DNA from: Agromyces sp. LHK192
GTDB taxonomy: Bacteria > Actinomycetota > Actinomycetes > Actinomycetales > Microbacteriaceae
NCBI RefSeq assembly: GCF_004006235.1
Contig: NZ_CP034753.1
Span: forward strand, 62,001 to 126,000
Length of the DNA stretch: 64,000 nt
Direction: 5' to 3'
Below the pieces are notes generated by a model. The model ran no database searches and was not told the DNA's origin. It was given only the letters and a program-made list of their open reading frames with translations. A program made the position numbers and the translations under genes. Positions 1-64,000 of this stretch are shown one piece after another. Every line of letters starts with the position of its first letter. The first letter of the stretch is position 1.

Positions 1-1133
1 AGCCAGGAGGGGTTCGCGGGCACGGTGCGGTCGCGTTCGAGCAGGTGGTGGCCGAAGTCGATGTAGCTCTCGGACTCGTTCAGGTACCGCTGCCCGGACT
101 GGTCGACGACGAGCGAGAACGGGTCGCTGCGTTCGTTGAGGATGAACGACGGCTGCTTGCCTGGGATGGGCACCGAGGCCCCCCACCACGCGTCGTCCAT
201 GAGGGCGAGCGCACCGCCTGCGGCGGCGCCCGCCTCGATCGCCGTGCCGAGGTCGCCCTCGGCCGCCGACGTGTACCCGGGGATGCCGTGGTAGCGCTCG
301 CGCCATTCGGTGCGCTGCGCGAATCCGCCGGCGCCGAGGATCACCCCGCGCCGTGCGCGGATCGAGATCGGACCGGACGGCGTCGCGACGACGGCGCCGA
401 CGACCCGGCCGGATTCGTCCTTCACGAGTTCGGTGAGTGGCGCGTCGAGGAGCAGTTCCGTGCCCTGGTTCTTCACGATCAGCCCGAGGCTGAGCATGAG
501 TCCGCCCCCCATGCCCATGAGCCTACGTCCGGTGAGGAGTCCGCCGAGGGTACGGAAGACGAACCTCGCGCCGCGGATGAATCCGGACACCGTCGACCAG
601 GCGCGCGTGAGGAGCCACACGTCGTCGGTCTTGAGCGGCACGGGAATGGCGTCGCTCATGCGCGAGGTGCGCTGCCAGTCGCCGAGCTTCTTCGCGTTGA
701 TCGGCTTCACCTCGATGGAGCGGCCGACCTTGCCGCCGCGCCGATCGGGGTAGTAGTCGGGGTAGTCGGTGCCGACGGTCCAGACGACTCCCAGGCGTTC
801 GAGCAGGTCGAACGTGGGCGCGACGCCGTCGACGAACGCCTCCCTGCGCTCCTGCGACGAGGCCGGCCCGATGTCGGCGACCGGGCCGATGGATGCCTCG
901 AGGTAGTCGAGTGCCTCCTCGCGGGAGTCGGGGATGCCCTTGCGTCGCATCGCCGGATTGTTCGGCATCCACAGGCCGCCGCCGCTGCGCATCGTGGTGC
1001 CGCCCCAACGGTCGGTGCTCTCGACGACCAGTGCCGTCAATCCCGCGTCGACGGCGGTGATCGCCGCCGTCAGGCCCGCGGCGCCGCTGCCGGCGACCAG
1101 TACGTCGACTTCTCGATCCCAGGATCGGGTCAT
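1..1133 (-). CDS. KstD-like FAD-dependent oxidoreductase (3' end outside window)
   Basis: Probably a FAD-dependent dehydrogenase of the fumarate reductase/3-ketosteroid-delta-1-dehydrogenase superfamily. The first 377 residues are visible; the C-terminus lies beyond base 1. The N-terminus has a Rossmann dinucleotide motif GSGAAG at residues 15-20 and then GGTTMRSGGGLWMPNN at about 44-59, a pattern typical of KstD-type enzymes. A later GAGGF motif also fits FAD_binding_2. The ATG at 1133 follows a strong GAGGAGG ribosome site. It is divergent from a TetR gene across 49 bases that hold a palindromic operator, so TetR probably controls it. The steroid substrate is a guess from family resemblance; other 2-ene or quinone-type substrates are possible. 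Confidence 0.85.
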   Translation of the reverse strand, partial: MTRSWDREVDVLVAGSGAAGLTAAITAVDAGLTALVVESTDRWGGTTMRSGGGLWMPNNPAMRRKGIPDSREEALDYLEASIGPVADIGPASSQERREAFVDGVAPTFDLLERLGVVWTVGTDYPDYYPDRRGGKVGRSIEVKPINAKKLGDWQRTSRMSDAIPVPLKTDDVWLLTRAWSTVSGFIRGARFVFRTLGGLLTGRRLMGMGGGLMLSLGLIVKNQGTELLLDAPLTELVKDESGRVVGAVVATPSGPISIRARRGVILGAGGFAQRTEWRERYHGIPGYTSAAEGDLGTAIEAGAAAGGALALMDDAWWGASVPIPGKQPSFILNERSDPFSLVVDQSGQRYLNESESYIDFGHHLLERDRTVPANPSW

Positions 1134-1147
1134 GCTTTCCTCCTCTG

Positions 1148-1167
1148 ACCGGACATCGTTGTCCGGT
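1148..1167. promoter_or_regulatory. Probable TetR operator between divergent genes
   Basis: Perfect 8-base inverted repeat ACCGGACA / TGTCCGGT around the spacer TCGT, in the 49-base gap between the KstD-like gene and the TetR gene. The TetR gene has a possible -10 TACGCT seven bases before its ATG, which would give a leaderless transcript overlapping this site. Autoregulation and control of the flavoprotein are inferred. Confidence 0.75.
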
Positions 1168-1182
1168 ACTACGCTAACACTC

Positions 1183-1764
1183 ATGGCTGCGCATGGAGCT
1201 GGGAATTCGACGGCGGACCGGAAGCCGAATCGGGGACCGATCGCGGGGCCGGCGAACCGGCGGGCGCTCATCGCCGCAGCGCGGCAGATCTTCGCCGAAG
1301 ACGGCCTGCAGGCCCCCTACAGCTCGATCGCGAAGCGCGCGGGCGTCGGCCAGGGCAGCCTGTACCGGCACTTCCCCGACCGCCTCTCGATCGCCATCGC
1401 CGTGTTCGACGAGAACATCGACGAGCTCGAAGCCGGGTCGGCTCGGCCCGGGGCCACGCTCGACACGCTGTTCGACGCGATCATCGACCAGGCCACGATC
1501 TCGGCGGCGATCATCCAGCTCATCTGGGATCACCGCGACGACGAGCGCGTCGCCCGGTTCGGGGAGCGCATCCGCGCCCTGGCGGACACGGCCCTCGCGC
1601 ACGAGCAGTCAGCCGGCCGGGTCGGCGCGCACGTCCGCACCGAGGACGTGCTGCTCGCGATCACCATGCTCGCGACCGTCAGCGAACGCAGCGACGGCGC
1701 CGATCCCCGCACCGACGCGCATCGCGCCAGGGAGCTCATCGACCTTGCGTTCGAACCGCGCTGA
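1183..1764 (+). CDS. TetR-family transcriptional regulator
   Basis: A 193-residue TetR-type repressor. The helix-turn-helix covers about residues 28-75, with the typical run AARQIFAEDG, then IAKRAGVGQGSLYRHF. The C-terminal ligand domain is ordinary in length. I chose the ATG at 1183 because upstream in-frame codons run into the divergent gene and no ribosome site precedes earlier starts; the ATG may be the first base of the transcript. The divergent operator at 1148-1167 suggests it regulates itself and the KstD-like flavoprotein. The ligand cannot be predicted. Confidence 0.9.
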   Translation: MAAHGAGNSTADRKPNRGPIAGPANRRALIAAARQIFAEDGLQAPYSSIAKRAGVGQGSLYRHFPDRLSIAIAVFDENIDELEAGSARPGATLDTLFDAIIDQATISAAIIQLIWDHRDDERVARFGERIRALADTALAHEQSAGRVGAHVRTEDVLLAITMLATVSERSDGADPRTDAHRARELIDLAFEPR

Positions 1765-1804
1765 CGGCGCGCGTTCGCCGATCGACCCGTCGGCGCGAGT
1801 CGGC

Positions 1805-2995
1805 TCAACCCAGTTCGGCCCGCCGGAAGCCCAGCTCGCGTACCGCACCGCGTACGGGCGAGCCGGTCATGCCCACCGCGTCGAGGTCGACCGAGGCTGC
1901 CGCGCGGAGCGCGAGCGCGTTCGCCGATGTCGCGGCGCGATCCGGAATGCCGAGCCGGCGGGCGAAGGCGTCCCAGTGGCGGCGCTTCAGCGAGGTCGTG
2001 CGTCCGTCGATCGGCAGCGCCATCGACGCGTCGCCGTAGAGCAGCGTGCACACGACGTCGTAGACCGGCGCGATCGTCCAACGGCCCGGTTCGGCCTCGA
2101 GCACCGCGAGGTTCTTCGCATGCAGGTCGCCGTTGCCGACGAGCCACGCGAAGACGAACTGCAGGTAGAGGTTCCTGGCGGCCACGACCGGCGCCGTGGT
2201 GAGGCTCGCGAGCGCGAGGGCGACATCCTCAGCGGGGATCTGGTACTTCGACGCAGGGGGGAGCCCGAGCACCTGGGTTCCATCCTCGAATGCCAGCCGG
2301 CCCCATACCGCGCCAGCGCGGAACCGATCGAACCGCCGGACAAGCAGCCCGGTCTCGCCGGTTCGGTCGGTGGCGATCTGCGCGTCGGCGACCGGAACCC
2401 GCAGTCCCTTGGCCGCGGTGAGGTGCGCGTGTTCGTTCTCGACGAGCCGCGGGTACTCGGGAACTCCGAGCTTGAGGATGAACCTTCCGTTCTTCGCCGA
2501 GACGGGCGCGCTGATCATCGACGCGCTGGCCTTCGCCTGCACGCCCGGAATGGCGTGGGTGTCGACTTCGTCGACGAGTTCCCGGAACACGGTCGTCGGC
2601 GCCTCGTCGAAACCGACGAGCGCAGCGGCCTCTCCGACGGATTCTCCGGCGGGCAGCACCTGGACGTCGCCCGGAGCGTCCGCGCCGACGGCGAGCAGCA
2701 GCGTGAGCTCGTCGTCGGCGCTGGTCTTCACCGCGCGGCGGAGTACGGAGAGGCGGTGGCCTTCGGGGAGCAGCCCTGCGAAGAAGGCGGGGAGCGATCC
2801 CGCGGTCGTGGTGACCGGCTCGTCGGCGAGCGGAAGGGTGGTCGCGACCGCACGGGCGGTCAGGTCGGCGAGATATCCGTCTCGGTATGCGAAGCGGATG
2901 TCGCCGCGCTCGGTCCGCTCCAACGTCGCCGCCGGTCGCCCGGCCTTGTAGACGTCGGCGACCCTGACCGTGCGGAGTCGCTCGAGGTCGCTCAT
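1805..2995 (-). CDS. hipA: HipA-family serine/threonine kinase toxin
   Basis: A 396-residue HipA kinase, the toxin of a type II toxin-antitoxin pair. HipA proteins of this family phosphorylate translation-related targets such as GltX. Visible kinase elements are the Ser-rich phosphate-binding loop (GVQAKASAS, near residue 155), the catalytic loop GNGDLHAKNL and the metal-binding stretch APVYDVV. Its ATG overlaps the stop codon of the upstream HTH gene (ATGA), so the two are translationally coupled, antitoxin first. Activity and target are inferred from the family. Confidence 0.9.
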   Translation of the reverse strand: MSDLERLRTVRVADVYKAGRPAATLERTERGDIRFAYRDGYLADLTARAVATTLPLADEPVTTTAGSLPAFFAGLLPEGHRLSVLRRAVKTSADDELTLLLAVGADAPGDVQVLPAGESVGEAAALVGFDEAPTTVFRELVDEVDTHAIPGVQAKASASMISAPVSAKNGRFILKLGVPEYPRLVENEHAHLTAAKGLRVPVADAQIATDRTGETGLLVRRFDRFRAGAVWGRLAFEDGTQVLGLPPASKYQIPAEDVALALASLTTAPVVAARNLYLQFVFAWLVGNGDLHAKNLAVLEAEPGRWTIAPVYDVVCTLLYGDASMALPIDGRTTSLKRRHWDAFARRLGIPDRAATSANALALRAAASVDLDAVGMTGSPVRGAVRELGFRRAELG

Positions 2996-3198
2996 CGGCG
3001 GACTTCGAGGGTGAGGCCGACGGTCGCGGCGACCCGCGCGACGGTGCCGATCGAGGCGGAGCCGGTTCCGCGCTCGATGTCGCGAACGGTGCGCTCCGAG
3101 GTCTCGGCGAGCTCGGCCAGGTCGCGTTGGGTGAGGTTCGACGCCTTCCGCGCGTGGCGGATCGCAGCGCCGAGGGCGTGGACCGCTTCGTCGATCAT
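2992..3198 (-). CDS. hipB: HipB-like HTH antitoxin
   Basis: A 68-residue Xre/Cro-type DNA-binding protein, about the size of HipB antitoxins. The HTH covers nearly the whole chain (NLTQRDLAELAETSERTVRDIE). I start at the ATG at 3198 because AAGGGAGGGG lies just upstream; the longer open frame to 3270 would include operator DNA and has no ribosome site. It overlaps hipA by four bases. Three copies of an inverted repeat lie upstream, one of them covering the region just before the start, which points to strong autorepression. Confidence 0.88.
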   Translation of the reverse strand: MIDEAVHALGAAIRHARKASNLTQRDLAELAETSERTVRDIERGTGSASIGTVARVAATVGLTLEVRR

Positions 3199-3212
3199 GC
3201 GCCCCTCCCTTC

Positions 3213-3228
3213 CGGCAGGATCATGCCG
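3213..3228. promoter_or_regulatory. HipB operator copy 1
   Basis: Inverted repeat CGGCA-n6-TGCCG beginning 15 bases upstream of the hipB start codon. It is the nearest of three copies with identical arms and 6-base spacing, so binding here could block translation-initiation-region transcription. Assignment to HipB is by position. Confidence 0.7.
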
Positions 3229-3272
3229 ATCAGTGCTGATCGGGGTAGCCCCGTCCAGTGACCGGCTCATTT

Positions 3273-3288
3273 CGGCAGTTTACTGCCG
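3273..3288. promoter_or_regulatory. HipB operator copy 2
   Basis: Inverted repeat CGGCAG-TTTA-CTGCCG, flanked by TT and GAA, so CGGCA-n6-TGCCG as in the other two copies. It lies about 60 bases upstream of copy 1 (centre to centre), close to an integral number of helical turns. Confidence 0.7.
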
Positions 3289-3331
3289 GAAACCGGCCTC
3301 GGGTGCTCGTCTGCGGCGCAGATCGCGCATT

Positions 3332-3349
3332 CCGGCAAGATCCTGCCGG
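3332..3349. promoter_or_regulatory. HipB operator copy 3
   Basis: Inverted repeat CCGGCA-AGATCC-TGCCGG, the most symmetrical of the three copies, about 60 bases upstream of copy 2. Even spacing of three sites suggests cooperative binding or DNA looping, as known for HipB in enteric bacteria. Confidence 0.7.
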
Positions 3350-3373
3350 GCTTGACGTGTCGCCGAGCAGCAC

Positions 3374-3407
3374 GATGCCCCGCCCGAGCGCGCTCGGACG
3401 GGGCATC
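3374..3407 (-). terminator. Hairpin terminator behind ycnI
   Basis: A 17-base inverted repeat with one mismatch, GATGCCCCGCCCGAGCG against CGCTCGGACGGGGCATC, almost without a loop, 29 bases beyond the ycnI stop codon. No clear U-run is present, which is common for actinobacterial terminators. It also separates ycnI from the hip operators. Confidence 0.7.
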
Positions 3408-3435
3408 CGCTGCTTCAGGTGCCGGAGACGGCGGT

Positions 3436-4188
3436 CTACGCCTTCGTCGTCGGCTTGCGGCGTGCGAGCACCGCGAGCACGATGCCGACCGCGCCGACGG
3501 CGATGCCGCCGACCGCGAGCCAGCGGGCGACCGCGTCGTCCGACGACGTCGATGCGGACTCCGCCTCGGCGCCGTGGTCGTGCTCGGACGAGATCGGCTC
3601 GGCCGCCTCCTCGTCGGCGCCGTGACCGTGGCCGTCGCCCTCGGCGGCGGTCACCGTGATGACCGGGGCGGGCGACTCGGGCTCCTCGCCACCCTCCTCG
3701 GCGACCTGGGACCAATCGGTCGTGCCCTCGACGCACTCCTGGAGCACGGGGAAGACGAGGTCCTCGCCCTCGGCGTCCTCGGGGAGCTGCAGGCTCAGCT
3801 CGAGGACGTCGCGCTGGTGTGCATCGAGCGGCGTGATCGCCGTGTAGACCACCTGCGCGTCGCGCTCGACGACGCTCGCGCCGTGGCTGTCGACGATCGG
3901 CTCGGGAAGCTCCTCGGAGACCTCCGCGATCGTCCAGTTCGGGTTGACGGTGGGCGTGACGCTGTTGATCCCCTCGGGGATCGTGAACGTGACCTTGGTG
4001 GTCGGGCTGTCACCGCAGCCGTGCGGGATCGAGAAGCCGAGCACGGTGTACGAGCCGGCGGCGGTGCTCGACGGCGTGACGCCGACGTGCGCCGACGCCG
4101 ACAGCGGTGCGGCGAGGGCGAGCAGGAGGCCGCCGCCGAGGGCGACGGACGAGGCGAGGGCGGTGCGGGTACGGGTGGTGCGGGTCAT
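3436..4188 (-). CDS. YcnI-family (DUF1775) secreted, membrane-anchored protein
   Basis: A 250-residue export protein with an N-terminal signal peptide (hydrophobic run after RTRTAL, cleavage near SASAH), a DUF1775/YcnI domain starting at the mature histidine (HVGV), a charged His-rich stretch (DGHGHGADEE) and a C-terminal membrane helix followed by RRK. YcnI proteins bind copper through the N-terminal histidine and are usually found next to copper-handling membrane proteins. The next gene upstream is a His-rich membrane protein, which fits. I start at the ATG at 4188, which gives a normal signal peptide. A copper role is known for the family, not shown here. Confidence 0.9.
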   Translation of the reverse strand: MTRTTRTRTALASSVALGGGLLLALAAPLSASAHVGVTPSSTAAGSYTVLGFSIPHGCGDSPTTKVTFTIPEGINSVTPTVNPNWTIAEVSEELPEPIVDSHGASVVERDAQVVYTAITPLDAHQRDVLELSLQLPEDAEGEDLVFPVLQECVEGTTDWSQVAEEGGEEPESPAPVITVTAAEGDGHGHGADEEAAEPISSEHDHGAEAESASTSSDDAVARWLAVGGIAVGAVGIVLAVLARRKPTTKA

Positions 4189-4303
4189 GTGAGCGCTGCT
4201 TTCTGCACGAGGCGGGCCGGAGTCGGTCGCGCCTGCGGACGCGCGTGCGCTCGATGGCGCACGGACGGCGCGTCCGCGTCGGATCGGGGGGTCGTCGTGA
4301 CCG

Positions 4304-4963
4304 TCAGGCGACGGCCGGGACTCCCACCGGAGGCCCGCGCAGACGGAATGCGCGCAGGTGGGGATCACGCACCGCGCCGGGTTCGGGCGCGACGGCCCGC
4401 GACGTGCCGCCCGCCGCGGGTGCCGTGACCGGGACCAGCAGCAGCACCGCGCGTCGGATGCCGCCGGCCAGCGTGGCGAGCATCGCGAGCCCGCGATCGG
4501 CGACGACGATGAAGGCGATCGTGAGCACCGCCGCACCCACGTGCGAGGCGAGCATCCAACCGCCGTGATGACCCGCGCCGAGGACGGCGCCGACGCCGGA
4601 TGCCCCGGCGACGAGCTCGGGCAGGGCGACCGCGCCGTGCGCGTGATGCACGGCGGTGGCATCCGCTCCGATGACGACGCCCGAGACGGGCGCGCCGGTG
4701 CCGAGCGAGTAGAGCGCGTGGAGGGCGAGCTGCGCACCGACCGCGGCGATCGCGGCACGGATGCCGCCCGCCCGCGTCGACGCCTTCGCGGGTGCGCCGA
4801 CGACGACCGCCGCGAACGGCACGGCGAACGCCAGCGCGAGCGCGAGGGTCAGGCCGCCGGGAGGCGCCCCGCCGCCGATGGTGTGCGCGAGCGCGGCGAC
4901 GAGCGTCGCGAACGCGGCGATCGAGGCGCCGCGCGCGAGCCTGCCGAGCCGGTCCGTGCGCAC
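4304..4963 (-). CDS. His-rich multi-spanning membrane protein
   Basis: A 219-residue protein with about five hydrophobic helices and histidines clustered in the central region (residues about 105-145: AVHHAHG, GAGHHGGW, ASHVG). I do not recognise a family with confidence. It lies 115 bases upstream of ycnI on the same strand, where copper-related membrane proteins are usual, so a metal-binding or transport-accessory role is plausible. The start is a GTG at 4963; an ATG eight bases further out is in another frame. The C-terminal 35 residues are Pro/Arg-rich and probably cytoplasmic. Confidence 0.7.
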   Translation of the reverse strand: MRTDRLGRLARGASIAAFATLVAALAHTIGGGAPPGGLTLALALAFAVPFAAVVVGAPAKASTRAGGIRAAIAAVGAQLALHALYSLGTGAPVSGVVIGADATAVHHAHGAVALPELVAGASGVGAVLGAGHHGGWMLASHVGAAVLTIAFIVVADRGLAMLATLAGGIRRAVLLLVPVTAPAAGGTSRAVAPEPGAVRDPHLRAFRLRGPPVGVPAVA

Positions 4964-5020
4964 CGGGTCATCCTAGTCGAGCGGGGCCGCCCGCCCTCAT
5001 CCGGCCGAGGAGATCGCCGT

Positions 5021-6652
5021 TCATTCCTCCGGCGACGGGTCGGGGATCTCCTCGGGCTTGTAGTTCGGCAGGCGGCTCGCCGGCAGGATCGCGACCGCAC
5101 TGATGCCGGCGAGGATCAGGAGCCCGTACTTCAACGCCTGCAGGCGGGCGTCGGTGTTGACCTGCACCGCGGCGTCGACCTGCGCCTCGGTGGCATCCGT
5201 GTCCTCGAGCGTCGACCGGAGCTGGTCGTTGCTCACGAAGTTGACCCGGTCGAGCGGCACCTGGGCGACGATCTCGTCGGGGAGGTCGTCGTTGCCCGCG
5301 AGCGCCTGGGTGACCCCGAGGCTGAGCAGCGACACGAGCATCGCCCCGGCCAGTGCGGTGCCGACGGCCGACGCGAGGTTCTGCGTCGTGCCGCGGATCG
5401 AACCCACGTCGCCCGCGAGTTCGCGCGGCGCAGCGGTGACGAGCACGTTGAACACGAGGGTGACCAGTGCGCCCTGGCCGATGCCGAACACGATGAGGCC
5501 GAGGATCGTCGGTACGGTCTCCCAGTTGTTCGTCACCACGAACGACAGCCACACGAGCGCGATCGTCGTGAGCGTGAACGAGAACACGCCGATCGTCCGC
5601 GGGGTGAATCGGCGGTAGAGGCGCACGACGAGCGTCGCGGTCACGAAGACGGTCAGGTTGAACGGCATCATCGCGAGGGAGGTGTCGAACGGCGTGCGGC
5701 CCTGCACGATCTGGATGTACAGCGGCACGGTGAAGTTGATCGCGGCCTCGAGCCCCACGACGATGAACATCGCGTAGACCGCGGCACGTTCACGGCCCGA
5801 ACCGAGCACGCTGAGGCTCACGAGAGGTACCCGGCCGAGCCGCACGCGCCGGCGCGTCCAGAGGAAGAACCCCTGGCCGAGCATGATGCCGACGACGACG
5901 AACACCGGTGCCGGCGAGACGGGGCCGAACGAGAACGGCGCGTCCGCCGTCGCCTGGAGCACCCCCCACGAATTCAGGTTGTTGAAGCCGACGGTGAGCA
6001 GGATGATCGCCGACCCGATGAGCACGGCCGCGACGAGGTCGATGCGGATGCCGGGGTCGCCGCGGTCCGAGCGGAAGGTGAAGCTCAGCGCGAACACCGC
6101 GACCGCGACCACGATCAGGATCACGAACACCGGCCGCCAGCCGACGAGCGTGCCGAGTGCGCCGCCGATGAGGAACGCGCTCACGCCCGAGATCGCGCGC
6201 GCCGAGCCGAGCGAGCCGACCGCGGTCGCCTGCTGGGGACCGTGGTAGTTCTCGGCGATGAGCGCGACGAGCGACGGCACGATGATCGCGGCGGATGCCC
6301 CCGCCAGCGCCTGCGCGGCGATCACCCAGTCGACCGACGGGGCGAACACCATCATCAGCTCGGCGATCGCGAACAGCCCGACGACGATGCGGAACACCCG
6401 CACCCAGCCGAACTTCTGCCCGAGTTTCGCGCCGACCATCACGAGGGCTGCGACCGCGATGCCGTAGGTCACGATCGCGGTGCTCACCGCGGTGGGCGGC
6501 ACGCCGAACTCCTCGACCATGCCGCCGATCGACACCGGCAGGGCGGCGACGTTGAACGACATCAGCACCTGCGCGAGGAAGAGGCCGATCATCGGCACCC
6601 ACGAGGCGCGGGCGACCGCGGCGGCGGCGGATGTTGCTGCGGTGTCGCTCAT
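5021..6652 (-). CDS. MFS transporter (14-helix DHA2/EmrB type)
   Basis: A 543-residue major facilitator permease, the length of 14-helix drug:proton antiporters. Helices fill the chain, with a hydrophilic extracytoplasmic stretch between the last two helices (LEDTDATEAQVDAAV). Near the start the sequence SIGGMVEEFGV fits the first loop of DHA2 exporters. The ATG at 6652 overlaps the glutaminase stop by four bases (ATGA), so glutaminase and transporter are translated as a pair. Substrate is unknown; the coupling hints at an amino-acid-related compound, though drug-type export is as likely. Confidence 0.88.
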   Translation of the reverse strand: MSDTAATSAAAAVARASWVPMIGLFLAQVLMSFNVAALPVSIGGMVEEFGVPPTAVSTAIVTYGIAVAALVMVGAKLGQKFGWVRVFRIVVGLFAIAELMMVFAPSVDWVIAAQALAGASAAIIVPSLVALIAENYHGPQQATAVGSLGSARAISGVSAFLIGGALGTLVGWRPVFVILIVVAVAVFALSFTFRSDRGDPGIRIDLVAAVLIGSAIILLTVGFNNLNSWGVLQATADAPFSFGPVSPAPVFVVVGIMLGQGFFLWTRRRVRLGRVPLVSLSVLGSGRERAAVYAMFIVVGLEAAINFTVPLYIQIVQGRTPFDTSLAMMPFNLTVFVTATLVVRLYRRFTPRTIGVFSFTLTTIALVWLSFVVTNNWETVPTILGLIVFGIGQGALVTLVFNVLVTAAPRELAGDVGSIRGTTQNLASAVGTALAGAMLVSLLSLGVTQALAGNDDLPDEIVAQVPLDRVNFVSNDQLRSTLEDTDATEAQVDAAVQVNTDARLQALKYGLLILAGISAVAILPASRLPNYKPEEIPDPSPEE

Positions 6653-7689
6653 GCGGGGGTTCCTTCCGTGTGCCCGGGCGAGGTGTGCGGGGTGTCCGCC
6701 GCCCGCGCGGCATCCGATGCGAAGAGGTTCAGGCCGAGCGCCCGCGACAGGAACGCGACGGCGCGCTGCCCCCGCACGCTGTTGCCGGCGCGATCGAGCG
6801 GCGGCGAGTAGGTGCCGATGCCGGCCTTGCCGGGCACCACGGCGATGACCCCGCCGGCCACCCCCGACTTGCCGGGCAGCCCGATCTCGAACAACCACTC
6901 GCCCGAGTGCTCGTAGAGCCCCGACGCCGCGAGCACGGCCAGCGTGTCGCGGCAGACCGTCGCGGGTACGACCTGCTCGCGCGTGATCGGGTTGACGCCG
7001 CCGTCGGCGAGGGTCGCCGCCATGACGGCGAGGTCGTGCGCGGTGACCCGCAGCGCGCACTGACGCGTGTAGACGTCGACCACCTCGAGCGGGTCGCGGT
7101 CGATCCGGCCGTAACTCTCGAGCAGCCTGGCGATCGCCCGGTTGCGCTGGTTGGTCGCCGCCTCGGACCCGTAGACGACGTCGTCGAGCTCGAGCGCGCG
7201 ACCGGCGAAGCGCGACAGCCCGTCCACGATGAAACGCCATTGGTCGGCCGGATCGCCCGGGATCAGGGCGGTCGTCGCGAGCGCGCCCGCGTTCACCATC
7301 GGGTTGCGCGGATGCCCGGCCGCCAACTCGACCGCCATGACCGAGTTGAACGGCAGGCCGGTGTTGTCGACGCCGACCCGTTCGAGCACGGCCTCGTGTC
7401 CGATCTCCGCGCAGACCAGCGCGTACACGAAGGCCTTCGAGATCGACTGGATCGAGAAGGCGACGTCCACGTCGCCGACGTCGTGCGTGTCGCCGTCGAC
7501 CTCGACGACGGCGATGCCGAACGCCGTCGGATCGGCCTCGGCGAGGATCGGGATGTAGTCGGCGACCGTCCCGTCGTCGACGCCGCGATTCCGCTGCCAG
7601 GCCTCGACGACGAGCGACTCGACGTCGTCCCATCCCGGCAGCGATCCGGTCGCCGCCCGCTGCGAGACGTCACCGACCCCGAGTTCCAC
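6649..7689 (-). CDS. glsA: Glutaminase
   Basis: A 346-residue serine-dependent beta-lactamase-fold glutaminase that hydrolyses glutamine to glutamate and ammonia in the cytosol. The catalytic Ser-x-x-Lys is S82-I-S-K85 in SIQSISKAF. Other family marks are the NPMVNAGA block, the tyrosine block SYGRIDRDPL and the GLPGKSGVAGG glycine motif near residue 270. The start is a GTG at 7689 preceded by a G-rich ribosome site. The C-terminal 25 residues extend past the fold. The stop overlaps the start of the MFS gene. Ammonia release could relate to acid resistance, as in enteric GlsA, but that is only analogy. Confidence 0.93.
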   Translation of the reverse strand: MELGVGDVSQRAATGSLPGWDDVESLVVEAWQRNRGVDDGTVADYIPILAEADPTAFGIAVVEVDGDTHDVGDVDVAFSIQSISKAFVYALVCAEIGHEAVLERVGVDNTGLPFNSVMAVELAAGHPRNPMVNAGALATTALIPGDPADQWRFIVDGLSRFAGRALELDDVVYGSEAATNQRNRAIARLLESYGRIDRDPLEVVDVYTRQCALRVTAHDLAVMAATLADGGVNPITREQVVPATVCRDTLAVLAASGLYEHSGEWLFEIGLPGKSGVAGGVIAVVPGKAGIGTYSPPLDRAGNSVRGQRAVAFLSRALGLNLFASDAARAADTPHTSPGHTEGTPA

Positions 7690-7793
7690 CCGACCCCCCG
7701 ATCGTCACGGCCCGTGCCGCTCACGTCCGATCCTCGCGATGCCGACCGCGGAGTGCAAGCGACCCGCCCGCGGACCGAGCGTAGGTTGGAGTC

Positions 7794-8426
7794 ATGGACT
7801 CGTCGCACGGAGGCATCCCCGTCACCACGGCCGCCGAACTCGAGGAGATCGTCGGGCGACCGCTGCCCGCCGCCCGTGACAAGGGTCGCGACCGGTTGAC
7901 GTCGATCGATCGGGCGTGGCTCGAGGCATCCCCGCTCTGCTTCATCTCGACGGCGGACGCCGCGGGCAACGGCGACGTCTCGCCGAAGGGAGACCCGGCC
8001 GGATTCGCGCTCGTGCTCGACGACCGCACGATCGCGATCCCCGAGCGCCCGGGCAATCGACGGGCCGACGGATTCCACAACGTGCTGGAGAACCCGCACG
8101 TCGGCTTGCTGTTCGTGATCCCCGGCCGCGGCGACACGCTGCGCGTCAACGGCCGGGCGCGGATCCTGCGCGACGTGCCCTACGCCGACCGGATGTCGGT
8201 GCGCGGGCACGTGCCGCAGCTCGTGCTCGAGGTCGCCGTCGACGAGGTGTTCTTCCACTGCTCGAAGGCGTTCCTGCGCTCGAAGGCCTGGGTGCCCGAG
8301 ACCTGGAATCCGGATGCCGCGCCGCGGCGCGCGGTCATCGCGAAGACCCTCGAACGGCCGGATGCATCGCTGGACGACCTCGAGGAGTACTACGGGCCGT
8401 CGTACGCGGAGAAGATCTACGGCTGA
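7794..8426 (+). CDS. PPOX-type FMN flavoprotein, MSMEG_1061-like
   Basis: A 210-residue split-barrel flavoprotein of the pyridoxamine-phosphate-oxidase-like group. Characteristic blocks are FISTADAAGNGDVSPKGDP (residues about 48-66), IPERPGNRRADGFHNVLENP and GRARIL, which match the MSMEG_1061/DR_2398 subfamily. These proteins bind FMN, sometimes F420; reactions are mostly unknown. A -10 like TAGGTT sits seven bases before the ATG, so the message is probably leaderless. It is divergent from glutaminase and convergent with the PLP decarboxylase gene. Confidence 0.85.
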   Translation: MDSSHGGIPVTTAAELEEIVGRPLPAARDKGRDRLTSIDRAWLEASPLCFISTADAAGNGDVSPKGDPAGFALVLDDRTIAIPERPGNRRADGFHNVLENPHVGLLFVIPGRGDTLRVNGRARILRDVPYADRMSVRGHVPQLVLEVAVDEVFFHCSKAFLRSKAWVPETWNPDAAPRRAVIAKTLERPDASLDDLEEYYGPSYAEKIYG

Positions 8427-8478
8427 GCGGGTGGCCGCGGAGGGCACCGCACCCGACCGGGCGCGGCATCCGCCGTAT

Positions 8479-9924
8479 TCACTCCATGCCGTCGAGGATC
8501 GCCACCAGGTCGTCGAACGTCGTCCGCGGGTTGAGGATCGCGAACCGCGTGTTGGGCCGCCCCGCGTGGGAGCTCGGCACGACGAACGCGCGCTGCTCGT
8601 CGAGCAGCCTCGCCGACCACCGGTCGTAGTCGGCCTTCGACCAGCCGACCCGCTCGAACACGACGACGCCGAGCTGCGGGTCGCGCACGAGCGCGAAGCC
8701 CTCGCGTGAGCGGATCTCGTCGGCGATGCGCGCGGCGAGTTCGATCGACGCGGTCACCGCGTCGCGGTAGGCGCCGGCGCCGTAGCTCGCGAGCGAGAAC
8801 CAGAACGGCAGGCCGCGGGCCCGCCGGGTGAGGTGCGCCGCGTAGTCCGACGGGCTCCAGTCGGCGGTCTCGGTGAGCGTGTCGAGGTACTCGGCGTGCT
8901 GGGTGTGCGCGCGCCGGCCGGTCTCGGGGTCGCGGTAGATCAGCGCGCACGCGTCGAACGGCGCGAACAGCCACTTGTGCGGGTCGACGATGACCGAGTC
9001 GGCCTGTTCGACGCCCGCGAAGCGGTGCCGGGCGAGCGGCGACAGCATCGCGGCGAGCCCGTAGGCGCCGTCGACGTGCAGCCAGAAGTCGTACTCCTGC
9101 TTGAGGGCCGCGATGGAGGCGATGTCGTCGACGATGCCGAAGTTCGTGGAGCCGCCGGTCGCGACGACCGCGAACACGGATGCCCCGTGCTCGTCGAGCG
9201 CGCCCCGCACGGCGTCCCCGCGGAGCGTGCCGTCGTCGTCGGGCTGCACCTTGACGATCTCGATGTCCATGACGCGGGCCGCCGACGCGACCGAGGAGTG
9301 CGCCTCGGCGCTGCACACGACCTTCCAGCGGGCCGGATGATCCTCGTCGGCGAGCGTGAGTCGGACGCGTGCCGCTTCGCGGGCCGCGACGAGCGACGAC
9401 AGGTTGCCGAGCGTGCCGCCCTGCACGAACACGCCGCCGGCGCCGGCGGGCAGCCCGAACTCGCCGGCGAGCCAGGTCAGCACCTCGTTCTCGGCGTGCA
9501 CGGCGCCCGAGCCCTCGAGCCAGGATCCGCCGTACAGGGCGCTCGCCGACACGACGAGGTCGAACGCGGTCGCCGCCTTCGTCGGTGCGGTCGGGATGAA
9601 CGACAGGTACTGCGGGTGGTCGGTGGTGATGCAGGCCGGTGCGAGCACGTGCTCGAAGATCGACAGCGCGCGCTCGGCGCCGATGCCGCCCTCGTGGATG
9701 GTGCGGCCGGCCAGCCGGTTGAGCTCGGCCTGCGTCTCGGGCTTGTCGAGCGGGGTGTCGTCCGAGAGCATGCGGCGACGCGAGTAGTCGAGCACGAGGT
9801 CGACGATGCGCTCGTTCTCGGCGGTGACGTCGTGCATGCGCGCCGGGCCCGCCGCGGGGGCGGGGCGTCGGGCGGTCGTGGCGTCGTGGCGGCCGTGGGT
9901 TCCGAGTGCGTCGGTCATGGTCAT
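8479..9924 (-). CDS. PLP-dependent group II decarboxylase
   Basis: A 481-residue pyridoxal-phosphate decarboxylase of the aspartate/glutamate/diaminobutyrate/aromatic amino acid group. The PLP lysine lies in SVIVDPHKWLF (near residue 290) and the cofactor-ring histidine in SAEAHSSV. HVDGAYG supplies the aspartate that contacts the pyridine nitrogen. I choose the ATG at 9924 because CCCGGAGGACGAT precedes it; the longer open frame to 9975 has no ribosome site. The substrate cannot be settled from sequence alone; an amine-forming role is likely. It stands alone, with the Lrp regulator upstream on the same strand. Confidence 0.9.
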   Translation of the reverse strand: MTMTDALGTHGRHDATTARRPAPAAGPARMHDVTAENERIVDLVLDYSRRRMLSDDTPLDKPETQAELNRLAGRTIHEGGIGAERALSIFEHVLAPACITTDHPQYLSFIPTAPTKAATAFDLVVSASALYGGSWLEGSGAVHAENEVLTWLAGEFGLPAGAGGVFVQGGTLGNLSSLVAAREAARVRLTLADEDHPARWKVVCSAEAHSSVASAARVMDIEIVKVQPDDDGTLRGDAVRGALDEHGASVFAVVATGGSTNFGIVDDIASIAALKQEYDFWLHVDGAYGLAAMLSPLARHRFAGVEQADSVIVDPHKWLFAPFDACALIYRDPETGRRAHTQHAEYLDTLTETADWSPSDYAAHLTRRARGLPFWFSLASYGAGAYRDAVTASIELAARIADEIRSREGFALVRDPQLGVVVFERVGWSKADYDRWSARLLDEQRAFVVPSSHAGRPNTRFAILNPRTTFDDLVAILDGME

Positions 9925-10078
9925 ATCGTCCTCCGGGATGCTGATGGAGCGTGCACCAGTGTGCGCACGGGGCATCCGAAACGCAAATCATTCGCGTGAA
10001 ATCCGCTTGAAACGCAAGAAATCACTCATCAGACGCGAACAGCGCAATATTCCGGTGTTTCGCGGTGGATCTCGCCGA

Positions 10079-11080
10079 CTACGGGATCGGCACCGACCGG
10101 CCCGTCGAGCGACCGCGCGCGTCCAGCAACCGGCCGAGGTGCTTGTGGACGCGCAGCACCATCGAGCGATCGATGATGCGGGCGCCCGGCATCCTTCGCT
10201 CGAGTTCGGCCTCGATCCGCAGCACCTCGGGCTTGGTGCGCGCACCGGCCGCGACGATGAGGTTCCCCGGGCCCGTCGTGATCGACGCGTACTGGACCGC
10301 CGGGAGGTCGACCAGCGCCTGCGCGGACTCGACGAGCGACGGCGCGGGCACCTGGACGAAGTACCAGGCCGCGAGGGGCCAGTTCGAGTGCGGTCCGGCG
10401 ACGTCGGTGCGCAGCACGAGGTCGCCCGTGCGGCGCAGCAGCGCGATCGCGTCGGCCGCCCGTTGCGCGCTGATCCCCACGGCGGTGCCGACGGCGGCGT
10501 ACGCCGCGCGCGGATCGTCGGACAGCGCCAGACGGATGCCGCGCGCCAGGTCGGCCGGGATGTGCCTGGCCGCGCCCGGCCTCGGCGGCCTCGGCGCCGG
10601 AATCAGGGTGCGCTGCCCCGGCGAGAGGGCCTGCACGGTCCAGTCCGAGCCCAGGCGCACGACGTCGTTGACGACGTGGGTCCGGATGCTGCGCACGCCC
10701 GGCACCGACCCCAGCCGGTCGAGCACGAAGTCGGCCAATTGGTCGTCGTCGGCGGCGACGAGCGTCGCCACGAAGTCCCGGCGCCCGGCCGTCAGGTCGA
10801 TCGAGTAGATCTCGGGGACGGCGGCGGCCGCATCTGCCGCGCGGAGCACCTCGCCCGGCTCGCACGAGAATTCGACGATCGCCCCGGCGCCGATCCTTGC
10901 CGATCCGCCGAGCGCGGTGATCCAGGCGTATCCCTCGGTCTCGATCCGCGCCCATCGGCGGGCGAGGGTGACGGCGTCGGTGCCGAGCACCCCGGCGAGG
11001 ACGTTCCACGGGGCCCGCGGCTCGAGCTGCAGGGCGTGGATCAGCTGCAGATCGAGATCGTCCAGACCGGAACGCTGCAT
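10079..11080 (-). CDS. Two-module Lrp/AsnC-family regulator
   Basis: A 333-residue regulator that contains two tandem Lrp/AsnC units, twice the usual length. The first winged helix begins at the N-terminus (LDDLDLQLIHALQLEPRA) and is followed by a ligand (RAM) domain; a second HTH appears at about residues 190-245 (ISAQRAADAIALLRRTGDL) followed by a second RAM-like region. Such proteins are common in actinobacteria and usually respond to amino acids or derivatives. AGAGGTG stands before the ATG at 11080. It is divergent from an MFS-amidohydrolase operon, its likely target. Confidence 0.88.
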   Translation of the reverse strand: MQRSGLDDLDLQLIHALQLEPRAPWNVLAGVLGTDAVTLARRWARIETEGYAWITALGGSARIGAGAIVEFSCEPGEVLRAADAAAAVPEIYSIDLTAGRRDFVATLVAADDDQLADFVLDRLGSVPGVRSIRTHVVNDVVRLGSDWTVQALSPGQRTLIPAPRPPRPGAARHIPADLARGIRLALSDDPRAAYAAVGTAVGISAQRAADAIALLRRTGDLVLRTDVAGPHSNWPLAAWYFVQVPAPSLVESAQALVDLPAVQYASITTGPGNLIVAAGARTKPEVLRIEAELERRMPGARIIDRSMVLRVHKHLGRLLDARGRSTGRSVPIP

Positions 11081-11192
11081 GCGAGCACCTCTGAATGTGA
11101 ATTTCCTGCAATGTACACGAGCTTCGCGCGATCGTACGACAGTGGGCGCCGCACCTCCGCACGTTTCCCTCGATCGAATGAGGAACCAGAAC

Positions 11193-12677
11193 ATGTCCGA
11201 ACCCACCTCCACGAGCCGGAGCGCCCGCAGTGCAGCGGGCCTCCTGCTCGTCCCGACGTTCGTCGCACTCGAACTGTTCGGCGGCGTGATCCAAGGGTGG
11301 ATCACCCCGCTGCTCGGCGAGATCGCGACCCACTACCAGGTCGGCGGCGGCGCCGTCGGCTGGATCCTCACCGTCGGCCTGCTCTCATCGGCCGTCTCCG
11401 TGCCGCTCATGACGATGCTCGCCGACCGCTACGGCGCCCGACGGATGCTCGTGCTCGCGGTCGCGCTGACCGCGATCGGATCGACGATGATCGCCTTCGC
11501 ACCCGTGTTCCCGCTCGTGCTCCTCGGGTCGATCGTGCAGGGGCCGGTCGCCGCGATGCTGCCGATCGAGATGTCGCTGCTCAAGCACCACCGCCCGGAA
11601 TCGGCGAACCGCATCGTCGGCATCCTCGTCGGCACCCTGACCTTCGGCGTCGCGCTCGGCAGCCTGGGCGGCGGACTCGTGATGGAGGCCGTCGGCGACC
11701 TCGTCGTCGCGCAGGCCATCGGCGCGGCACCGCTCGTCATCCTCGCGCTCGTCGTCGGCTTCACCGTTCCGTCGACGGCCGGCGACCCCGACCGGGTGGT
11801 CGACTGGGCCGGCGCCGGGCTGTTCGGCGTCGCACTGGTCGGCGTCATGTACGGCCTGTCGGAGGGGTCGAACGCCGGCTGGACCTCGCCGCTGGCGCTC
11901 GTGCCGCTCGTGCTCGGGCTCGTCGCCTTCATCGCGTTCCTCATGGTCGAGAACCGCGCCACCACGCCGCTCTTCGACGTGAAGCTGCTCCGCCGGGCGA
12001 AGCTCGGGGTGCCGATGGTGCTCGGCGTGCTGGTCGCCATGACGATGTTCGGCTCGCAGACTCCGACCGTGCTCTACCTCAGCGCCGATCCGGAGCTCGT
12101 CGGCTACGGCGCTGGATTCTCGACCGGCCTGGTCGGCATCGTGTTCGCGTCGACCGCGCTCGTCATGACCGCCGGATCGTTCCTCGCCCCGCTGCTCGCC
12201 CGGCGCGCCGGCCTGCGGGCGACGATCGTCGCAGCGTGCGTGCTCATGGCGGCGGGCATGGTCGTCCTGCTCGTCGCGCCGGCCGGCCCCGGGCTGGCCA
12301 CCGCCGTCTTCGCGACGACCGCGCTCGGCACGGGCGTCATGCTCGCGGTCCTTCCCGGCGTCGTGATCGACCGAGCGCCGGAGACGGCGTCCGCCTCGGT
12401 CTCGGGGTTGTACAACACCGGCCGCACGCTGGGCGGCTCGCTCGCGGGCGCGCTCGTGGCCTCGATCATGACCGCCTTCGTCGCGGCGGGGGCAGCCGGC
12501 ACGGTCGGCGACGCGCCCCCCGCGACCCCGTTCGCGGCGTTCCAGGTGATCTGGGCGATCTTCGCCGCCGTGCTCATCGCGGCCGCCGTCCTGGCGCTGT
12601 CGCTCGGCCCCCGCCGGGCCGCCACCCCGTCGCCGGCCACCGCCGACGATGCCCTCGAGATCGGAGCACGCCCGTGA
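11193..12677 (+). CDS. MFS transporter
   Basis: A 494-residue major facilitator permease with about 14 helices. The A-motif region reads LADRYGARRM after helix 2 and the C-motif-like GLYNTGRTLGGSLAGAL appears late, as in DHA2 antiporters. The ATG at 11193 is preceded by GAGGA at eight bases; an ATG five codons earlier lacks a ribosome site. The stop overlaps the GTG of the M20 hydrolase (GTGA). With the divergent Lrp regulator this looks like a module that moves and hydrolyses an N-acylated or conjugated amino acid. Confidence 0.88.
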   Translation: MSEPTSTSRSARSAAGLLLVPTFVALELFGGVIQGWITPLLGEIATHYQVGGGAVGWILTVGLLSSAVSVPLMTMLADRYGARRMLVLAVALTAIGSTMIAFAPVFPLVLLGSIVQGPVAAMLPIEMSLLKHHRPESANRIVGILVGTLTFGVALGSLGGGLVMEAVGDLVVAQAIGAAPLVILALVVGFTVPSTAGDPDRVVDWAGAGLFGVALVGVMYGLSEGSNAGWTSPLALVPLVLGLVAFIAFLMVENRATTPLFDVKLLRRAKLGVPMVLGVLVAMTMFGSQTPTVLYLSADPELVGYGAGFSTGLVGIVFASTALVMTAGSFLAPLLARRAGLRATIVAACVLMAAGMVVLLVAPAGPGLATAVFATTALGTGVMLAVLPGVVIDRAPETASASVSGLYNTGRTLGGSLAGALVASIMTAFVAAGAAGTVGDAPPATPFAAFQVIWAIFAAVLIAAAVLALSLGPRRAATPSPATADDALEIGARP

Positions 12678-13924
12678 CCCTCACCCAGGAGCAGACCATC
12701 GGCGACGCGTTCGCCGGCACGAGCCGTGCCCTCGCACGAGCCGCGGTCGAGTCGCATCGAGACGCGCTCGTCGCCCTCAGCCACGCCATCGGCGGCGACC
12801 CGGAGCTCGCGTTCGAGGAGCACCGCGCCGCGGCCCGCGTCGCCGACGTGCTCGAGGCCGACGGCTTCGCCGTCACGCGCGGTGCCTACGACCTGCCGAC
12901 CGCGGTGGAGGCCGTGTACGGCAGCGGCGACGTGACCGTCGCGGTCGTGGGCGAGTACGACGCGCTGCCCGGGGTCGGCCACGCCTGCGGCCACAACGTG
13001 ATCGCCGGCGCCGGAGTCGGCGCCGCGATCGGCCTCCGTGCCGTCGCCGACCGCCTCGGCATCCGTGTGAAGTTCCTCGGGACACCGGCTGAGGAGCTCG
13101 GCGGCGGGAAGATCCTCATGCTGCAGCGCGGCGCCTGGGACGACTCGACGTTCTCGCTCATGGTGCACGGCGGGCCGTGGGCGCAGATCGCCTCGAGCGG
13201 ATTCGCGACGCAGGCGTACGAGCGCATCATCGCCACGTTCCGCGGCCGCGCGGCGCACGCGGCGGCGATGCCCCACGAGGGTGTGAACGCCGGCGACGCG
13301 ATCACGCTCGCGCAGGTCGGGCTGGGCCTGCTGCGCCAGCAGTTGCGCAAGACGATCGTGGTCGGTTCGTTCGTGGTCTCCGCCGGTGGCGCGACCAACG
13401 TGATCCCCGACACCGGTGTGCTCGAGGTCGAGATCCGCGGTAACACCGACGAGGAGTGGCGCGACGCGCGGGCTCGCGTGCGACGCGTGCTCGAGGGAGC
13501 GGCGCTCGCCGCCGGTTGCGCGCTCGAGATCGAGCAGCCCGAACTGCCGTATGCGCCGCTCGACTCCGACGCCGACCTCTCTCGGCTGTTCGACGAGGCG
13601 ATCTCGGGCGACCTGGCGTACGACCTCGTTCCGAAGCCCGAGGGAATCGCGGGCGGGTCGACCGACATGGGCAACGTGTCGCAGTACCTCCCGTCGATCC
13701 ATCCGATGATCGCGCTCCTGGGCGTCGAGGCGGTGCCGCACCACCAGAGCTTCGCGGCGGCCGCCGTCTCGCCGGCAGGTGACCGGGCCGTCGTCGACGG
13801 CGCGATCGCGCTCGCGCTCACCGCGGTCGGCGCCGTCGAAGACGACGCGGTGCGCGAGCGGCTCCTCGCCGCGCAGGCCGTGAGGCCCCGCTATCTCGAC
13901 TCGGCCGCTGCCGCCGCGGACTGA
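12674..13924 (+). CDS. M20-family amidohydrolase (AbgB/aminoacylase type)
   Basis: A 416-residue zinc peptidase of the M20D group, which cleaves N-acyl amino acids, p-aminobenzoyl-glutamate or related amides in the cytosol. Metal-site blocks visible are VGEYDALPGVGHACGHN (residues about 93-109), GTPAEELGGGK, a dimerisation domain with FRGRAAHAAAMP, and the late PHHQSFA. The GTG start overlaps the MFS stop. A strong hairpin follows the stop codon, closing the operon. The exact substrate is unknown; the transporter may bring it in or export the product. Confidence 0.9.
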   Translation: MTLTQEQTIGDAFAGTSRALARAAVESHRDALVALSHAIGGDPELAFEEHRAAARVADVLEADGFAVTRGAYDLPTAVEAVYGSGDVTVAVVGEYDALPGVGHACGHNVIAGAGVGAAIGLRAVADRLGIRVKFLGTPAEELGGGKILMLQRGAWDDSTFSLMVHGGPWAQIASSGFATQAYERIIATFRGRAAHAAAMPHEGVNAGDAITLAQVGLGLLRQQLRKTIVVGSFVVSAGGATNVIPDTGVLEVEIRGNTDEEWRDARARVRRVLEGAALAAGCALEIEQPELPYAPLDSDADLSRLFDEAISGDLAYDLVPKPEGIAGGSTDMGNVSQYLPSIHPMIALLGVEAVPHHQSFAAAAVSPAGDRAVVDGAIALALTAVGAVEDDAVRERLLAAQAVRPRYLDSAAAAAD

Positions 13925-13948
13925 GTCGACCTCGGGGCATCCGCCCCC

Positions 13949-13987
13949 GTGCTGCCCCTGATGCCTCGCTCGCGTCAGGGGCGGCAC
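13949..13987 (+). terminator. Hairpin terminator behind the M20 gene
   Basis: A 13-base stem GTGCTGCCCCTGA / TCAGGGGCGGCAC with one G-T wobble and a 13-base loop, starting 25 bases after the M20 stop codon and followed by AATACT. It marks the end of the MFS-M20 operon. Confidence 0.7.
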
Positions 13988-14050
13988 AATACTGAGGAAG
14001 ACTCGATCACACGGCGCTCGCACGCCGAGCACCCGACCTCAGGGGGAGCC

Positions 14051-15157
14051 ATGCCGATCAGGGTGGGCGGAATCGAACTGCACGTCGGGCCGACCTCGGT
14101 CGGCGGACCCGACGACCTCGACCGCGCGATCCGCGAGTTCATCGAGGGCGCCGACCATTCGCTCGCGATCGCCGTGCAGGAGATCGACTCGCGGCCGATA
14201 GCCGAGGCCATCGTCGCCGCCCGGCAGCGCAAGGTGAAGGTCCGCATCATCGTCGAGGGCGACTACCTCACCGAGGAGAAGGCCGTCGCCGACCCCTGGA
14301 CCGGTCGCGGCGCCCACGACGAGAATCGCGAGATCCTCTCGGCGCTCCTCAAGACCCGCGTCGACGTCGTCAGCGACCTCAACCCGAAGATCTTCCACCA
14401 GAAGTTCATCGTGCGCGACAGCGGCAAGTCGGGCGCCGCCGTGCTGACCGGATCGACGAACTTCACGCGCACCGACACCGGCACGAACGCCGTCACGGGC
14501 GCGGGTGCCGGGCAGAACCTCAACCACGTCGTGATCCTGCACGGCCAGCGCGCCGCCACCCAGTACCTGCGCGAGTTCGATCGCATGCGGTCGGGCACGT
14601 TCGGGGCGCTGCACGACCGCGTAGAGGCGAGCCCGTCGGAGTTCGGCCTGCCGAAGCTGCGGGTCAAGCCGCTGTTCGCGCCGCGCCACGGCCCCGAGAT
14701 GGAGATCATGAAGCAGATGCTGAAGTCGAAGCAGCGCATCGACTTCGCGATGTTCACGTTCGCGCAGTCGTCGGGCATCGACGACACGATGATCCGGCTG
14801 CGGCCGACGCTCGGCAGCATCCGCGGGGTGCTCGATCGCGACCAGGGCGCGGCGGAGTGGGCGGCGACCACCGGCCTCGGTGCGGGCGGCGTCGAACTGT
14901 TCGCCAATCGGCGCGGCAGTGGGGTGCGCAAGCTCCACCACAAGCTGATGGTCATCGACGAGCGCCTGACGATCGTGGGCAGCTTCAACTACACGGCACC
15001 GGCGAACACGCTGAACGACGAGAACATCGTGGTGCTCGGCGACCTCGAGGAGCAGGACTCCGCCGCCGAGGACGCGCAGCGGCAGGTCGCCGCCTACGCG
15101 CTCGCCGAGATCGACCGCATCATCGCCGACCTCTCGGTGCCGGTGCCGGTGGTCTGA
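14051..15157 (+). CDS. Phospholipase-D-like phosphodiesterase
   Basis: A 368-residue protein with two PLD active-site repeats. The first HKD-type motif is HQKFIVRDSG near residue 117 followed by GSTNFT; the second is HHKLMVIDE near residue 297 followed by GSFNYT. Two repeats form one active site that cleaves phosphodiesters in lipids or nucleic acid. There is no signal peptide, so it acts in the cytosol; relatives include nucleases such as the Nuc/BfiI type. GGGGGAGCC precedes the ATG at 14051. No partner gene is evident. Confidence 0.88.
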   Translation: MPIRVGGIELHVGPTSVGGPDDLDRAIREFIEGADHSLAIAVQEIDSRPIAEAIVAARQRKVKVRIIVEGDYLTEEKAVADPWTGRGAHDENREILSALLKTRVDVVSDLNPKIFHQKFIVRDSGKSGAAVLTGSTNFTRTDTGTNAVTGAGAGQNLNHVVILHGQRAATQYLREFDRMRSGTFGALHDRVEASPSEFGLPKLRVKPLFAPRHGPEMEIMKQMLKSKQRIDFAMFTFAQSSGIDDTMIRLRPTLGSIRGVLDRDQGAAEWAATTGLGAGGVELFANRRGSGVRKLHHKLMVIDERLTIVGSFNYTAPANTLNDENIVVLGDLEEQDSAAEDAQRQVAAYALAEIDRIIADLSVPVPVV

Positions 15158-15183
15158 GACGGCAGCCGGTGGGTTGAGGCCGG

Positions 15184-16065
15184 TCAGCCGAGGATCGGAT
15201 CGAGCACCGGGTGCAGGTGCCGGGTGCCGAGCACGGATGCCGCGTGCTGCGCACCCGCGCGCAGCGCGTCGTCGACTGGGGCTCCCGCGAGGGTGGCGTC
15301 GAGCACGCCGGCCATGAACGCGTCGCCGGCCCCGTTGGTGTCGCGCACGTCCACCGGGACCGCCGCGACCCGGTGCAGCGTCGGGTTGCCGTCGCCGTTG
15401 CCGTCGCTGTCTCGCGCGACCGCGATCGCCCCTTCGGCACCGAGCGTGCACACCGCGAGCGACGCGCCGCGCTCGACGACCGACCGCAGGAACGGCAGCG
15501 GGTCGCCGATGCGGTCGCCGTTCATGAACACGGCGTCGGATGCCTCGAGGAACGGGCGGTGGAACTCGGCCGCGCCGTCGTAGTCGTGCAGGTCGGTCCA
15601 GATGGGCCGACCGGTCGCGACAGCGTCGGGCACGAGTCGCCGCGAGCGTTCCGCGAGGTCGAGCACGATCACGTCGGCGCCGGCCATGGCGGCGATGACG
15701 TCGGATGCGGGGCCGTCGGGGGCATCCGTCGGCGTCGACAGGTAGAGCGACACGCGCTCGCCGGCCGCGGTCATCAGGTTGCAGTGGCGTTCGGTGCGAT
15801 CGGATGCCTCGGCCAGCAGTTCGACTCCGGATGCCCCGAGGGCCTCGCGCACGCGCCGGCCGTCGGCATCGTCGCCGATGAGGGCGTGCAGCGCGACATC
15901 GCGGCCGAGCGCCGCGAGCCCGAGGGCCTTGCCGGCGGAGGTGCCGCCGACCGTCTCCCACTCGTCGAGCGCGAACTGCATGTGCGGGGTCGGCTCGGGG
16001 AGCCGGTCGAGCAGGACGATGCGGTTCCACGAGGCGGGGCCGACGATGCAAACGCTTGCAGGCAT
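15184..16065 (-). CDS. PfkB-family carbohydrate kinase
   Basis: A 293-residue ribokinase-like kinase. The C-terminal PfkB signature DTNGAGDAFMAG (about residues 239-250) contains the catalytic aspartate and the anion-hole glycines; the N-terminal glycine motif is GGTSAGKALGLAALG. It phosphorylates a sugar or nucleoside whose identity is not readable. The gene stands alone: convergent with the PLD gene and divergent from the glycosylase, with a palindromic repeat in the latter gap. Confidence 0.88.
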   Translation of the reverse strand: MPASVCIVGPASWNRIVLLDRLPEPTPHMQFALDEWETVGGTSAGKALGLAALGRDVALHALIGDDADGRRVREALGASGVELLAEASDRTERHCNLMTAAGERVSLYLSTPTDAPDGPASDVIAAMAGADVIVLDLAERSRRLVPDAVATGRPIWTDLHDYDGAAEFHRPFLEASDAVFMNGDRIGDPLPFLRSVVERGASLAVCTLGAEGAIAVARDSDGNGDGNPTLHRVAAVPVDVRDTNGAGDAFMAGVLDATLAGAPVDDALRAGAQHAASVLGTRHLHPVLDPILG

Positions 16066-16099
16066 GTGCCGAGCGTACTGCCCCGGCGGCAGACGCCGG

Positions 16100-16170
16100 A
16101 TTCAGGAGATCGGAAGCTGCTCAGGACGAGAACGGCGATTTCGTCCTGAGCAGCTTTCCAACTCCTGAAT
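16100..16170. repeat. Dispersed palindromic repeat, copy 1
   Basis: A hairpin-forming element: left arm ATTCAGGAGATCGGAAGC plus TGCTCAGGACGA, right arm its complement with three mismatches in 30, around an 11-base loop. Two further copies lie at 32768-32840 and 40096-40166. This copy lies between two divergent genes, so it is not a terminator for either; it looks like a REP- or MITE-type intergenic repeat. Confidence 0.8.
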
Positions 16171-16241
16171 CGGGGAGTGCACGCCACGTCGCTGGGGCTC
16201 TCGCACAGGCGGCGGTCGGCGGCAGGGGTCAGACTGGAGCG

Positions 16242-17159
16242 GTGATCGCCGAACACCGTCTCGACTGGGAGCCGCGGCATCCGACCGACCTGCGCCTCAC
16301 GGTCGGCGGGCTGCGCCGCGGCCCCGGCGACCCGGCCTACGCGACCGGGCCCGACGGATCGATCTGGCGGGCGACGCGCATGCCCGAGGGCGTCGCTACC
16401 GTCCGCCTGCGCCGCATCGACGAGCGGATGCTCCGAGCCGAGGCCTGGGGTCCGGGCGCGGCCGCGGCCGTCGCGCAGGCGCCCGAACTCTGCGGCGACG
16501 GCGACGACCCGGGCGCCTTCGAGCCGCTCCTCCCGGTGCTCCGCGACGCGCACCGGCGGTTCGAGGGGCTGCGCGTGCCGCGCTCCGCGCGGGTCTTCGA
16601 GGCGCTCGCGCCGGCCATCCTGGAGCAGAAGGTCATCACGCTGCAGGCGCACGAGTCGTGGCGCCGGCTGCTGCACCGCTTCGGCGAGGTCGCGCCCGGG
16701 CCGACGCCGCGGCCGATGCGGGTGCCGCCCGCGGCCGCGACGTGGGCGGTCATCCCGGTCTGGGAGTGGCACCGCGCCGGCGTCGACCCGCGTCGCGCGG
16801 GAACCATCGTCACCGCGGCGAAGTTCGCCGACCGCATCGAGGAGGCGGCCCGGATGCCTCCGGCCGAGGCCACGGCGCGGCTCACGCACTTCCCGGGCAT
16901 CGGCGCGTGGACCGCGGCCGAGGTCGCGCAGCGCGCGTTCGGCGACGCCGACGCGGTGTCGGTCGGCGACTACCACCTGTCGAACTTCGTCGGGCATGCA
17001 CTCGAGGGTCGCGACATGACCGACGACGAGATGCTGGTCGCGCTCGAACCGTGGGCGGGCCAGCGCTACCGCGTCATCCGGCTGCTCGGCCACGCCGGGG
17101 TGCGCGGCCGGCCGAGCCGCGGCCCGCGGATGCCGTTCGTCGACCACGCCTGGCACTGA
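16242..17159 (+). CDS. DNA-3-methyladenine glycosylase-like HhH-GPD protein
   Basis: A 305-residue helix-hairpin-helix base-excision glycosylase of the AlkA type. The hairpin reads LTHFPGIGAWTAAEVAQRA (about residues 210-228) and the catalytic aspartate follows in VSVGDYHL. An earlier ILEQKVITLQA helix is typical for the family. It would remove alkylated purines from DNA. The start is ambiguous: the GTG at 16242 with CAGACT seven bases before it suggests a leaderless message, while the longer open frame would run through the palindromic repeat and is unlikely. Confidence 0.85.
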   Translation: MIAEHRLDWEPRHPTDLRLTVGGLRRGPGDPAYATGPDGSIWRATRMPEGVATVRLRRIDERMLRAEAWGPGAAAAVAQAPELCGDGDDPGAFEPLLPVLRDAHRRFEGLRVPRSARVFEALAPAILEQKVITLQAHESWRRLLHRFGEVAPGPTPRPMRVPPAAATWAVIPVWEWHRAGVDPRRAGTIVTAAKFADRIEEAARMPPAEATARLTHFPGIGAWTAAEVAQRAFGDADAVSVGDYHLSNFVGHALEGRDMTDDEMLVALEPWAGQRYRVIRLLGHAGVRGRPSRGPRMPFVDHAWH

Positions 17160-17225
17160 ACCCGCGGTCCGGCAGGCGGAGCGCGCGACGATCGGCTCGG
17201 ACTCGTTACGCTGGCGGTCGGCGCG

Positions 17226-17337
17226 CAGTGCCGCAATACACCAGTGCCGCAATACACCAGTGCCGCAATACACCAGTGCCGCACTATCCCAGTGCCGCAT
17301 TACCGCAGTGCCGCATCACCGCAGTGTCGCGCCGCCA
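17226..17337. repeat. 16-base tandem repeat in leader of the esterase gene
   Basis: Three identical units CAGTGCCGCAATACAC (17226-17273) are followed by three diverged units starting CAGTGCCGCA and one degenerate unit, all at 16-base spacing. A -10 like TACGCT at 17207-17212 would place the repeat inside the 5' leader of the esterase mRNA, ending 13 bases before its ATG. Confidence 0.9.
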
Positions 17338-17350
17338 CGGAAGGAACCGG

Positions 17351-18319
17351 ATGCCCCGCCTCGACCTCACCCGCGCAGAGCTGCACGAGTACCGGCCCCA
17401 GGTCGCCGAGCCCGCCGACTTCGACGCGTTCTGGGAGCGCACGCTCGCCGAGTCGCGAGCCGTCGCCGAGTCTCCCGAGCTGACGAAGGTCGACTCGCCG
17501 CTGAAGCTCGTCGACGTCTACGACCTCGACTTCAGCGGGTTCGCGGGCGACCGGGTGCGCGGATGGGTGGTGGTGCCGGCCGGGACGACCGAGCCGCTGC
17601 CGACCGTCGTCGAGTTTATCGGATACAACGGCGGGCGGGGCCTGCCGCACGAGAGGCTCGGCTGGGCGGCATCCGGGTACGCGTGGGTCTACATGGACAC
17701 GCGCGGGCAGGGCAGCCAATGGGGCACGGGCGGTTCGACGCCCGACCCGCACGGGTCGGGGCCCGCGGTGCCGGGGTTCATGACCCGCGGCATCCTCGAC
17801 CCGGAGCAGTACTTCTACCGGCGCGTGTTCACCGACGCGGCCCTGCTGCTCGACGCGGTGCGCGGGTTCGAGTTCGTAGATGCCTCGCGCATCGCGGTCA
17901 CCGGTACGAGCCAGGGCGGCGGAATCGCCCTTGCCGCGGCCGGCCTCACACCCGGGCTCGTCGCGGCGATGCCCGACGTGCCATTCCTCTGCCACTTCGA
18001 GCGCGCGGTCGGCCTGATCGATCGCGACCCGTATCAGGAGGTCGTGCGGTTCCTCGCGGTGCATCGCGACGCGGTCGAGCAGGTGTTCACGACGCTGTCG
18101 TACTTCGACGCCGTCAACTTCGCGAAGCGGGCGACGGCGCCCGCACTGATCTCGGTCGCGCTGATGGACCCCGTGTGCCCGCCGTCGACCGTGTATGCGG
18201 CGGCGAATCACCACGCCGCCGGGGCCGAGGTCGTCGAGTACCCCTTCAACGAGCACGAGGGCGGCATCGGGGTGCAGTGGCAGCGCCAGGCGGCCTGGCT
18301 CGCGGAGCGGATCGGCTGA
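17351..18319 (+). CDS. Acetylxylan esterase/cephalosporin-C deacetylase family
   Basis: A 322-residue alpha/beta hydrolase of the AXE1 family, which removes acetyl groups from xylo-oligosaccharides and other small acetylated sugars in the cytosol (no signal peptide). The nucleophile is Ser187 in GTSQGGG, the acid is in ALMDPVCPPS and the histidine in FNEHEGG near the end. The N-terminal EYRPQVAEPADFDAFW block is typical. GGAAGGAACCGG precedes the ATG. The leader holds a 16-base tandem repeat. No xylanase lies nearby. Confidence 0.92.
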   Translation: MPRLDLTRAELHEYRPQVAEPADFDAFWERTLAESRAVAESPELTKVDSPLKLVDVYDLDFSGFAGDRVRGWVVVPAGTTEPLPTVVEFIGYNGGRGLPHERLGWAASGYAWVYMDTRGQGSQWGTGGSTPDPHGSGPAVPGFMTRGILDPEQYFYRRVFTDAALLLDAVRGFEFVDASRIAVTGTSQGGGIALAAAGLTPGLVAAMPDVPFLCHFERAVGLIDRDPYQEVVRFLAVHRDAVEQVFTTLSYFDAVNFAKRATAPALISVALMDPVCPPSTVYAAANHHAAGAEVVEYPFNEHEGGIGVQWQRQAAWLAERIG

Positions 18320-18324
18320 CCGCC

Positions 18325-19521
18325 ATGGCGTTCGGGCTGGGGCGCAACGTCCTGCGGGATCGGTCCGGTACCGGCTCGGGCGCCGGCTCCGACCGGGTGA
18401 CCTACGTCGAGCTGTTCTTCGACCTGGTCTTCGTGTTCGCCTTCACCCAGCTCGGCTCGTACCTGTACGAGCACCAGACGCCGACCGGCGCACTCGAGGG
18501 CGCCATCATGGTGTGCGCGCTCTGGTGGACCTGGGTCTCGACGACCTGGGTCACCAACTGGCTCGACCCGGTTCGGCTCCCGGTGCGCATCGCCGTGATC
18601 ACGCTCGCCCTCGTCGCGTTCGTGATGAGCGTGTCGATCGGGCAGGCGTTCGGGGATCGGGCGTACGGCTTCGCCGTCGCCTACGTCGTGCTCCAGCTCG
18701 CACGCACCGGGTTCATCGTGTGGGCGACCGTGCGGCACGACCGTCGGGCCGCCCACGACTTCACGAGCGTGTTCGCCTGGACCGCGCTGGCGTGCGCGCT
18801 GTGGGTCGGCGGCGCGCTGCTGCCGCAGCCCCTGCAGTTGCCGGTCTGGATCCTCGCGCTCGGCGTCGAGCTGCTGGGCACGGTGGTGGGGTATCCGCTG
18901 CCCGGTCGTCGCCGCGTGGAGATCGCGGCGTGGGACCTCTCGGGTCCGCACATCGCCGAGCGCACCTCGCTGTTCGTGCTCATCGCGCTCGGCGAGGGCC
19001 TGCTCGTGACGGGCTTCGAGGTCGCCGCGAAGGAGACCTCGGTCGAAGTCGTGGTCGCGTTCGTCACCGCGTTCGTCGCCGCGGCCGCGTGCTGGTGGAT
19101 CTACTTCGACCACGGCGAACGGGTCGGCGCGGAGGCGATCGAGGCGTCCGAGACGCCGGGTCGCCTCGCGCGCACCGCGTACACGTGGGTGCACCTGCTG
19201 GTGATCGCCGGCATCGTGCTGCTCGGCGTGGGCGACAAGGAGGTGTTGGGGCATCCGCACGAGCAGTCGGTCGCCGCGGTCGTGACGGTGCTCGGCGGGC
19301 CGGTGCTGTTCCTCGTCGGCACGGCGCTGTTCCGCCGGGTGATCGATCGCCGGTGGCCGCCGGCGCACCTGTGGGGGCTCGCCGGGCTCGCCGTGGTGCT
19401 GGCGGTGACGCCCTGGCTCGACGCGATCGCGACCGCGGTGGCATCCGTCGCCGTGCTCGTCGCGACCGCCGTGGGCGAGACGATCGTGCGGTGGCGGCAG
19501 GGGCGCCGCGCGGGCGGCTGA
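18325..19521 (+). CDS. ltrA: Low-temperature-requirement A (LtrA) family membrane protein
   Basis: A 398-residue membrane protein of the LtrA family. The N-terminal signature VTYVELFFDLVFVFAFTQL opens the domain and the later ERTSLFVLIALGEGLLVTG block is characteristic. About 10 to 12 helices are visible. The molecular activity of the family is unknown; Listeria mutants are cold-sensitive. The ATG lies six bases after the esterase stop, so the two are probably cotranscribed. Confidence 0.9.
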   Translation: MAFGLGRNVLRDRSGTGSGAGSDRVTYVELFFDLVFVFAFTQLGSYLYEHQTPTGALEGAIMVCALWWTWVSTTWVTNWLDPVRLPVRIAVITLALVAFVMSVSIGQAFGDRAYGFAVAYVVLQLARTGFIVWATVRHDRRAAHDFTSVFAWTALACALWVGGALLPQPLQLPVWILALGVELLGTVVGYPLPGRRRVEIAAWDLSGPHIAERTSLFVLIALGEGLLVTGFEVAAKETSVEVVVAFVTAFVAAAACWWIYFDHGERVGAEAIEASETPGRLARTAYTWVHLLVIAGIVLLGVGDKEVLGHPHEQSVAAVVTVLGGPVLFLVGTALFRRVIDRRWPPAHLWGLAGLAVVLAVTPWLDAIATAVASVAVLVATAVGETIVRWRQGRRAGG

Positions 19522-19636
19522 ACGGGCAGATCACGGCGACCGGTCGTGCAGGATCGGTGCCAGCACCGAGCCGATCGACCGGACACCGGTGTACGGTCGA
19601 CGCACCCTGAAGCCCGAACCCTCCGAGGGGGCGCAC

Positions 19637-21001
19637 GTGACGACCTCGATCGACGCCGGTCCGCTGCACGAGTCCGGCGACGTCGCCGCCTTCCGTGCCT
19701 CGCACGCGCACTGGAAGCAGTTGGCGAAGACCAGCGAATACCGCCGCACCTACGCCGGATGGTCCACCGCGGTCGGTCCGTTCGTGCTCGGCGTGCTCGG
19801 CGTCGGCTTCGGGGTGTTCCTCTGGTTCCAGGTCGGCATGCCGATGCTGAGCCGCCTGTGGGAGGGAACGATCTGGGGGAGCCCCGCGATCCTCGTGGCG
19901 TTGCCCCTGTCGATCGCGGCGGTCATCGGCATCGCGGTGGTCGTGCGGTTCGTACGACGCGCGGTGCGGCTGCGCATCCCGTGGCGGCGGTGGGAGCGCC
20001 TCGACCGGTATGCGCGGGCGAACGGGCTCTCGTACACGCCCTGGGGTGAACCGACGAGGTCGGCGTCCGAACCGAGGTGGAATCCCGCCGCGCGGTTCCT
20101 CGAGTTCCGCGACGTCCTGCGGCGGCCCGACGGCACGCTCATCGCCGAGCGCCACCACACGAACGAACAGGTGCTGAACCGGTGGAGCGAGGACCAGCCG
20201 CGTCACTACCACCGGTCGATCAGCCGGCGAGGTCAGGTGCAGGTGCCGCTCGGCCGCACGTTCCCGCAGTTCTCGCTCGAGGCGGTCGACGGGTGGGCGT
20301 TCATCGACGCCGACGAGCGGTACCGCGTCGCGCTGCCCGGTGTCGACGACTTCGCGCTCTACGCCGAGCCCGAGTTCGTCGACGAGGCCCGGGCGCTGTT
20401 CACGCCCGTGGTGCTCGACGCGTTGCGCGCGACCGGACTTCGCCTGTCGGTCACGACGTGGAACGAGTCGGCTCGCATCTCGTCGCCCGCCGTGATCGCC
20501 CCTGACGACAGTCGCCGGCACGCGCAGCTGTTCGCGATCGCCGACCTGCTGCAGGCCAACGCGGTGGCGACGGATGCCCCGCTCATCCCCGATCCCGAAC
20601 CGGAGCCGGCGCCGACGGATGCCTCGGGCACACCGTTGCCCGAGGGGGCGATCCTGGCGAAGGAGTACTTCGGTGCCATGGGTCGTCAGCTCGGCTTCAG
20701 CGCGGGCGCGGTGGACCAGCCCGGCGCCGGGGCGTTGCGGCGACCGGACGGGGCGGGCATCGCGGGTGCCGGCGGCGCCGACGGCGGGATCGCCGGCCCG
20801 GCCGCGCGGGCGCGCGCGGGATTGCCGAAGCGGGGAGCGGGGATCTCCGTCGAGCGGGTGCCGGAGCATCCGTCTCGGGTGTGGGCGCGGCTGATGGTCG
20901 CGCTCGGGGTGATCGCACTGATCTTCGTCGCCCTGTGGGTCGCGAAGGGGCTGCTCAGCGGCGACTGGTCCTGGTCGGTGGGGTCGTCGGCGACGCCGTA
21001 G
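19637..21001 (+). CDS. Membrane protein of unknown function, 454 residues
   Basis: Not recognised. Two adjacent membrane helices lie at about residues 45-105, separated by a short stretch with WEGTIWGSP, followed by a long soluble region (about 110-390) that looks globular, then a Gly/Ala/Pro-rich linker (PGAGALRRPDGAGIAGAGG) and one C-terminal helix near residues 425-445. I use the GTG at 19637, preceded by GAGGGG at six bases, rather than an ATG 16 codons earlier. It is the last gene of a rightward run after ltrA. Confidence 0.75.
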   Translation: MTTSIDAGPLHESGDVAAFRASHAHWKQLAKTSEYRRTYAGWSTAVGPFVLGVLGVGFGVFLWFQVGMPMLSRLWEGTIWGSPAILVALPLSIAAVIGIAVVVRFVRRAVRLRIPWRRWERLDRYARANGLSYTPWGEPTRSASEPRWNPAARFLEFRDVLRRPDGTLIAERHHTNEQVLNRWSEDQPRHYHRSISRRGQVQVPLGRTFPQFSLEAVDGWAFIDADERYRVALPGVDDFALYAEPEFVDEARALFTPVVLDALRATGLRLSVTTWNESARISSPAVIAPDDSRRHAQLFAIADLLQANAVATDAPLIPDPEPEPAPTDASGTPLPEGAILAKEYFGAMGRQLGFSAGAVDQPGAGALRRPDGAGIAGAGGADGGIAGPAARARAGLPKRGAGISVERVPEHPSRVWARLMVALGVIALIFVALWVAKGLLSGDWSWSVGSSATP

Positions 21002-21046
21002 GCCGCGTTGCTCGCCGAAACCTGCGCCGTCGACCTGAGTACTCGG

Positions 21047-21442
21047 TCAGGCGCGTTCCGCCGCCGGCTCCGCCCGTCGCAGCTCCCACGTGACGAGGGG
21101 CTGCAGCAGTTCGATGAGCTGCAGGCCGAGCGAGCTCGGCGTGTACGTGATCGAGACGGGCGTGGTCGGGCGCACGTGGCGTTCGAGCAGCCCCTCGGCC
21201 TCGAGTTCGCGGAGCCGGGCGCTCAGCACCCGATCGGAGATGCCGTCGACGGTGTCGCGGTACTCCGAGAACCGGCGCGCGCCGCGGACGCCCGCGAGCA
21301 GGATCGCCGCGTTCCACTTGCGGCCGGCGAACTCGATGGAGCCGGTGAAGCGACGGCAGGCCGCCTCGTCGATGTGACCGAGTTCGCGCAGGCGCGCGCT
21401 GCGCCGGGCGCCGATCTCGTCGTCTGGGGCGTCGTCGGACAT
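21047..21442 (-). CDS. HxlR-family transcriptional regulator
   Basis: A 131-residue winged-helix regulator of the HxlR/MarR-like group. Family marks are FAGRKWNAAILLAGV, RFSEYRDTVDGISDRVLSARL and LEAEGLLERH. HxlR proteins often sense electrophiles or aldehydes. The ATG at 21442 follows GGAGGCCCCGCA on the coding strand. It is divergent from the luciferase/FAD-oxidase fusion gene, with a perfect palindrome between them, and so probably controls that gene and itself. Confidence 0.9.
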   Translation of the reverse strand: MSDDAPDDEIGARRSARLRELGHIDEAACRRFTGSIEFAGRKWNAAILLAGVRGARRFSEYRDTVDGISDRVLSARLRELEAEGLLERHVRPTTPVSITYTPSSLGLQLIELLQPLVTWELRRAEPAAERA

Positions 21443-21457
21443 TGCGGGGCCTCCAAC

Positions 21458-21478
21458 CTGCTTACTTCGAGTAAGCAG
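21458..21478. promoter_or_regulatory. Probable HxlR operator
   Basis: Perfect inverted repeat, arms CTGCTTACT and AGTAAGCAG around TCG, 16 bases upstream of the HxlR start and 68 bases upstream of the fusion gene. Length, symmetry and AT content fit known HxlR-type sites. Confidence 0.78.
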
Positions 21479-21545
21479 CTTACCCCCACCGTGCGCGCGG
21501 AGGGGCATCCGTTCGAAGATGGGACCCTCGCGAGATCGGAGCACC

Positions 21546-23828
21546 ATGCACTACGGACGCCCGCTGCAGTTCGGCACCTTCATCACCCCGACGAACGACC
21601 CGCCGCTGCAGCCCGTGCGCCTCGCGCAGATCGCCGAGCAGGCCGGATTCGACCTCGTCACCTTCCAGGACCACCCGTACCAGCCGGGCTTCCACGACAC
21701 GTGGACCCTGATGAGCTGGGTCGCCGCGGCGACCGAGCGGGTCCACGTCGCGGCGAACGTCCTGAACCTGCCGTTGTCGCGCGAGCCCGTCGTGCTCGCG
21801 CGGGCCGCGGCCAGCCTCGACCTGCTGTCGGGCGGGCGCTTCGACCTCGCGCTCGGCGCCGGCTCGTTCTGGGACGCGATCGAGTCGGTCGGCGGCACGC
21901 GCATGACGCAGGGGCAGGCGATCGACGCGCTCGCCGAGGCGATCGGCATCATCCGCAGCACGTGGGATGTCTCGGACCGCAGCCGCTTCCACGTCGAGGG
22001 CGAGCACTACCGCGTCACCGGCGCAAAGCGCGGGCCGGCGCCCGCCCACGACATCCCGATCTGGCTGGGCGCGCTGAAGCCCCGGATGCTCCGCCTCACG
22101 GGCCGTCTCGCCGACGGCTGGCTGCCCTCCCTCGGCTACATGCAGCCCGGCGAGTACGCCGAGTCGGCCGCGCGCATCGACGACGCCGCGGTCGCCGCGG
22201 GCCGCAACCCGGCCGAGGTGCGACGCCTCCTCAACATCTTCGGCCGGTTCTCGGCGGGGACCGGCGGGCGCCTGCTCGACGGTCCGCCTGAGCAGTGGGT
22301 CGAGCAGCTCCTGCCGTTCGCGGTCGAGGACGGCGTCGACACGTTCATCCTCGCGAGCGACGATCCGTCGGCGATGGCGCAGTTCGCCGCCGAGGTCGCT
22401 CCGGCACTCCGGGAGGCGGTCACGCGCGAGCTGGGCGGCGCCGATGGTGCGGCGGATGCCCCGGCGAAGCCGATCCGGTCGAGCATCGCGCTCGCGAAGC
22501 GTCGCGACGGGATCGACTACGACGGCGTGCCCGCGTCGCTCGCGGCATCCGTCATCGAACCCGGCGACGCCGGGTACTCGCGCGTCAGCTCGACCTACAT
22601 GCGCGGCGGATCGCCGGGCATCGTGCTGCAGCCGACCTCGACCGCCGAGGTCGTCGACGCCGTCGCGTTCGCCCGCGACCACGCGCACCTCCCGCTCAGC
22701 CTGCGCAGCGGCGGGCACGGCATCTCAGGCCGCTCGACCAACGACGGCGGGCTCGTCATCGACCTGTCACGGCTGAACCGCATGGAGGTGCTCGACGAGG
22801 CATCCCGGTTGGTGCGCATCGAGCCCGGCGCACGCTGGCAGGACGTCGCCGCCTTCCTCGCGCCGCATGGCTGGGCGCTGTCGTCGGGCGACTCCGGCGG
22901 AGTGGGCGTCGGCGGCCTCGCGACCGCCGGCGGCGTCGGCTGGCTCGCCCGCGAGCACGGCCTCACCATCGACCACGTGCGCGCCGTCGAACTCGTGCTC
23001 GCCTCGGGCGAGACCGTTCGGGCCAGCGCCGACGAGCGCCCCGACCTCTTCTGGGCCGTGCGCGGCGCCGGCGCCAACATCGGCATCGTGACGGCGTTCG
23101 AGTTCGAGGTCGACGTCGTCGGCGACCTCGGATTCGCGCAACTCGCGTTCGACGCGAGCGAGACCGCCGAGTTCCTGCAGGGGTGGGGCGACTGGGTCGT
23201 CGACTCGCCGCGGGACGTCACGAGCTTCGCGATGTTCGGCGGTTCGCGGCCGGGGCAGCCGGTCTATGCGCAGGTCATGTCGGTCATCGACTCCGACGAC
23301 CCCGACACCGTGCTCGCACGGTTGCAGCCGCTCGCCGAGGTCGCGCCGCTCGTCGGCCAGGAGGTGCGCATCACGACCTATCGCTCGATCGTCACCAACG
23401 CGGGCGACGGCGCCCACCACGGGCAGGGTCAGCCGACCGCGCGGTCCGGGCTGATCGGGCGCATCACGCCCGAGTTCGCGCGTGACGCCGCGCGGTTCCT
23501 CGAGTCGGGTGCGACGAACTTCTTCCAGCTCCGGTCGATCGGCGGGGCGGTGCACGACGTGCCGGCGGATGCCACGGCCTTCGCTCACCGAGACGCCGAG
23601 TTCTCGATCGTCGCCTTCGGCACCCGCGGTGCGCACACCAGCGAACGCTGGGACGAGCTCATCGGACCGCATTTGAACGGGTCGTACCTCAGCTTCGAGA
23701 CCGAGCAGGGCGCCGCGCAGATCGAGGCCGCCTACCCGCCCGCGACGCTCGAACGCCTCCGCGCGATCAAGCGCGAGGTCGACCCGACCGACCTGTTCCG
23801 CGACAACGGGGCGGTGGGGGTGGGGTGA
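21546..23828 (+). CDS. Fusion of luciferase-like monooxygenase and FAD-linked oxidase
   Basis: A 760-residue two-enzyme chain. Residues 1 to about 300 form a bacterial-luciferase-like TIM barrel (F420 or FMN): FGTFITPTND, ASLDLLSGGRFDLALGAGS, IPIWLGALKPRMLRLTGR. After a linker, residues about 355-530 form a PCMH-type FAD-binding domain with SGGHGISGR, whose histidine (about 391) is the usual covalent FAD site, and the C-terminus is a berberine-bridge motif (DPTDLFRDN). The second flavin-linked cysteine of bicovalent enzymes is not seen. Such fusions would pass a product from one oxidation to the next. The ATG at 21546 is the best fit to the barrel start. HxlR control is inferred. Confidence 0.88.
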   Translation: MHYGRPLQFGTFITPTNDPPLQPVRLAQIAEQAGFDLVTFQDHPYQPGFHDTWTLMSWVAAATERVHVAANVLNLPLSREPVVLARAAASLDLLSGGRFDLALGAGSFWDAIESVGGTRMTQGQAIDALAEAIGIIRSTWDVSDRSRFHVEGEHYRVTGAKRGPAPAHDIPIWLGALKPRMLRLTGRLADGWLPSLGYMQPGEYAESAARIDDAAVAAGRNPAEVRRLLNIFGRFSAGTGGRLLDGPPEQWVEQLLPFAVEDGVDTFILASDDPSAMAQFAAEVAPALREAVTRELGGADGAADAPAKPIRSSIALAKRRDGIDYDGVPASLAASVIEPGDAGYSRVSSTYMRGGSPGIVLQPTSTAEVVDAVAFARDHAHLPLSLRSGGHGISGRSTNDGGLVIDLSRLNRMEVLDEASRLVRIEPGARWQDVAAFLAPHGWALSSGDSGGVGVGGLATAGGVGWLAREHGLTIDHVRAVELVLASGETVRASADERPDLFWAVRGAGANIGIVTAFEFEVDVVGDLGFAQLAFDASETAEFLQGWGDWVVDSPRDVTSFAMFGGSRPGQPVYAQVMSVIDSDDPDTVLARLQPLAEVAPLVGQEVRITTYRSIVTNAGDGAHHGQGQPTARSGLIGRITPEFARDAARFLESGATNFFQLRSIGGAVHDVPADATAFAHRDAEFSIVAFGTRGAHTSERWDELIGPHLNGSYLSFETEQGAAQIEAAYPPATLERLRAIKREVDPTDLFRDNGAVGVG

Positions 23829-23871
23829 GGGTTGTCGATCACGACGTCGTCATCGCGCGGGCACCGGATCG

Positions 23872-24390
23872 CTACGGGCGGAGGCCGTCCGGCAGGTCGA
23901 CCAACTGCAGTCGACGCAGCAGCGACGGCAACCGTCCGGGCCCCCAGGCCGCCATCACGCGGTCACCGACATCCAGGTGCGCGATGAACCCGTCGCCATG
24001 CGGTCGGTGCCAGAGCGCATAGTCGGCTCCCGCGATGGTGGCAGACGTGGCTGTCCAGCTCCCTCGGTCACTGGCGACCGCGTCCGCCTCCGCGTGGATC
24101 GACTCCATGAGCGTGACGAATTCCGGGCGCGGCAGTCCGTTCGGGAATGTCTGCAGCATCCAAGACACGGCGGCCAAGTTCGCGACCGAGACCGCGTCGG
24201 TGAGGACCCCGTGCGGGCTGCCGTCCTCGGTGAAGCGCTGGCCGAGCCGGGCGATCGTCCGGAGTGTGATCACCCGCCCACCGTCGACGAGCGGGACTTC
24301 CACGGAGATTTCGGACCGCACACCGTGGTCGGTGCCCGTTCCGGCCACCCGTGTTCCGGGTGGCTGAGGATCCGGAACGAGGGTCAGCAT
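23872..24390 (-). CDS. Hypothetical protein, 172 residues
   Basis: Not recognised. A soluble protein rich in Val, Ala and Gly without membrane segments or signal peptide; about residues 25-60 look like beta strands (ISVEVPLVDGG) and 60-110 like helices (ANLAAVSWMLQTFPNG). It is the last gene of a leftward group of four small genes, 15 bases after the previous one. Codon use is somewhat less GC-rich than in the core genes. Confidence 0.6.
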   Translation of the reverse strand: MLTLVPDPQPPGTRVAGTGTDHGVRSEISVEVPLVDGGRVITLRTIARLGQRFTEDGSPHGVLTDAVSVANLAAVSWMLQTFPNGLPRPEFVTLMESIHAEADAVASDRGSWTATSATIAGADYALWHRPHGDGFIAHLDVGDRVMAAWGPGRLPSLLRRLQLVDLPDGLRP

Positions 24391-24405
24391 GATCGCCTCG
24401 AAGAC

Positions 24406-24717
24406 CTACTCGCTGCGTGATGCGTCGGGGAAGCGCCAGCGCCTCGGGCGGTCGGCGACGCTCTCACCCCGGATGCGGGCATCCACGTAGCGCATGACGA
24501 GCCCGCCGGCGATCAGAGCTGCGCCAAGCGGCATCAGCAGCAGGCGTGCGATCGTGAGCACCGCGTCGAACACCATCGCGGCGGTCTGCCAGTCGTTCGT
24601 GTTCGGCGCCCACCAGGTGTTCAACGCCTGCGGCGCCAAGATGACGAGCAGCGCGCCGACTGCGGCGGTTGCGACGCCGACCCAGATGGTGTTCCGGGGC
24701 ATCGTCTCGATGGTCAT
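24406..24717 (-). CDS. Small membrane protein, 103 residues
   Basis: Two hydrophobic helices, about residues 10-30 (GVATAAVGALLVILAPQA) and 55-75 (LLLMPLGAALIAGGLV), with a short exposed loop WWAPNTNDW between them and a basic C-terminal tail. No family recognised. The ATG overlaps the stop of the 49-residue gene upstream (ATGA), so they are translationally coupled. Confidence 0.68.
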   Translation of the reverse strand: MTIETMPRNTIWVGVATAAVGALLVILAPQALNTWWAPNTNDWQTAAMVFDAVLTIARLLLMPLGAALIAGGLVMRYVDARIRGESVADRPRRWRFPDASRSE

Positions 24718-24863
24718 CTGGCTCCTTCGCGGGACAAGTCGGCCCTCGATCGCTCCGCGTCACGGACACCGGCAGCGACGGCTTTCCGGATCACCCAGTA
24801 CAGCGCATACAGCGCAACTGCTCCGAGGGTTACGAGGAGGGAGATGCCGGAGAGCGGATCCAT
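24714..24863 (-). CDS. Very small membrane protein, 49 residues
   Basis: One membrane helix at about residues 5-25 (GISLLVTLGAVALYALYWV) and a charged tail (RDAERSRADLSREG). Too short for most gene finders, but the four-base overlap with the next gene and the helix-plus-charged-tail layout support it. It resembles small single-span proteins that sit next to membrane complexes; function unknown. Confidence 0.6.
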   Translation of the reverse strand: MDPLSGISLLVTLGAVALYALYWVIRKAVAAGVRDAERSRADLSREGAR

Positions 24864-24936
24864 GCGCCCCAGACTTCCACGCCCGACGCGGGCGGGGCAA
24901 CGAGCATCCGTCACCGGTGTCTGCGGCGGGGTTTCG

Positions 24937-25350
24937 TCATCCTCGGGTGTACACGTTCGACGCGACCGCGACGTACCCGTCGGGTGCGGGGGTGTGGTCG
25001 GGGCGGACGATGAAGTCACCGGCGGGGCCGCCCAGCCCGAACCCCGACCCGCCTTGACCGCACGAGACGACCCATTCGGTGTCGTTCGGGTAGGCGAGCA
25101 GGCAGACGGATCGGCGGTCGTTCGAACGGAGCAGGTACAGGTCGCTGTCGTTGTGACTGCCGACCAGGCGGCTGCTCGAGAGATCGGCCTCCCCGAACGC
25201 ATGGTCGGGCAGGTCGGTGGGTACCTCGTCTCCAGCCGTGCGGTCGCGCTCGAGCGCGGCGAATCCGGAGCCGGGTTGGACGCAACCGGACAGCACCGCG
25301 ACGGAGAGCACGACTGCGACGACCGACGAACACCTGAGCGCTGAAGCCAT
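24937..25350 (-). CDS. Small secreted lipoprotein
   Basis: A 137-residue protein with a lipoprotein signal: hydrophobic run followed by VLSGCVQ, so the mature protein starts at the lipid-bearing cysteine near residue 22. The mature part has CLLAYP and VSCGQGGSG, giving two further cysteines about 12 residues apart that could form a disulfide. I choose the ATG at 25350, which gives a normal signal length; the longer frame to 25392 does not. Function unknown. Confidence 0.72.
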   Translation of the reverse strand: MASALRCSSVVAVVLSVAVLSGCVQPGSGFAALERDRTAGDEVPTDLPDHAFGEADLSSSRLVGSHNDSDLYLLRSNDRRSVCLLAYPNDTEWVVSCGQGGSGFGLGGPAGDFIVRPDHTPAPDGYVAVASNVYTRG

Positions 25351-25517
25351 GCGCAAACTCTGGCAGGACCAGGCCGCGTGCGGGCGAGTCATCCCCAGCG
25401 TTCAGGCGCCATAAGCAGTGGATCGCTGTTTCGCAGTCGAGGCCTCGGCAGATCGCGTCCAGGGTGGTGAACCGAACGGCTGAGGCCTGACCCGGCGACG
25501 GCCCATCCTCCGGCGGT

Positions 25518-25530
25518 ATACTCAGAGTAT
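25518..25530. promoter_or_regulatory. Palindrome overlapping the mazE-like start codon
   Basis: Perfect palindrome ATACTC-A-GAGTAT whose last two bases are the AT of the antitoxin start codon. A -10 like TATACT (25517-25522) lies inside it, which would put the transcript start at or next to the ATG. Binding of the antitoxin here would shut the promoter; this is inferred. Confidence 0.65.
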
Positions 25531-25765
25531 GACCACGACGATCAAAGTGAGCAACGAGCTCCGCGATCGACTCAAGGAGCAGGCCGCGCGCGACGGGCGC
25601 ACCCTCGGAGCACACCTCTCGCGACTGGCGGACGCCGAGGACCGCAGACTGCGGCTGCGCGCACTGCAGACGGCGATCGCCGAGACATCCGGCGGCGCGC
25701 GCCGATCGCATGCGATGGAAGCAGCCGATTGGGAGCGGACCGAACTCACCGACGTCGAGTCGTGA
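25529..25765 (+). CDS. MazE-like/ribbon-helix-helix antitoxin
   Basis: A 78-residue antitoxin. The N-terminus TTTIKVSNELRDRLKEQAARDG is a ribbon-helix-helix DNA-binding domain as in MazE7-type antitoxins, and the acidic C-terminal part (AADWERTELTDVES) would bind and cover the toxin. The start codon is part of a 13-base palindrome with a -10 box in it, so the message is probably leaderless and self-repressed. Overlaps the toxin GTG by four bases. Confidence 0.82.
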   Translation: MTTTIKVSNELRDRLKEQAARDGRTLGAHLSRLADAEDRRLRLRALQTAIAETSGGARRSHAMEAADWERTELTDVES

Positions 25766-26106
25766 GCGGCGAGGAGCTCGCACCCGGCGTCATCGCTTGG
25801 GCGTCACTCGAACCCGTACGTGGCCGCGAACAGGGCGGCCACCGGCCGGTCCTCGTCATCGCCTCAGCGGGATACCTGGAAGCGGTCACGACACTCGCGA
25901 TCGTGCTGCCGATCACGACGACCGACCGTCGCTGGCCCAACCACGTCGCCGTCGACGGACCGAGCGGCTTGGACCGACCGTCGTGGATCATGACCGAGCA
26001 ACCCCGAACGCTCTCCCGCGACCGCCTCACGAGCATCGCCGGCCGGGTCTCGCCTGCGTGTCTCAGCGAGGTGCGGCTGTGGCTGGGCGACTTCCTCGAT
26101 CTCTGA
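25762..26106 (+). CDS. MazF/PemK-type mRNA interferase toxin
   Basis: A 114-residue PemK/MazF-like ribonuclease toxin. Family marks are the N-terminal GVIAWASLEPVRGREQGGHRPVLVI (arginine and the GGHRP loop), then LPITTTDRRWPNHV and the C-terminal LTSIAGRVSPACLSEV. Such enzymes cut mRNA at short sequences unless bound by their antitoxin. The start is the GTG at 25762, overlapping the antitoxin stop; the longer frame from 25729 lies inside the antitoxin gene. Confidence 0.88.
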   Translation: MSGEELAPGVIAWASLEPVRGREQGGHRPVLVIASAGYLEAVTTLAIVLPITTTDRRWPNHVAVDGPSGLDRPSWIMTEQPRTLSRDRLTSIAGRVSPACLSEVRLWLGDFLDL

Positions 26107-26122
26107 CGCGTCTGACTGCGCC

Positions 26123-26326
26123 TCAGCGCAAGTACTGCCGCAGTTCATCCTCGCCGACGGACAAGCCGGCCTCGTCGAGTCGCTGCCGGAGCACCTGCTC
26201 CTCGTCCTGCGCGTGCCCGAGGCGCACGTCCTCGCGCACCTGCGCGAGCAGCCCGCGGATCTGCTCGGCGCGGGTGGCCTCGTTCGCGCCGTCCTCGACG
26301 GGGGCGTCGCTCATTCCGTCGCTCAT
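26123..26326 (-). CDS. Small acidic protein, 67 residues
   Basis: A short, highly charged, probably helical protein (RGLLAQVREDVRLGHAQDEEQVLRQRL) with no cysteine and no membrane part. Similar small acidic helices are common as conserved hypotheticals in this family of organisms. GCGAGGAGGACGAC precedes the ATG at 26326; a second ATG four codons later is possible. Convergent with the toxin gene. Function unknown. Confidence 0.65.
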   Translation of the reverse strand: MSDGMSDAPVEDGANEATRAEQIRGLLAQVREDVRLGHAQDEEQVLRQRLDEAGLSVGEDELRQYLR

Positions 26327-26631
26327 GTCGTCCTCCTCGCGGACCTCGACCGCCCGATGCGATCGGTCATCCTCCGATGGTCGTCGCCGGGCGTCAGCGG
26401 GTCGAGCCCGTTGACACCGCGGCCGACGCGTGCTGACACAGTGCTCAGCGGAGCCCTGCAGCCCGTCTAGGGTGGGGACAGTCGCAGGGCTCGCAGGATG
26501 CTCGCGCGAATTCGTTGCGGTGCTCAAGGCCGACCATCCTCCCGCCATGGATGGGAGAGCTCCAGCGCCGCATGCCGTTGCTCGGTGGGAGATCGCGATG
26601 GGATGCCTGCGCCAAGGAGAGAGGGATCCAC
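26327..26631. other. Intergenic stretch of 305 bases without a gene
   Basis: Divergent gap between the small acidic protein and the two-helix membrane protein. Short open frames cross it but none has a ribosome site. It contains TTGACA (26411-26416) and, further on, TAGGGT (26468-26473) as possible promoter pieces for the rightward gene, not at ideal spacing to each other. No palindrome or repeat stood out. Confidence 0.4.
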
Positions 26632-27240
26632 GTGCGCCCTGGTCGTCTCGGTGGACTGGTCACGTCCGGCTTTGTCGTCGTCGGCGCCTTCGGGATGGTC
26701 TTCGTACGAGCGTTCGGTGACCGCGGAGACGGATGGGACGACATCCGCGAGTTCGTTCCATTGCTTGTCGGCGTCCTCGCGGGCTCAGTCATCCTCATTG
26801 TCGGATTCACGGTGTATTCCACGGCGCGGGATCGCCACCTCGCCCGGAGGTATCCGGGGGCGGAAGTGTTCACAGTCGATCTGACGCCCAACCTGAAGCG
26901 CACGCTCCGATCGACCCCTGACAAGCGGGCCCCAGCGCGTACACCGGGTATCTTCACGGTGGTCGGATCCGTCGAGGGCTTGAGTTTCTGGGTCGGTTGG
27001 CCGCTGGCGCCGAATAAGTTCTGGCAGTTGGATTGGCGCGAAGTCGCCGACTTGCAACCGGCGCTGTTTCCGCTGAAGTACAAGACGGTCCGCGGGATCC
27101 GCGTGGTCACTCACGACTCAGCCGTTGTCGTGGAACTCGCTCCGTACCAATTTCGCGCGTTCACGGTCACGTGGGATGAATCGCAGATCGACGCACTCAT
27201 CACTGCGATGCAGCGGCAGCGCGCCGCCAGGGTCGGGTGA
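26632..27240 (+). CDS. Membrane protein of unknown function, 202 residues
   Basis: Two hydrophobic helices near the N-terminus, about residues 7-25 (LVTSGFVVVGAFGMVF) and 42-65 (LVGVLAGSVILIVGFTVY), followed by a soluble domain with predicted beta structure (FTVVGSVEGLSFWVGW). No family recognised. The GTG at 26632 follows GAGAGAGG. Its stop overlaps the start of the next small membrane gene, so the pair is coupled. Confidence 0.68.
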   Translation: MRPGRLGGLVTSGFVVVGAFGMVFVRAFGDRGDGWDDIREFVPLLVGVLAGSVILIVGFTVYSTARDRHLARRYPGAEVFTVDLTPNLKRTLRSTPDKRAPARTPGIFTVVGSVEGLSFWVGWPLAPNKFWQLDWREVADLQPALFPLKYKTVRGIRVVTHDSAVVVELAPYQFRAFTVTWDESQIDALITAMQRQRAARVG

Positions 27241-27473
27241 AGGTGACAACGATGGATGGCGCGCGCGTTTGGGTTGGGATCATCGCGATAGCCGTCGGCG
27301 TCGTGCTGATCGCATTTCGTCGCCCGATAGCGCATGCAAACGCCAAGGCTTTGCGCGAGCGGTTCGGGCGGGTGGCGGGCGGCTCGGCGACAAAGTCCAC
27401 CCCCGGAAACGCCATGTTCGTGGGTTTCGTCTGCATTGCCATCGGCGCATTCAACGTCCTTGTCGCGCTCTGA
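27237..27473 (+). CDS. Two-helix small membrane protein with AxxNAxALxExFGR linker (copy A)
   Basis: A 78-residue protein with two membrane helices (about residues 10-27 and 60-77) joined by a conserved charged linker: RRPIAHANAKALRERFGRV, then GS and a short TPG turn. The protein at 54991-55215 has the same plan and nearly the same linker, so they are paralogs. Start is the GTG at 27237, overlapping the previous stop; an ATG at 27252 is possible. The family looks like those annotated only as DUF-type membrane proteins; function unknown. Confidence 0.72.
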   Translation: MKVTTMDGARVWVGIIAIAVGVVLIAFRRPIAHANAKALRERFGRVAGGSATKSTPGNAMFVGFVCIAIGAFNVLVAL

Positions 27474-27632
27474 GCGGTTGATCCAATGCTGGGGCGGTAT
27501 TGAGCCTGGGTGCCATTTGCCGACCGTGCTCGCGAGTGAGGGGACCGTCGTCGGGCGGATGGGCAGGCGACGTGGCGCCACGCGCCGTCACGCGGCTTCG
27601 CCGGTGTCGCAGGTTCGTGGTCGACTGAGGGC

Positions 27633-28451
27633 ATGGGGTTCGATGCACGCTTCCTGGGGGTCGAGGCGGCGCTGCCGCGGGTACCCGACGCCGACGCCGA
27701 CACGACCGTCGAGCTCGACTACCTGCACTTCACCGTGCTGCTCGACACCGGGCGACGGTTCGCCCGCGTGACGGGCGTCAACATCGACGGCGCGAACCTC
27801 ATCGACCTCGAACGCGGCGACGACTGGCGGCTCGACGAGCGAATCCCGGCCGACTGGCAGGCGGGGCCCGCGGTGTACGCCGCGAACGACCTCGATCGGG
27901 GTCACCTGGTGCGGCGTCGGGATCCGGTGTGGGGGCCGCGGGCCGTCGCGGCGCGTGCCAACTCCGACACGTTCCACTACACGAACGCGGCGCCGCAGGC
28001 CGGCGGATTCAACCAGTCGAAGGAGCTCTGGCTCGGCCTCGAAGACCATGTGCTCGCCTTCGCCGAGACCAACGACCTGCGCCTGAGCGTGTGCACCGCA
28101 CCCGTGCTCGCGGCGGGCGACCCGCCGTACCGGGGCATCCGAGTGCCGTTGCGGTTCTGGAAGGTCGCTGCCTGGCGCGACGGCGACGCGCTCGCCGCCG
28201 TCGGGTTCGTGCTCGACCAGTCGCCCGTGCTCGACGAGGCCGATCTCGAGCGGGGGGCGCGGCCGGTCGAGCCCGGTGTCGCGGGAGTGCCCGCGCTCGG
28301 CCCATTCCGTACGTTCCAGGCGCCGATCGCCGACGTCGCCGCACTCGCCGGGGTCGACATGCCCGAGTGGGTCGCGGCCGACCGGTTCCCACAGACCGCC
28401 GTGGCTGCCGGGTGGCGCCGCATCGACGAGCCGGCCGACATCATCGCCTGA
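27633..28451 (+). CDS. DNA/RNA non-specific endonuclease
   Basis: A 272-residue nuclease of the beta-beta-alpha-Me (NucA/EndoG) family. The catalytic DRGH motif is present in NDLDRGHLVRR (about residue 87-97), and FHYTNAAPQAGGFNQ provides the metal-binding asparagine region. These enzymes cut single- and double-stranded nucleic acid without sequence preference. There is no signal peptide, although most bacterial relatives are secreted; a relative that stays inside would need control. It ends 15 bases from the convergent hipA gene. Confidence 0.9.
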   Translation: MGFDARFLGVEAALPRVPDADADTTVELDYLHFTVLLDTGRRFARVTGVNIDGANLIDLERGDDWRLDERIPADWQAGPAVYAANDLDRGHLVRRRDPVWGPRAVAARANSDTFHYTNAAPQAGGFNQSKELWLGLEDHVLAFAETNDLRLSVCTAPVLAAGDPPYRGIRVPLRFWKVAAWRDGDALAAVGFVLDQSPVLDEADLERGARPVEPGVAGVPALGPFRTFQAPIADVAALAGVDMPEWVAADRFPQTAVAAGWRRIDEPADIIA

Positions 28452-28466
28452 CGCCACCGAGCGCAG

Positions 28467-29756
28467 TCATGCGTCGGCCGCGAAGCCGATCTGATCGGCG
28501 TCGAATGCGACCGCCATCCGCTCCTGCTCGGTTACGGGCACGCCGAGCTTCGTCGCGACCGCCGGCCAGTCGCCCACTGCCCGTGCCACCGTGTGGAGGA
28601 TCTCTCGAGCGGCGGGTGCCTTGAGTTGGAATCGGTCCGCATGTTTGACGAGCAGGCGGACGTCGCGAGCTCGGGGATCGTCCTCCGCACTGATCTGCCG
28701 CGCGCTCACTGTTCCGCGCATCGAGACCGGGTTCAGGTCGAATGCCGGAGCGAGCCTCCAACCCGTGCCTGCTCTCAGGAAGCCGTGGTTCCGCCAATGG
28801 TCGTCGACGTTGTTGATGAGGACGCTCACGGCGATTCGTCCGAACATCTCCCGGAGATCGGCGCCGGGATCGGCGGAGAGATCGCTGATCGTGTCGGTGA
28901 ACTCGTCGTACGAGATTCCGTCGCCGGAGAAGTCGCCGAGCTCGAGCGCCGTGCGCGCCGAGATGTATCCGATCCGTCGGCCGGCTTCGGTTCGGTCGAA
29001 CCGCTCGGTGATGAGCACGCCCCGACGCTCCCCGTGCAGCGACCATCGCGGCGTCGCGAGACCGGCGTTCCGTGCGAGCGTGAGGGCGACGGCCTCCCAT
29101 CGTTCGATGTCGACATCGCGGTCATCGGAGTGCGGCAGCTTCGCGATCGCCAGGCGTCCCGCACCGGTGAGGATGTTCGCCTTCGGACGCGCCCCGCCAG
29201 GCGAGGTGGCCACGTCGTTCAGGTACGCGATGTCCGCGTCCGTCGCGGCGCCGGTCTCGTACCGTGCGGCGGTCTCGACGACTCTGCCGAGGTCGTGCAG
29301 GTTCGCGACGCCATCGTCGCCGGAGAGCCAACCCGTGTCGTCCTCCTCCTGGCCACCATCGACGCGTGCCCGAAGGCGGATCGCCCCCATCCGTGTGAAG
29401 TCGGCGACGCCCGTGAGGAAGTCGTACTTCCCGATCCTGGTCGGCAGGGTCGGATCGTCTCGCAGCCGGTTCGCGTGGTTCGCCCGGATGATCCGTTCAC
29501 CCCAGTCGTCGGGAGCGGCGTCGCTGAATGCTCCGAAGAGTACTTGGCCCTCAGGGGTGTACTGCGTCGTGGTCGTGAACGGCAGGTCGGGGGAGAGTTC
29601 GTACCGATCTGAGCGGGCGAGGTATTCGGACGCGTACGTGAATGCCGTACCCGCAAGGTTCCTCCCGCCCTGGAACGACGGCCGCAACGTGCCGGCCCGA
29701 ACCGGCGCGTCCGCCAGGTCGTCGACCCAGACCGCGACCTCGAGCTGATTCGTCAC
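28467..29756 (-). CDS. hipA: HipA-family kinase toxin, second system
   Basis: A 429-residue HipA kinase of a different branch from the one at 1.8 kb. The nucleotide loop is SPGGARPKANIL, the catalytic loop NNVDDHWRNHGFL and the metal site PAFDLNPV. The N-terminal domain has the usual VWVDD... GTAFTYASEYL pattern. The GTG start at 29756 overlaps the HTH gene's stop (GTGA), so the two are translated together. Activity as a growth-arrest kinase is inferred from the family. Confidence 0.9.
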   Translation of the reverse strand: MTNQLEVAVWVDDLADAPVRAGTLRPSFQGGRNLAGTAFTYASEYLARSDRYELSPDLPFTTTTQYTPEGQVLFGAFSDAAPDDWGERIIRANHANRLRDDPTLPTRIGKYDFLTGVADFTRMGAIRLRARVDGGQEEDDTGWLSGDDGVANLHDLGRVVETAARYETGAATDADIAYLNDVATSPGGARPKANILTGAGRLAIAKLPHSDDRDVDIERWEAVALTLARNAGLATPRWSLHGERRGVLITERFDRTEAGRRIGYISARTALELGDFSGDGISYDEFTDTISDLSADPGADLREMFGRIAVSVLINNVDDHWRNHGFLRAGTGWRLAPAFDLNPVSMRGTVSARQISAEDDPRARDVRLLVKHADRFQLKAPAAREILHTVARAVGDWPAVATKLGVPVTEQERMAVAFDADQIGFAADA

Positions 29757-30052
29757 AGCTCGCCGCCTCCGGCGATGATCGCGTCGATGCGCGGTCGTGC
29801 CGATTCGCTGCGATACGGGTCGGATGCGTGCACGACGGTCTCGGCGATGCCGATGACGCTCAGCACGGCGAGCACCGAGTCGAATCTCGCGGCTCCCGTT
29901 CCGGTCTCGATTGCACGTAGGGTGTCGCGGGTCACGGAGGCGCGGTTGGCGAGTTCCGAGGCCGTGAGGCCGTTGACCTTCCGCCAGCGTCGGACGTTCT
30001 GTCCGAACTCCCGCTGGAGACGTTCGCGCTTCAGGCTCGATCGTCTGACCAT
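29753..30052 (-). CDS. hipB: HipB-like HTH antitoxin, second system
   Basis: A 99-residue Xre-type regulator with its HTH at about residues 12-65 (LQREFGQNVRRWRKVNGL, then ASELANRASVTRDTLRAIE) and a C-terminal tail that could contact HipA. GGAGGGG precedes the ATG at 30052. The open frame extends to a TTG at 30139, but that codon is part of a promoter-like TTGACA and is not a credible start. Overlaps hipA by four bases. Confidence 0.88.
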   Translation of the reverse strand: MVRRSSLKRERLQREFGQNVRRWRKVNGLTASELANRASVTRDTLRAIETGTGAARFDSVLAVLSVIGIAETVVHASDPYRSESARPRIDAIIAGGGEL

Positions 30053-30133
30053 GACCCCTCCGAAGGTTTGCGATCTCGGTCGGGTGAAATGACCGATATA
30101 GACGCCACAATCATCTACTATGACGTTTATACC

Positions 30134-30139
30134 TGTCAA
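30134..30139 (-). promoter_or_regulatory. Consensus -35 (TTGACA) for the second hipBA
   Basis: On the minus strand TTGACA is followed, 18 bases on, by GATGAT as a possible -10, about 60 bases before the hipB ATG. The surrounding 70 bases are clearly more AT-rich than the rest of the window. No inverted repeat like those of the first hipBA was seen. Confidence 0.5.
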
Positions 30140-30166
30140 GCCTGGGATCTTGCCCTCGCCTGCGCC

Positions 30167-31141
30167 TCACAGCGTCGGCGTCAGCGCCTCCTCGTCGGGC
30201 GCGCTCAGCGTCAGCACGGCGGCGCCGACGTGGTCGTCGCGTGCAATCGCCCGTTCGAGCCGTCGCAGCTCCTCGGCGACGTGGCGCTCGGGCTCATCGC
30301 CGGCCAGGTCGACCGCGGCGATGAGCAGCACCCGCCCCGGGCCCACGTACTCGAGGTGCAACTGCGTCACCCGGTCGATGTCGGGCAGGGCGAGCAGCCG
30401 CCCCAGTACTTCGTCGCGCACGGCGTCGTCGACCGCCTCGCCGATGAGGAACGCCCGGTTGCGCGCGATGAGCACGACCGCGACGATCGCGAGGACGACG
30501 CCCACCAGGATCGACCCGATCGCGTCGGGCACGGGCGACCCGGTGACCTGGTGCAACAGCACGCCCGTGAACGCGATCACCAGGCCGACGAGCGCCGCCG
30601 CGTCCTCCGCGAAGACCGCCCGAAGCGTCGGGTTCGAACTCGAGACCACGTGCGAGAGGGTGCCGACGCGCCGCCGGCGGGCGTCGCCGCGGGCCTGGCG
30701 CAGCGCCCGGGTGAACGAGACGCCCTCCAGCACGAACGAGATGCCGAGCACCACGTACGCGATCACGTAGTCGCTCGCGGGCTCGGGGTCGACCAGCTCC
30801 GAGATGCCGTGCTGGATCGACACCACCGCGCCGACCGTGAACAGGCCGAACGCGGCGAACATCGACCAGACGTACGCGTCCTTGCCGTACCCGAACGGAT
30901 GCCTCCGGTCGGCCGGCCTCGCCGACCGCCGCTCGGCGATGACGAGCAGCACCTCGTTGCCCGTGTCGGCCCAGGAGTGCGCGGCCTCGGCGAGCATCGA
31001 CGCCGACCCGGTGAGCCACGCGGCGACCGACTTCGCGATCGCGATCAGGGCGTTCGCCGCGAGGGCGATGAGCACCGTGGCGAGGCTCTCGCCCGAGGCA
31101 TCCGTCGACGGGGCATCCGCCTTCGTGTCGTCGTCGGTCAC
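30167..31141 (-). CDS. Cation diffusion facilitator (CDF) transporter
   Basis: A 324-residue CDF-family antiporter that expels divalent metal ions. Six helices form the membrane part; helix 2 carries AEAAHSWADTGNE with the metal-site His and Asp, and helix 5 carries FAEDAAALVGL. The cytoplasmic C-terminal domain (about residues 225-310) has a ferredoxin-like fold pattern. The helix 4-5 loop is basic (QARGDARRRRVGT) rather than His-rich. The GTG at 31141 is preceded by GGAGGGGG. Metal specificity (Zn, Fe, Co) is not readable. Confidence 0.9.
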   Translation of the reverse strand: MTDDDTKADAPSTDASGESLATVLIALAANALIAIAKSVAAWLTGSASMLAEAAHSWADTGNEVLLVIAERRSARPADRRHPFGYGKDAYVWSMFAAFGLFTVGAVVSIQHGISELVDPEPASDYVIAYVVLGISFVLEGVSFTRALRQARGDARRRRVGTLSHVVSSSNPTLRAVFAEDAAALVGLVIAFTGVLLHQVTGSPVPDAIGSILVGVVLAIVAVVLIARNRAFLIGEAVDDAVRDEVLGRLLALPDIDRVTQLHLEYVGPGRVLLIAAVDLAGDEPERHVAEELRRLERAIARDDHVGAAVLTLSAPDEEALTPTL

Positions 31142-31204
31142 ACGGCCCCCTCCCGCCGAAATCGAGTCTGGCACCCGCACCCGTCGGGGTGCGAGAGTGG
31201 GCGG

Positions 31205-32749
31205 GTGACCGGGGGCGAAGAGATCACGACCGAGGTACTCGTGGTGGGCGCAGGGCCGACCGGCCTGATGCTGGCGGTGACGCTGGCGCGGCTCGGCGTC
31301 GACGCGGTCGTGATCGACGGCAAGCCCGGCCCGACTCGCGAGTCCCGGGCCCTCGTGGTGCAGGCGCGGTCGCTCGAGGTCTACGACCAGCTCGGGCTCA
31401 TCGAGCCTGTCCTCGCCGAGGGCGCCTCGGCCATCGCCCTCGTGCCGGGCGCCGGTGCCCGACCCTTCGGGCGGTTCGACCTGCGGCTCGCCGGGCGCGA
31501 TGTCTCCGAGTTCAACGACGTCTTCGTGCTCGAGCAGAGCAAGAACGAGCGGATCCTCGCCGACGCGCTCGACGTGGACGGCCGGCCGCCGCTCTGGCAG
31601 CACCGGCTCGTCGACCTGCGGCCCGCAGCGGGCACCTCGATGGATGCTGCGACCGGCGTGGTGGCCACCCTCGACGGCCCGGATGGCGAGGTGCGCGTGC
31701 GGGCCCGCTACTGCGTCGGAGCCGACGGCGCGCATTCGGCCGTTCGAAAGGCCATGGGGGTCGCCTTCTCGGGCGTCACGAACGAGCACACGTTCTTCGT
31801 CGCGGACGCGACCGGCACGACCGGGCTCGTACCCGAGTCGATCAACGTGCGCGTCGCCGAGGACGACATCCTCCTCGGGTTCACGATGGGCGGCCCCGGC
31901 CGCGACCGGCTCCTCGGTGTCGTGCGCGACCGCGATCTCGAACCCGACGGAACCCTGCCCGAGCAGCTCGTGCGCGACCGGATGCGCGATCACTTCGGCG
32001 TCGAGTACCGCGAGCGCACCTGGTTCGCGACGTACCGGCTGCACCACCGGGTCGCCGATCGGTTCCGCGTCGGACCGTGCTTCGTCGCGGGGGACGCCGC
32101 CCACATCCACTCACCTGTCGGCGGCCAGGGCATGAACACCGGCCTGCAGGATGCGCACAACCTCGCCTGCGCGATCGCCGACGTGGTGCTCGGCGGGATG
32201 CCCGACAGTCGCCTCGACCGGTACGAGGCCGAGCGCCGTCCGGTCGCCCGCACCCTCGTCGAGACGACCGACCGGCTGTTCGCCGCCGTCACCTCGGAGT
32301 CGCGCACCGCGCGCCTCGTGCGCGGCCGGCTGGCACCGATCGTCGGACCGGTCGCCATCCGTCTGCTCCCGCTCCTCATCGGTCGGCGTCGACTGTTCGG
32401 GTACGTCTCGCAGACCCGCATCCGCTATCGGATGTCTCCACCCGACGCGCGCGTCGCACCCGCCGATCCCGCGGTCGGCCTGCGGCTGCCGTGGGTCGGC
32501 GACAACCACGTCGCGCTGCGCGCGTTCTCGTGGCAGGTGCACGGGTACGGGGCATCCGCTGCGCTCGTCGAACGGATCGCCCGCGACCTCGGCGTCGAGC
32601 ACCACGTGTTTGCGCCCGACCCGCACGGGCGCCTGCGCGCCGACCGGGTGTACATCGTGCGACGTGACGGGTTCGTCGCGGCCGCGGCATCCGCCGATCC
32701 CGATCGCCGGGGCGTGCCGCTCGCGTTCGTCGAGCAACTCGCCGGCTGA
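31205..32749 (+). CDS. FAD-dependent aromatic-type monooxygenase
   Basis: A 514-residue class A flavin monooxygenase of the PheA/TfdB type, using NAD(P)H and O2 to hydroxylate an aromatic or polyketide-like substrate. Motifs: GAGPTGLML (residues about 13-21), the DG motif CVGADGAHSAVRKAMG near 175 and the FAD GD motif CFVAGDAAHIHSP near 300. The C-terminal 90 residues form a thioredoxin-like domain as in phenol hydroxylase. The GTG at 31205 lacks a clear ribosome site and may be leaderless. No aromatic degradation partner is seen beside it. Confidence 0.88.
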   Translation: MTGGEEITTEVLVVGAGPTGLMLAVTLARLGVDAVVIDGKPGPTRESRALVVQARSLEVYDQLGLIEPVLAEGASAIALVPGAGARPFGRFDLRLAGRDVSEFNDVFVLEQSKNERILADALDVDGRPPLWQHRLVDLRPAAGTSMDAATGVVATLDGPDGEVRVRARYCVGADGAHSAVRKAMGVAFSGVTNEHTFFVADATGTTGLVPESINVRVAEDDILLGFTMGGPGRDRLLGVVRDRDLEPDGTLPEQLVRDRMRDHFGVEYRERTWFATYRLHHRVADRFRVGPCFVAGDAAHIHSPVGGQGMNTGLQDAHNLACAIADVVLGGMPDSRLDRYEAERRPVARTLVETTDRLFAAVTSESRTARLVRGRLAPIVGPVAIRLLPLLIGRRRLFGYVSQTRIRYRMSPPDARVAPADPAVGLRLPWVGDNHVALRAFSWQVHGYGASAALVERIARDLGVEHHVFAPDPHGRLRADRVYIVRRDGFVAAAASADPDRRGVPLAFVEQLAG

Positions 32750-32767
32750 CGCATCCGCCCAGGACTG

Positions 32768-32840
32768 GATTCAGGAGATCGGAGGCAGGTCAGGAGCCGA
32801 TGCGCAGAATGGTCCTGAGCAGCCTCCGATCTCCTGAAAC
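32768..32840. repeat. Dispersed palindromic repeat, copy 2
   Basis: The best-preserved copy: left arm TTCAGGAGATCGGAGGC continuing AGGTCAGGA, right arm GGTCCTGAGCAGCC continuing TCCGATCTCCTGAAA. It lies between the monooxygenase stop and the downstream dehydrogenase start on the same strand, so here it could also act as a terminator hairpin. Confidence 0.82.
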
Positions 32841-32902
32841 CGGCACTGGGCGCGGCTGATTCGGGCGTACCGTGGATGCGACACCGGAGTCGAGGAGGGG
32901 CC

Positions 32903-33820
32903 ATGGCCGCGATCGCGTGGATCGGACTGGGACACATGGGCGGGCCGATGTCGGCCCACCTGCTGGCGGCGGGGCACGACGTGCGCGGCTTCGACCTCGA
33001 CCGGGCGGCACTCGATGTCGCCGAGGCGCGGGGCATCCGGGTGTTCGACTCGATCGCCGAGACGGTCGACGGCGCCGAGGCGGTGTTCACGTCGTTGCCA
33101 CGCAACGAGCATGTGCACGAGGTGTACGACGCCGCCGGCGGCGTCTGGTCGACCGCGCCGTCGGGTGCGCTGCTGCTCGACACGTCGACGGTGGATGTCG
33201 CGACCTCGCGCTGGTGCCACGACGAGTCGGCCGCGCGCGGGTACCGGTTCGTCGACGCCCCGATCTCCGGCGGTATCGCGGGCGCGATCGCGGGGTCGCT
33301 CACCTTCATGCTCGGCGGGTCGACGGCGGATGTCGCGGAGGCGCGGCCGCTCGTCGAACCGATGGCCGGGCACGTGTTCGACCTCGGGGGCCCGACCCTC
33401 GGGATCGCCGCGAAACTCGCCAACAACCTGATGCTGTTCGTGTCGCTCGTCGGCGTGGCCGAGGGCGCCCAGCTCGCCGCGTCGCTCGGCCTCGACCCGC
33501 AGCGGTTCTTCGACGTCGCGTCGGTGTCGTCGGGGGAGTCCTGGCCGTTGCGTACCTGGTATCCCGCGCCCGGCGTCGTGCCGACCAGCCCCGCGAACCG
33601 CAACTACGACGCCACCTTCTCGACCGCGCTCGCCGAGAAGGACCTCGGGTTCGCGCTCGCCGCGGCCGAGGCATCCGGGCTGTCGACGCCGGCCGCGCAG
33701 CTCGCGCTCGAGCAGTTCCGCCGGCTCATCGACGAGGGGTATGCGGGCAAGGACGCGAGCCTCGTCGCGAAGTTCCCGTCGCCCGACGGGCGGGTCGCGG
33801 GGTTCGACCCGGCGGGGTGA
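32903..33820 (+). CDS. 3-hydroxyisobutyrate/beta-hydroxyacid dehydrogenase-like
   Basis: A 305-residue NAD(P)-dependent beta-hydroxyacid dehydrogenase. The Rossmann motif GLGHMGGPM lies near residues 9-17; the substrate-binding DAPISGGIAGA near 121, and the catalytic lysine in AAKLANNLML near 172. Order and length fit MmsB/GarR-type enzymes. GAGGAGGGGCC precedes the ATG at 32903. The substrate (3-hydroxyisobutyrate, tartronate semialdehyde or similar) is open. Convergent with the ArsR gene. Confidence 0.9.
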   Translation: MAAIAWIGLGHMGGPMSAHLLAAGHDVRGFDLDRAALDVAEARGIRVFDSIAETVDGAEAVFTSLPRNEHVHEVYDAAGGVWSTAPSGALLLDTSTVDVATSRWCHDESAARGYRFVDAPISGGIAGAIAGSLTFMLGGSTADVAEARPLVEPMAGHVFDLGGPTLGIAAKLANNLMLFVSLVGVAEGAQLAASLGLDPQRFFDVASVSSGESWPLRTWYPAPGVVPTSPANRNYDATFSTALAEKDLGFALAAAEASGLSTPAAQLALEQFRRLIDEGYAGKDASLVAKFPSPDGRVAGFDPAG

Positions 33821-33834
33821 GCGGCGACCGTCCG

Positions 33835-34182
33835 TTACGACCCGAGCGCAGCGGTGAGCCGGTCGAGCGATCCCTCCACCAGCGAGTAGTACGCCCAGTT
33901 GCCGCGCCGCGTGCGGCTGAGGAAGCCGGCATCGGTGAGGATCTTCAGATGGTGCGAGACGGTCGGCTGCGAGAGTCCGGTGGGTTCGGTGAGGTCGCAG
34001 ACGCAGGCTTCCTGACCTTCTGCAGCCGCCACGATCGAGATGAGCAGCACGCGCGTCGGATCACCGAGGGCCTTGAAGAGGCTCGCGGTGCGCGCCGCCT
34101 GATCGAGGGTGATCGGTGTCGTCGTCAGCGGAGTGCAGCAGTCGTCCTGCTGGATCACCGGGAGTTCGACGACTGAGCTCAT
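33835..34182 (-). CDS. arsR: ArsR-family metalloregulator
   Basis: A 115-residue winged-helix repressor. The HTH is LSQPTVSHHLKIL (about residues 63-75) and the metal-binding pair is in ACVCDLTEP before it, the ELCVCDL-type arsenic site; an extra CC pair occurs near the N-terminus (DDCCTP). The ATG at 34182 follows AGGA at eight bases; an ATG nine bases upstream is possible. It is divergent from the flavoprotein and arsC genes with a large palindrome in between. Confidence 0.92.
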   Translation of the reverse strand: MSSVVELPVIQQDDCCTPLTTTPITLDQAARTASLFKALGDPTRVLLISIVAAAEGQEACVCDLTEPTGLSQPTVSHHLKILTDAGFLSRTRRGNWAYYSLVEGSLDRLTAALGS

Positions 34183-34202
34183 ACCGATCATCCTACGCCA
34201 TA

Positions 34203-34246
34203 TTGACAAACTTCGATGCAGCTCGGATGCTTCTTGCATCGAAGTT
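34203..34246. promoter_or_regulatory. ars promoter with ArsR operator
   Basis: TTGACA (34203-34208) is directly followed by a perfect 12-base inverted repeat, AACTTCGATGCA (34209-34220) and TGCATCGAAGTT (34235-34246), with 14 bases between the arms. The rightward -10 would fall between the arms (GATGCT, 34226-34231), so a bound repressor would cover it. Confidence 0.78.
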
Positions 34247-34295
34247 CTTCGATACGGCGCGGGATGCGTCGTGACGCACGCAGAGGAGCGATCCC

Positions 34296-35654
34296 ATGAC
34301 CCTCGTCGAACCGACGACCCCGACAACCTCGACCGTGAGCGACGATCGCCTCGACGGGCTCCCCGTCGTGATCATCGGAGCCGGGCCGATCGGGCTCGCC
34401 GCTGCGGCGAACCTCGTCGAGCGGGGCATCCCGTTCGAGATCCACGAAGCCGGCGACAGCGTCGGCGACGCGATTCGACGATGGGGGCACACCCGACTGT
34501 TCTCGCCATGGCGCCACCTCGTGGATCCCGCATCGCGACGCCTGCTCGAGCCCACAGGCTGGCAGCACCCCCAGGAGGACCGCCTGCCGACCGGCGCCGA
34601 ACTCGTTTCGGAGTACCTCGAGCCGCTGGCCGCGCTTCCCGCGATCGCCGGGCACATCGTCACCGGATCCACCGTCGTCGCCGTCAGCCGCGACGGCGCT
34701 GATCGGACCCGCACGACGGGCCGTGAGGGCACGCCGTTCGTGCTCCGCATCGACGGCGCCGACGGTGCCGACGAACGGCGAGCACGAGCGGTCATCGATG
34801 CATCCGGCACGACCCGCAGCCCGAACTCGCTCGGCTCCTCCGGCATCGACCCTCTGGGTGCGGAGACCGTGCGCGACCTGGTTACGTCCGCGCTGCCGGA
34901 CGTGCTCGGTCGCGACCGCGACCGCTTCGCCGGTCTCCACACCGTCGTGGTCGGGGCCGGGCACTCCGCGGCGAACACTCTGCTGGACCTCGCGGCACTC
35001 GCCGACGAAGCACCGGGAACACGCGTGACCTGGATCATCCGAAACCGTTCGGCGGTCCGCGTCAGCGCGTCCGTCGACGACGGATTGCCCGCGCGGGCGT
35101 CGATCGGCGGCCGCGTCGACCGCCTGGTCGCGACCGGACGTGTGCGACTCGTCGATCGCTTCGAGATCGAGCGCCTTCGTCGCGACGGCGACCAGGCGAC
35201 GCTCATCGGTCACCGCGGCGGAATGCCCGAGGAGGTCACCGCGGACGTGGTCGTCACCGCGACCGGATTCCGACCGGACCTCGGCCTCCTGCGTGAGATC
35301 CGGCTGGACCTCGACGAGGTCGTCGAGGCGCCGCGACGACTCGCACCGTTGATCGACCCGAACGTGCACAGCTGCGGCACCGTGCCCCCGCACGGCGTCG
35401 ATGAGCTGCGGCATCCCGAGCCCCAGTTCTTCATCGCCGGCATGAAGTCGTACGGCCGCGCACCGACGTTCCTCCTCGCGACCGGCTACGAGCAGGTCCG
35501 CTCGATCGCCGCGCACCTCGCAGGGGATCGGCGCGCGGCGGAGGCGGTCGAGCTCTTGCTGCCGGCGACCGGCGTCTGCTCCACCAGCCTCGGCGACACC
35601 GCCGCAGCGGACGCCTCCTGCTGCGGATCCGCCTCACTGGCGAGTTGCAATTGA
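34296..35654 (+). CDS. ArsO-like FAD/NAD(P)-binding flavoprotein
   Basis: A 452-residue flavoprotein monooxygenase-like enzyme. Two dinucleotide motifs are visible: GAGPIGLAAAANL near residue 30 for FAD and VVVGAGHSAANTLL near 215 for NADPH. A third motif ATGFRPDLG fits the flavin monooxygenase/thioredoxin-reductase-like group found in ars operons (ArsO/ArsT annotations). The C-terminus is unusual: five cysteines in the last 30 residues, including SCCGS and SCN, which may bind arsenite. It lies directly behind the ArsR operator and 48 bases before arsC. The exact reaction is unknown. Confidence 0.78.
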   Translation: MTLVEPTTPTTSTVSDDRLDGLPVVIIGAGPIGLAAAANLVERGIPFEIHEAGDSVGDAIRRWGHTRLFSPWRHLVDPASRRLLEPTGWQHPQEDRLPTGAELVSEYLEPLAALPAIAGHIVTGSTVVAVSRDGADRTRTTGREGTPFVLRIDGADGADERRARAVIDASGTTRSPNSLGSSGIDPLGAETVRDLVTSALPDVLGRDRDRFAGLHTVVVGAGHSAANTLLDLAALADEAPGTRVTWIIRNRSAVRVSASVDDGLPARASIGGRVDRLVATGRVRLVDRFEIERLRRDGDQATLIGHRGGMPEEVTADVVVTATGFRPDLGLLREIRLDLDEVVEAPRRLAPLIDPNVHSCGTVPPHGVDELRHPEPQFFIAGMKSYGRAPTFLLATGYEQVRSIAAHLAGDRRAAEAVELLLPATGVCSTSLGDTAAADASCCGSASLASCN

Positions 35655-35701
35655 GCACCGGAGATCCGCAACAGGCGGGAACGATCGGAGATGATGAAAC
35701 C

Positions 35702-36112
35702 ATGACCGCGAAGCCCACCGTCCTGTTCGTCTGCGTGCACAACGCCGGGCGCAGCCAGATGGCGGCCGGCTACCTGAGCCACCTCGCGGGCGACCGCGTC
35801 GAGGTGCGGTCGGCCGGATCCGAGCCGAAGGACGCCGTCAACCCGGTCGCCGTCGAAGCCATGGCCGAGCACGGCATCGACCTCGGCGCGAACGCCCCGA
35901 AGCTGCTCACGACCGATGCCGTGGCGGCATCCGACGTCGTCATCACGATGGGATGCGGCGACGCGTGCCCCGTCTTCCCGGGCAAGCGGTACGAGGACTG
36001 GAAGCTCGACGACCCGGCCGGGCAGGGCATCGACGCGGTGCGGCGCATCCGCGACGATATCCGCGCGCGCGTCGTGCAGTTGATCGCCGAGCTGGACGCA
36101 GCCCGGGGGTAG
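35702..36112 (+). CDS. arsC: Arsenate reductase, LMW-phosphatase type
   Basis: A 136-residue arsenate reductase of the low-molecular-weight tyrosine phosphatase family. The active-site loop is C11-VHNAG-R17-S, and cysteines in TMGCGDACPVFPG (near residue 82-88) would relay electrons; in actinobacteria this is usually with mycothiol/mycoredoxin or thioredoxin. It converts arsenate to arsenite. It follows the flavoprotein in the same operon. No arsenite efflux gene follows: the next gene is AraC-type. Confidence 0.93.
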   Translation: MTAKPTVLFVCVHNAGRSQMAAGYLSHLAGDRVEVRSAGSEPKDAVNPVAVEAMAEHGIDLGANAPKLLTTDAVAASDVVITMGCGDACPVFPGKRYEDWKLDDPAGQGIDAVRRIRDDIRARVVQLIAELDAARG

Positions 36113-36156
36113 CGGGCGATGCGGCGTCGCGGGCGGTTGCGCGCAGCGCGGAGGCA

Positions 36157-36171
36157 TCCGATCGCATCGGA
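36157..36171. promoter_or_regulatory. Short palindrome before the AraC-type gene
   Basis: Inverted repeat TCCGAT-CGC-ATCGGA in the gap between arsC and the AraC-type gene, about 60 bases before its start. Could be an operator or part of a weak terminator for arsC; position does not decide. Confidence 0.35.
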
Positions 36172-36231
36172 CCGCGATCATCGGGTACGTGCCCGCCCCA
36201 GCCGTGAGGCTGGAACGCGAAGGAGGCAACC

Positions 36232-37110
36232 GTGATCGGAGCACTGAACCGGGTGGTCGAGGCCGTCGAGGCCGACCCCGCAGCCGACGTCGACCTCGCC
36301 GCCGCCGCCGCAGAGTTCGGCACGACCGAGTACCACCTGCGTCGCATGTTCTCGTCGCTGGCGGGCATGCCGCTGTCGGAGTACGTCCGGCGGCGTCGGA
36401 TGACGCTCGCCGCCGCCGACCTGATCGGCGGCGCGTCCGAGCGGGACCTGCTCGACATCGCGGTACGGCACGGCTACGGCTCGACCGAGGCGTTCAACCG
36501 GGCGTTCCGCGCCGTGCACGGCGTCTCGCCGGCGGACGTGCGCCGGAACGGCGGCCCCCTTCGTGCGCAACCGCACCTCAGGTTCCGCCTGACCGTCGAA
36601 GGGAACTCACCCATGGACACCCGAATCACCGACCGCCCGTCGTTCCGCCTCATCGGACACGCCGCGCGGGTGCCGCTCATCCACGAGGGCGTCAACCCGC
36701 ACATCCAGGCGCACGTCGCCGCCCTGCCCGCGAGCGAGCACGCCCGGCTGAAGGAGCTCGGCGACACCGAGCCGGCGGGGCTGCTGCAGGTCAGCGCCGA
36801 CGTCGACCCCGACTACGCCGAGGGCAGCGAGCTGACCTACCTGCACGGCGTCGCCGTGCGCGCCGAGGCATCCGTGCCCGACGATCTCGACGTCATCGAC
36901 GTGGACGCGGGGGAGTGGGCCGTGTTCCAGGCCGAAGGCGCCTACCCGCAGGTGCTGCAGGAGACCTGGGCGGCGACCGCGACCGACTGGTTCCCGTCGA
37001 ACCCGTGGCGGCTGCGGGAGGGTCCGTCGATCGTCGCCGTGCTCGATCGGGCTCCGGACTTCAGCACCGCGACCTGCGAGCTGTGGCTGCCGGTCGAGCG
37101 CGCCGGCTGA
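36232..37110 (+). CDS. AraC regulator with GyrI-like effector domain
   Basis: A 292-residue regulator with an N-terminal AraC double HTH (residues about 5-105: EYHLRRMFSSLAG, then AFNRAFRAVHGVSPADVR) and a C-terminal GyrI-like ligand domain (about 120-290). This order is the Rob/SoxS-like multidrug-sensor layout. The GTG at 36232 follows AAGGAGG. Any inducer is unknown; no neighbouring transporter faces it. Confidence 0.9.
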   Translation: MIGALNRVVEAVEADPAADVDLAAAAAEFGTTEYHLRRMFSSLAGMPLSEYVRRRRMTLAAADLIGGASERDLLDIAVRHGYGSTEAFNRAFRAVHGVSPADVRRNGGPLRAQPHLRFRLTVEGNSPMDTRITDRPSFRLIGHAARVPLIHEGVNPHIQAHVAALPASEHARLKELGDTEPAGLLQVSADVDPDYAEGSELTYLHGVAVRAEASVPDDLDVIDVDAGEWAVFQAEGAYPQVLQETWAATATDWFPSNPWRLREGPSIVAVLDRAPDFSTATCELWLPVERAG

Positions 37111-37177
37111 GACGACGGATGCCTCGTCGGCATCGTGCGTCGATTGCGGTGCCGGCCGGGGCGCCGGCCGTCGTCCG

Positions 37178-37825
37178 TCAGGGCATGTGCGTGCGCACGG
37201 CGTCGAGGAATCCTGCCGGGTCGTCCGTCCAGAGGCGGATGACCTCGACTTCGTGGATGCCGCCCTTCGGCGGCCGCCCCGGCAGTCCGACCGCGGTGGG
37301 CCGTTCGAGCCGGATCTCGATGGACGTCTCGTCCTGGATTCGCAGTGACAGCTCGCGCAGGCCCTCGTGCTCGGTGAGCCGCGGCGTCTTCGGCGGGTCG
37401 ACCCTGCGGATGCGCTCGACGGAGGCGATGTCGTCCCAGTCGAACGCGAGGTCGATCTCCAGGCCGTCTCGGATGCGGACGCCCGCGGGTCCGACGACGT
37501 GCGGCCGCATGAAGTAGGCGCAGAGCAGGCCGATCATCCACGTCAGGCCCCAGATGCCGATGATGAGCACGACGATCCGCACGACCGGCCACCGGTGCAC
37601 GATCAGGTCGAGGATCGGGATCTCGAGCGCCGACAGCGCGATGAAGATGATCAGGATCGTGAGGACCGGCCGGTGGTACGAGAAGCCCGAGCCGCCGGGT
37701 TCGATCGCCGGCCGTCGGGCGATCGCGCGGCCGATGCTCTCGTAGATCCGCAGCTCCATCCGGAGGGCGCGGGCGGCGACCGACCAGACGGCCGGCCTCG
37801 TGGACTCGGTGCGCGTGGTGGTCAT
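37178..37825 (-). CDS. Two-helix membrane protein with PH-like domain, unknown
   Basis: A 215-residue protein: cytoplasmic N-terminus, two helices at about residues 55-75 and 83-103, then a soluble C-terminal region that reads like a bacterial PH/YcxB-type domain (VVGPAGVRIRDG, FDWDDIASVERI). Its ATG overlaps the upstream MarR stop by four bases, so it is cotranscribed with that regulator. Function unknown. Confidence 0.72.
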   Translation of the reverse strand: MTTTRTESTRPAVWSVAARALRMELRIYESIGRAIARRPAIEPGGSGFSYHRPVLTILIIFIALSALEIPILDLIVHRWPVVRIVVLIIGIWGLTWMIGLLCAYFMRPHVVGPAGVRIRDGLEIDLAFDWDDIASVERIRRVDPPKTPRLTEHEGLRELSLRIQDETSIEIRLERPTAVGLPGRPPKGGIHEVEVIRLWTDDPAGFLDAVRTHMP

Positions 37826-38343
37826 GATGCGCGGGCCTCGGAGTCGGCTGCGCCGTCGGCAGCGGCAGCGGCAGCGGCAGCAGGAGCGCTAGCGGTTTCG
37901 GCTCCGGCGGCGGCTCCGGCGACCATCGTCGCGAGCCGGTCGGCGATGGCGGCGATCGCCGTGCCGACCCGATCGCGGTCGGCCTCGTCGACCGCGTCGA
38001 GCAGCGTCGCGTTCAACTCGGCGTGCTCGCGCACCGTGCGGTCCATCACGGCCGCACCGGCGGCGGTGAGCTCGACGAGTCGTGCCCGCCGGTCGGTCGG
38101 GTGCGGAACCCGCTGCACGTACCCCGCGGCCTCGAGCGCGTCGACGAGCCCGGTGACGTTGCGTGGGCTGACGTCGAGCGTCGCGGCGATCGTGTGCTGC
38201 GCGACCGGGCCGGCGTGGTGGATGGTCCACAGCACGCCCATGCGAGCGGCCGAGAGCTGGGTGCCGTCGTACTCGCGGGACATGTCGCGCTGGAACAGGT
38301 CGGCGATCTGCAGCAGGCGGTCGAGGAGCAGCGGCTCGTGCAT
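37822..38343 (-). CDS. MarR-family regulator with Ala-rich tail
   Basis: A 173-residue MarR repressor. The winged helix runs at about residues 40-105 (VAQHTIAATLDVSPRNVTGLVDAL, wing with PTDRRARLVELT). The last 30 residues are almost all Ala, Gly and Ser (ASAPAAAAAAAADGA), probably disordered. Starts at the ATG at 38343. Its promoter region contains TTAGTACAC, also found upstream of the next MarR gene. Confidence 0.88.
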   Translation of the reverse strand: MHEPLLLDRLLQIADLFQRDMSREYDGTQLSAARMGVLWTIHHAGPVAQHTIAATLDVSPRNVTGLVDALEAAGYVQRVPHPTDRRARLVELTAAGAAVMDRTVREHAELNATLLDAVDEADRDRVGTAIAAIADRLATMVAGAAAGAETASAPAAAAAAAADGAADSEARAS

Positions 38344-38364
38344 ATCGTTACCTTAGTACACGAT
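38344..38364. promoter_or_regulatory. Possible MarR operator upstream of the Ala-tailed MarR gene
   Basis: ATCGT (38344-38348) and ACGAT (38360-38364) flank CTTAGTAC, directly before the MarR start. TTAGTACAC in it recurs at 38883-38891 before the neighbouring MarR gene. Weak symmetry; assigned by position. Confidence 0.45.
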
Positions 38365-38392
38365 TACCTGTATTCAGGAAATTCGACGCACG

Positions 38393-38854
38393 TCAACCCC
38401 GGTCGCGCACCGCGTCGATCACCTCGGTGAGGCGATCGCGCAACGCACCGAGCTCATCGAGGCTCATGCCCAGCCGGTCGACGACCTGCGGAGGGATGCG
38501 CAGCGCCTGCTCGCGCAGCGCGCGTCCCGCGTCGGTGAGCCCGACGTCGAGCGCACGGTCGTCGCGGGCGCTGCGCGCCCTCGTGACATAGCCCTGCGCC
38601 TCGAGCCGCTTGAGCAGTGGTGACAGTGTCGCCGGCTCGAGCTGCAGCGCGTCGCCGAGGTCGCGCACGGTGCGGGGGCTGCGCTGCCAGAGCGCGAGCA
38701 TCACGAGGTACTGCGGGTGCGTGAGTCCGAGCGGCTCGAGGATCGGTCGGTACACGCCGATCACGCCGCGTGCGGCGACCGCGAGCGCGAAGCAGACCTG
38801 GTTCTCGAGGGCCAGGACGTCGACGGATGCCTCGGCGTCGCGCGATTCGGTCAT
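38393..38854 (-). CDS. MarR-family regulator, OhrR-like
   Basis: A 153-residue MarR repressor close to the OhrR group: near the N-terminus NQVCFALAVAAR carries the single cysteine that, in OhrR proteins, is oxidised by organic hydroperoxides, followed by RPILEPLGLTHPQYLVMLALW. The winged helix follows (LGDALQLEPATLSPLLKRLEAQGYV, wing ARDDRALDVGLT). The ATG at 38854 is favoured over one eight codons earlier. No ohr peroxidase gene is adjacent, so the target is unclear. Confidence 0.85.
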   Translation of the reverse strand: MTESRDAEASVDVLALENQVCFALAVAARGVIGVYRPILEPLGLTHPQYLVMLALWQRSPRTVRDLGDALQLEPATLSPLLKRLEAQGYVTRARSARDDRALDVGLTDAGRALREQALRIPPQVVDRLGMSLDELGALRDRLTEVIDAVRDRG

Positions 38855-38882
38855 GCCACCAGTATGACGCGTGGGCAAATGA

Positions 38883-38894
38883 TTAGTACACTAA
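38883..38894. promoter_or_regulatory. Palindrome between OhrR-like gene and small Cys protein gene
   Basis: TTAGT-AC-ACTAA, perfect 5-base arms, in the 44-base divergent gap. Likely the operator of the OhrR-like repressor and able to control both genes. Confidence 0.6.
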
Positions 38895-38898
38895 CAAT

Positions 38899-39189
38899 AT
38901 GACCGCACGTGAGCGACCGCCATCGGATGCCTCGGGCCCGGCCGCGGGGTCGGCCTCGGCCTCGGAATCGGCCGCGGGGTCGGGCGTGCCTCGTCGCGGC
39001 TACGCCGGCTTCATCGACCGACTCAACGCCCGGCTCCTGCCTTGGCTCGGCCCGCCGCCGCTCGGCCCGTACGACGAGCCGGCTCCGGCGAAGGCGCCGC
39101 CCCCGCCCGTGTGCCCGCTCTGCTCGCGGCCGATGGCCGAGCACGTCATCGACCGCAGCGCACCGCGAACACAGCTGCACTGCCCCTGA
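38899..39189 (+). CDS. Small CxxC protein with disordered N-terminus
   Basis: A 96-residue protein: the first 35 residues are Ser/Ala/Gly-rich and probably disordered, then RGYAGFIDRLNARLLPWLGPPPLG, then a proline stretch and CPLCSRPMAEH with a final HC, which together could bind one zinc ion. Similar small proteins are frequent conserved hypotheticals in this group. The start at 38899 is five bases after the palindrome, so the message may be leaderless. Confidence 0.7.
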   Translation: MTARERPPSDASGPAAGSASASESAAGSGVPRRGYAGFIDRLNARLLPWLGPPPLGPYDEPAPAKAPPPPVCPLCSRPMAEHVIDRSAPRTQLHCP

Positions 39190-39345
39190 CGCGGTCGCGC
39201 TGAGCGACGCCGTCGCGGACCGCGCCCGCGCGGGCGACGTCGGGCTCGCGCGACACCTGCCCTCGGTAGGCTCGATCGTGCGGTCGTGATCCGCGGACGA
39301 CGGGGTCCGGCGGGGGAGTGCGACCACACGGAGGGAGGTGCGCGG

Positions 39346-40011
39346 ATGGGCTGGTTCGACCGGTTCCGCGGACGTCCCAAACGGCGCAAGTTCAAGCCGT
39401 TCGACCGTTCGGCACTGCCCGACCTGCCGCAGGCCAGCTTCGAGGAGATGGTCGAGGACGGCGTGATGATGGCCGAGGGCGCCGGCCGTCTCGCGCTCAA
39501 GAACCGGTTCATCGTGCAAGCGCTCCGCGGCGAGGAGCCGTACGACGACGATCGGGCCGTTGCCGCGGCGCGCGAGGTGCTGCACGAGCTCATCCAGGAG
39601 GCCGGTGAGAGTGCCGAGCTCTCGCATGAGGAGCGTGCGGCGGCGGCGAACCGCGAAGGGCGCTCGGAGCACCAGCACGACTACCACCGGGCCGACGTGC
39701 TCAACCTCCGTCGCCGGGAGCGGGTCTACGAGCAGGTCGCGGCGCAGCTCGCCAAGCTCCGCGAGGATCCGGCTTACCTGTCGGCGTTCGCCGTCCGCGC
39801 TCGGGATGCCGCGTGGGACGAGGTGGCCGGCGTCATCGAGCAGCGTCTCGACCGCGACTGGACCGAGTTCGAGATCGACGCCGAGTACGAGCTCGCCCGC
39901 GACCAGCGCATGATCGAGCTCGCCGAGGACCTCGACCTCGCCATGAAGCGCCACCGGCAGCGCCGGGAAGACCTCGACGCGCTCGAGGAGCCCTTCGACC
40001 TCTTCGGCTAG
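39346..40011 (+). CDS. Charged helical protein, 221 residues, unknown
   Basis: Not recognised. No membrane segment. Basic N-terminus (WFDRFRGRPKRRKFKPFD), then long charged, helix-forming stretches (HELIQEAGESAELSHEERAA; YEQVAAQLAKLREDPAYL) and an acidic end (EEPFDLFG). GGAGGGAGG precedes the ATG at 39346. Base composition matches the core genome, so it is not an obvious recent arrival. Confidence 0.72.
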   Translation: MGWFDRFRGRPKRRKFKPFDRSALPDLPQASFEEMVEDGVMMAEGAGRLALKNRFIVQALRGEEPYDDDRAVAAAREVLHELIQEAGESAELSHEERAAAANREGRSEHQHDYHRADVLNLRRRERVYEQVAAQLAKLREDPAYLSAFAVRARDAAWDEVAGVIEQRLDRDWTEFEIDAEYELARDQRMIELAEDLDLAMKRHRQRREDLDALEEPFDLFG

Positions 40012-40080
40012 CCACCGCCATCCGCGGCATCCGTGTCATCCGTGTCATTCGCGCCATCCGTCGCGTCTCCGCCATCCGCC
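40012..40080. repeat. Low-complexity CATCCG-rich stretch
   Basis: About seven imperfect copies of a unit resembling (G)CATCCGYG follow the stop codon of the preceding gene. The same core recurs in the iolB 3' end (58393-58438). No coding capacity is evident. Confidence 0.6.
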
Positions 40081-40095
40081 GCCCGTTCGTGCCCG

Positions 40096-40166
40096 TTTCA
40101 GGACTTCGCACGCCCATCAGGACCGAATCGCACATCCGGTCCTGAGCAGCTTCCGATCTCCTGAAT
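40096..40166. repeat. Dispersed palindromic repeat, copy 3 (left arm decayed)
   Basis: The right arm (GGTCCTGAGCAGC, then TTCCGATCTCCTGAAT) matches copies 1 and 2 almost fully; the left arm keeps its ends (TTTCAGGA, ATCAGGACCG) but has diverged in the middle. It lies about 130 bases before the iolE-like gene. Confidence 0.72.
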
Positions 40167-40211
40167 CGGGAGGGGTGCCGACGACCTCCGAGGCGGCCGG
40201 AGAGTGAACAT

Positions 40212-40242
40212 TGTCAGGTGCGGTTGTAAATATGTCAGAACC
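40212..40242. promoter_or_regulatory. Candidate GntR sites before the inositol-mannoside operon
   Basis: Two copies of a TGTCAG word, TGTCAGGTGC (40212-40221) and TGTCAGAACC (40233-40242), 21 bases apart, in the AT-richer promoter zone about 60-90 bases before the iolE-like start. Related words occur before the GntR gene (50993) and before iolC (61408). Assignment to the GntR repressor is inferred. Confidence 0.5.
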
Positions 40243-40298
40243 TAGTAACGTATCGACGTGAGGCGCGGAGCTGCGCCTGCTCTGTCGAGAGGACCCCC

Positions 40299-41207
40299 GT
40301 GATCCGCACCGCGAACGCGCCAGTCAGCTATGGCGTCTTCGAACTGTCGCGACCCGACCTCGTGCCGCTGCCCGATGGCGAGCAGCTCGCCGCGTGGGTC
40401 GCCGAAGCCGGCTACGACGGCGTCGACCTCGGCCCGCTCGGCCTGTTCGGCGACCGCGACACCCTGCCCGGCTTCCTCGGCCGCCACGGGCTGGCGCTCG
40501 CCGGAGGATGGGTCGACCTGCCCTTCGCCGGATCCGACGACGACTTCGAGGCCGCGATGTCGGGCCTCGACTCCGCGCTCGAGGTGTTCCGCGCCGCCGC
40601 GGCCGCGGCACCCGACCGTGCCCCGAAGCCCACCCTGGCCGACTCCGGCTCGGCCGAGCGCAAGGCCACCCCGGGCGGTGCTCCCGAGCTCGAGCTCGAC
40701 GGCGAGGCCTGGAGCCGCTTCGCGGCCCGCGTGCGCCGCGCCGCCGACCGCACCCGCGAGGCGGGCCTCGAGCCGACGTTCCACCACCACGCGAGCACCT
40801 ACGTCGAGACGCCGCGCGAGATCGAGCGACTCCTGGCCGACACCGACGTCGACCTCACGTTCGACACCGGCCACCTGCTCATCGGCGGCGGCGACCCGCT
40901 GCCCGACTTCACGCGCTGGAAGGACCGGATCAACCACATCCACCTGAAGGATGCCGACCGCGAGGTCCTGCGCCGCGCCGCCGGCGCCGCGGACCCGCTC
41001 CGCGAGGTCTGGTCGAAGCGCGTCTTCGTCGCGCTCGGCGACGGCGACCTCGACGTCGACCGCATCGTCGACGCGATCGTCGAGTCCGGCTACGACGGAT
41101 GGCTCGTGATCGAGCAGGACGTGATCCTCCAGGATGCCGCCGACGTCGACCGCGCCCGCCGCGACCAGGTCGCCAACCGCGAGCGCCTCCGGCGGTGGTT
41201 CGCGTGA
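40299..41207 (+). CDS. IolE-like inosose dehydratase/TIM-barrel isomerase
   Basis: A 302-residue xylose-isomerase-like TIM barrel. The N-terminal NAPVSYGVFE block is typical of IolE (2-keto-myo-inositol dehydratase) and its relatives. Metal-site residues are in THHH-like TFHHHAST (about residue 160), LTFDTGHLLIGGGD and HIHLKD. It would dehydrate 2-keto-inositol to the trihydroxycyclohexanedione used by IolD. The GTG start is supported by GAGAGGACC upstream. It opens the rightward operon and overlaps the next gene by four bases (GTGA). A sugar-phosphate epimerase role is the alternative. Confidence 0.82.
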   Translation: MIRTANAPVSYGVFELSRPDLVPLPDGEQLAAWVAEAGYDGVDLGPLGLFGDRDTLPGFLGRHGLALAGGWVDLPFAGSDDDFEAAMSGLDSALEVFRAAAAAAPDRAPKPTLADSGSAERKATPGGAPELELDGEAWSRFAARVRRAADRTREAGLEPTFHHHASTYVETPREIERLLADTDVDLTFDTGHLLIGGGDPLPDFTRWKDRINHIHLKDADREVLRRAAGAADPLREVWSKRVFVALGDGDLDVDRIVDAIVESGYDGWLVIEQDVILQDAADVDRARRDQVANRERLRRWFA

Positions 41208-42370
41208 GCGCAGCAGCGGCATCCGATCGCGTCCGTCTCGCCGTCATCGGGCTCGGCGGCATCAGCCAGAGCGTGCACCTGCCCCTCATCCGCCGGAACG
41301 CCGACCGCGTCGAGCTGACCGCCGTCGTCGACCTGTCGCCGAGCCGTGCCGAGTCGATGGCCCGCGCCGCGGGCACCGGCGTCGCGGCGTTCGCGTCCGT
41401 CGACGAGCTGCTCGCCGCGGTCGCCGCCGGCGACGTCGCGGTCGACGGCGCGATCCTCGCGACCTCGGGCTCGCACGCCCCCGACGCCGGCCGGCTCATC
41501 GCCTCGGGCATCCGCGTGCTCGCCGAGAAGCCGCTCGCCTTCACGCTCGAAGAGGTCGACGCGCTCCGCGTGATCGCCGAGGAGCGCGGCGTCGACCTGG
41601 CCGACTGGCTGCGCGTCGGGTACATGAAGGAGCACGACCCCGCGACGGCCGAGGCGTTGCGCCTGCTCGCCGACGCCGACCTGCGGTACGTCACGGTCGA
41701 GGTGCTGCACCCGGCCGACGGCGCGCAGCTCGCGTTCGCCAACCTCGCGCCCGCTCCCGACGACGTTCCCGCCGACGTGCTCGCCGGTCTCGTCGCCGAG
41801 ACGGATGCCACGGTCGCCTCGGTGATCGGCCAGGCCCCGGCTCCGCTGCCGAAGCTCTACACGAACGTCGTGCTGGGCTCGATCGTGCACGACATCAGCC
41901 TGCTCCGGCACCTCGTCGGCGGCATCGGCGAGGTCGACCGCGCGCTGCACTGGGGCGGGTTCCCCGGTTCGCTGTCGCTCGGCGGCAGGCTCGCCCAGCA
42001 GCCCGACGTGCCGTGGGCGATCGACTGGCATTTCATCCCCGAATACCCGGAGTACCGCGAGACCGTCACGTTCCACCACGCGACCGGCACGATCTCGCTG
42101 CGCTTCGCGGTGCCGTACGTGCTGAACGCCCCCACCGTGCTCACGGTGGTCGACGGCGTCGGCACGCTCGGCGCCCGGTCCGCCGAGTCCCGCTGGATGC
42201 AGGAGGAGGCGTTCGAGAACGAGCTCCGCGCGTTCGCGTCGCTCGTCGCAGACGACCCCCAGCCGGGGCCGTCGGCGGAGGCATCCGCCCAGGACATCGC
42301 GGTCGGACAGCGGATGATCCGCGCGATCGCCGAATCGTTCGGATCGCGGGTCGACCGCGACCGGGCCTGA
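41204..42370 (+). CDS. Gfo/Idh/MocA-family NAD(P)-dependent dehydrogenase
   Basis: A 388-residue oxidoreductase with N-terminal Rossmann fold (VIGLGGISQSVHLPL), the EKPLAFT motif near residue 113 whose lysine is catalytic, and SIVHDISLLRHL with the proton-relay histidine. In this operon its likely job is to oxidise inositol or an inositol glycoside to the 2-keto form (the IolG role), feeding the IolE-like enzyme encoded just upstream; no other inositol dehydrogenase is in the window. The GTG start overlaps the IolE-like stop codon. Confidence 0.85.
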   Translation: MSAAAASDRVRLAVIGLGGISQSVHLPLIRRNADRVELTAVVDLSPSRAESMARAAGTGVAAFASVDELLAAVAAGDVAVDGAILATSGSHAPDAGRLIASGIRVLAEKPLAFTLEEVDALRVIAEERGVDLADWLRVGYMKEHDPATAEALRLLADADLRYVTVEVLHPADGAQLAFANLAPAPDDVPADVLAGLVAETDATVASVIGQAPAPLPKLYTNVVLGSIVHDISLLRHLVGGIGEVDRALHWGGFPGSLSLGGRLAQQPDVPWAIDWHFIPEYPEYRETVTFHHATGTISLRFAVPYVLNAPTVLTVVDGVGTLGARSAESRWMQEEAFENELRAFASLVADDPQPGPSAEASAQDIAVGQRMIRAIAESFGSRVDRDRA

Positions 42371-42381
42371 TCACCCCCCCT

Positions 42382-42397
42382 GCCCGCGCGAGCGGGC
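42382..42397 (+). promoter_or_regulatory. Intercistronic hairpin before the binding-protein gene
   Basis: GCCCGC / GCGGGC six-base stem with a GCGA (GNRA) tetraloop in the 58-base gap between the dehydrogenase and the ABC lipoprotein gene. Hairpins at this place often protect the downstream message so that the binding protein is made in excess. Confidence 0.6.
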
Positions 42398-42428
42398 GAA
42401 TCCCACACCGAAACACGAGAGGTCGAAG

Positions 42429-43835
42429 ATGATCCACCACAGCAGGCGCAGCACCGTCGCCGCGATCGCACTCGCCGCAGCGGGCGCGCTCGTCCTCGCC
42501 GGATGCTCCGCCTCGGAGCCCGAGGACTCCGAGGACGGGCCCGTCACCCTCACGCTCACCTCGAACGCCATCACCGGCGGCAAGAACGCCGCCGAGGCGG
42601 ACTGGATCTCCGACTGGGTGATCCCCGAGTTCGAGGCCGCCATGGAAGAGGAGGGCAAGGACGTCACCGTCGAGTTCGAGCCCCAGGGCGTCGACGACGA
42701 GAACTACAAGACGAAGATCGCGCTCGACCTCCAGTCGGGCGAGGGCGCCGACATCATCAGCATGGACGGCATCTGGGTCGGCGAGTTCGCCGAGGCCGGC
42801 TACATCGCCCCGCTGAGCGACGTCGCCGGCGACGCGGTCGACGAGTGGGAGGGCTGGGACCAGATCCCCGAGGCCGTCCAGGGCGCCGCCTCGTTCGACG
42901 GTGAGCGCTACGGCGTGCCGCAGGGCGCCGACGGTCGCGTGCTCTACTACAACAAGACGCTGTTCGAGCAGGCGGGCCTGCCCGCCGACTGGCAGCCCGA
43001 GAGCTGGGACGACGTGCTGGAGGCGGCACGCGACCTCAAGCAGCTCGACGGCGTCACCCCGATCCAGCTCAACGCGGGCACCGCGATGGGCGAGGCGACG
43101 ACGATGCAGGGTCTCCTGCCGATGCTCGCCGGCACGGGCGAGCAGGTCTACGAGGACGACAAGTGGATCGGCGACTCCGACGGCCTGCGCGACGTGCTCG
43201 ACCTGTACAAGACGATCTACGTCGACGAGGGCCTCGGCGACCCGGTGCTCCAGCAGGAGGCCGCCGGCCGCGACACGTCGTTCCAGCTCTTCGCGCAGAA
43301 CCAGATCGGCATCCTGCTCGAGGGCGACTACTTCTGGCGCAGCGTGATCAACCCCGCCGAGGGCGTCGGCACCGCGCCGATGGCCGACCGCGACACCGTC
43401 GTCGGCTACACGAAGATCCCCTCGGTCGAGCCCGGAGACGGCATCCGCGACCAGGACTTCGTCTCGATGTCGGGCGGCGCGGGCCGTGTGCTCAACCCGA
43501 ACAGCGAGCACCCCGAGCTCGCCTGGGAGCTCCTCGCGTTCATGAACTCGGCCGAGGCCTACGAGGCGCGCACCGCCGGAACCATCTCGATCACGCCGCG
43601 CACCGACGTCAACGAGACGATCCTCGCCGACGACCCGATGCTCACGTACATCAACGAGGAGGTGCTGCCGATCACGGCGTACCGCCCGCCGCTCGCGGCG
43701 TACCCGCAGGTGTCGGCCGCGCTCCAGCAGGCCACGCTGGACGTGGTCGTCGGCTCGAGCGTCGATGACGCGATGTCGACCTACGTCGGCGAGGTCACCG
43801 ACATCGTCGGAGAAGACGCGGTTTCGGGCAACTGA
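42429..43835 (+). CDS. ABC sugar-binding lipoprotein
   Basis: A 468-residue extracellular solute-binding protein of family 1 (carbohydrate). Signal peptide with lipobox VLAGCSAS, so lipid-anchored at Cys26. After an acidic linker (SEPEDSEDG) the bilobal domain follows: GADIISMDGIWVGEFAEAG, DGRVLYYNKTLFEQAG and EHPELAWELLAFMNS are typical. It captures the glycoside for the two permeases downstream. GAGAGG precedes the ATG. Its stop overlaps the permease start by one base. Confidence 0.92.
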   Translation: MIHHSRRSTVAAIALAAAGALVLAGCSASEPEDSEDGPVTLTLTSNAITGGKNAAEADWISDWVIPEFEAAMEEEGKDVTVEFEPQGVDDENYKTKIALDLQSGEGADIISMDGIWVGEFAEAGYIAPLSDVAGDAVDEWEGWDQIPEAVQGAASFDGERYGVPQGADGRVLYYNKTLFEQAGLPADWQPESWDDVLEAARDLKQLDGVTPIQLNAGTAMGEATTMQGLLPMLAGTGEQVYEDDKWIGDSDGLRDVLDLYKTIYVDEGLGDPVLQQEAAGRDTSFQLFAQNQIGILLEGDYFWRSVINPAEGVGTAPMADRDTVVGYTKIPSVEPGDGIRDQDFVSMSGGAGRVLNPNSEHPELAWELLAFMNSAEAYEARTAGTISITPRTDVNETILADDPMLTYINEEVLPITAYRPPLAAYPQVSAALQQATLDVVVGSSVDDAMSTYVGEVTDIVGEDAVSGN

Positions 43836-44773
43836 TGACCACCAGCAGTACCGCAACACCGACGGCGGGGCGCGCCACAGCGCCCCGCCGCCGGCGGGCC
43901 GAAGACGTGGCCGGCCTGGGCACCGCCCGGGCCGGGCTCTTCGTCGCCCCCGCACTGATCATCATCGGGCTGTTCCTGCTGTTCCCCGCGGTGTGGACGA
44001 TCTGGCTCGGCATGACCGACTACCGGCTGACCGGCCTCCAGGCCGCATCGCCCGAGTTCGTCGGCCTCGACAACTACGCCGAGGCGCTCACCGACTCCGC
44101 GTTCTGGAACTCGCTCTGGCTCACGCTGATCTTCGTGATCGCGTCGGGCATCCTCGGGCAGACCCTCATCGGCTTCGCGCTCGCGTGGAGCATCCGCAAC
44201 CTCCAGGGCTGGGCGAAGTCGCTCATCGAGGGGCTCGTGCTCGCGGCCTGGGTGATCCCGGCCTCGGTCGCCTCGTTCCTCTGGCTCGCGCTGCTCGACC
44301 GCCGTACCGGCACCGTCAACGCGCTGCTCGGCACCGAGGGCGCCGCATGGCTGATCGACCACCCGATGGAGGCGATCATCATCTTCAACATCTGGGTGGG
44401 CACCGCCTTCTCGATGCAGCTGTTCTCCTCGGCGCTGAGCGCCGTGCCGCCCTCGCAGATCGAGAGCGCGAAGATGGTCGGTGCGTCGGGCTGGCAGCAG
44501 CTGCGCGACGTGATCGTGCCCAACATCAAGGGCCACATCCTCACGAACACGCTGCTCATCACGCTCTGGACGTTCAACACGTTCACGCCGTACCTCGTCA
44601 CCGCGGGCGGCCCGAACGGCAAGACCGAGATCCTCTCGGTCTACATCTACGAGACGGCGATCCCCGGCGGCCAGCTCGGCCTGGGTGCGGCGATCTCGCT
44701 CATCATGCTGCTGATCAATCTCGTCATCGCGCTCGGCTACATGCGCGTGTCGCAGGGGAGGAAGAAGCGATGA
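43835..44773 (+). CDS. ABC sugar permease 1 (MalF/UgpA type)
   Basis: A 312-residue inner-membrane permease with six helices. The cytoplasmic EAA-type loop reads ESAKMVGASGWQQLRDVIVPNIK near residue 210, which docks on the ATPase. The N-terminal 25 residues are Thr/Ala/Arg-rich. ATG overlaps the binding-protein TGA; stop overlaps the next permease (ATGA), so the importer subunits are translated in sequence. Confidence 0.92.
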   Translation: MTTSSTATPTAGRATAPRRRRAEDVAGLGTARAGLFVAPALIIIGLFLLFPAVWTIWLGMTDYRLTGLQAASPEFVGLDNYAEALTDSAFWNSLWLTLIFVIASGILGQTLIGFALAWSIRNLQGWAKSLIEGLVLAAWVIPASVASFLWLALLDRRTGTVNALLGTEGAAWLIDHPMEAIIIFNIWVGTAFSMQLFSSALSAVPPSQIESAKMVGASGWQQLRDVIVPNIKGHILTNTLLITLWTFNTFTPYLVTAGGPNGKTEILSVYIYETAIPGGQLGLGAAISLIMLLINLVIALGYMRVSQGRKKR

Positions 44774-45699
44774 CCGCCTCGCCGAACAAGGCCGCCTCGC
44801 CGAACAAGTCCGACTCGCAGGTCGAGACCGACTCGCCGGCCAAGACCGACTCGCCGGTCAGGACGGTCGCCCGCGACAAGACCGTGCGGCACTATGTCGC
44901 CCGCGTCGTGTTCGCCGTCACCATGACGCTCGTTGGCGTGCTGTTCGCGCTGCCGATGGTGTGGCTCGTGCTCGCGCCGTTCGACGCGACGCCGACGCTG
45001 TCGCTCGAGTGGCCGGACTGGACCCTCGACAACTTCGCCCGGCTCGCCGAGAACCCGTACGCGCTGCGTTCGATCGGCAACTCGCTGATCCTGGGCGTCG
45101 GCACGATGGTGATCGTCGTCGTGCTCGGTGCGCTCGCCGCGTACGCGATGAGCCGCATCCGCATCCCCGGTCGCGACGGCATCCTGTACGCCCTGCTGCT
45201 GCTCTCGTCGATCGTGACCGGCACCGCGGCCATGGTCCCGACGTTCCAGATCATCACCCAGCTCGGCCTGATCAACAACTACGTCGGCGTGCTGCTCGTG
45301 CTGGCCGGAGGCATCCTGCCCACGGTGATCTTCATCCTCAAGGACTTCATGGACTCGATCCCGAAGTCGTACGAGGAGTCGGCGCGGCTGTACGGCGCGG
45401 GTCCGTTCCGGATCCTGCGCGACGTGGTCGTGCCGATCGCCCGGCCGGGCCTCGCGTTCATCTCCATCTGGACGATCGTGCAGGTGTGGGCGAACTTCCT
45501 CGTGCCGTTCATCCTGCTGCGCAGCCCCGACCTGCAGCCGGCGGCCGTGCTCATGTACACCTTCTACACGGAGAGCGGCCAGGCCGACCTCCGCCTCATC
45601 TCGACCTTCGCGCTGCTGTTCTCCGCGCCGGTCCTCATCATCTACTTCGTCGTGAACCGTCGTTACGGGTTCCGCTTCCATGGAGGTATCAAGTCCTGA
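44770..45699 (+). CDS. ABC sugar permease 2 (MalG/UgpE type) with N-terminal hexapeptide repeat
   Basis: A 309-residue permease with six helices and the EAA loop YEESARLYGAGPFRILRDVVVP near residue 200. Unusual is the N-terminus: five six-residue units with the pattern x-A/D-S-P-x-K (TASPNK, AASPNK, SDSQVE, TDSPAK, TDSPVR; residues 2-31), encoded by five 18-base units at 44773-44862. This tail would lie in the cytosol and is absent from standard MalG proteins. TGATG overlap with the ATPase gene. Confidence 0.92.
   Translation: MTASPNKAASPNKSDSQVETDSPAKTDSPVRTVARDKTVRHYVARVVFAVTMTLVGVLFALPMVWLVLAPFDATPTLSLEWPDWTLDNFARLAENPYALRSIGNSLILGVGTMVIVVVLGALAAYAMSRIRIPGRDGILYALLLLSSIVTGTAAMVPTFQIITQLGLINNYVGVLLVLAGGILPTVIFILKDFMDSIPKSYEESARLYGAGPFRILRDVVVPIARPGLAFISIWTIVQVWANFLVPFILLRSPDLQPAAVLMYTFYTESGQADLRLISTFALLFSAPVLIIYFVVNRRYGFRFHGGIKS
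44773..44862 (+). repeat. Five 18-base in-frame units in the permease 2 start
   Basis: The first two units differ by one base (ACCGCCTCGCCGAACAAG / G instead of A at position 1); units 4 and 5 differ at the end, unit 3 is the most diverged. The array starts directly after the ATG codon. Unit length equals that of the iolB array. Confidence 0.85.
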
Positions 45700-46775
45700 T
45701 GGCCGGCATCAACGCCACCCAACTCGTGAAGGAGTACCCCGGCGGGGTGCGCGGCGTCGACGAGGTCGACGTCGAGATCCAGGACGGCGAGTTCTTCGCG
45801 CTGCTCGGCCCGTCGGGCTGCGGCAAGACCACCCTGCTCCGCTCGATCGCGGGCCTCGAGGCGATCACGGGCGGGCAGCTCGTGATCGGCGACCGGGATG
45901 TCACGAACGCCGAGCCCGGCGAGCGTGGCGTCGCGATGGTGTTCCAGGACTACGCGCTGTTCCCGCACATGGACGTCGCCGACAACATCGCGTACCCGCT
46001 GCGCATCAAGCGGGTGAAGCGCGACGAGCGCCGCGCGACCGCGTCGAAGGTCGCCGACGGGCTGTCGCTGCAGGGGCTCATCGAGCGCCGGCCCGGCCAG
46101 CTCTCGGGCGGCCAGCAGCAGCGCGTCGCCCTGGCGCGCGCCGTCGCGACCCGCCCCGACGTGCTGCTGCTCGACGAGCCGCTCTCGAACCTCGACGCGC
46201 GGCTGCGCCTCGAGGCGCGCACGTTCCTCAAGGAGCTCCAGCGCGACCTCGGCGTGACGACCGTGTTCGTCACGCACGACCAGGCGGAGGCGCTCGCGCT
46301 CGCCGACCGCATCGCGGTCATGAAGTCGGGCAAGCTGCAGCAGATCGGCACGCCGCGCGAGGTGTTCCAGCGTCCGAACAACACGTTCGTCGCGGGCTTC
46401 ATCGGGTCGAACCCGATGAACCTGCTCGCGGGCACGGTGCAGGGTTCGCGCGTCGCGCTGGGCGACGACGTGACGGTTCCGCTGGCGCCGGGCACCGACG
46501 GGCTCGTGCGCGAGGGCCAGAGCGTGGTCTGGGGCATGCGGCCCGAGTACCTGCGCTGGGTCACCGCCGAGGAGCCGGGGGCGATCCCGGCAGAGGTCGG
46601 CGTCGTCGAGAACCTCGGCGCGAGCGTGCTCATCGTCGTCAACGCGGGTGGCCACAAGGTGCAGGTCTCGGTGCCGGAGGATCACGAGCCGGCGCCGGGC
46701 GACCGCGGCTGGATCGTGCCGAACACGGCCAAGTCGCTGCTGTTCGACGCCGATTCCGGCGACCGGATCGGCTGA
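45699..46775 (+). CDS. ABC sugar importer ATPase (MsmX/UgpC type)
   Basis: A 358-residue ATPase. Walker A GPSGCGKTT (residues about 37-45), Q-loop VFQDYALFPHM, signature LSGGQQQR, Walker B VLLLDEPLSNLD and the switch histidine in VTHDQAEAL. The C-terminal 120 residues form the TOBE regulatory domain typical of carbohydrate importers (GMRPEYLRW). Powers uptake through the two permeases. Unlike many actinobacterial importers, which share one ATPase, this operon has its own. Confidence 0.93.
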   Translation: MAGINATQLVKEYPGGVRGVDEVDVEIQDGEFFALLGPSGCGKTTLLRSIAGLEAITGGQLVIGDRDVTNAEPGERGVAMVFQDYALFPHMDVADNIAYPLRIKRVKRDERRATASKVADGLSLQGLIERRPGQLSGGQQQRVALARAVATRPDVLLLDEPLSNLDARLRLEARTFLKELQRDLGVTTVFVTHDQAEALALADRIAVMKSGKLQQIGTPREVFQRPNNTFVAGFIGSNPMNLLAGTVQGSRVALGDDVTVPLAPGTDGLVREGQSVVWGMRPEYLRWVTAEEPGAIPAEVGVVENLGASVLIVVNAGGHKVQVSVPEDHEPAPGDRGWIVPNTAKSLLFDADSGDRIG

Positions 46776-46777
46776 CC

Positions 46778-48034
46778 ATGACCGTGATCCGGCGTCGCGT
46801 CCACGTCACCGTCGACCAGCAGAACGAGCAGCGGTACCTGCCGGTGCCGTTCGAGGTGCCGCCCGGCACCGATTCGCTCGAGGTCGTGATCCGCTTCGAC
46901 CCGACGGAGTCGGGCATCGATCTCGGCTGCGACGGCGCGGCGGGATGGCGCGGATGGTCGGGCGGTGCGCGCACCGACTACGTCATCGCGCGCGACGACG
47001 CGACGCCGGGGTACCTGCCGGGCGAGCCGGAGCCGGGGGAGTGGAACGTCGTGCTGGGCCTGCACCGGGTGCCGGCGCAGGGTGTCGACGTCGACGTCGA
47101 GATCACGATCCCGGCGAGTCGGCCGGTTCCCCCGATTCCGGATGCCGCGCCGGCGACCCGCGCGGTCCGCGGGAGCGATCGCGGGCTCCCGGCGGAGCCC
47201 GGTCTCACCTGGTTCGCGGGGGACTTCCACGGGCACACGATCCACTCCGACGGCCGCCTGCCGATCGGCGGGCTCGCGGCGCTCGGCGTGGCATCGGGTC
47301 TCGACTTCCTCGCCGTGACCGACCACAACACGACGAGCCACCACGCGCACCTGCCCGCCGAGGGCGCGAAGCACGGCATCACGCTGCTGCCGGGCCAGGA
47401 GGTCACGACCCACCTCGGGCACGCGAACGCGTTCGGCGACATCGGCTTCATCGACTTCCGCCGGCCCGCGCAGGAGTGGGTCGACGAGGTCGAGCGGCGC
47501 GGCGGCGTGCTCAGCATCAACCATCCGATCTCGGGCGACTGCTCGTGGGTGCACCGCCTCGAGCGGCGGCCCGCAGCGGTCGAGCTGTGGCATGCGACCT
47601 GGTACCTCGAGCTCATCTCGACGGCGCCGTTCTCGTGGTTCCGCACCTGGCCCGAGGGCGCGACCCTCCTCGGAGGCAGCGACTTCCACATGCTGGAGGA
47701 GCCGCAGCGCCCGGGTACGCCGACGACGTGGGTCGCGGCGGAGGATGCCTCGGCCGAGGCGATCCTCGAGGGCGTGCGTGCCGGCCGCACCGCGATCACG
47801 GGCACCGGCAGCTTCGACGGCCAGGTGCTCATGCCGCAGCTGATGGGCGTTCCCGCGCTCGTCCGTCTCGGCGGCGACGTCGTCGCGGTCGATGCCGAGG
47901 GGCTCGTGCTCGTCGACGGCGCGGGCAACCGGCGGAGCGTGCGCTCCGCGCGCGAGACGTTCGCCGCCGACCCGGCCGACGGCCCGTACCACCTCGTCCT
48001 CGCCGACCGGCGCATCCTGGCGCTCTGCGCCTGA
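46778..48034 (+). CDS. CehA/McbA-type PHP-domain metallohydrolase
   Basis: A 418-residue protein with a beta-rich N-terminal part (about 1-140) and a PHP (polymerase and histidinol phosphatase) domain: DFHGHTIHSDGRLP near residue 150, AVTDHNTTSHHAH near 185, INHPISGDC near 247 and GSDFHM near 306 form the metal cluster. PHP enzymes split phosphate esters; the CehA/McbA group also includes carbaryl and cyclic compound hydrolases. No signal peptide, so cytosolic. In this operon, cleavage of a phosphoester or phosphodiester of the imported glycoside is a reasonable guess. Confidence 0.85.
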   Translation: MTVIRRRVHVTVDQQNEQRYLPVPFEVPPGTDSLEVVIRFDPTESGIDLGCDGAAGWRGWSGGARTDYVIARDDATPGYLPGEPEPGEWNVVLGLHRVPAQGVDVDVEITIPASRPVPPIPDAAPATRAVRGSDRGLPAEPGLTWFAGDFHGHTIHSDGRLPIGGLAALGVASGLDFLAVTDHNTTSHHAHLPAEGAKHGITLLPGQEVTTHLGHANAFGDIGFIDFRRPAQEWVDEVERRGGVLSINHPISGDCSWVHRLERRPAAVELWHATWYLELISTAPFSWFRTWPEGATLLGGSDFHMLEEPQRPGTPTTWVAAEDASAEAILEGVRAGRTAITGTGSFDGQVLMPQLMGVPALVRLGGDVVAVDAEGLVLVDGAGNRRSVRSARETFAADPADGPYHLVLADRRILALCA

Positions 48035-48121
48035 GGCATCCGGCCCGCCGCCCACTTCCCCCAGTACCGCAACGGCACCACCAGCATCACCCGTACCGCA
48101 CCACCGAAGGAGCTTCCGCAC

Positions 48122-50968
48122 ATGTCGACCCCGAACCCGTCGATCCCCGACGAGATCGTCGTCGTTCCCCACACGCACTGGGACCGCGAGTGGTACGAAC
48201 CGCACGACGTGTTCCGGCTGCGCCTCGTGCACATGCTCGACCGCCTGCTCGACACGCTCGAGCAGAACCCGGGGTACCGGTTCACGCTCGACGGCCAGGC
48301 CGCCGCGATCGACGACTACCTCGAGATCCGTCCCGACCAGCGCGACCGGGTCGCGGCGGCGGTCGAGCGCGGGCAGCTGGCGATCGGACCGTTCCTGATC
48401 CTCCTCGACGAGTTCCTGTGCGACGGCGAGACGATCATCCGCAACCTCGAGCTCGGTATCCGCGCCAGCCGCCGGATCGGACCCGAGATGCGCGTCGGCT
48501 ACCTGCCCGACATGTTCGGCCACTCGGCGCAGATGCCGCAGGTGCTGCGCGGCTTCGGCATCCGCGACGCGATGATGTGGCGCGGCGTGCCGGCGCGCGT
48601 CGATCGCCACGCGTTCGCGTGGTCGGCACCCGACGGCTCGACGGTGCGTGCCGAGTACCTCTTCGACGGGTACGGCAACGCGCTCGACCTGTTCGCCCTG
48701 CCGGGCCAGCTCGAGTCCCTCGTCGGCGACTACCGCGAGGCGGTCGCGTCCTGGTACGGCTCCGAGCCGATCCTCGGCATGCTCGGCACCGACCACTTCG
48801 CGCCGCCCGCCGACCTGATGGACGTCGTCGGTGCAGCGGATGCCTCCGCGATGGGCGCCGCGATGACCGTCGACACGGTCGACGGCTACCTGCGCCGGGC
48901 CGCGCCCGAGTGGGCCGCCGGCGACGACGCCGCGCTCGGCTCGCTGCCCGCCGTCGCGGGCGAGCTCCGCTCGCACCTGCGCGGCAACCTGCTGCCGGGC
49001 GTCTACTCGATCCGCACGAACCTCAAGCAGGCGATGTCGGATGCCGAGCGCCACCTGTCGACCGCAGAACGACTGGATGCCGCGTTCGGCGCCGACGACC
49101 ACCGCGGGTTCTTCGACACCGCGTGGTACCGCCTCGTCGAGAGCACCGCGCACGACTCGGTCACCGGCTGCGGCGTGGACGCCACCGCCGACCAGGTCGA
49201 GAGCCGCCTCAAGACCGCCGCGAACGTGGCCCGCGGCGTCATGTTGCGCACGATGGAGGGACTCGCGGCATCCGTCGATCCCGAACGCTACGTCGTCGCC
49301 AACGCGACCGGCTTCGCGCGCCGCGCCCACGTCGAGATCCGGTTGCACGCGCCCGACCCGGCTGCGCTCGGCGACGGCGTGCAGCTGCTCGAGTCGCTGC
49401 CCGAGGTGCTCGGCGACGAGATCATGACGACGGCGCAGTTGCGCCGCCTGCTCCTGCGCATCCACGGCCGCGAACTCTTCGGCCAGCTCATCAACGACTG
49501 GGCCTTCAGCGACGCCGGCATCCGCTTCGACGTCGCCGAGGCGCCCGTCGGCGAATTCGACCTGGCCGCGTTCACCGAGGCGCTCGAGGCACGCATCGCC
49601 GCCGACCCGTCGGGCGAGCGCGAGTGGCGCATCGAGATCATCGCAGCGCCGCGCACGACCGCGCTCGTCGGCGTCGAGGTCGGCGGCGTCGCCGTCGCCG
49701 AGGTCGACCCCGCCACGGCGCCGTCGGCCGGCGACCCGGTGCGGGTCGGCGACCGATCGCTCGCCAACGGGCAAGTGTCGGTCGAGGTGCTGCCCTCGGG
49801 GTCGGTGCGCATCGAGTCCGCCGACGGCACGGTGTTCGACGAGGCGCTGCGACTCGTCGACGAGGGTGACCGCGGCGACTCCTACAACTTCGGCCCGCTC
49901 GCCGGCGATGCGGGCATCACCGACCCGAGCTCGGTCGAGGTTTCGGTGCTCGAGCGCGGCCCGGTGCGCGGCCGCCTGCTCGTGCGCCGCACCTACGACG
50001 TGCCCGTCGGCGTCGACGCCACCGACCGCGACCGCCGTGTGGCGGCCACGACGCCGCTCGTCGTCGACACCGTGCTCGAACTGCGCGAGACCGAGCCGAT
50101 GCTGCGGGTCGCCATGGACTTCGTGAACCCCGTCGCCGACCACCGCCTGCGCGTGCTCGTGCCGACGGCGGTCGCCGATGTGGCCGTCTCGTCGGCCGCG
50201 GGCCAGTACGCCGTGACCGACCGAGGCCGCACCGGCGAGGGCGGCGGCGGCGAATTCCCGCTGCCGACCTTCCCCGCCGCGCGGTTCGTGCACGCGGGCT
50301 CGGCGAGCCTGCTCGTCACCAAGCACTCCGAGTACGAGATCGTCGGCGACGAGCGATCGGGCGACGACGCGATCGCACTCACCCTCGTGCGTTCGGTCGG
50401 CATGATGAGCGTCAACGTGCACCCGCTGCGCGACGAGCCCGCCGGCGCCGAGTTCGCCGTGCCCGGGGCGCAGTACCTCGGCGTGCGGGTGCACACCGAG
50501 TTCGCGGTGCTGCCAGCGGCCGCCGGTTGGGCCGAGGCCGGCACCGCCCGCTGGGCCGAGCTCCTGCGGGTCGACCCGGCGGTCGCCCGCGGCACGCGCG
50601 GAGGCCCCGCCGTGGTCGGCGGCGTCGCCGGCGCCGGGGGAGCCGCCGAAGGCGCCGAGCTGCCCTCGGGTGCGGCGATCGAGCTGTCTGGCGATGTCGT
50701 GCTCGAGTCGCTCCGCGAGGTGACGCCCGTCGATGCGGGCGGCGGCGCGTCCGCCGCTGCGCCGGTGTGGGAGGCACGGTTCGTGAACTACCGCGACCGG
50801 CCGCAGGTGCTCGGCGCCGAGGCATCCGGCACCTGGGACCGCACCGACCTCGCGGGGCAGGTGATCGAGCGCGACGTCGACCTCGCCGCGTTCGAGATCG
50901 GCGCGGCGCGCATCGAGACGTTCCGGCGCTGGTCGCCGCGATCGGATGTCACCCCCGGTCACGGGTGA
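48122..50968 (+). CDS. GH38 alpha-mannosidase
   Basis: A 948-residue family 38 alpha-mannosidase, which removes terminal alpha-linked mannose with a zinc ion and retention of configuration. The N-terminal HTHWDREWY (residues 17-25) binds zinc; the catalytic nucleophile is about Asp130 in YLPDMFGHSAQMPQ; the linker and beta domains follow (DSYNFGPL near 585). No signal peptide, so it works on an imported substrate. GAAGGAG precedes the ATG. Residues about 835-870 are a Gly/Ala-rich insertion (GGVAGAGGAAEGAE) not expected in the fold. Confidence 0.92.
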   Translation: MSTPNPSIPDEIVVVPHTHWDREWYEPHDVFRLRLVHMLDRLLDTLEQNPGYRFTLDGQAAAIDDYLEIRPDQRDRVAAAVERGQLAIGPFLILLDEFLCDGETIIRNLELGIRASRRIGPEMRVGYLPDMFGHSAQMPQVLRGFGIRDAMMWRGVPARVDRHAFAWSAPDGSTVRAEYLFDGYGNALDLFALPGQLESLVGDYREAVASWYGSEPILGMLGTDHFAPPADLMDVVGAADASAMGAAMTVDTVDGYLRRAAPEWAAGDDAALGSLPAVAGELRSHLRGNLLPGVYSIRTNLKQAMSDAERHLSTAERLDAAFGADDHRGFFDTAWYRLVESTAHDSVTGCGVDATADQVESRLKTAANVARGVMLRTMEGLAASVDPERYVVANATGFARRAHVEIRLHAPDPAALGDGVQLLESLPEVLGDEIMTTAQLRRLLLRIHGRELFGQLINDWAFSDAGIRFDVAEAPVGEFDLAAFTEALEARIAADPSGEREWRIEIIAAPRTTALVGVEVGGVAVAEVDPATAPSAGDPVRVGDRSLANGQVSVEVLPSGSVRIESADGTVFDEALRLVDEGDRGDSYNFGPLAGDAGITDPSSVEVSVLERGPVRGRLLVRRTYDVPVGVDATDRDRRVAATTPLVVDTVLELRETEPMLRVAMDFVNPVADHRLRVLVPTAVADVAVSSAAGQYAVTDRGRTGEGGGGEFPLPTFPAARFVHAGSASLLVTKHSEYEIVGDERSGDDAIALTLVRSVGMMSVNVHPLRDEPAGAEFAVPGAQYLGVRVHTEFAVLPAAAGWAEAGTARWAELLRVDPAVARGTRGGPAVVGGVAGAGGAAEGAELPSGAAIELSGDVVLESLREVTPVDAGGGASAAAPVWEARFVNYRDRPQVLGAEASGTWDRTDLAGQVIERDVDLAAFEIGAARIETFRRWSPRSDVTPGHG

Positions 50969-50992
50969 TCGCGCGAGGCCGCGCGGCACTAC

Positions 50993-51010
50993 TGTCAGAT
51001 CATTCCGACA
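50993..51010. promoter_or_regulatory. Probable GntR autoregulatory operator
   Basis: Imperfect palindrome TGTCAGA-TCAT-TCCGACA (one mismatch in seven) 15 bases before the GntR start codon, in the 57-base gap after the mannosidase gene. Shares the TGTCAGA word with the operon promoter at 40233. Confidence 0.6.
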
Positions 51011-51025
51011 ACCTGGAGAGGCCCA

Positions 51026-51790
51026 ATGCCCCAGCTACCCGAGCAGCGGCTCCCCGTCGAGCTGTTCCTCGACCTCGATCGAGGCGGGCCGGTGCCGCTC
51101 TACTATCAGATCTCGAGCCGACTCGAGCAGGCGATCCGCGACCAGACGCTGCCGGCCGGGGCGCGGCTCGAGAACGAGGTCGCGCTCGCCGCACGGCTCG
51201 GGCTGTCGCGGCCGACGATCCGCCGGGCCATCCAGGACCTCGTCGACCAGGGGCTGCTGGTGCGTCGGCGCGGCATCGGCACCCAGGTCGTGCACGGCAA
51301 GGTGACGCGCAATGTCGAGCTCACGAGCCTCTTCGAGGACCTCGAGCGGTCGGGCCAGAAGCCCGAGACGACGGTGCTGTCGATCGAGCAGGTCGGTGCC
51401 GACGCCGAGGTCGCCGAGGCGCTCGGCGTGGCGGTCGACAGCCCGGTGCTGCACATCTCGCGCCTGCGCAGCGCTGACGGCGTGCCGCTCGCCCTCCTCG
51501 ACAACGTGCTGCCCGAGGCCTTCATCGACCTCGACCACGACGACCTCGAGAAGCACGGGTTGTACCAGCTCCTGCGGGCGCGCGGCGTGACCATGCGGGT
51601 CGCGAAGCAGCGCATCGGCGCCCGAGCGGCGTCGAACGCCGAGGCCGAGCTGCTCGACCTGCCCGGACACGCGCCCGTGCTCACGATGTCGCGCACCGCG
51701 TTCGACAACTCGGGCGTCGCCATCGAGTTCGGGCAGCACTGCTACCGCCCCGACCGCTACTCGTTCGAGGTCACGCTCGTCGACCGGTAA
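51026..51790 (+). CDS. GntR-family (HutC/UTRA) transcriptional regulator
   Basis: A 254-residue repressor: N-terminal GntR winged helix (about residues 20-90: GARLENEVALAARLGLSRPTIRRAIQDL) and C-terminal UTRA ligand domain (about 105-250, RLRSADGVPLALLDN). UTRA regulators commonly sense sugar phosphates or the pathway's own intermediates. As last gene of the mannosidase operon with its own operator, it probably represses this operon and perhaps the iolC operon coming from the other side. GGAGAGG precedes the ATG. Confidence 0.9.
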   Translation: MPQLPEQRLPVELFLDLDRGGPVPLYYQISSRLEQAIRDQTLPAGARLENEVALAARLGLSRPTIRRAIQDLVDQGLLVRRRGIGTQVVHGKVTRNVELTSLFEDLERSGQKPETTVLSIEQVGADAEVAEALGVAVDSPVLHISRLRSADGVPLALLDNVLPEAFIDLDHDDLEKHGLYQLLRARGVTMRVAKQRIGARAASNAEAELLDLPGHAPVLTMSRTAFDNSGVAIEFGQHCYRPDRYSFEVTLVDR

Positions 51791-52139
51791 GTGAGCCCTC
51801 ACCCCGTCCGCGCATGCCGCCCCGCGCGCCCCTCGTCTCGCTCTTGCGGTACACGAAGCTCGTCTCGAATTGCCGTGGGCTCAGCGCATGCTCGGGACTG
51901 TAGCGCTTGACGCCCCTTCACCGGGCATTTTCGCGGGCGGGGCTTACGGGAATCCACCCCTGTCAGGATTCTCACGTGCCTGCGTTCGTCGGCGAAGGGC
52001 CGGCTCACGGTTCGCACGCCGCCTGTCAAAGTCCGAAGTCGGCTGCACGAATGTACGAACTCGACTGCACAGTCGTTAGCGTGCCCTGCGAGCGACCGTC
52101 ATTCGCGCACTCTCTCGGCTCAAGGCCAGCGGATCAGCG
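51791..52139. other. Intergenic stretch of 349 bases without a gene
   Basis: Between the GntR gene and the convergent lipoprotein gene. Base composition falls to a visibly lower GC content than in the preceding operon. Short open frames on both strands lack ribosome sites. I see no RNA gene, repeat or convincing terminator; the small GTGAG/CTCAC repeat right after the GntR stop has too small a loop. Confidence 0.4.
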
Positions 52140-53063
52140 TCAGGTAGGTGGGTCCACGCGGAAGATTGTGGTCTCGGTCGGGCGCGATGTCACTCGTTCG
52201 ATGATCTCGAGGGCTGCTGGTTCATCGGTGGACGTCACAGCCACGTAGCCCGCGTTGCGCTCCGCGCTCGGTCCGCGCGCCCAGATGTCCGTTGTCGACG
52301 GCAGACGTTCGAGCTCCGTGAGTGCGTCCAACACGGCAGAAGTCGGCCAGTCTGCGTTGACGTCGATCGTGATATCCGACCGGCTCGCGGCATCGGGCTG
52401 CCAGGCGGCAGTGAGCGTTCCCGATGGGTCTCCTGCGATTGACGCTTGCCGGAGTACATTGACTGCCTCGCTCAGGGAAACGCTTTGCCGCATTCTCACG
52501 TTTGGGTTCACGAACGCGGAGGCATTCACTTCGATGACTTCGGGGTATGCGCGGATCACCTCGATGGTCGTGATGACACCAGGTGACAGGTTCCCAAGCG
52601 TCACGGGTGCGAGCTGCGTGGTTCCGGGGATCTGCAGCGCGAGATCGACCGAATTGCGGGCGATACGCGTGCGCTCCAATTCCGGGCGCAACTCGTCGGC
52701 GAGGTACTGGAGGTCGATTGTATCCGCTCTGACCACGAGGCTTGCCCGCCATTCGCCGGGACGATCCTTCCAATCGATGTCATGAACTTCGCCGTGTGCA
52801 GCGGCGACTCCGTCGATCCGTTCGACACGCTCGGCAAGCTCTTGAGCTTCGTACTGCAAGTCGGCCGGCGGCTGCGGCACGAACGACATGCATCCGCTGA
52901 GCAGCAATGCGGTGAGCGCACCGAACACTCCGGAAGTGAACATGCTCGTACTTATCCGGCTGACCGCAGCGGCCAAGGTTTTCAGGATCGTCGCGCCGAC
53001 GTCGCGGCGAGCCGTCAAGGCTCGCCGCTGGCGGCCGGACGCGCCCGCGTCAGCCGGCTTCAC
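52140..53063 (-). CDS. Lipoprotein encoded with an ECF sigma operon, unknown
   Basis: A protein of up to 307 residues with a lipobox-like LLLSGCMS. With the GTG start at 53063 (overlapping the sigma stop, GTGA) the first 40 residues are basic; with the ATG at 52943 the protein begins directly with a short signal peptide (TSGVFGALTALLLSGC) and has 267 residues. The mature region shows repeated beta-alpha patterns (AHGEVHDIDWKDRPGEWRASLVVRAD), resembling secreted sensory or binding domains. No family recognised. Codons are less GC-rich than elsewhere. Confidence 0.68.
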   Translation of the reverse strand: MKPADAGASGRQRRALTARRDVGATILKTLAAAVSRISTSMFTSGVFGALTALLLSGCMSFVPQPPADLQYEAQELAERVERIDGVAAAHGEVHDIDWKDRPGEWRASLVVRADTIDLQYLADELRPELERTRIARNSVDLALQIPGTTQLAPVTLGNLSPGVITTIEVIRAYPEVIEVNASAFVNPNVRMRQSVSLSEAVNVLRQASIAGDPSGTLTAAWQPDAASRSDITIDVNADWPTSAVLDALTELERLPSTTDIWARGPSAERNAGYVAVTSTDEPAALEIIERVTSRPTETTIFRVDPPT

Positions 53064-53614
53064 GATGTCGACTCATCATGGGCGGCGAGCATTCCACTCA
53101 TCCGGGACTTGGCGCGCGAGTAGCGAGCCCGTGCTGTCGCCGGGCGGATGCCGAGAATCTCCGCGGCATCCGCCAGCGTGAAACCCTCCCAGATGACGAG
53201 CGCGAGGACTTCGCGGTCGGCCTCGGAGAGTCGCGTGAAGGCGTCAATGGCGATGTCGTCATCGCTTCGTGCACTGAACTGGGCCGAGACATGGAGCTCG
53301 CCCCGGAGACGCTCGGTGAGACGAATCCGACGGACCGCACCGCGACGGTGGGTCTTCAGGACTCGGTGGGCGACGCCGTACGTCCACGCGCGTTGCTCCG
53401 ATCGGTCGACGGGGAACGCGTCCCGGCGACGCCACAGTACGAGCAGCGTTTCGCCGAGACAATCGGCGGCATCTTCAGTGGGGCTGACCCGACGACCGAA
53501 GAAGGCGAGCAGCTCGGGCGATACGGATCGCACGAACACGGTGAACCCATCACCATCTTCAGGCTCGCTCAAGCTCGGCGCCGCAGCCGATGCTGTTCCC
53601 GGTTCGTTGCTCAC
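53060..53614 (-). CDS. ECF-type RNA polymerase sigma factor
   Basis: A 184-residue sigma-70 family factor with only regions 2 and 4. Region 2 is at about residues 25-95 (LLAFFGRRVSPTEDAADCLGETLLVLW), region 4 at about 125-180 with HTH FTLADAAEILGIRPATARARYSRAKSRM. It is coupled by four-base overlaps on both sides: to a membrane protein gene upstream (start GTG 53614) and to the lipoprotein gene downstream. The upstream membrane protein is the likely anti-sigma partner. Confidence 0.88.
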   Translation of the reverse strand: MSNEPGTASAAAPSLSEPEDGDGFTVFVRSVSPELLAFFGRRVSPTEDAADCLGETLLVLWRRRDAFPVDRSEQRAWTYGVAHRVLKTHRRGAVRRIRLTERLRGELHVSAQFSARSDDDIAIDAFTRLSEADREVLALVIWEGFTLADAAEILGIRPATARARYSRAKSRMSGMLAAHDESTS

Positions 53615-54375
53615 TCGTCACGCCCCAGCAGGCCGTCGCAGGCTGATTCGCCGTACCCGGCTTCGACGAGCGTTCGATCGCCGGCCGCTGCACCGCGGGC
53701 GACTTCTTGGAGTCGGTCGACGACGCCTCCGCCGTCATGCGCGACGATCGACGGGTAGTGCGATTCATCGAGCAGCCAGTCACTGGCCACTCCGCGACGC
53801 ACTGATTCGTCTGCCGCGTCGGCGACGAGCCATTCGTCGTACCAGCTGCAGACGGCCCAGAACTCGAACGTCGTCGTGACCAGCCCTTCCTGAATGAACG
53901 AGTCCTCATCGTTCCCAAGTCGCGCTACAGTCGCGTCGACCCGCTCGATTGCATCGACCCGCCCCCAGCCGGCCGGGAGTTGCAGCCCCTCCGGATAGGC
54001 CGAGTCAATGATCGCGGGAAGATCCTCGCCGGTCAGGTTCAGCCACTCGGTGCCGTCTTCTTCCGTGCTCTGGCTCGGGTCACCGTACTGCCCGGTTCTC
54101 GCCGAAAGCCAAGCGCCGACCGCGGTCACCGGGACCGCGACCCCAATAGCGAGCACCGCGGCCACAACCCCAGCCACGAGTGCGCCGATCCGCCGCCGGC
54201 GCGTCCGCTGTGACGACGCTCGGAGGGCTTCGGCCCGGATCGTCTCGTCCTCGAGCTGGACCGCCAAAGCTACCGCTGCGATCGTGACGGCGGCATCGAG
54301 CCGGACCGCTCCCAGAGGTTGCACGCGCGCCCAGAACCCCGGGTCGTCGTCAACCTGCGATTCTTCTGCCCTCAT
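53611..54375 (-). CDS. Single-span membrane protein, probable anti-sigma partner
   Basis: A 254-residue protein with a cytosolic N-terminus of about 60 residues (LDAAVTIAAVALAVQLEDETIRAEALRA), one membrane helix at about 65-90 (IGALVAGVVAAVLAIGVAVPV) and an extracytoplasmic domain with two well-separated cysteines. This layout is that of anti-sigma factors, though I see no zinc anti-sigma HxxxCxxC motif. It precedes and overlaps the sigma gene, the reverse of the usual order. Function inferred from context only. Confidence 0.72.
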   Translation of the reverse strand: MRAEESQVDDDPGFWARVQPLGAVRLDAAVTIAAVALAVQLEDETIRAEALRASSQRTRRRRIGALVAGVVAAVLAIGVAVPVTAVGAWLSARTGQYGDPSQSTEEDGTEWLNLTGEDLPAIIDSAYPEGLQLPAGWGRVDAIERVDATVARLGNDEDSFIQEGLVTTTFEFWAVCSWYDEWLVADAADESVRRGVASDWLLDESHYPSIVAHDGGGVVDRLQEVARGAAAGDRTLVEAGYGESACDGLLGRDE

Positions 54376-54665
54376 GCCCTATCCATGGCCGCCACCTTCA
54401 GAAGTGTGACAGCCAGCAAGGAAAAATGAGGAAGCCCGTGCGCGAACTCGTTGCCGCCCTGCATCGACCGGTAGACGTCACATCGGTGGAACTAGGGGCC
54501 ACGGGCGATGAACTGGGCGACGTCGCCTGCCGTGGGAGGCACGGCTTCTGTACACCCGGGACTGCGTCAGCGACTAATCCACCGAAGTGCACGGTGAAGG
54601 ATCGCCTTACGGGCGTGACTCGCGCGCCGTGTTGCTCGCAGAGCGACGGCCGAGGAGCACGACGA
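54376..54665. other. Intergenic stretch of 290 bases
   Basis: Contains one rightward open frame (54426-54794) which I do not believe: no ribosome site, no recognisable fold, and its 3' half overlaps a better leftward small membrane gene. It may hold the promoter of the sigma operon, but I could not pick a -35/-10 pair. Confidence 0.35.
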
Positions 54666-54869
54666 TCAGCATTGGGTGCCGGCTGGATCTTCATCGGCGT
54701 CTCGAGTTTCGGAGCGTTGCCGGCCGAGCGCGATCATCAATGCTGGTACGACCACCAGAACAGCGATCATGAGATAGATCGGCCGTGCGAATAGGAGAGC
54801 GAACGCAAGCGCGAGCACGCAGACGGTGGTAATGACTGCCCAGAGCATCGTTGCCGCGGTCGGGTCCAT
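54666..54869 (-). CDS. Small two-helix membrane protein, 67 residues
   Basis: Two adjoining helices (about residues 8-27, AVITTVCVLALAFALLFA, and 31-50, LMIAVLVVVPALMIALG) and a short charged tail ending ETRDADEDPAGTQC. The N-terminal MDP resembles the 49-residue protein at 24714-24863. The ribosome site is weak (AAAGAG), so the start at 54869 is not firm. Function unknown. Confidence 0.52.
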   Translation of the reverse strand: MDPTAATMLWAVITTVCVLALAFALLFARPIYLMIAVLVVVPALMIALGRQRSETRDADEDPAGTQC

Positions 54870-54990
54870 GCCCGAACTCTTTCGGCGCGGATGCTGCGGC
54901 CATGAAGGCCGCCAACCAGTGCACCTTACCTTCGGGTCGTGCGGGCGGCAGTACTGTCGGACCACCCTGAACCCGAGAGAGGACCTTCCT

Positions 54991-55215
54991 TTGCCGCCGA
55001 GCTTCATCATCGGACCGATCCTCGTCGCCGTCGGAATCGTGTTCATCGTGCTGCGGAGGCAGATCGCGCGAAGGAACGCGAGGGCGCTTCAAGAGCAGTT
55101 CGGTCGGGTCGGCAAGTATTCCGCAACGGGGTCGACGCCATCCATTGTCGCGGCGTTCGGGTGCTTGCTCATCGTTGGTGGCCTGTTTGAGATCGGCCGC
55201 GGGCTGTGGGGGTAA
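54991..55215 (+). CDS. Two-helix small membrane protein with AxxNAxALxExFGR linker (copy B)
   Basis: A 74-residue paralog of the protein at 27237-27473: helix, then RRQIARRNARALQEQFGRV, then GSTP, then a second helix. The start is a TTG at 54991, supported by GAGAGAGGA eight bases before it. Both copies lie in lower-GC stretches among other small membrane proteins. Function unknown. Confidence 0.7.
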   Translation: MPPSFIIGPILVAVGIVFIVLRRQIARRNARALQEQFGRVGKYSATGSTPSIVAAFGCLLIVGGLFEIGRGLWG

Positions 55216-55379
55216 CCGACGTCTGAGCTGCACGCTCAGCCGAAGGAGGTTGCTCCTGAAACTCCGACCTGTCTCGCGTGCAGTCGCCGACCCGCGGCCG
55301 CCCCATGAGCGATGGTTTACCTACGGTCGCCGACGTAGGGAGAAAGTTCACGCACCATCATTCGGGCTAGATTCGCGTC

Positions 55380-56429
55380 GTGAGAATTCGCGCGGGTGAC
55401 CCGGTGTCGGGAGTGGTCGTTCGTTCCTTGGTCCTATCGGCGCGCACACGGGTCGAGAGGTTCAGGGCGCTGTTCGATGGGAAGCCGGCCGAGGAGTGGG
55501 ATCTTCCCGGCTCCGACGAGATCGTGGTGGGAGAATTCCGCTTCGAAGGCGTCGCCGGAGAATCACTACTGCTGTGGGATGGGTCGGTGAACGCGGGAAG
55601 CGCTGAGGAGGCTCACGGCTTCTTCGATGGCAACCTGGACCGTTACGAGACGCCAGTCGAGCGCGTGATCGACGCGACAACCGCACGAGCGCTGCCCGAC
55701 GCCGAGTTCTGGCCGATCATCGACAGCCCCGGGGGCCGAACGTGGGAAAGCACCACTCGCAAGGCCGAGCGACTCACCGCCGACCGCGGCGAAGAGTTCG
55801 CGGTCCGCTGGGCGCAGACGGCCGGACTGAAGGCCCTCGAGCTATCCGACGTGCTCAATGCCGCGGGTTGGGAGGCGGGCGATCAGCTCCACGTCATTGG
55901 CGCGACCCTGGCGCAGGGCCTGGATGTGTTCTCGGCGGTTCGGCGTGACCCCGAGTCGTTCGACGCTCGTTGGCTCGCGGACCTGTCGTCGCAGACAATC
56001 TGGATCGGGGCGCGCGCACTCAACCGGTTGGGGCCACACGACGAGTGGGTGAATGTGGAGACCGTCTTCTCGACCCGGCATCGCGCGCTCCTCGAACGCG
56101 CCGACGCCGACACGAGGCGTTGGCAACTCGAGCACGACATCCCGCAGGATATTGACCGTGAGCCGTCCTTCCGCATCGCTCGCGCTGTGGTGGACCTCAC
56201 GGGACGTTATCGAGAGCGATTGTTCCTACTCGTCGACGCCGAAGATAGTCCCGACGCGCCAACCCGTCATGTTGTGGAGTCGTTCGGCGGGGAGATCGTC
56301 GCCGGCCCGGAGTTCAGCAGCTCGGGCGGATTCGGAGGACTCTTCAACTGCGAGGTCTTCACCATCAAGCGGCGTAGTTCCGCTCCGGCCACCGAGTATC
56401 TTGCCAACCACACCTCAGCGCCGGACTGA
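55380..56429 (+). CDS. DUF4240-like protein, 349 residues
   Basis: Soluble protein. The middle part (about residues 108-200) resembles DUF4240: FWPIIDSPGG, then a helix pair and TLAQGLDVFSAVRRDPESFD, the place where that family usually has a GxxVYxxALxDPDSL motif. The rest is unassigned. The GTG at 55380 has no ribosome site but a -10 like TAGATT seven bases before it, so the message is probably leaderless. DUF4240 proteins are of unknown function; some lie near secretion effectors or immunity genes. Confidence 0.7.
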   Translation: MRIRAGDPVSGVVVRSLVLSARTRVERFRALFDGKPAEEWDLPGSDEIVVGEFRFEGVAGESLLLWDGSVNAGSAEEAHGFFDGNLDRYETPVERVIDATTARALPDAEFWPIIDSPGGRTWESTTRKAERLTADRGEEFAVRWAQTAGLKALELSDVLNAAGWEAGDQLHVIGATLAQGLDVFSAVRRDPESFDARWLADLSSQTIWIGARALNRLGPHDEWVNVETVFSTRHRALLERADADTRRWQLEHDIPQDIDREPSFRIARAVVDLTGRYRERLFLLVDAEDSPDAPTRHVVESFGGEIVAGPEFSSSGGFGGLFNCEVFTIKRRSSAPATEYLANHTSAPD

Positions 56430-56476
56430 ACCGGACCGGGTGATCACGCAGATATTGCGGTGTACCGCCCGCCCGC

Positions 56477-58375
56477 TCACCCGAGCAGCGGCCGCTGCGC
56501 CCCGCGCGCCTGCTCCCACTCGCGCCTCGCCGCGCGCGCCCCGTCGAGTTCGGAGACCTCGGCGACCGGCACGTCCCACCAACCTTCGCTGTCGGGGGTG
56601 ACCGAGATCGGGTCGGCCTCGACGTGGATCACCGTCGAACGATCTGACGCCTTCGCCGCAGCGATCGCGCGGCCCAGGGCCGCGGCGGCATCCGGACCGG
56701 TCGGCACCTCGATCACGTCGACGCCGTAGCTGCGGGCGTTCGCGGCGAGGTCGACGGGCACGCGGCCGCCGTGCTCGAAGTCGCGGTGCTCGGCATCGTA
56801 GCTGCGGAACTTCGTGCCGAAGCGCTCCGACCCGACCGATTCCGAGAGGCTGCCGATCGACGCGTAGCCGTCGTTCTGCACGATGACGACGATGATCTTG
56901 AGCCCCTCGGCTACGGCCGTCGCGAGCTCGGAGTGCAGCATCAGGTAGGAGCCGTCGCCCACGAGCACGATCACGTCGCGGTCCGGCGCGGCCCGGCGCA
57001 CGCCGAGTCCGCCGGCGATCTCGTAGCCCATGCACGAGAACGCGTACTCGACGTGGTACCCGAGCGGATCGCGCACCCGCCACAGCCGGTGCAGGTCGCC
57101 CGGCATCGAGCCGGCGGCCTGCACGACGACGTCGGTGGGATCGCTGGCCTCGTTGACGGCGCCGATGAGCTCGGCCTGCGTCGCGAGCGCGCGGTCCGAC
57201 GGTGCGAGCACCTCGTCGGCACGCGCGAACCACTCCCGTCGCTCGTGGGCGATGCGCTCGGCGTAGGCATCCGTCACGCGGTGGCCCCCGAGCGCGGTGC
57301 CGAGCGCTGCGAGCGCTTCGCGCGCGTCGGCGATGATCGGATGCTGCGTGCCGTGCTTGTACGCATCGAAGCTCGCGACGTTGATGTTCACGAACTCGAC
57401 GTCGGGGTTGCGGAACGCGGTGCGGCTCGCGGTCGTGAAGTCGCTGTACCGCGTGCCGATGCCGATGACGAGGTCGGCCTCGGCCGCGAGCCGGTTCGCA
57501 GCGGGGGTGCCGGTCGCGCCGATGCCGCCGAGGTTCGACGCGTGGTCCCAGGGCAGCGCGCCGCCACCGGCCTGCGTCGTTCCGACCGGGATGCCCGTCG
57601 CCTCGACGAAGCGCAGCAGTTCGAGCTCGGCCTCCGAGTACAGCACGCCGCCGCCGGCGACGATGATGGGGGCCTTCGCCGCGCGGATGCGAGCGACCGC
57701 GCGCTCGAGCGGCCCGCGCTCGGGCAGCGGACGGCGCACGTGCCACTCGCGGTCGGCGAGGAACGCCTCGGGCACGTCGAGCATCTCGGCCTGCACGTCC
57801 TCGGGCAGCGCGATCGTGACCGCACCGGTCTCGGCGGGATCGGTCAGCACGCGCATCGCCGCGAGCGCGATCGAGAAGAGCTGCTCGGGCCGCTCGACCC
57901 GGTCGAAGTACCGCGACAGCGGGCGGAACGCGTCGGTCACCTGCAGGCTCGTGTCGTGCGGCAGTTCGAGCTGCTGCAGCACCGGGTCGGCGACGCGGGT
58001 CGCGAACGTGTCGCTCGGCAGCAGCAGGGCGGGGAGCCGGTTGCTCGTCGCGAGCGCTGCACCAGTGAGCATGTTCGCCGAACCGGGCCCGACCGACGCG
58101 GTCGAGGCGAAGGTCGCGCGGCGACGACGCATCCGCGCGTAGCCGACCGACTGGTGCACCATCGCCTGCTCGTTGCGCGCCTGGTGGTACGGCATCAGGT
58201 CGGGGTCGCGGCGGTGGGCTGAGAGCAGTGCCTCGCCCAGGCCGGCGACGTTGCCGTGGCCGAAGATGCCGAACACCCCCGGGATCGTGCGCTCGCGGTG
58301 GTCGCCGTCGACCGTCCACTGGTGGGCGAGGAACTCCACGAGCGCCTGCGCCACCGTCATCCGCCGCGTCGTCAT
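56477..58375 (-). CDS. iolD: 3D-trihydroxycyclohexane-1,2-dione hydrolase (IolD)
   Basis: A 632-residue thiamine-diphosphate enzyme that opens the ring of the inositol-derived dione to 5-deoxy-glucuronate. ThDP glutamate lies in YHQARNEQAMVHQSVG (near residue 69); the cofactor diphosphate motif is GDGSYLMLHSE near 475 with the paired asparagine in QNDGYASIG. The IolD-specific start GVFGIFGHGNVAGLGEAL is clear. Overlaps the iolB stop by four bases. Last gene of the leftward iol operon. Confidence 0.94.
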   Translation of the reverse strand: MTTRRMTVAQALVEFLAHQWTVDGDHRERTIPGVFGIFGHGNVAGLGEALLSAHRRDPDLMPYHQARNEQAMVHQSVGYARMRRRRATFASTASVGPGSANMLTGAALATSNRLPALLLPSDTFATRVADPVLQQLELPHDTSLQVTDAFRPLSRYFDRVERPEQLFSIALAAMRVLTDPAETGAVTIALPEDVQAEMLDVPEAFLADREWHVRRPLPERGPLERAVARIRAAKAPIIVAGGGVLYSEAELELLRFVEATGIPVGTTQAGGGALPWDHASNLGGIGATGTPAANRLAAEADLVIGIGTRYSDFTTASRTAFRNPDVEFVNINVASFDAYKHGTQHPIIADAREALAALGTALGGHRVTDAYAERIAHERREWFARADEVLAPSDRALATQAELIGAVNEASDPTDVVVQAAGSMPGDLHRLWRVRDPLGYHVEYAFSCMGYEIAGGLGVRRAAPDRDVIVLVGDGSYLMLHSELATAVAEGLKIIVVIVQNDGYASIGSLSESVGSERFGTKFRSYDAEHRDFEHGGRVPVDLAANARSYGVDVIEVPTGPDAAAALGRAIAAAKASDRSTVIHVEADPISVTPDSEGWWDVPVAEVSELDGARAARREWEQARGAQRPLLG

Positions 58376-59352
58376 GCCGGGGCTCCCTTCGAGTCATCCG
58401 TGCGCGTCGTGTCATCCGTGCGCGTCGTGTCATCCGTACCCGCGAGCGGCAGCCGGGGATCGACCGGCTCGGCGTCCCAGGTCGACCGCACCCACCCGTG
58501 GTCCGGGTGGTCGGTGATGTTCCATACGCGATCGCCGGGGCCGGCCATCACGTTCAGGTAGTACAGGTCGTAGCCGGGCGCCGCGGCCGCCGGGCCGTGG
58601 TAGCCGCCGGGCAGCAGCACCACGTCGCCGGTGCGCACCCGCTCGTCGAGTTCGATGTGCGTGGCGGCCGACGACGACGCGCTGAAGAGCGCATATCCGC
58701 CGTCACGTGCGGCGTCGCTGCCGGCGCCGTCGCCGGTCTCGACCGGCTCGACCTCGAAGTAGTAGATCTCCTCGAGCGCCGACTCGACCCCCGGCACGTG
58801 CTCGTCGTGCTTGTGCGGCGGGTACGACGACCAGTTGCCGGCGGGCGTGAGCACCTCGCACACGATGAGCCGGTCGGCGTCGAGCACCGCCGGAGTGCCG
58901 AGGTCGTGCACCTCGCGGCTCGACTGCCCGCGTCCGCGCAGTTCGACGGGTGCGGCTTCGGCAGGAAGGTGGCGAACGGGCCGGTGCGTCGAAGCGGATG
59001 CCTCGGCCACCGCCACCCGGCCGGAGCCCGAGATGCGGGCGGCGGCCTGCGGCGGCAGGTAGCAGGTGTCGGTCGCGCCGCCGAAGACCGAGGCGCGCCC
59101 GGCCAGGTCGACCGTGGTCGGGCCGTCGGCGCCGGTGACCTCGACGCGGAACGAGCCGTGCAGCGGCACGATGAGCCGCTCGACGTCGGCGGCGTCGAGG
59201 GTGAGTTCCTCGCCATCTGCGCCGGCCAGTTCGCCGATGCGCAACCCGGTGTGCCGCCATCCGTCGATGCGGTCGTCGACCACCGCGGCCCACCCGCCCT
59301 CGGCGAGGGTGCCTGCGGGCCGGAACCAGCGCCCGCTGTCGTCGTCGGTCAC
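58372..59352 (-). CDS. iolB: 5-deoxy-glucuronate isomerase (IolB)
   Basis: A 326-residue bicupin isomerase that turns 5-deoxy-glucuronate into 2-deoxy-5-keto-gluconate. The metal histidines are in SSYPPHKHDEH near residue 180 and the later GGYHGPAAAPGYDLYYLNVMAGP-type block is present in spaced form. GTG start at 59352. The last 18 residues are a repeat, TDDTTR-TDDTTR-TDDSKG, an addition beyond the fold and encoded by an 18-base tandem repeat that runs up to the iolD start. Confidence 0.94.
   Translation of the reverse strand: MTDDDSGRWFRPAGTLAEGGWAAVVDDRIDGWRHTGLRIGELAGADGEELTLDAADVERLIVPLHGSFRVEVTGADGPTTVDLAGRASVFGGATDTCYLPPQAAARISGSGRVAVAEASASTHRPVRHLPAEAAPVELRGRGQSSREVHDLGTPAVLDADRLIVCEVLTPAGNWSSYPPHKHDEHVPGVESALEEIYYFEVEPVETGDGAGSDAARDGGYALFSASSSAATHIELDERVRTGDVVLLPGGYHGPAAAAPGYDLYYLNVMAGPGDRVWNITDHPDHGWVRSTWDAEPVDPRLPLAGTDDTTRTDDTTRTDDSKGAPA
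58393..58438 (-). repeat. 18-base tandem repeat in the iolB 3' end
   Basis: Two identical units GTCATCCGTGCGCGTCGT (58393-58410, 58411-58428) and the first ten bases of a third. In frame, adding hexapeptides to the IolB C-terminus directly before the overlapping iolD start. Confidence 0.88.
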
Positions 59353-59441
59353 GTTCGATCCTCTCGTTCCGGATGCCTCGGTGCAGTTTCAGTCCGTTTC
59401 GGATGCCTCGTGCGGATGCCCGACGCCCGGCTGCGCGCCGC

Positions 59442-60347
59442 TCACGCGTCGTGCACGAGCGCTGCCGCGGTGTCGACCGCGCGGATGACGTCGCCGTCGG
59501 GAGGGTAGACGAGCGCACGCCCGACCACCAACCCGCGCACGCCCGGAAGGGCCAGTGCGCGCTGCCAGCTCGCGTAGGTCGCCGCAGGGTCGTCGGCGCG
59601 CTCGCCGCCGAGCAGCAGGGTCGGCAGCGTCGTGGCGGCCATGACGCGTTCCATGTCGTCGACGACGGGCAGCTTCATCCACGAGTACGCCGAGCTCGTG
59701 CCGAGTCCGGCGGCGATCGCGATCGAAGTGATGACGGCCTCGGTGCTCAGGTCGTTGACGACGGCACCGTCGCGTCGGGTGCTCATGAACGGTTCGAGCA
59801 TGATCGGCACGCGAGCGGCGGCGGCCGCCGACACGGCGCGCGCGGTCGCCTCGAGCGTCGCGCTCGTGCCGGCGTCGTCGAGGTCGACGCGCAGGAGGCA
59901 CTTCGCGAAGTCGAGGCCGTCGCGCACGATGCCGGGAAGGTCGTAGGCCGTGTAGCGGTCGTCCATCTCGAACGCGGCTCCGCGCAGGCCGCCGCGGTTC
60001 ATCGACCCGACGACGACCTTGTCGTCGAGTGCGCCGAGCAGGGCGAGGTCGTCGATGATGTCGGGGGTCGCGAGCACGCCGTCGACCCCGGGCCGGGCGA
60101 GCGCGACCGTGAGGCGTTCGAGCAGCAGGTAGCGGTCGGCCATCGCCATGGGCTCGTCGCCGACGCCGAGCGCGCCCCGCGCCGGATGGTCGGCGGCGAG
60201 GATGAACAGCCGGCCGTTGTCGCCGAGCACGGGCCGCCGCCGGCGCGCGGCGTGGGCGCGGGCGATCGCGTCGGGGTCGGTCGCCCGGAGGTGGCGGATC
60301 TCGGCGAACCGCTTCGGGTCGACGAGCTGCGGGTCATGCCCGGACAT
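59442..60347 (-). CDS. Cgl0159-type TIM-barrel protein, probable IolJ-like aldolase
   Basis: A 301-residue (beta/alpha)8 protein of the Cgl0159 family, found in actinobacterial iol clusters and related to DeoC/LacD-type class I aldolases. AADHPARGALG near residue 51 and VDLDDAGTSAT near 154 are recognisable; candidate Schiff-base lysine in CLLRVD region (DFAKCLLR). Its likely job is to split 2-deoxy-5-keto-gluconate-6-phosphate, as no other IolJ is present. GGGAGGG before the ATG at 60347 lies in the iolC 3' end (14-base overlap). Confidence 0.85.
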   Translation of the reverse strand: MSGHDPQLVDPKRFAEIRHLRATDPDAIARAHAARRRRPVLGDNGRLFILAADHPARGALGVGDEPMAMADRYLLLERLTVALARPGVDGVLATPDIIDDLALLGALDDKVVVGSMNRGGLRGAAFEMDDRYTAYDLPGIVRDGLDFAKCLLRVDLDDAGTSATLEATARAVSAAAAARVPIMLEPFMSTRRDGAVVNDLSTEAVITSIAIAAGLGTSSAYSWMKLPVVDDMERVMAATTLPTLLLGGERADDPAATYASWQRALALPGVRGLVVGRALVYPPDGDVIRAVDTAAALVHDA

Positions 60348-61350
60348 CGGCGGCCCTCCCGTCGAGTCCGCGCTCGTCGAGTCCGCGCCCGTCGAGTCCG
60401 CGCTCGGCGAGCAGCGCGTCGACCTCGTCGGTCGTCGGCATCGCGGTCGAGCACTCGCGCCGCGTGGCGACGATCGCGCCGGCCGCGTTCGCGAAGCGGA
60501 TGATCCGATCGAGGGGCCAGCCGGCGAGCAGGCCGTGCGCGAGTGCGCCGCCGAAGCCGTCGCCGGCGCCGAGACCGTTCACGACCTCGACCGGGATCGG
60601 TGGGGACTCGACCGTCTCGTCGCGGGTCTTCGCGAGCACGCCGGCGGGGCCCTGCTTGACGACCGCGAGGTCGAGCCCGCGGTCGAGCAGTGCGTCGGCA
60701 GCGCGGTGCGGGTCGCGTTCGCCGACGGCGACCTCGACCTCGTCGAGGTTGCCGACCGCGACGGTGACGTGCTCGAGCGCACGGCGCACCTCGCGGCGCG
60801 CGTCGTCGACCGACGACCAGAACATCGGCCGGTAGTCGAGGTCGAGCACGGTGAGCGGGCGACGCCCGCGGGACGCCCAGGCGGCGTGGTGGGTGTCGCG
60901 ACTCGGCTGCTCGCTGAGCCCGGTCACGGTCGACCAGTACATGCGGGCGTCGCGGATGTCGTCGAGCGGAAGGTCTTCCGCGCGGAGGTCGAGATCGGGT
61001 GCCAGCGGACGCCGGTAGAACGTCAGCGGGAAGTCGTCGGGCGGGAAGATCTCGCAGAACGTGATCGGCGTCTGCAGGTCGGGCGACGTTCCGAGGTATC
61101 CGGGGTCGACGCCGAGGCGGTCGAGCTCACGCCGGAGGAAGCGCCCGAACGCGTCGTCGCCGGTCTTGCTGACGATGGCGCTTCGCCGGCCGTGCCGGGC
61201 CGCGGCGATGGCCACGTTCGCGGCGCTGCCGCCGAGTGATCGGGTGAAGGTCTCGACTTCGTCGAGGTGCCGTTCGATCTCGAGCGGGTACAGGTCGATG
61301 CCGATCCGCCCGATCGTGATGAGGTCATGGATGTGTGCTGCTGTGGTCAT
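60334..61350 (-). CDS. iolC: 5-dehydro-2-deoxygluconokinase (IolC)
   Basis: A 338-residue PfkB-family kinase that phosphorylates 2-deoxy-5-keto-gluconate. Signature motif NGLGAGDGFGGALAHG near residue 255 with the catalytic Asp; N-terminal IGRIGIDLYPLE and GGSAANVAIAAAR are IolC-like. I start at the ATG at 61350; a GTG five codons upstream is possible, and the GAGGGAG site fits neither perfectly. The C-terminus ends with the repeat GLDGR-GLDER-GLDGR, coded by a 15-base tandem repeat. First gene of the leftward operon. Confidence 0.93.
   Translation of the reverse strand: MTTAAHIHDLITIGRIGIDLYPLEIERHLDEVETFTRSLGGSAANVAIAAARHGRRSAIVSKTGDDAFGRFLRRELDRLGVDPGYLGTSPDLQTPITFCEIFPPDDFPLTFYRRPLAPDLDLRAEDLPLDDIRDARMYWSTVTGLSEQPSRDTHHAAWASRGRRPLTVLDLDYRPMFWSSVDDARREVRRALEHVTVAVGNLDEVEVAVGERDPHRAADALLDRGLDLAVVKQGPAGVLAKTRDETVESPPIPVEVVNGLGAGDGFGGALAHGLLAGWPLDRIIRFANAAGAIVATRRECSTAMPTTDEVDALLAERGLDGRGLDERGLDGRAADVRA
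60361..60405 (-). repeat. 15-base tandem repeat in the iolC 3' end
   Basis: Three contiguous units GTCGAGTCCGCGCTC (60361-60375 and 60391-60405, identical; 60376-60390 with one change). In frame, giving GLDxR repeats, and placed just before the overlapping start of the next gene. Confidence 0.88.
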
Positions 61351-61407
61351 GCGTCGCCGTGCCACTCCCTCGCTTCGCCGCGGACGGTGATCACAGTTTA
61401 CACAGAA

Positions 61408-61417
61408 TGTCCTAACA
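61408..61417. promoter_or_regulatory. Candidate GntR site before iolC
   Basis: TGTCCTAACA, on the iolC strand TGTTAGGACA, in the AT-rich 60 bases before iolC. It resembles the TGTCAGAACC word before the rightward operon. A short CTAG follows both. Evidence is positional and weak. Confidence 0.42.
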
Positions 61418-61558
61418 AACTAGGTGCTCTTGAGCGATCACCCGAGTCGACGCTCTCCACAGCCGCGCGATGCAGTCCGTTCACGGCATATCCCGCCCTC
61501 TACGCTGAGCCGAAATGTTCAGTGCCGAACGCGATTCGGCCGAATCGAGGAGGGTCTC

Positions 61559-62044
61559 ATGTACGACGCAGAAGCCCAGCGTGATCAGTTCGGCCGACCG
61601 ACGGGGGCGTTCATCGGCGCCGCATGGGTCGCACTGGCGCTCGCCGTGGCCGTGTACCTCATCAGCCTGTGGAACGCAGACCTGGACCCCTTCGAGAAGG
61701 GCTTCTTCCTCGGGGCGTTCTTCTTCGGCCTGCTCAGCGCGGTCGGCCTGCAGAAGTCGGTCCGCGACCGGCACGAAGGCGTGCCGGTCACCACGATCTA
61801 CCTCGGCGTCTCGTGGCTCGGCCTCGGCATCAGCCTGGCGATGCTGGCCTGGGGCCTGTGGAACAGCCCGATGCTGCCGAGTGAGAACGGGCTCTACGGC
61901 ATGACCTTCGCGATGGCGGTGTTCGCGACCGTGGTCGTGCAGAAGAACGTTCGCGATTCGCTCGCGTTCAAGGCGCGGCATCCCGAGATCTACGGTGCGG
62001 ATGCCGTCAACGCACGCCGGCAGACCGCGCAGGTCGACGCCTGA
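61559..62044 (+). CDS. YiaA/YiaB-family membrane protein
   Basis: A 161-residue protein with four helices in two pairs, matching the YiaAB two-helix repeat: each unit has LWNxxL/MLPSExG then a helix and xxLQKSVRDR or VVQKNVRDS at its cytosolic end (about residues 60-68 and 127-135). The family's role is unknown. The ATG at 61559 follows GAGGAGGG. Divergent from iolC, convergent with the peptidase S51-like gene (two bases between stops). Confidence 0.88.
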   Translation: MYDAEAQRDQFGRPTGAFIGAAWVALALAVAVYLISLWNADLDPFEKGFFLGAFFFGLLSAVGLQKSVRDRHEGVPVTTIYLGVSWLGLGISLAMLAWGLWNSPMLPSENGLYGMTFAMAVFATVVVQKNVRDSLAFKARHPEIYGADAVNARRQTAQVDA

Positions 62045-62046
62045 GT

Positions 62047-62766
62047 TCAGATCGTCGAGACGAGAACGCCGTTCTCGGCCGGCAGCACACGCCAGACACT
62101 GCCCGACCCCTCGACCCGGAGCCCGCCGTCACCGACGATCAGCGCCGTGCGCTCGTCGATGCCGAGTGCGCCCGTGATCAGCCCGGATTCGACGGCAGCG
62201 ACCAGGCGGGACAGCATGCCCCGCTGGGCCACGTGGACCTCGATCGCCACGTCGACCAGCCCGATGCCGACCTCGATCTCCAGCTCGACCCCTGGCTCGT
62301 CGGGGTCCTCAGGCGAGACCACCACGCCGCCGATGCGTGAACCGCTCCCGAGCGAACCCGCCGCCGCGATCATCGCGCCGGCCGAGATGCCGAGGTACGG
62401 CACTCCGTCGGCCACAAGTCGGCGCATGCTGTCGAACACCGGCTCGAGTCCCGCACGCACGGTCTCGACGTTGCCGCCGCCCACCGCCATGCCGTCGATG
62501 TCGGCCAGCGCGTCCAGGCCGATCGGCTCGCCGGCGCGGCCTGCGGTCAGATGCAGCTCGATAGCCGCTCCCGCGGCGGCTTCGACCAGGAGTTCGCCGA
62601 GCGCCGCTGCCTTCTCTTCGGCCTCGGGGTGCAGCGAGATCACGGCGATGCGCGGCTGCGCGCGACCCGCCTCGCTCGCGCGCCGGATCGCTTCGGCGAC
62701 GAACGGTGTGTGGAGCGGGGCATCCGCACGTGTCGTCGCGCCGCCGCCGATGAGATGCACGCTCAC
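62047..62766 (-). CDS. Peptidase S51/cyanophycinase-like protein
   Basis: A 239-residue protein with the class-I-glutaminase-like fold of dipeptidase E and cyanophycinase. The nucleophile elbow is GISAGAMIAA (Ser near residue 127), preceded by GMAVGGGNVETV; the late GIDERTALIV motif is typical of cyanophycinases. It would cleave an Asp-containing peptide bond or an unusual dipeptide. No cyanophycin synthetase gene is nearby. GTG start at 62766. Confidence 0.85.
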   Translation of the reverse strand: MSVHLIGGGATTRADAPLHTPFVAEAIRRASEAGRAQPRIAVISLHPEAEEKAAALGELLVEAAAGAAIELHLTAGRAGEPIGLDALADIDGMAVGGGNVETVRAGLEPVFDSMRRLVADGVPYLGISAGAMIAAAGSLGSGSRIGGVVVSPEDPDEPGVELEIEVGIGLVDVAIEVHVAQRGMLSRLVAAVESGLITGALGIDERTALIVGDGGLRVEGSGSVWRVLPAENGVLVSTI

Positions 62767-62981
62767 GCGGCATCAACTCCGGCTGCGACGAGCGATGCTC
62801 CCGCATCGCGGCACGGGCGCCCAGCAGGCCGCGTGCCCCCGCCCGCAGATCCGTCGTTCACAGAGAAAGCCACCCGAAGAGGGTATCCGCTGACTCCGGC
62901 GCGATGAGTTCTGCGGGTGCCGCCGGTATGTATTCCTGAGTTCACCGGGTCGGCCGGGGAGCCGGAGGCAAGGGGAAGCGA

Positions 62982-63383
62982 ATGTCAGACAGCCGAACTC
63001 ACGACGAGGCCGCGATCGAGACGGTCCTGGAGGATTCGTATCGCGCGTGGGCCGCGGGGGATGCGGCCGGAATGGTGGCGGACTACATCGAGGACGCGAC
63101 GGCCATCATGCCGGGCTCCTTGCGCGATGGGCGCGAGGCGATCCGCGCGAGCATGGCGCAGGCGTTCGCGGGTCCGCTGAGGGGCACCTCGGTGTACAGC
63201 AGACCACTCAGCACACGCTTCGTCGGAGAGGACCTCGCTATCGTCGTCAGCGAGAGCGGGATTCTGTTCCCGGGGCAGAGCGCGGTTCCTGACGAGGGCA
63301 AGGTGAACGCGACGTGGGTGCTGGCGAAACAGCGCGGGAGCTGGAAGATCGCGGCGTATCACAACAGCGCCGTGCAGGCGTGA
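62982..63383 (+). CDS. SnoaL-like (SgcJ/EcaC) small protein
   Basis: A 133-residue alpha+beta barrel protein of the NTF2 superfamily, SgcJ/EcaC subgroup: DSYRAWAAGDAAGMVADY at the start, ATAIMPGSLRDGREAI, and WKIAAYHNSAVQ at the end. Members bind small hydrophobic molecules. Its stop overlaps the start of the sigma factor gene (GTGA), which suggests a ligand-sensing partner, since related sigma factors carry a SnoaL domain of their own. AAGGGGAAG precedes the ATG. Confidence 0.85.
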   Translation: MSDSRTHDEAAIETVLEDSYRAWAAGDAAGMVADYIEDATAIMPGSLRDGREAIRASMAQAFAGPLRGTSVYSRPLSTRFVGEDLAIVVSESGILFPGQSAVPDEGKVNATWVLAKQRGSWKIAAYHNSAVQA

Positions 63384-64000
63384 GCGCAGCTGCCGCGGAG
63401 TTCGAGCGGCAGGCGGAGCGGTTCCGGCCCGAGCTGCTCGCGTACTGCTACCGCATGTCGGGCGCTGCGCACGAGGCGGAGGACCTGGTCCAAGACACCT
63501 TCCTGAGAGCCTGGCGTGCTCGCGGGCAGTATGACGAAAGCCGCGCGTCGCTGCGCACCTGGCTGTACCGGATCGCCACGAACGTGTGTCTCACCGCGCT
63601 CGAGTCGCGGTCGCGCCGACCACTGCCCTCGGGTTTCATCGCGCCGAGAGAGCCGGATGCCCCGTTCGCGGTCGGCGTGGATGTCACCTGGTTGCAGCCC
63701 CTTCCTGACGCCATGCTCGATACCGCCGACCCGGCCGCCACCGTGATCGACCGCAGCAGCCTGCGCCTCGCCCTCGCCGCTGCATTGCAACACCTCTCCG
63801 CCGGCCAGCGCGGAGCATTGATCCTGCGCGAGGTGCTCGGGTTCTCCGCGGCGGAGTCCGCCGAGATCCTCGGTGTCACGGTTTCGGCGGTCAACAGCTC
63901 GCTGCAGCGGGCACGCGCGCGCCTCAAGGTCGCAGGAGTTGCACTGGAGCAGTCGAATGAGCCGTCCGAGGCTGCGCAGCGCGCGTGGATCGACCGCTAC
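63380..64000 (+). CDS. ECF sigma factor, SigG/ECF56-like (3' end outside window)
   Basis: 207 residues visible of an ECF sigma factor. Region 2 includes ELLAYCYRMSGAAHEAEDLVQDTFLRAW (residues about 18-45), then the WLQPLPD motif near 95 that marks the SigG/TIGR02960 type, and region 4 with GFSAAESAEILGVTVSAVNSSLQRARARL. The family usually continues with a SnoaL-like C-terminal domain of about 130 residues, which would lie beyond the window. GTG start overlaps the SnoaL-like gene. Confidence 0.9.
   Translation, partial: MSAAAAEFERQAERFRPELLAYCYRMSGAAHEAEDLVQDTFLRAWRARGQYDESRASLRTWLYRIATNVCLTALESRSRRPLPSGFIAPREPDAPFAVGVDVTWLQPLPDAMLDTADPAATVIDRSSLRLALAAALQHLSAGQRGALILREVLGFSAAESAEILGVTVSAVNSSLQRARARLKVAGVALEQSNEPSEAAQRAWIDRY

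Follow-up and report, generated by a model that had tools for sequence, protein, structure and literature searches.

Gene content of the locus

In Agromyces sp. LHK192, two convergent operons bring genes of inositol catabolism together with an ABC importer, a PHP hydrolase and a GH38 alpha-mannosidase, and the question is what compound such a gene set would serve. A first-pass annotation of the window (the whole stretch of DNA analysed, 64,000 nt) had proposed that a mannosylated inositol compound is imported, stripped of mannose and phosphate inside the cell and then degraded as inositol. On balance we favour a closely related reading, in which the two operons probably form one IolR-type regulon for the import and catabolism of a mannosyl-inositol conjugate. 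All genes listed by the annotation in both operons were found as intact open frames free of internal stops (Table 1).

Table 1. Positions of the features in the window
Feature	Position	Strand	Evidence or remark
Putative operator ATGTCAGAACCT	40232..40243	+	55 bases upstream of the rightward operon
IolE (2-keto-myo-inositol dehydratase; probable role)	40299..41207	+	302 aa; TIGR04379 and PDB 3cny matches
Gfo/Idh/MocA dehydrogenase	41204..42370	+	388 aa; PF01408, 62 bits
CUT1-type solute-binding lipoprotein (SBP)	42429..43835	+	468 aa; PF01547, 130.8 bits
ABC permease 1	43835..44773	+	PF00528
ABC permease 2	44770..45699	+	PF00528 (matched on 44737-45681, same frame)
MsmK/UgpC-type ABC ATPase	45699..46775	+	358 aa; PF00005, OB_MalK, TOBE_2
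CehA/McbA-type PHP metallohydrolase	46778..48034	+	418 aa; NF038032
GH38 alpha-mannosidase	48122..50968	+	948 aa; PF01074 (Glyco_hydro_38N), 112.6 bits (cut-off 25)
GntR/UTRA regulator, probable IolR	51026..51790	+	PF07702 and PF00392
Stretch between the convergent operons	51800..56429	.	ECF sigma factor and genes without Pfam match
iolD	56477..58375	-	632 aa; orthology to A. agglutinans L039 gene and iol-run position
iolB (5-deoxy-glucuronate isomerase)	58372..59352	-	TIGR04378, 230.5 bits (cut-off 205)
Cgl0159-type aldolase of iol operon	59442..60347	-	PF22649, 419 bits
iolC (5-dehydro-2-deoxygluconokinase)	60334..61365	-	TIGR04382, 358.9 bits (cut-off 300)
Putative operator TTGTTAGGACAT	61407..61418	-	upstream of iolC

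The rightward operon (40299-51790) encodes an SBP_bac_1 protein, two BPD_transp_1 permeases and an MsmK-type ATPase, the set that defines a CUT1 importer. The nearest solved structure of the SBP is 5ci5, followed by maltose and sulfoquinovosyl-glycerol binders among others, and these structural matches do not indicate its ligand. The leftward operon spans 56477-61365; the gene caller preferred 61350 over 61365 as the start of iolC. The iolD product is 90% identical to that of the same-position gene in A. agglutinans (L039), and the gene lies within the iol runs of relatives. An inositol catabolic gene cluster has been defined as at least three of iolB, iolC, iolD and iolE per region (PMC9430895). 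The leftward operon contains iolB, iolC and iolD, of which iolB and iolC score above their NCBIfam cut-offs and iolD is assigned by orthology; IolE is below its own cut-off.

The two operons are separated by 4.7 kb, so they are not contiguous. The stretch between them contains an ECF sigma factor gene (53060-53614) and three or four further genes, and its G+C content is 65% vs. 72-73% in the operons. No gene was called between the two operons of A. agglutinans L039. We judged this stretch to lie outside the system.

IolE and the dehydrogenases

The IolE-like protein matches TIGR04379 with an E value of 2.2e-43 and 148.9 bits, short of the curated cut-off of 290, and matches the solved IolE structure 3cny with an E value of 3.3e-22. 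Its alignment with relatives has conserved columns. The cut-off appears to suit this group poorly, because only one of 34 genomes with the module passes it although iolB exceeds its own cut-off in 31 of them. At E ≤ 1e-20 this protein is the sole match of the IolE model in the whole 4.09-Mb genome; three extra matches come up at E ≤ 1e-3, each with at most 41 bits. The module IolE is likewise the sole match at E ≤ 1e-20 in 11 of the 34 genomes searched, including all seven Microbacteriaceae of that set. These similarities suggest that the product of 40299-41207 functions as IolE.

The Gfo/Idh protein, which the annotation had taken to be the entry enzyme for inositol, matches inositol dehydrogenases and DgpA alike in the PDB, and all of these matches are weak. 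In Planobispora, Planotetraspora, Microbispora and Microtetraspora loci the gfo gene stands beside the PHP and GH38 genes where iolE is absent, and no iolB was found in two Microbispora genomes whose loci keep this arrangement. The entry role is weakened because the linkage of Gfo with PHP and GH38 persists without iolE, and twice without iolB. The reported lack of IolA applies to the locus and not to the genome, which encodes IolA-like proteins elsewhere. One (3794794-3796275 of the genome) is 70% identical to the aldehyde dehydrogenase within the Microbacterium version of the operon and another (624083-625567) is 58% identical to it.

The PHP hydrolase and the alpha-mannosidase

The PHP gene starts near 46778; the open frame of 784 aa that begins at 45680 is too long. 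The score of 135.6 bits against NF038032 (cut-off 80) was obtained on this overlong frame, which contains the PHP protein; a Pfam search of the proper frame (46778-48034) gave no match. Nine residues (H151, H153, D158, H183, E208, H215, H249, D302 and H304), which we take to be candidate metal ligands, are invariant in all 23 aligned sequences, and the predicted structure has a pLDDT of 93.5. In the GH38 protein H17, H19, D21, D130, H344 and D345 are invariant in 22 of 22 aligned sequences; presumably these are the catalytic Asp and the zinc-site positions. It matches the GH38 structure 3lvt with an E value of 8.2e-59, and shares its sequence family and aligned motif positions with the enzyme of Streptococcus pyogenes and other solved bacterial GH38 structures (2wyh, 3lvt). 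We know of no link of those alpha-mannosidases to PHP or inositol genes. By eye, neither the PHP nor the GH38 protein has a signal peptide.

Two of the nearest folds of the PHP protein are those of RNase AM and of an enzyme from Chromobacterium violaceum whose structure was determined with AMP and phosphate. This kinship to phosphate-handling enzymes does not fix the reaction, since a common fold does not establish chemistry; phosphoester cleavage is a candidate activity. The alternative is a conjugate without phosphate, an alpha-mannosyl-inositol with some other ester, for which the PHP protein would be a carboxyl-ester or similar hydrolase. In its favour are the match to the CehA/McbA model, a characterised CehA that hydrolyses the carbamate oxamyl (PMC4850150), and the nearest structures of the SBP, which are mostly neutral-sugar binders. 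Against it, besides the two folds, speaks a PHP-superfamily protein of Sphingobium that is a phosphodiesterase (PMC5460133). We consider a phosphate-free substrate unlikely, if worth keeping in mind, and a mannosylated inositol carrying phosphate plausible as the imported compound.

A shared operator word

The two operons have a putative operator in common. In the window the word TGTYAKRACM has two sites only, 40233 and 61408, one at each operon head. The 12-base form has three sites in the 4.09-Mb genome, of which two are these operon heads and the third lies inside an ORF. In 61 loci (1.28 Mb, including the window and with some loci being pieces of one genome) the stricter word TGTYAKGACA occurs 32 times, 30 of them upstream of module or iol operon heads. 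Scored as heads were the sequences upstream of SBP, iolE, gntR, iolC or iolD operons, which amount to 13.1 kb or 1% of the sequence; none of 300 shuffled words occurred there more than four times. For the looser TGTYAKRACM, 36 of 42 occurrences were at operon heads. These counts are partly circular because the word was first read from these same promoters, and the shuffled words and the rarity of the word elsewhere serve as controls for this. C. glutamicum IolR reportedly binds KGWCHTRACA, a finding attributed to Klaffl in 2013.

The site was absent from the scorable modules of Actinomadura, Planobispora, Planotetraspora, Microtetraspora, Sphaerisporangium and Streptosporangium. Of 46 loci in which SBP, iolE or iolC was labelled, 26 gave no scored site; these include Microbacterium L040 and L041. 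In Agromyces an alternative word, GTNTANAC, had a match on the iolC side only; beyond that it matched one place in locus L163, and it was dropped.

The strict word also heads the iol operon of Actinacidiphila (L046, L073), and the GntR protein heading that operon is 51-53% identical to the GntR/UTRA protein of the window. The Actinacidiphila loci have a GH38 gene near iol genes and were not counted as the module because they have a different transporter and a GH2 neighbour and lack PHP. By its sequence, the window regulator (51026-51790) is a probable IolR. The inositol genes of C. glutamicum are controlled by a GntR-type repressor of that name (PMC12298647, PMC8634428).

Linkage and co-occurrence in relatives

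The annotation would have been contradicted if the mannosidase operon did not co-occur with iol genes in related genomes, and here it held up. Among 31 named loci with PHP and GH38, 10 have iol genes within the fetched flanks and 21 have none in reach. The linked genes occur in three arrangements: convergent (Agromyces), in one run (Microbacterium) and divergent (Nonomuraea, Micromonospora). An orthologue of the PHP gene was found in 42 of 394 genomes of the class. Without correction for phylogeny, iolB is present in 40 of these 42 genomes vs. 125 of the 352 others, and the two genes lie at most 50 kb apart in 22 of the 42. One family (f26), for example, has many genomes that carry iolB but lack this PHP.

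Some relatives keep PHP in other company. In L158 and L159, two relatives with small genomes, the third gene after PHP encodes a GH63/MGH1-like protein, and these stretches showed no relative of the window GH38; in L157 PHP is followed by a different GH38 subfamily. Such replacements fit the need for an alpha-glycosidase under the reading favoured here, and the following cases count against that reading. ABC and PHP genes without this GH38 adjoin a heparinase-II/III-like protein in L149 and lie at contig ends in L154 and L160; tblastn found no GH38 in L154. Microbispora L064 and L070 have PHP, Gfo and GH38 together without importer genes, in genomes without detected iolB. In a further Agromyces (G194) the neighbours of a PHP of this group are YdjC and MFS genes, and the genome has no iolB above the cut-off.

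The 21 unlinked loci could mean that two separate systems share one regulator, the ABC, PHP, Gfo and GH38 proteins serving an inositol-free alpha-mannoside, and IolE with IolCBD serving free inositol that enters otherwise. The loci that retain Gfo without IolE, among them those of Microbispora without iolB, would fit this, as would the sole NCBIfam match of the GH38, the mannosylglycerate hydrolase model NF007331 (312.4 bits, below the equivalog cut-off of 1138). However, the ABC-PHP-GH38 operon of Agromyces and Microbacterium itself begins with iolE and gfo, the same operator word stands at both operon heads, and nearly all PHP genomes have iolB; we find two separate systems quite unlikely. 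Mere descent as neighbours, both gene sets being common in certain Actinomycetes, would profit from the uncorrected counts, but it is very improbable given the three arrangements, the different glycosidases near PHP in some relatives, the near confinement of the operator to the two heads in the genome and the single IolE-model match.

A proposed route from conjugate to inositol

Gene content, recurring linkage, co-occurrence, the common operator word and the sole clear IolE within the mannosidase operon, all read from DNA sequence, support the annotation's view of the two operons as a unit that supplies inositol catabolism. In the regulon that we favour, the CUT1 importer would take up a small conjugate of inositol; an alpha-mannosyl-inositol with a phosphoester is the likeliest candidate. 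Its source may be a delipidated head group from actinobacteria, such as a glycerophospho- or phospho-inositol mannoside, or alternatively the mannosyl-inositol-phosphate of a fungal sphingolipid. Once in the cytosol, the conjugate would lose its ester-linked group to the PHP enzyme and its mannose to GH38, in this suggested order. Oxidation of the freed inositol would fall to the Gfo/Idh protein or to a different inositol dehydrogenase, and dehydration to the IolE of the rightward operon. IolD, IolB, IolC and the Cgl0159-type aldolase would carry out the degradation, together with an IolA-like dehydrogenase whose gene lies elsewhere in the genome. As long as inositol or an intermediate is absent, the GntR/UTRA repressor may silence the two operons by way of TGTYAKGACA-like operators. 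Mycothiol and galactinol were set aside as substrates because GH38 enzymes are not known to act on their sugars.

The locus is similar to the C. glutamicum iol cluster in having iolC, the aldolase, iolB, iolD and an IolE, and a palindromic word stands at its own operon heads. It differs in placing a CUT1 importer of its own, a PHP hydrolase and a GH38 under the same operator. SmoF systems, which take up sulfoquinovosyl glycerol, a delipidated glycolipid head group, use the same importer type and cleave the imported compound later, inside the cell. SmoF is among the structural matches of the SBP, but these systems have another sugar, glycosidase family and downstream pathway, and the SBPs are 16-18% identical among the matches listed. 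The mannosylglycerate hydrolase MngB is also a GH38, and has its own PTS importer. The window GH38 differs from it in falling far short of the cut-off of its model and in adjoining inositol genes.

Inositol catabolism is usually regarded as being supplied by free inositol or phytate. The main text of the inositol-cluster survey contains no 'mannos', 'glycosid' or 'ABC transporter' (PMC9430895), and no such mannosyl-inositol pathway was found in the portions of open-licence papers searched. We tentatively suggest, as a wider proposal that falls somewhat short of probable, an undescribed and widespread actinobacterial scavenging of mannosylated inositol-phosphate head groups (PIM-like or fungal MIPC-like). 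Its ABC-PHP core would be constant, its alpha-mannosidase slot variable (two GH38 subfamilies or a GH63/MGH1-like protein), and in several lineages it would be tied to the inositol regulon.

If this is true, importer, PHP hydrolase and alpha-mannosidase would be coupled to inositol catabolism in one regulon, and the PHP and GH38 groups seen repeatedly across the class would receive their first functions. Mannosylated inositol, which is characteristic of mycobacterial-type and fungal membrane lipids, would then be a food source for actinobacteria.

Organization of the two operons

All the genes named by the first-pass annotation were found in the window, which occupies positions 62001-126000 of a 4.09-Mb chromosome assembled as one contig. 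The rightward operon reads iolE, gfo (Gfo/Idh/MocA dehydrogenase), SBP (solute-binding lipoprotein), two permease genes, ATPase, PHP (CehA/McbA-type metallohydrolase), GH38 (alpha-mannosidase) and gntR, with overlaps or short gaps between neighbours; the leftward operon reads iolC, aldolase (Cgl0159 type), iolB and iolD. Other genes fill the 4.7 kb between them, where G+C content is 65% vs. 72-73%, and a Pfam search with the 333-349-aa gene of this stretch returned no match.

Positions of features in the window and of GH38 fragments in two other genomes
Feature	Position	Content
Rightward operon	40299-51790	iolE to gntR
Leftward operon	56477-61365	iolC to iolD
Low-G+C stretch	51800-56429	exactly between both operons; ECF sigma factor gene, adjoining 254-aa gene, lipoprotein-like gene, 333-349-aa gene
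Operator sites	40233, 61408	TGTYAKRACM
GH38 piece, genome G022	C232:5413-5778	window type, in-frame stop; Microbacteriaceae, iolB present
GH38 piece, genome G178	C1:2939617-2939817	window type, in-frame stop; Microbacteriaceae, iolB present

The closest relatives of the GH38 protein are Agromyces proteins, the top named match being that of A. agglutinans (81% identical), which most likely places the genome in Agromyces. At the A. agglutinans locus (L039) the operons are also convergent, and gene calling between them gave no gene; two other genes lie between the convergent operons in genome G240 (locus L167) and six in G079 (L166). The arrangement varies by genus: convergent operons in Agromyces, divergent in Nonomuraea and Micromonospora, and in Microbacterium a single strand reading iolE-gfo-SBP-permeases-ATPase-PHP-GH38-iolC-aldolase-aldehyde dehydrogenase-iolB-iolD. 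Microbacterium sp. Se63.02b (L049) has odd fused or broken frames across its SBP-permease and PHP-GH38 stretches, which reflect either decay or sequencing error.

Linkage and co-occurrence with inositol genes

An alignment of 22 GH38 homologues was made. At least 80 named loci were fetched with flanks of up to 10 kb on either side, the window's own genome possibly not among them, and orthologues were sought by tblastn. GH38 and PHP orthologues occurred together in 31 of the 80 listed loci, a count excluding L105, whose PHP reached only 31%. Orthologues of iolC, aldolase, iolB or iolD lay within the fetched stretch at ten of these (L039, L040, L041, L049, L052, L053, L055, L056, L057 and L058), and tblastn found no iol gene within the fetched flanks at the other 21. 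At the genome level, iolB exceeded the cut-off for 28 of the 31 loci and was not found above it in the genomes of L064, L070 and L097.

Among 394 genomes drawn from the class, best PHP scores fell into two groups with a clear gap, 42 genomes scoring at least 243 bits and the rest no higher than 160 bits. iolB passed the cut-off in 165 genomes, namely 40 of the 42 PHP genomes vs. 125 of the 352 others (Fisher p = 1.3e-14, uncorrected for phylogeny); the PHP genomes in which it did not pass were G194 and G425. A high PHP score does not always denote the module of importer, PHP and GH38: in G194 the PHP gene adjoins YdjC and MFS genes. Among the matches listed, which include no iolB match for G603 and G498, PHP and iolB share a contig in at least 24 of the 42 genomes and lie less than 50 kb apart in 22 of those 24. 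In a Microbacteriaceae draw, iolB passed the cut-off in 88 of 249 genomes; of its five Agromyces, G000, G079 and G240 carry this GH38 together with iolB, and G142 and G194 have neither window-type GH38 nor iolB above the cut-off.

Other settings of these genes were also seen. At L043-L047, L073 and L105 (Streptomyces, Actinacidiphila), GH38 has a GH2 beta-galactosidase-like neighbour and its own neighbour set, and window-type PHP is absent. ABC-PHP loci without the window-type GH38 also occur, and two relatives with small genomes (L158 and L159; 1.4 and 1.8 Mb) encode a GH63/MGH1-like enzyme near ABC-PHP-Gfo, together with a LacI-type regulator. Two genes of one family each adjoin the PHP-GH38 module at L064-L068, L070, L072 and L100; the L064 members of both families match the Pfam proteasome family.

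A shared operator and a probable single regulon

Inspection of promoter regions revealed a palindrome, TGTYAKGACA, which may correspond to the C. glutamicum IolR motif. A scan of 61 loci totalling 1.28 Mb, with the window among them and some loci derived from the same genome, gave 32 sites. The upstream regions of SBP, iolE, iolC, iolD or gntR operon heads (13.1 kb in all) contain 30 of them, and those of other genes (74.5 kb) contain one; none of 300 shuffled words exceeded 4 sites in the target regions (mean 0.03). The looser TGTYAKRACM, covering the Agromyces iolE form, placed 36 of 42 sites there. Against an expectation of 0.38, the window contains two sites of this looser word, a count equalled or exceeded in 6 of 100 shuffles, so it is their positions and not their number that matter. 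A 12-base form has three sites in the whole genome, at both operon heads and inside an ORF, and its control word has none. TGTYAKGACA also stands at the head of an iol operon in Actinacidiphila, and the GntR of that operon shares 51-53% identity with the window's.

Of the 46 loci labelled for SBP, iolE or iolC, 26 had no scored operator site. Among these, L165 has a site directly upstream of the gene preceding iolC, L040 and L041 have just near variants at the iolE promoter, and the L166 stretch ends before the iolE head. No site was found in the modules of Actinomadura, Planobispora, Planotetraspora, Sphaerisporangium, Streptosporangium and Microtetraspora, or in L042, L101, L112, L158 and L159; the regulon wiring is therefore not universal.

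Substrate and pathway dependence

The module was proposed to import an alpha-mannosyl-inositol conjugate for cleavage by PHP and GH38, and chemistry makes PIM-type or MIPC-type head groups candidate substrates. Confidence in this explanation is moderate, slightly reduced by the loci that have no scored operator and by the ABC-PHP loci that lack GH38; confidence in the less likely alternative, two separate systems under one regulator, was lowered on the same grounds. Gfo is retained near PHP and GH38 without iolE at L064, L065, L067, L068, L070 and L072, and no iolB was found in the L064 and L070 genomes. From this gene content, the substrate of Gfo may be the conjugate or mannose rather than inositol.

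In the window's genome, the NCBIfam IolE model (E<=1e-20) matched one protein, encoded at 40299. Its 148 bits fall below the model cut-off of 290, which was unreached in 33 of 34 genomes searched, yet iolB was present in 31 of the 34; the model's threshold is thus not appropriate for these genomes. With positions matched to loci by coordinates (G079 placed just past L166), the module IolE was the sole match in 11 of the 34 genomes, comprising all seven Microbacteriaceae (G000, G079, G240, G249-G252) and G257, G261, G262 and G265. The remaining 23 have additional or different IolE candidates, e.g. adjoining iolB in Actinomadura G259 and G266. PMC9430895 and PMC9603128 give the product of the IolE dehydratase as the substrate of IolD. 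Because the only IolE-model match of the genome at this threshold lies in the rightward operon, the function of the leftward operon most likely requires the rightward one.
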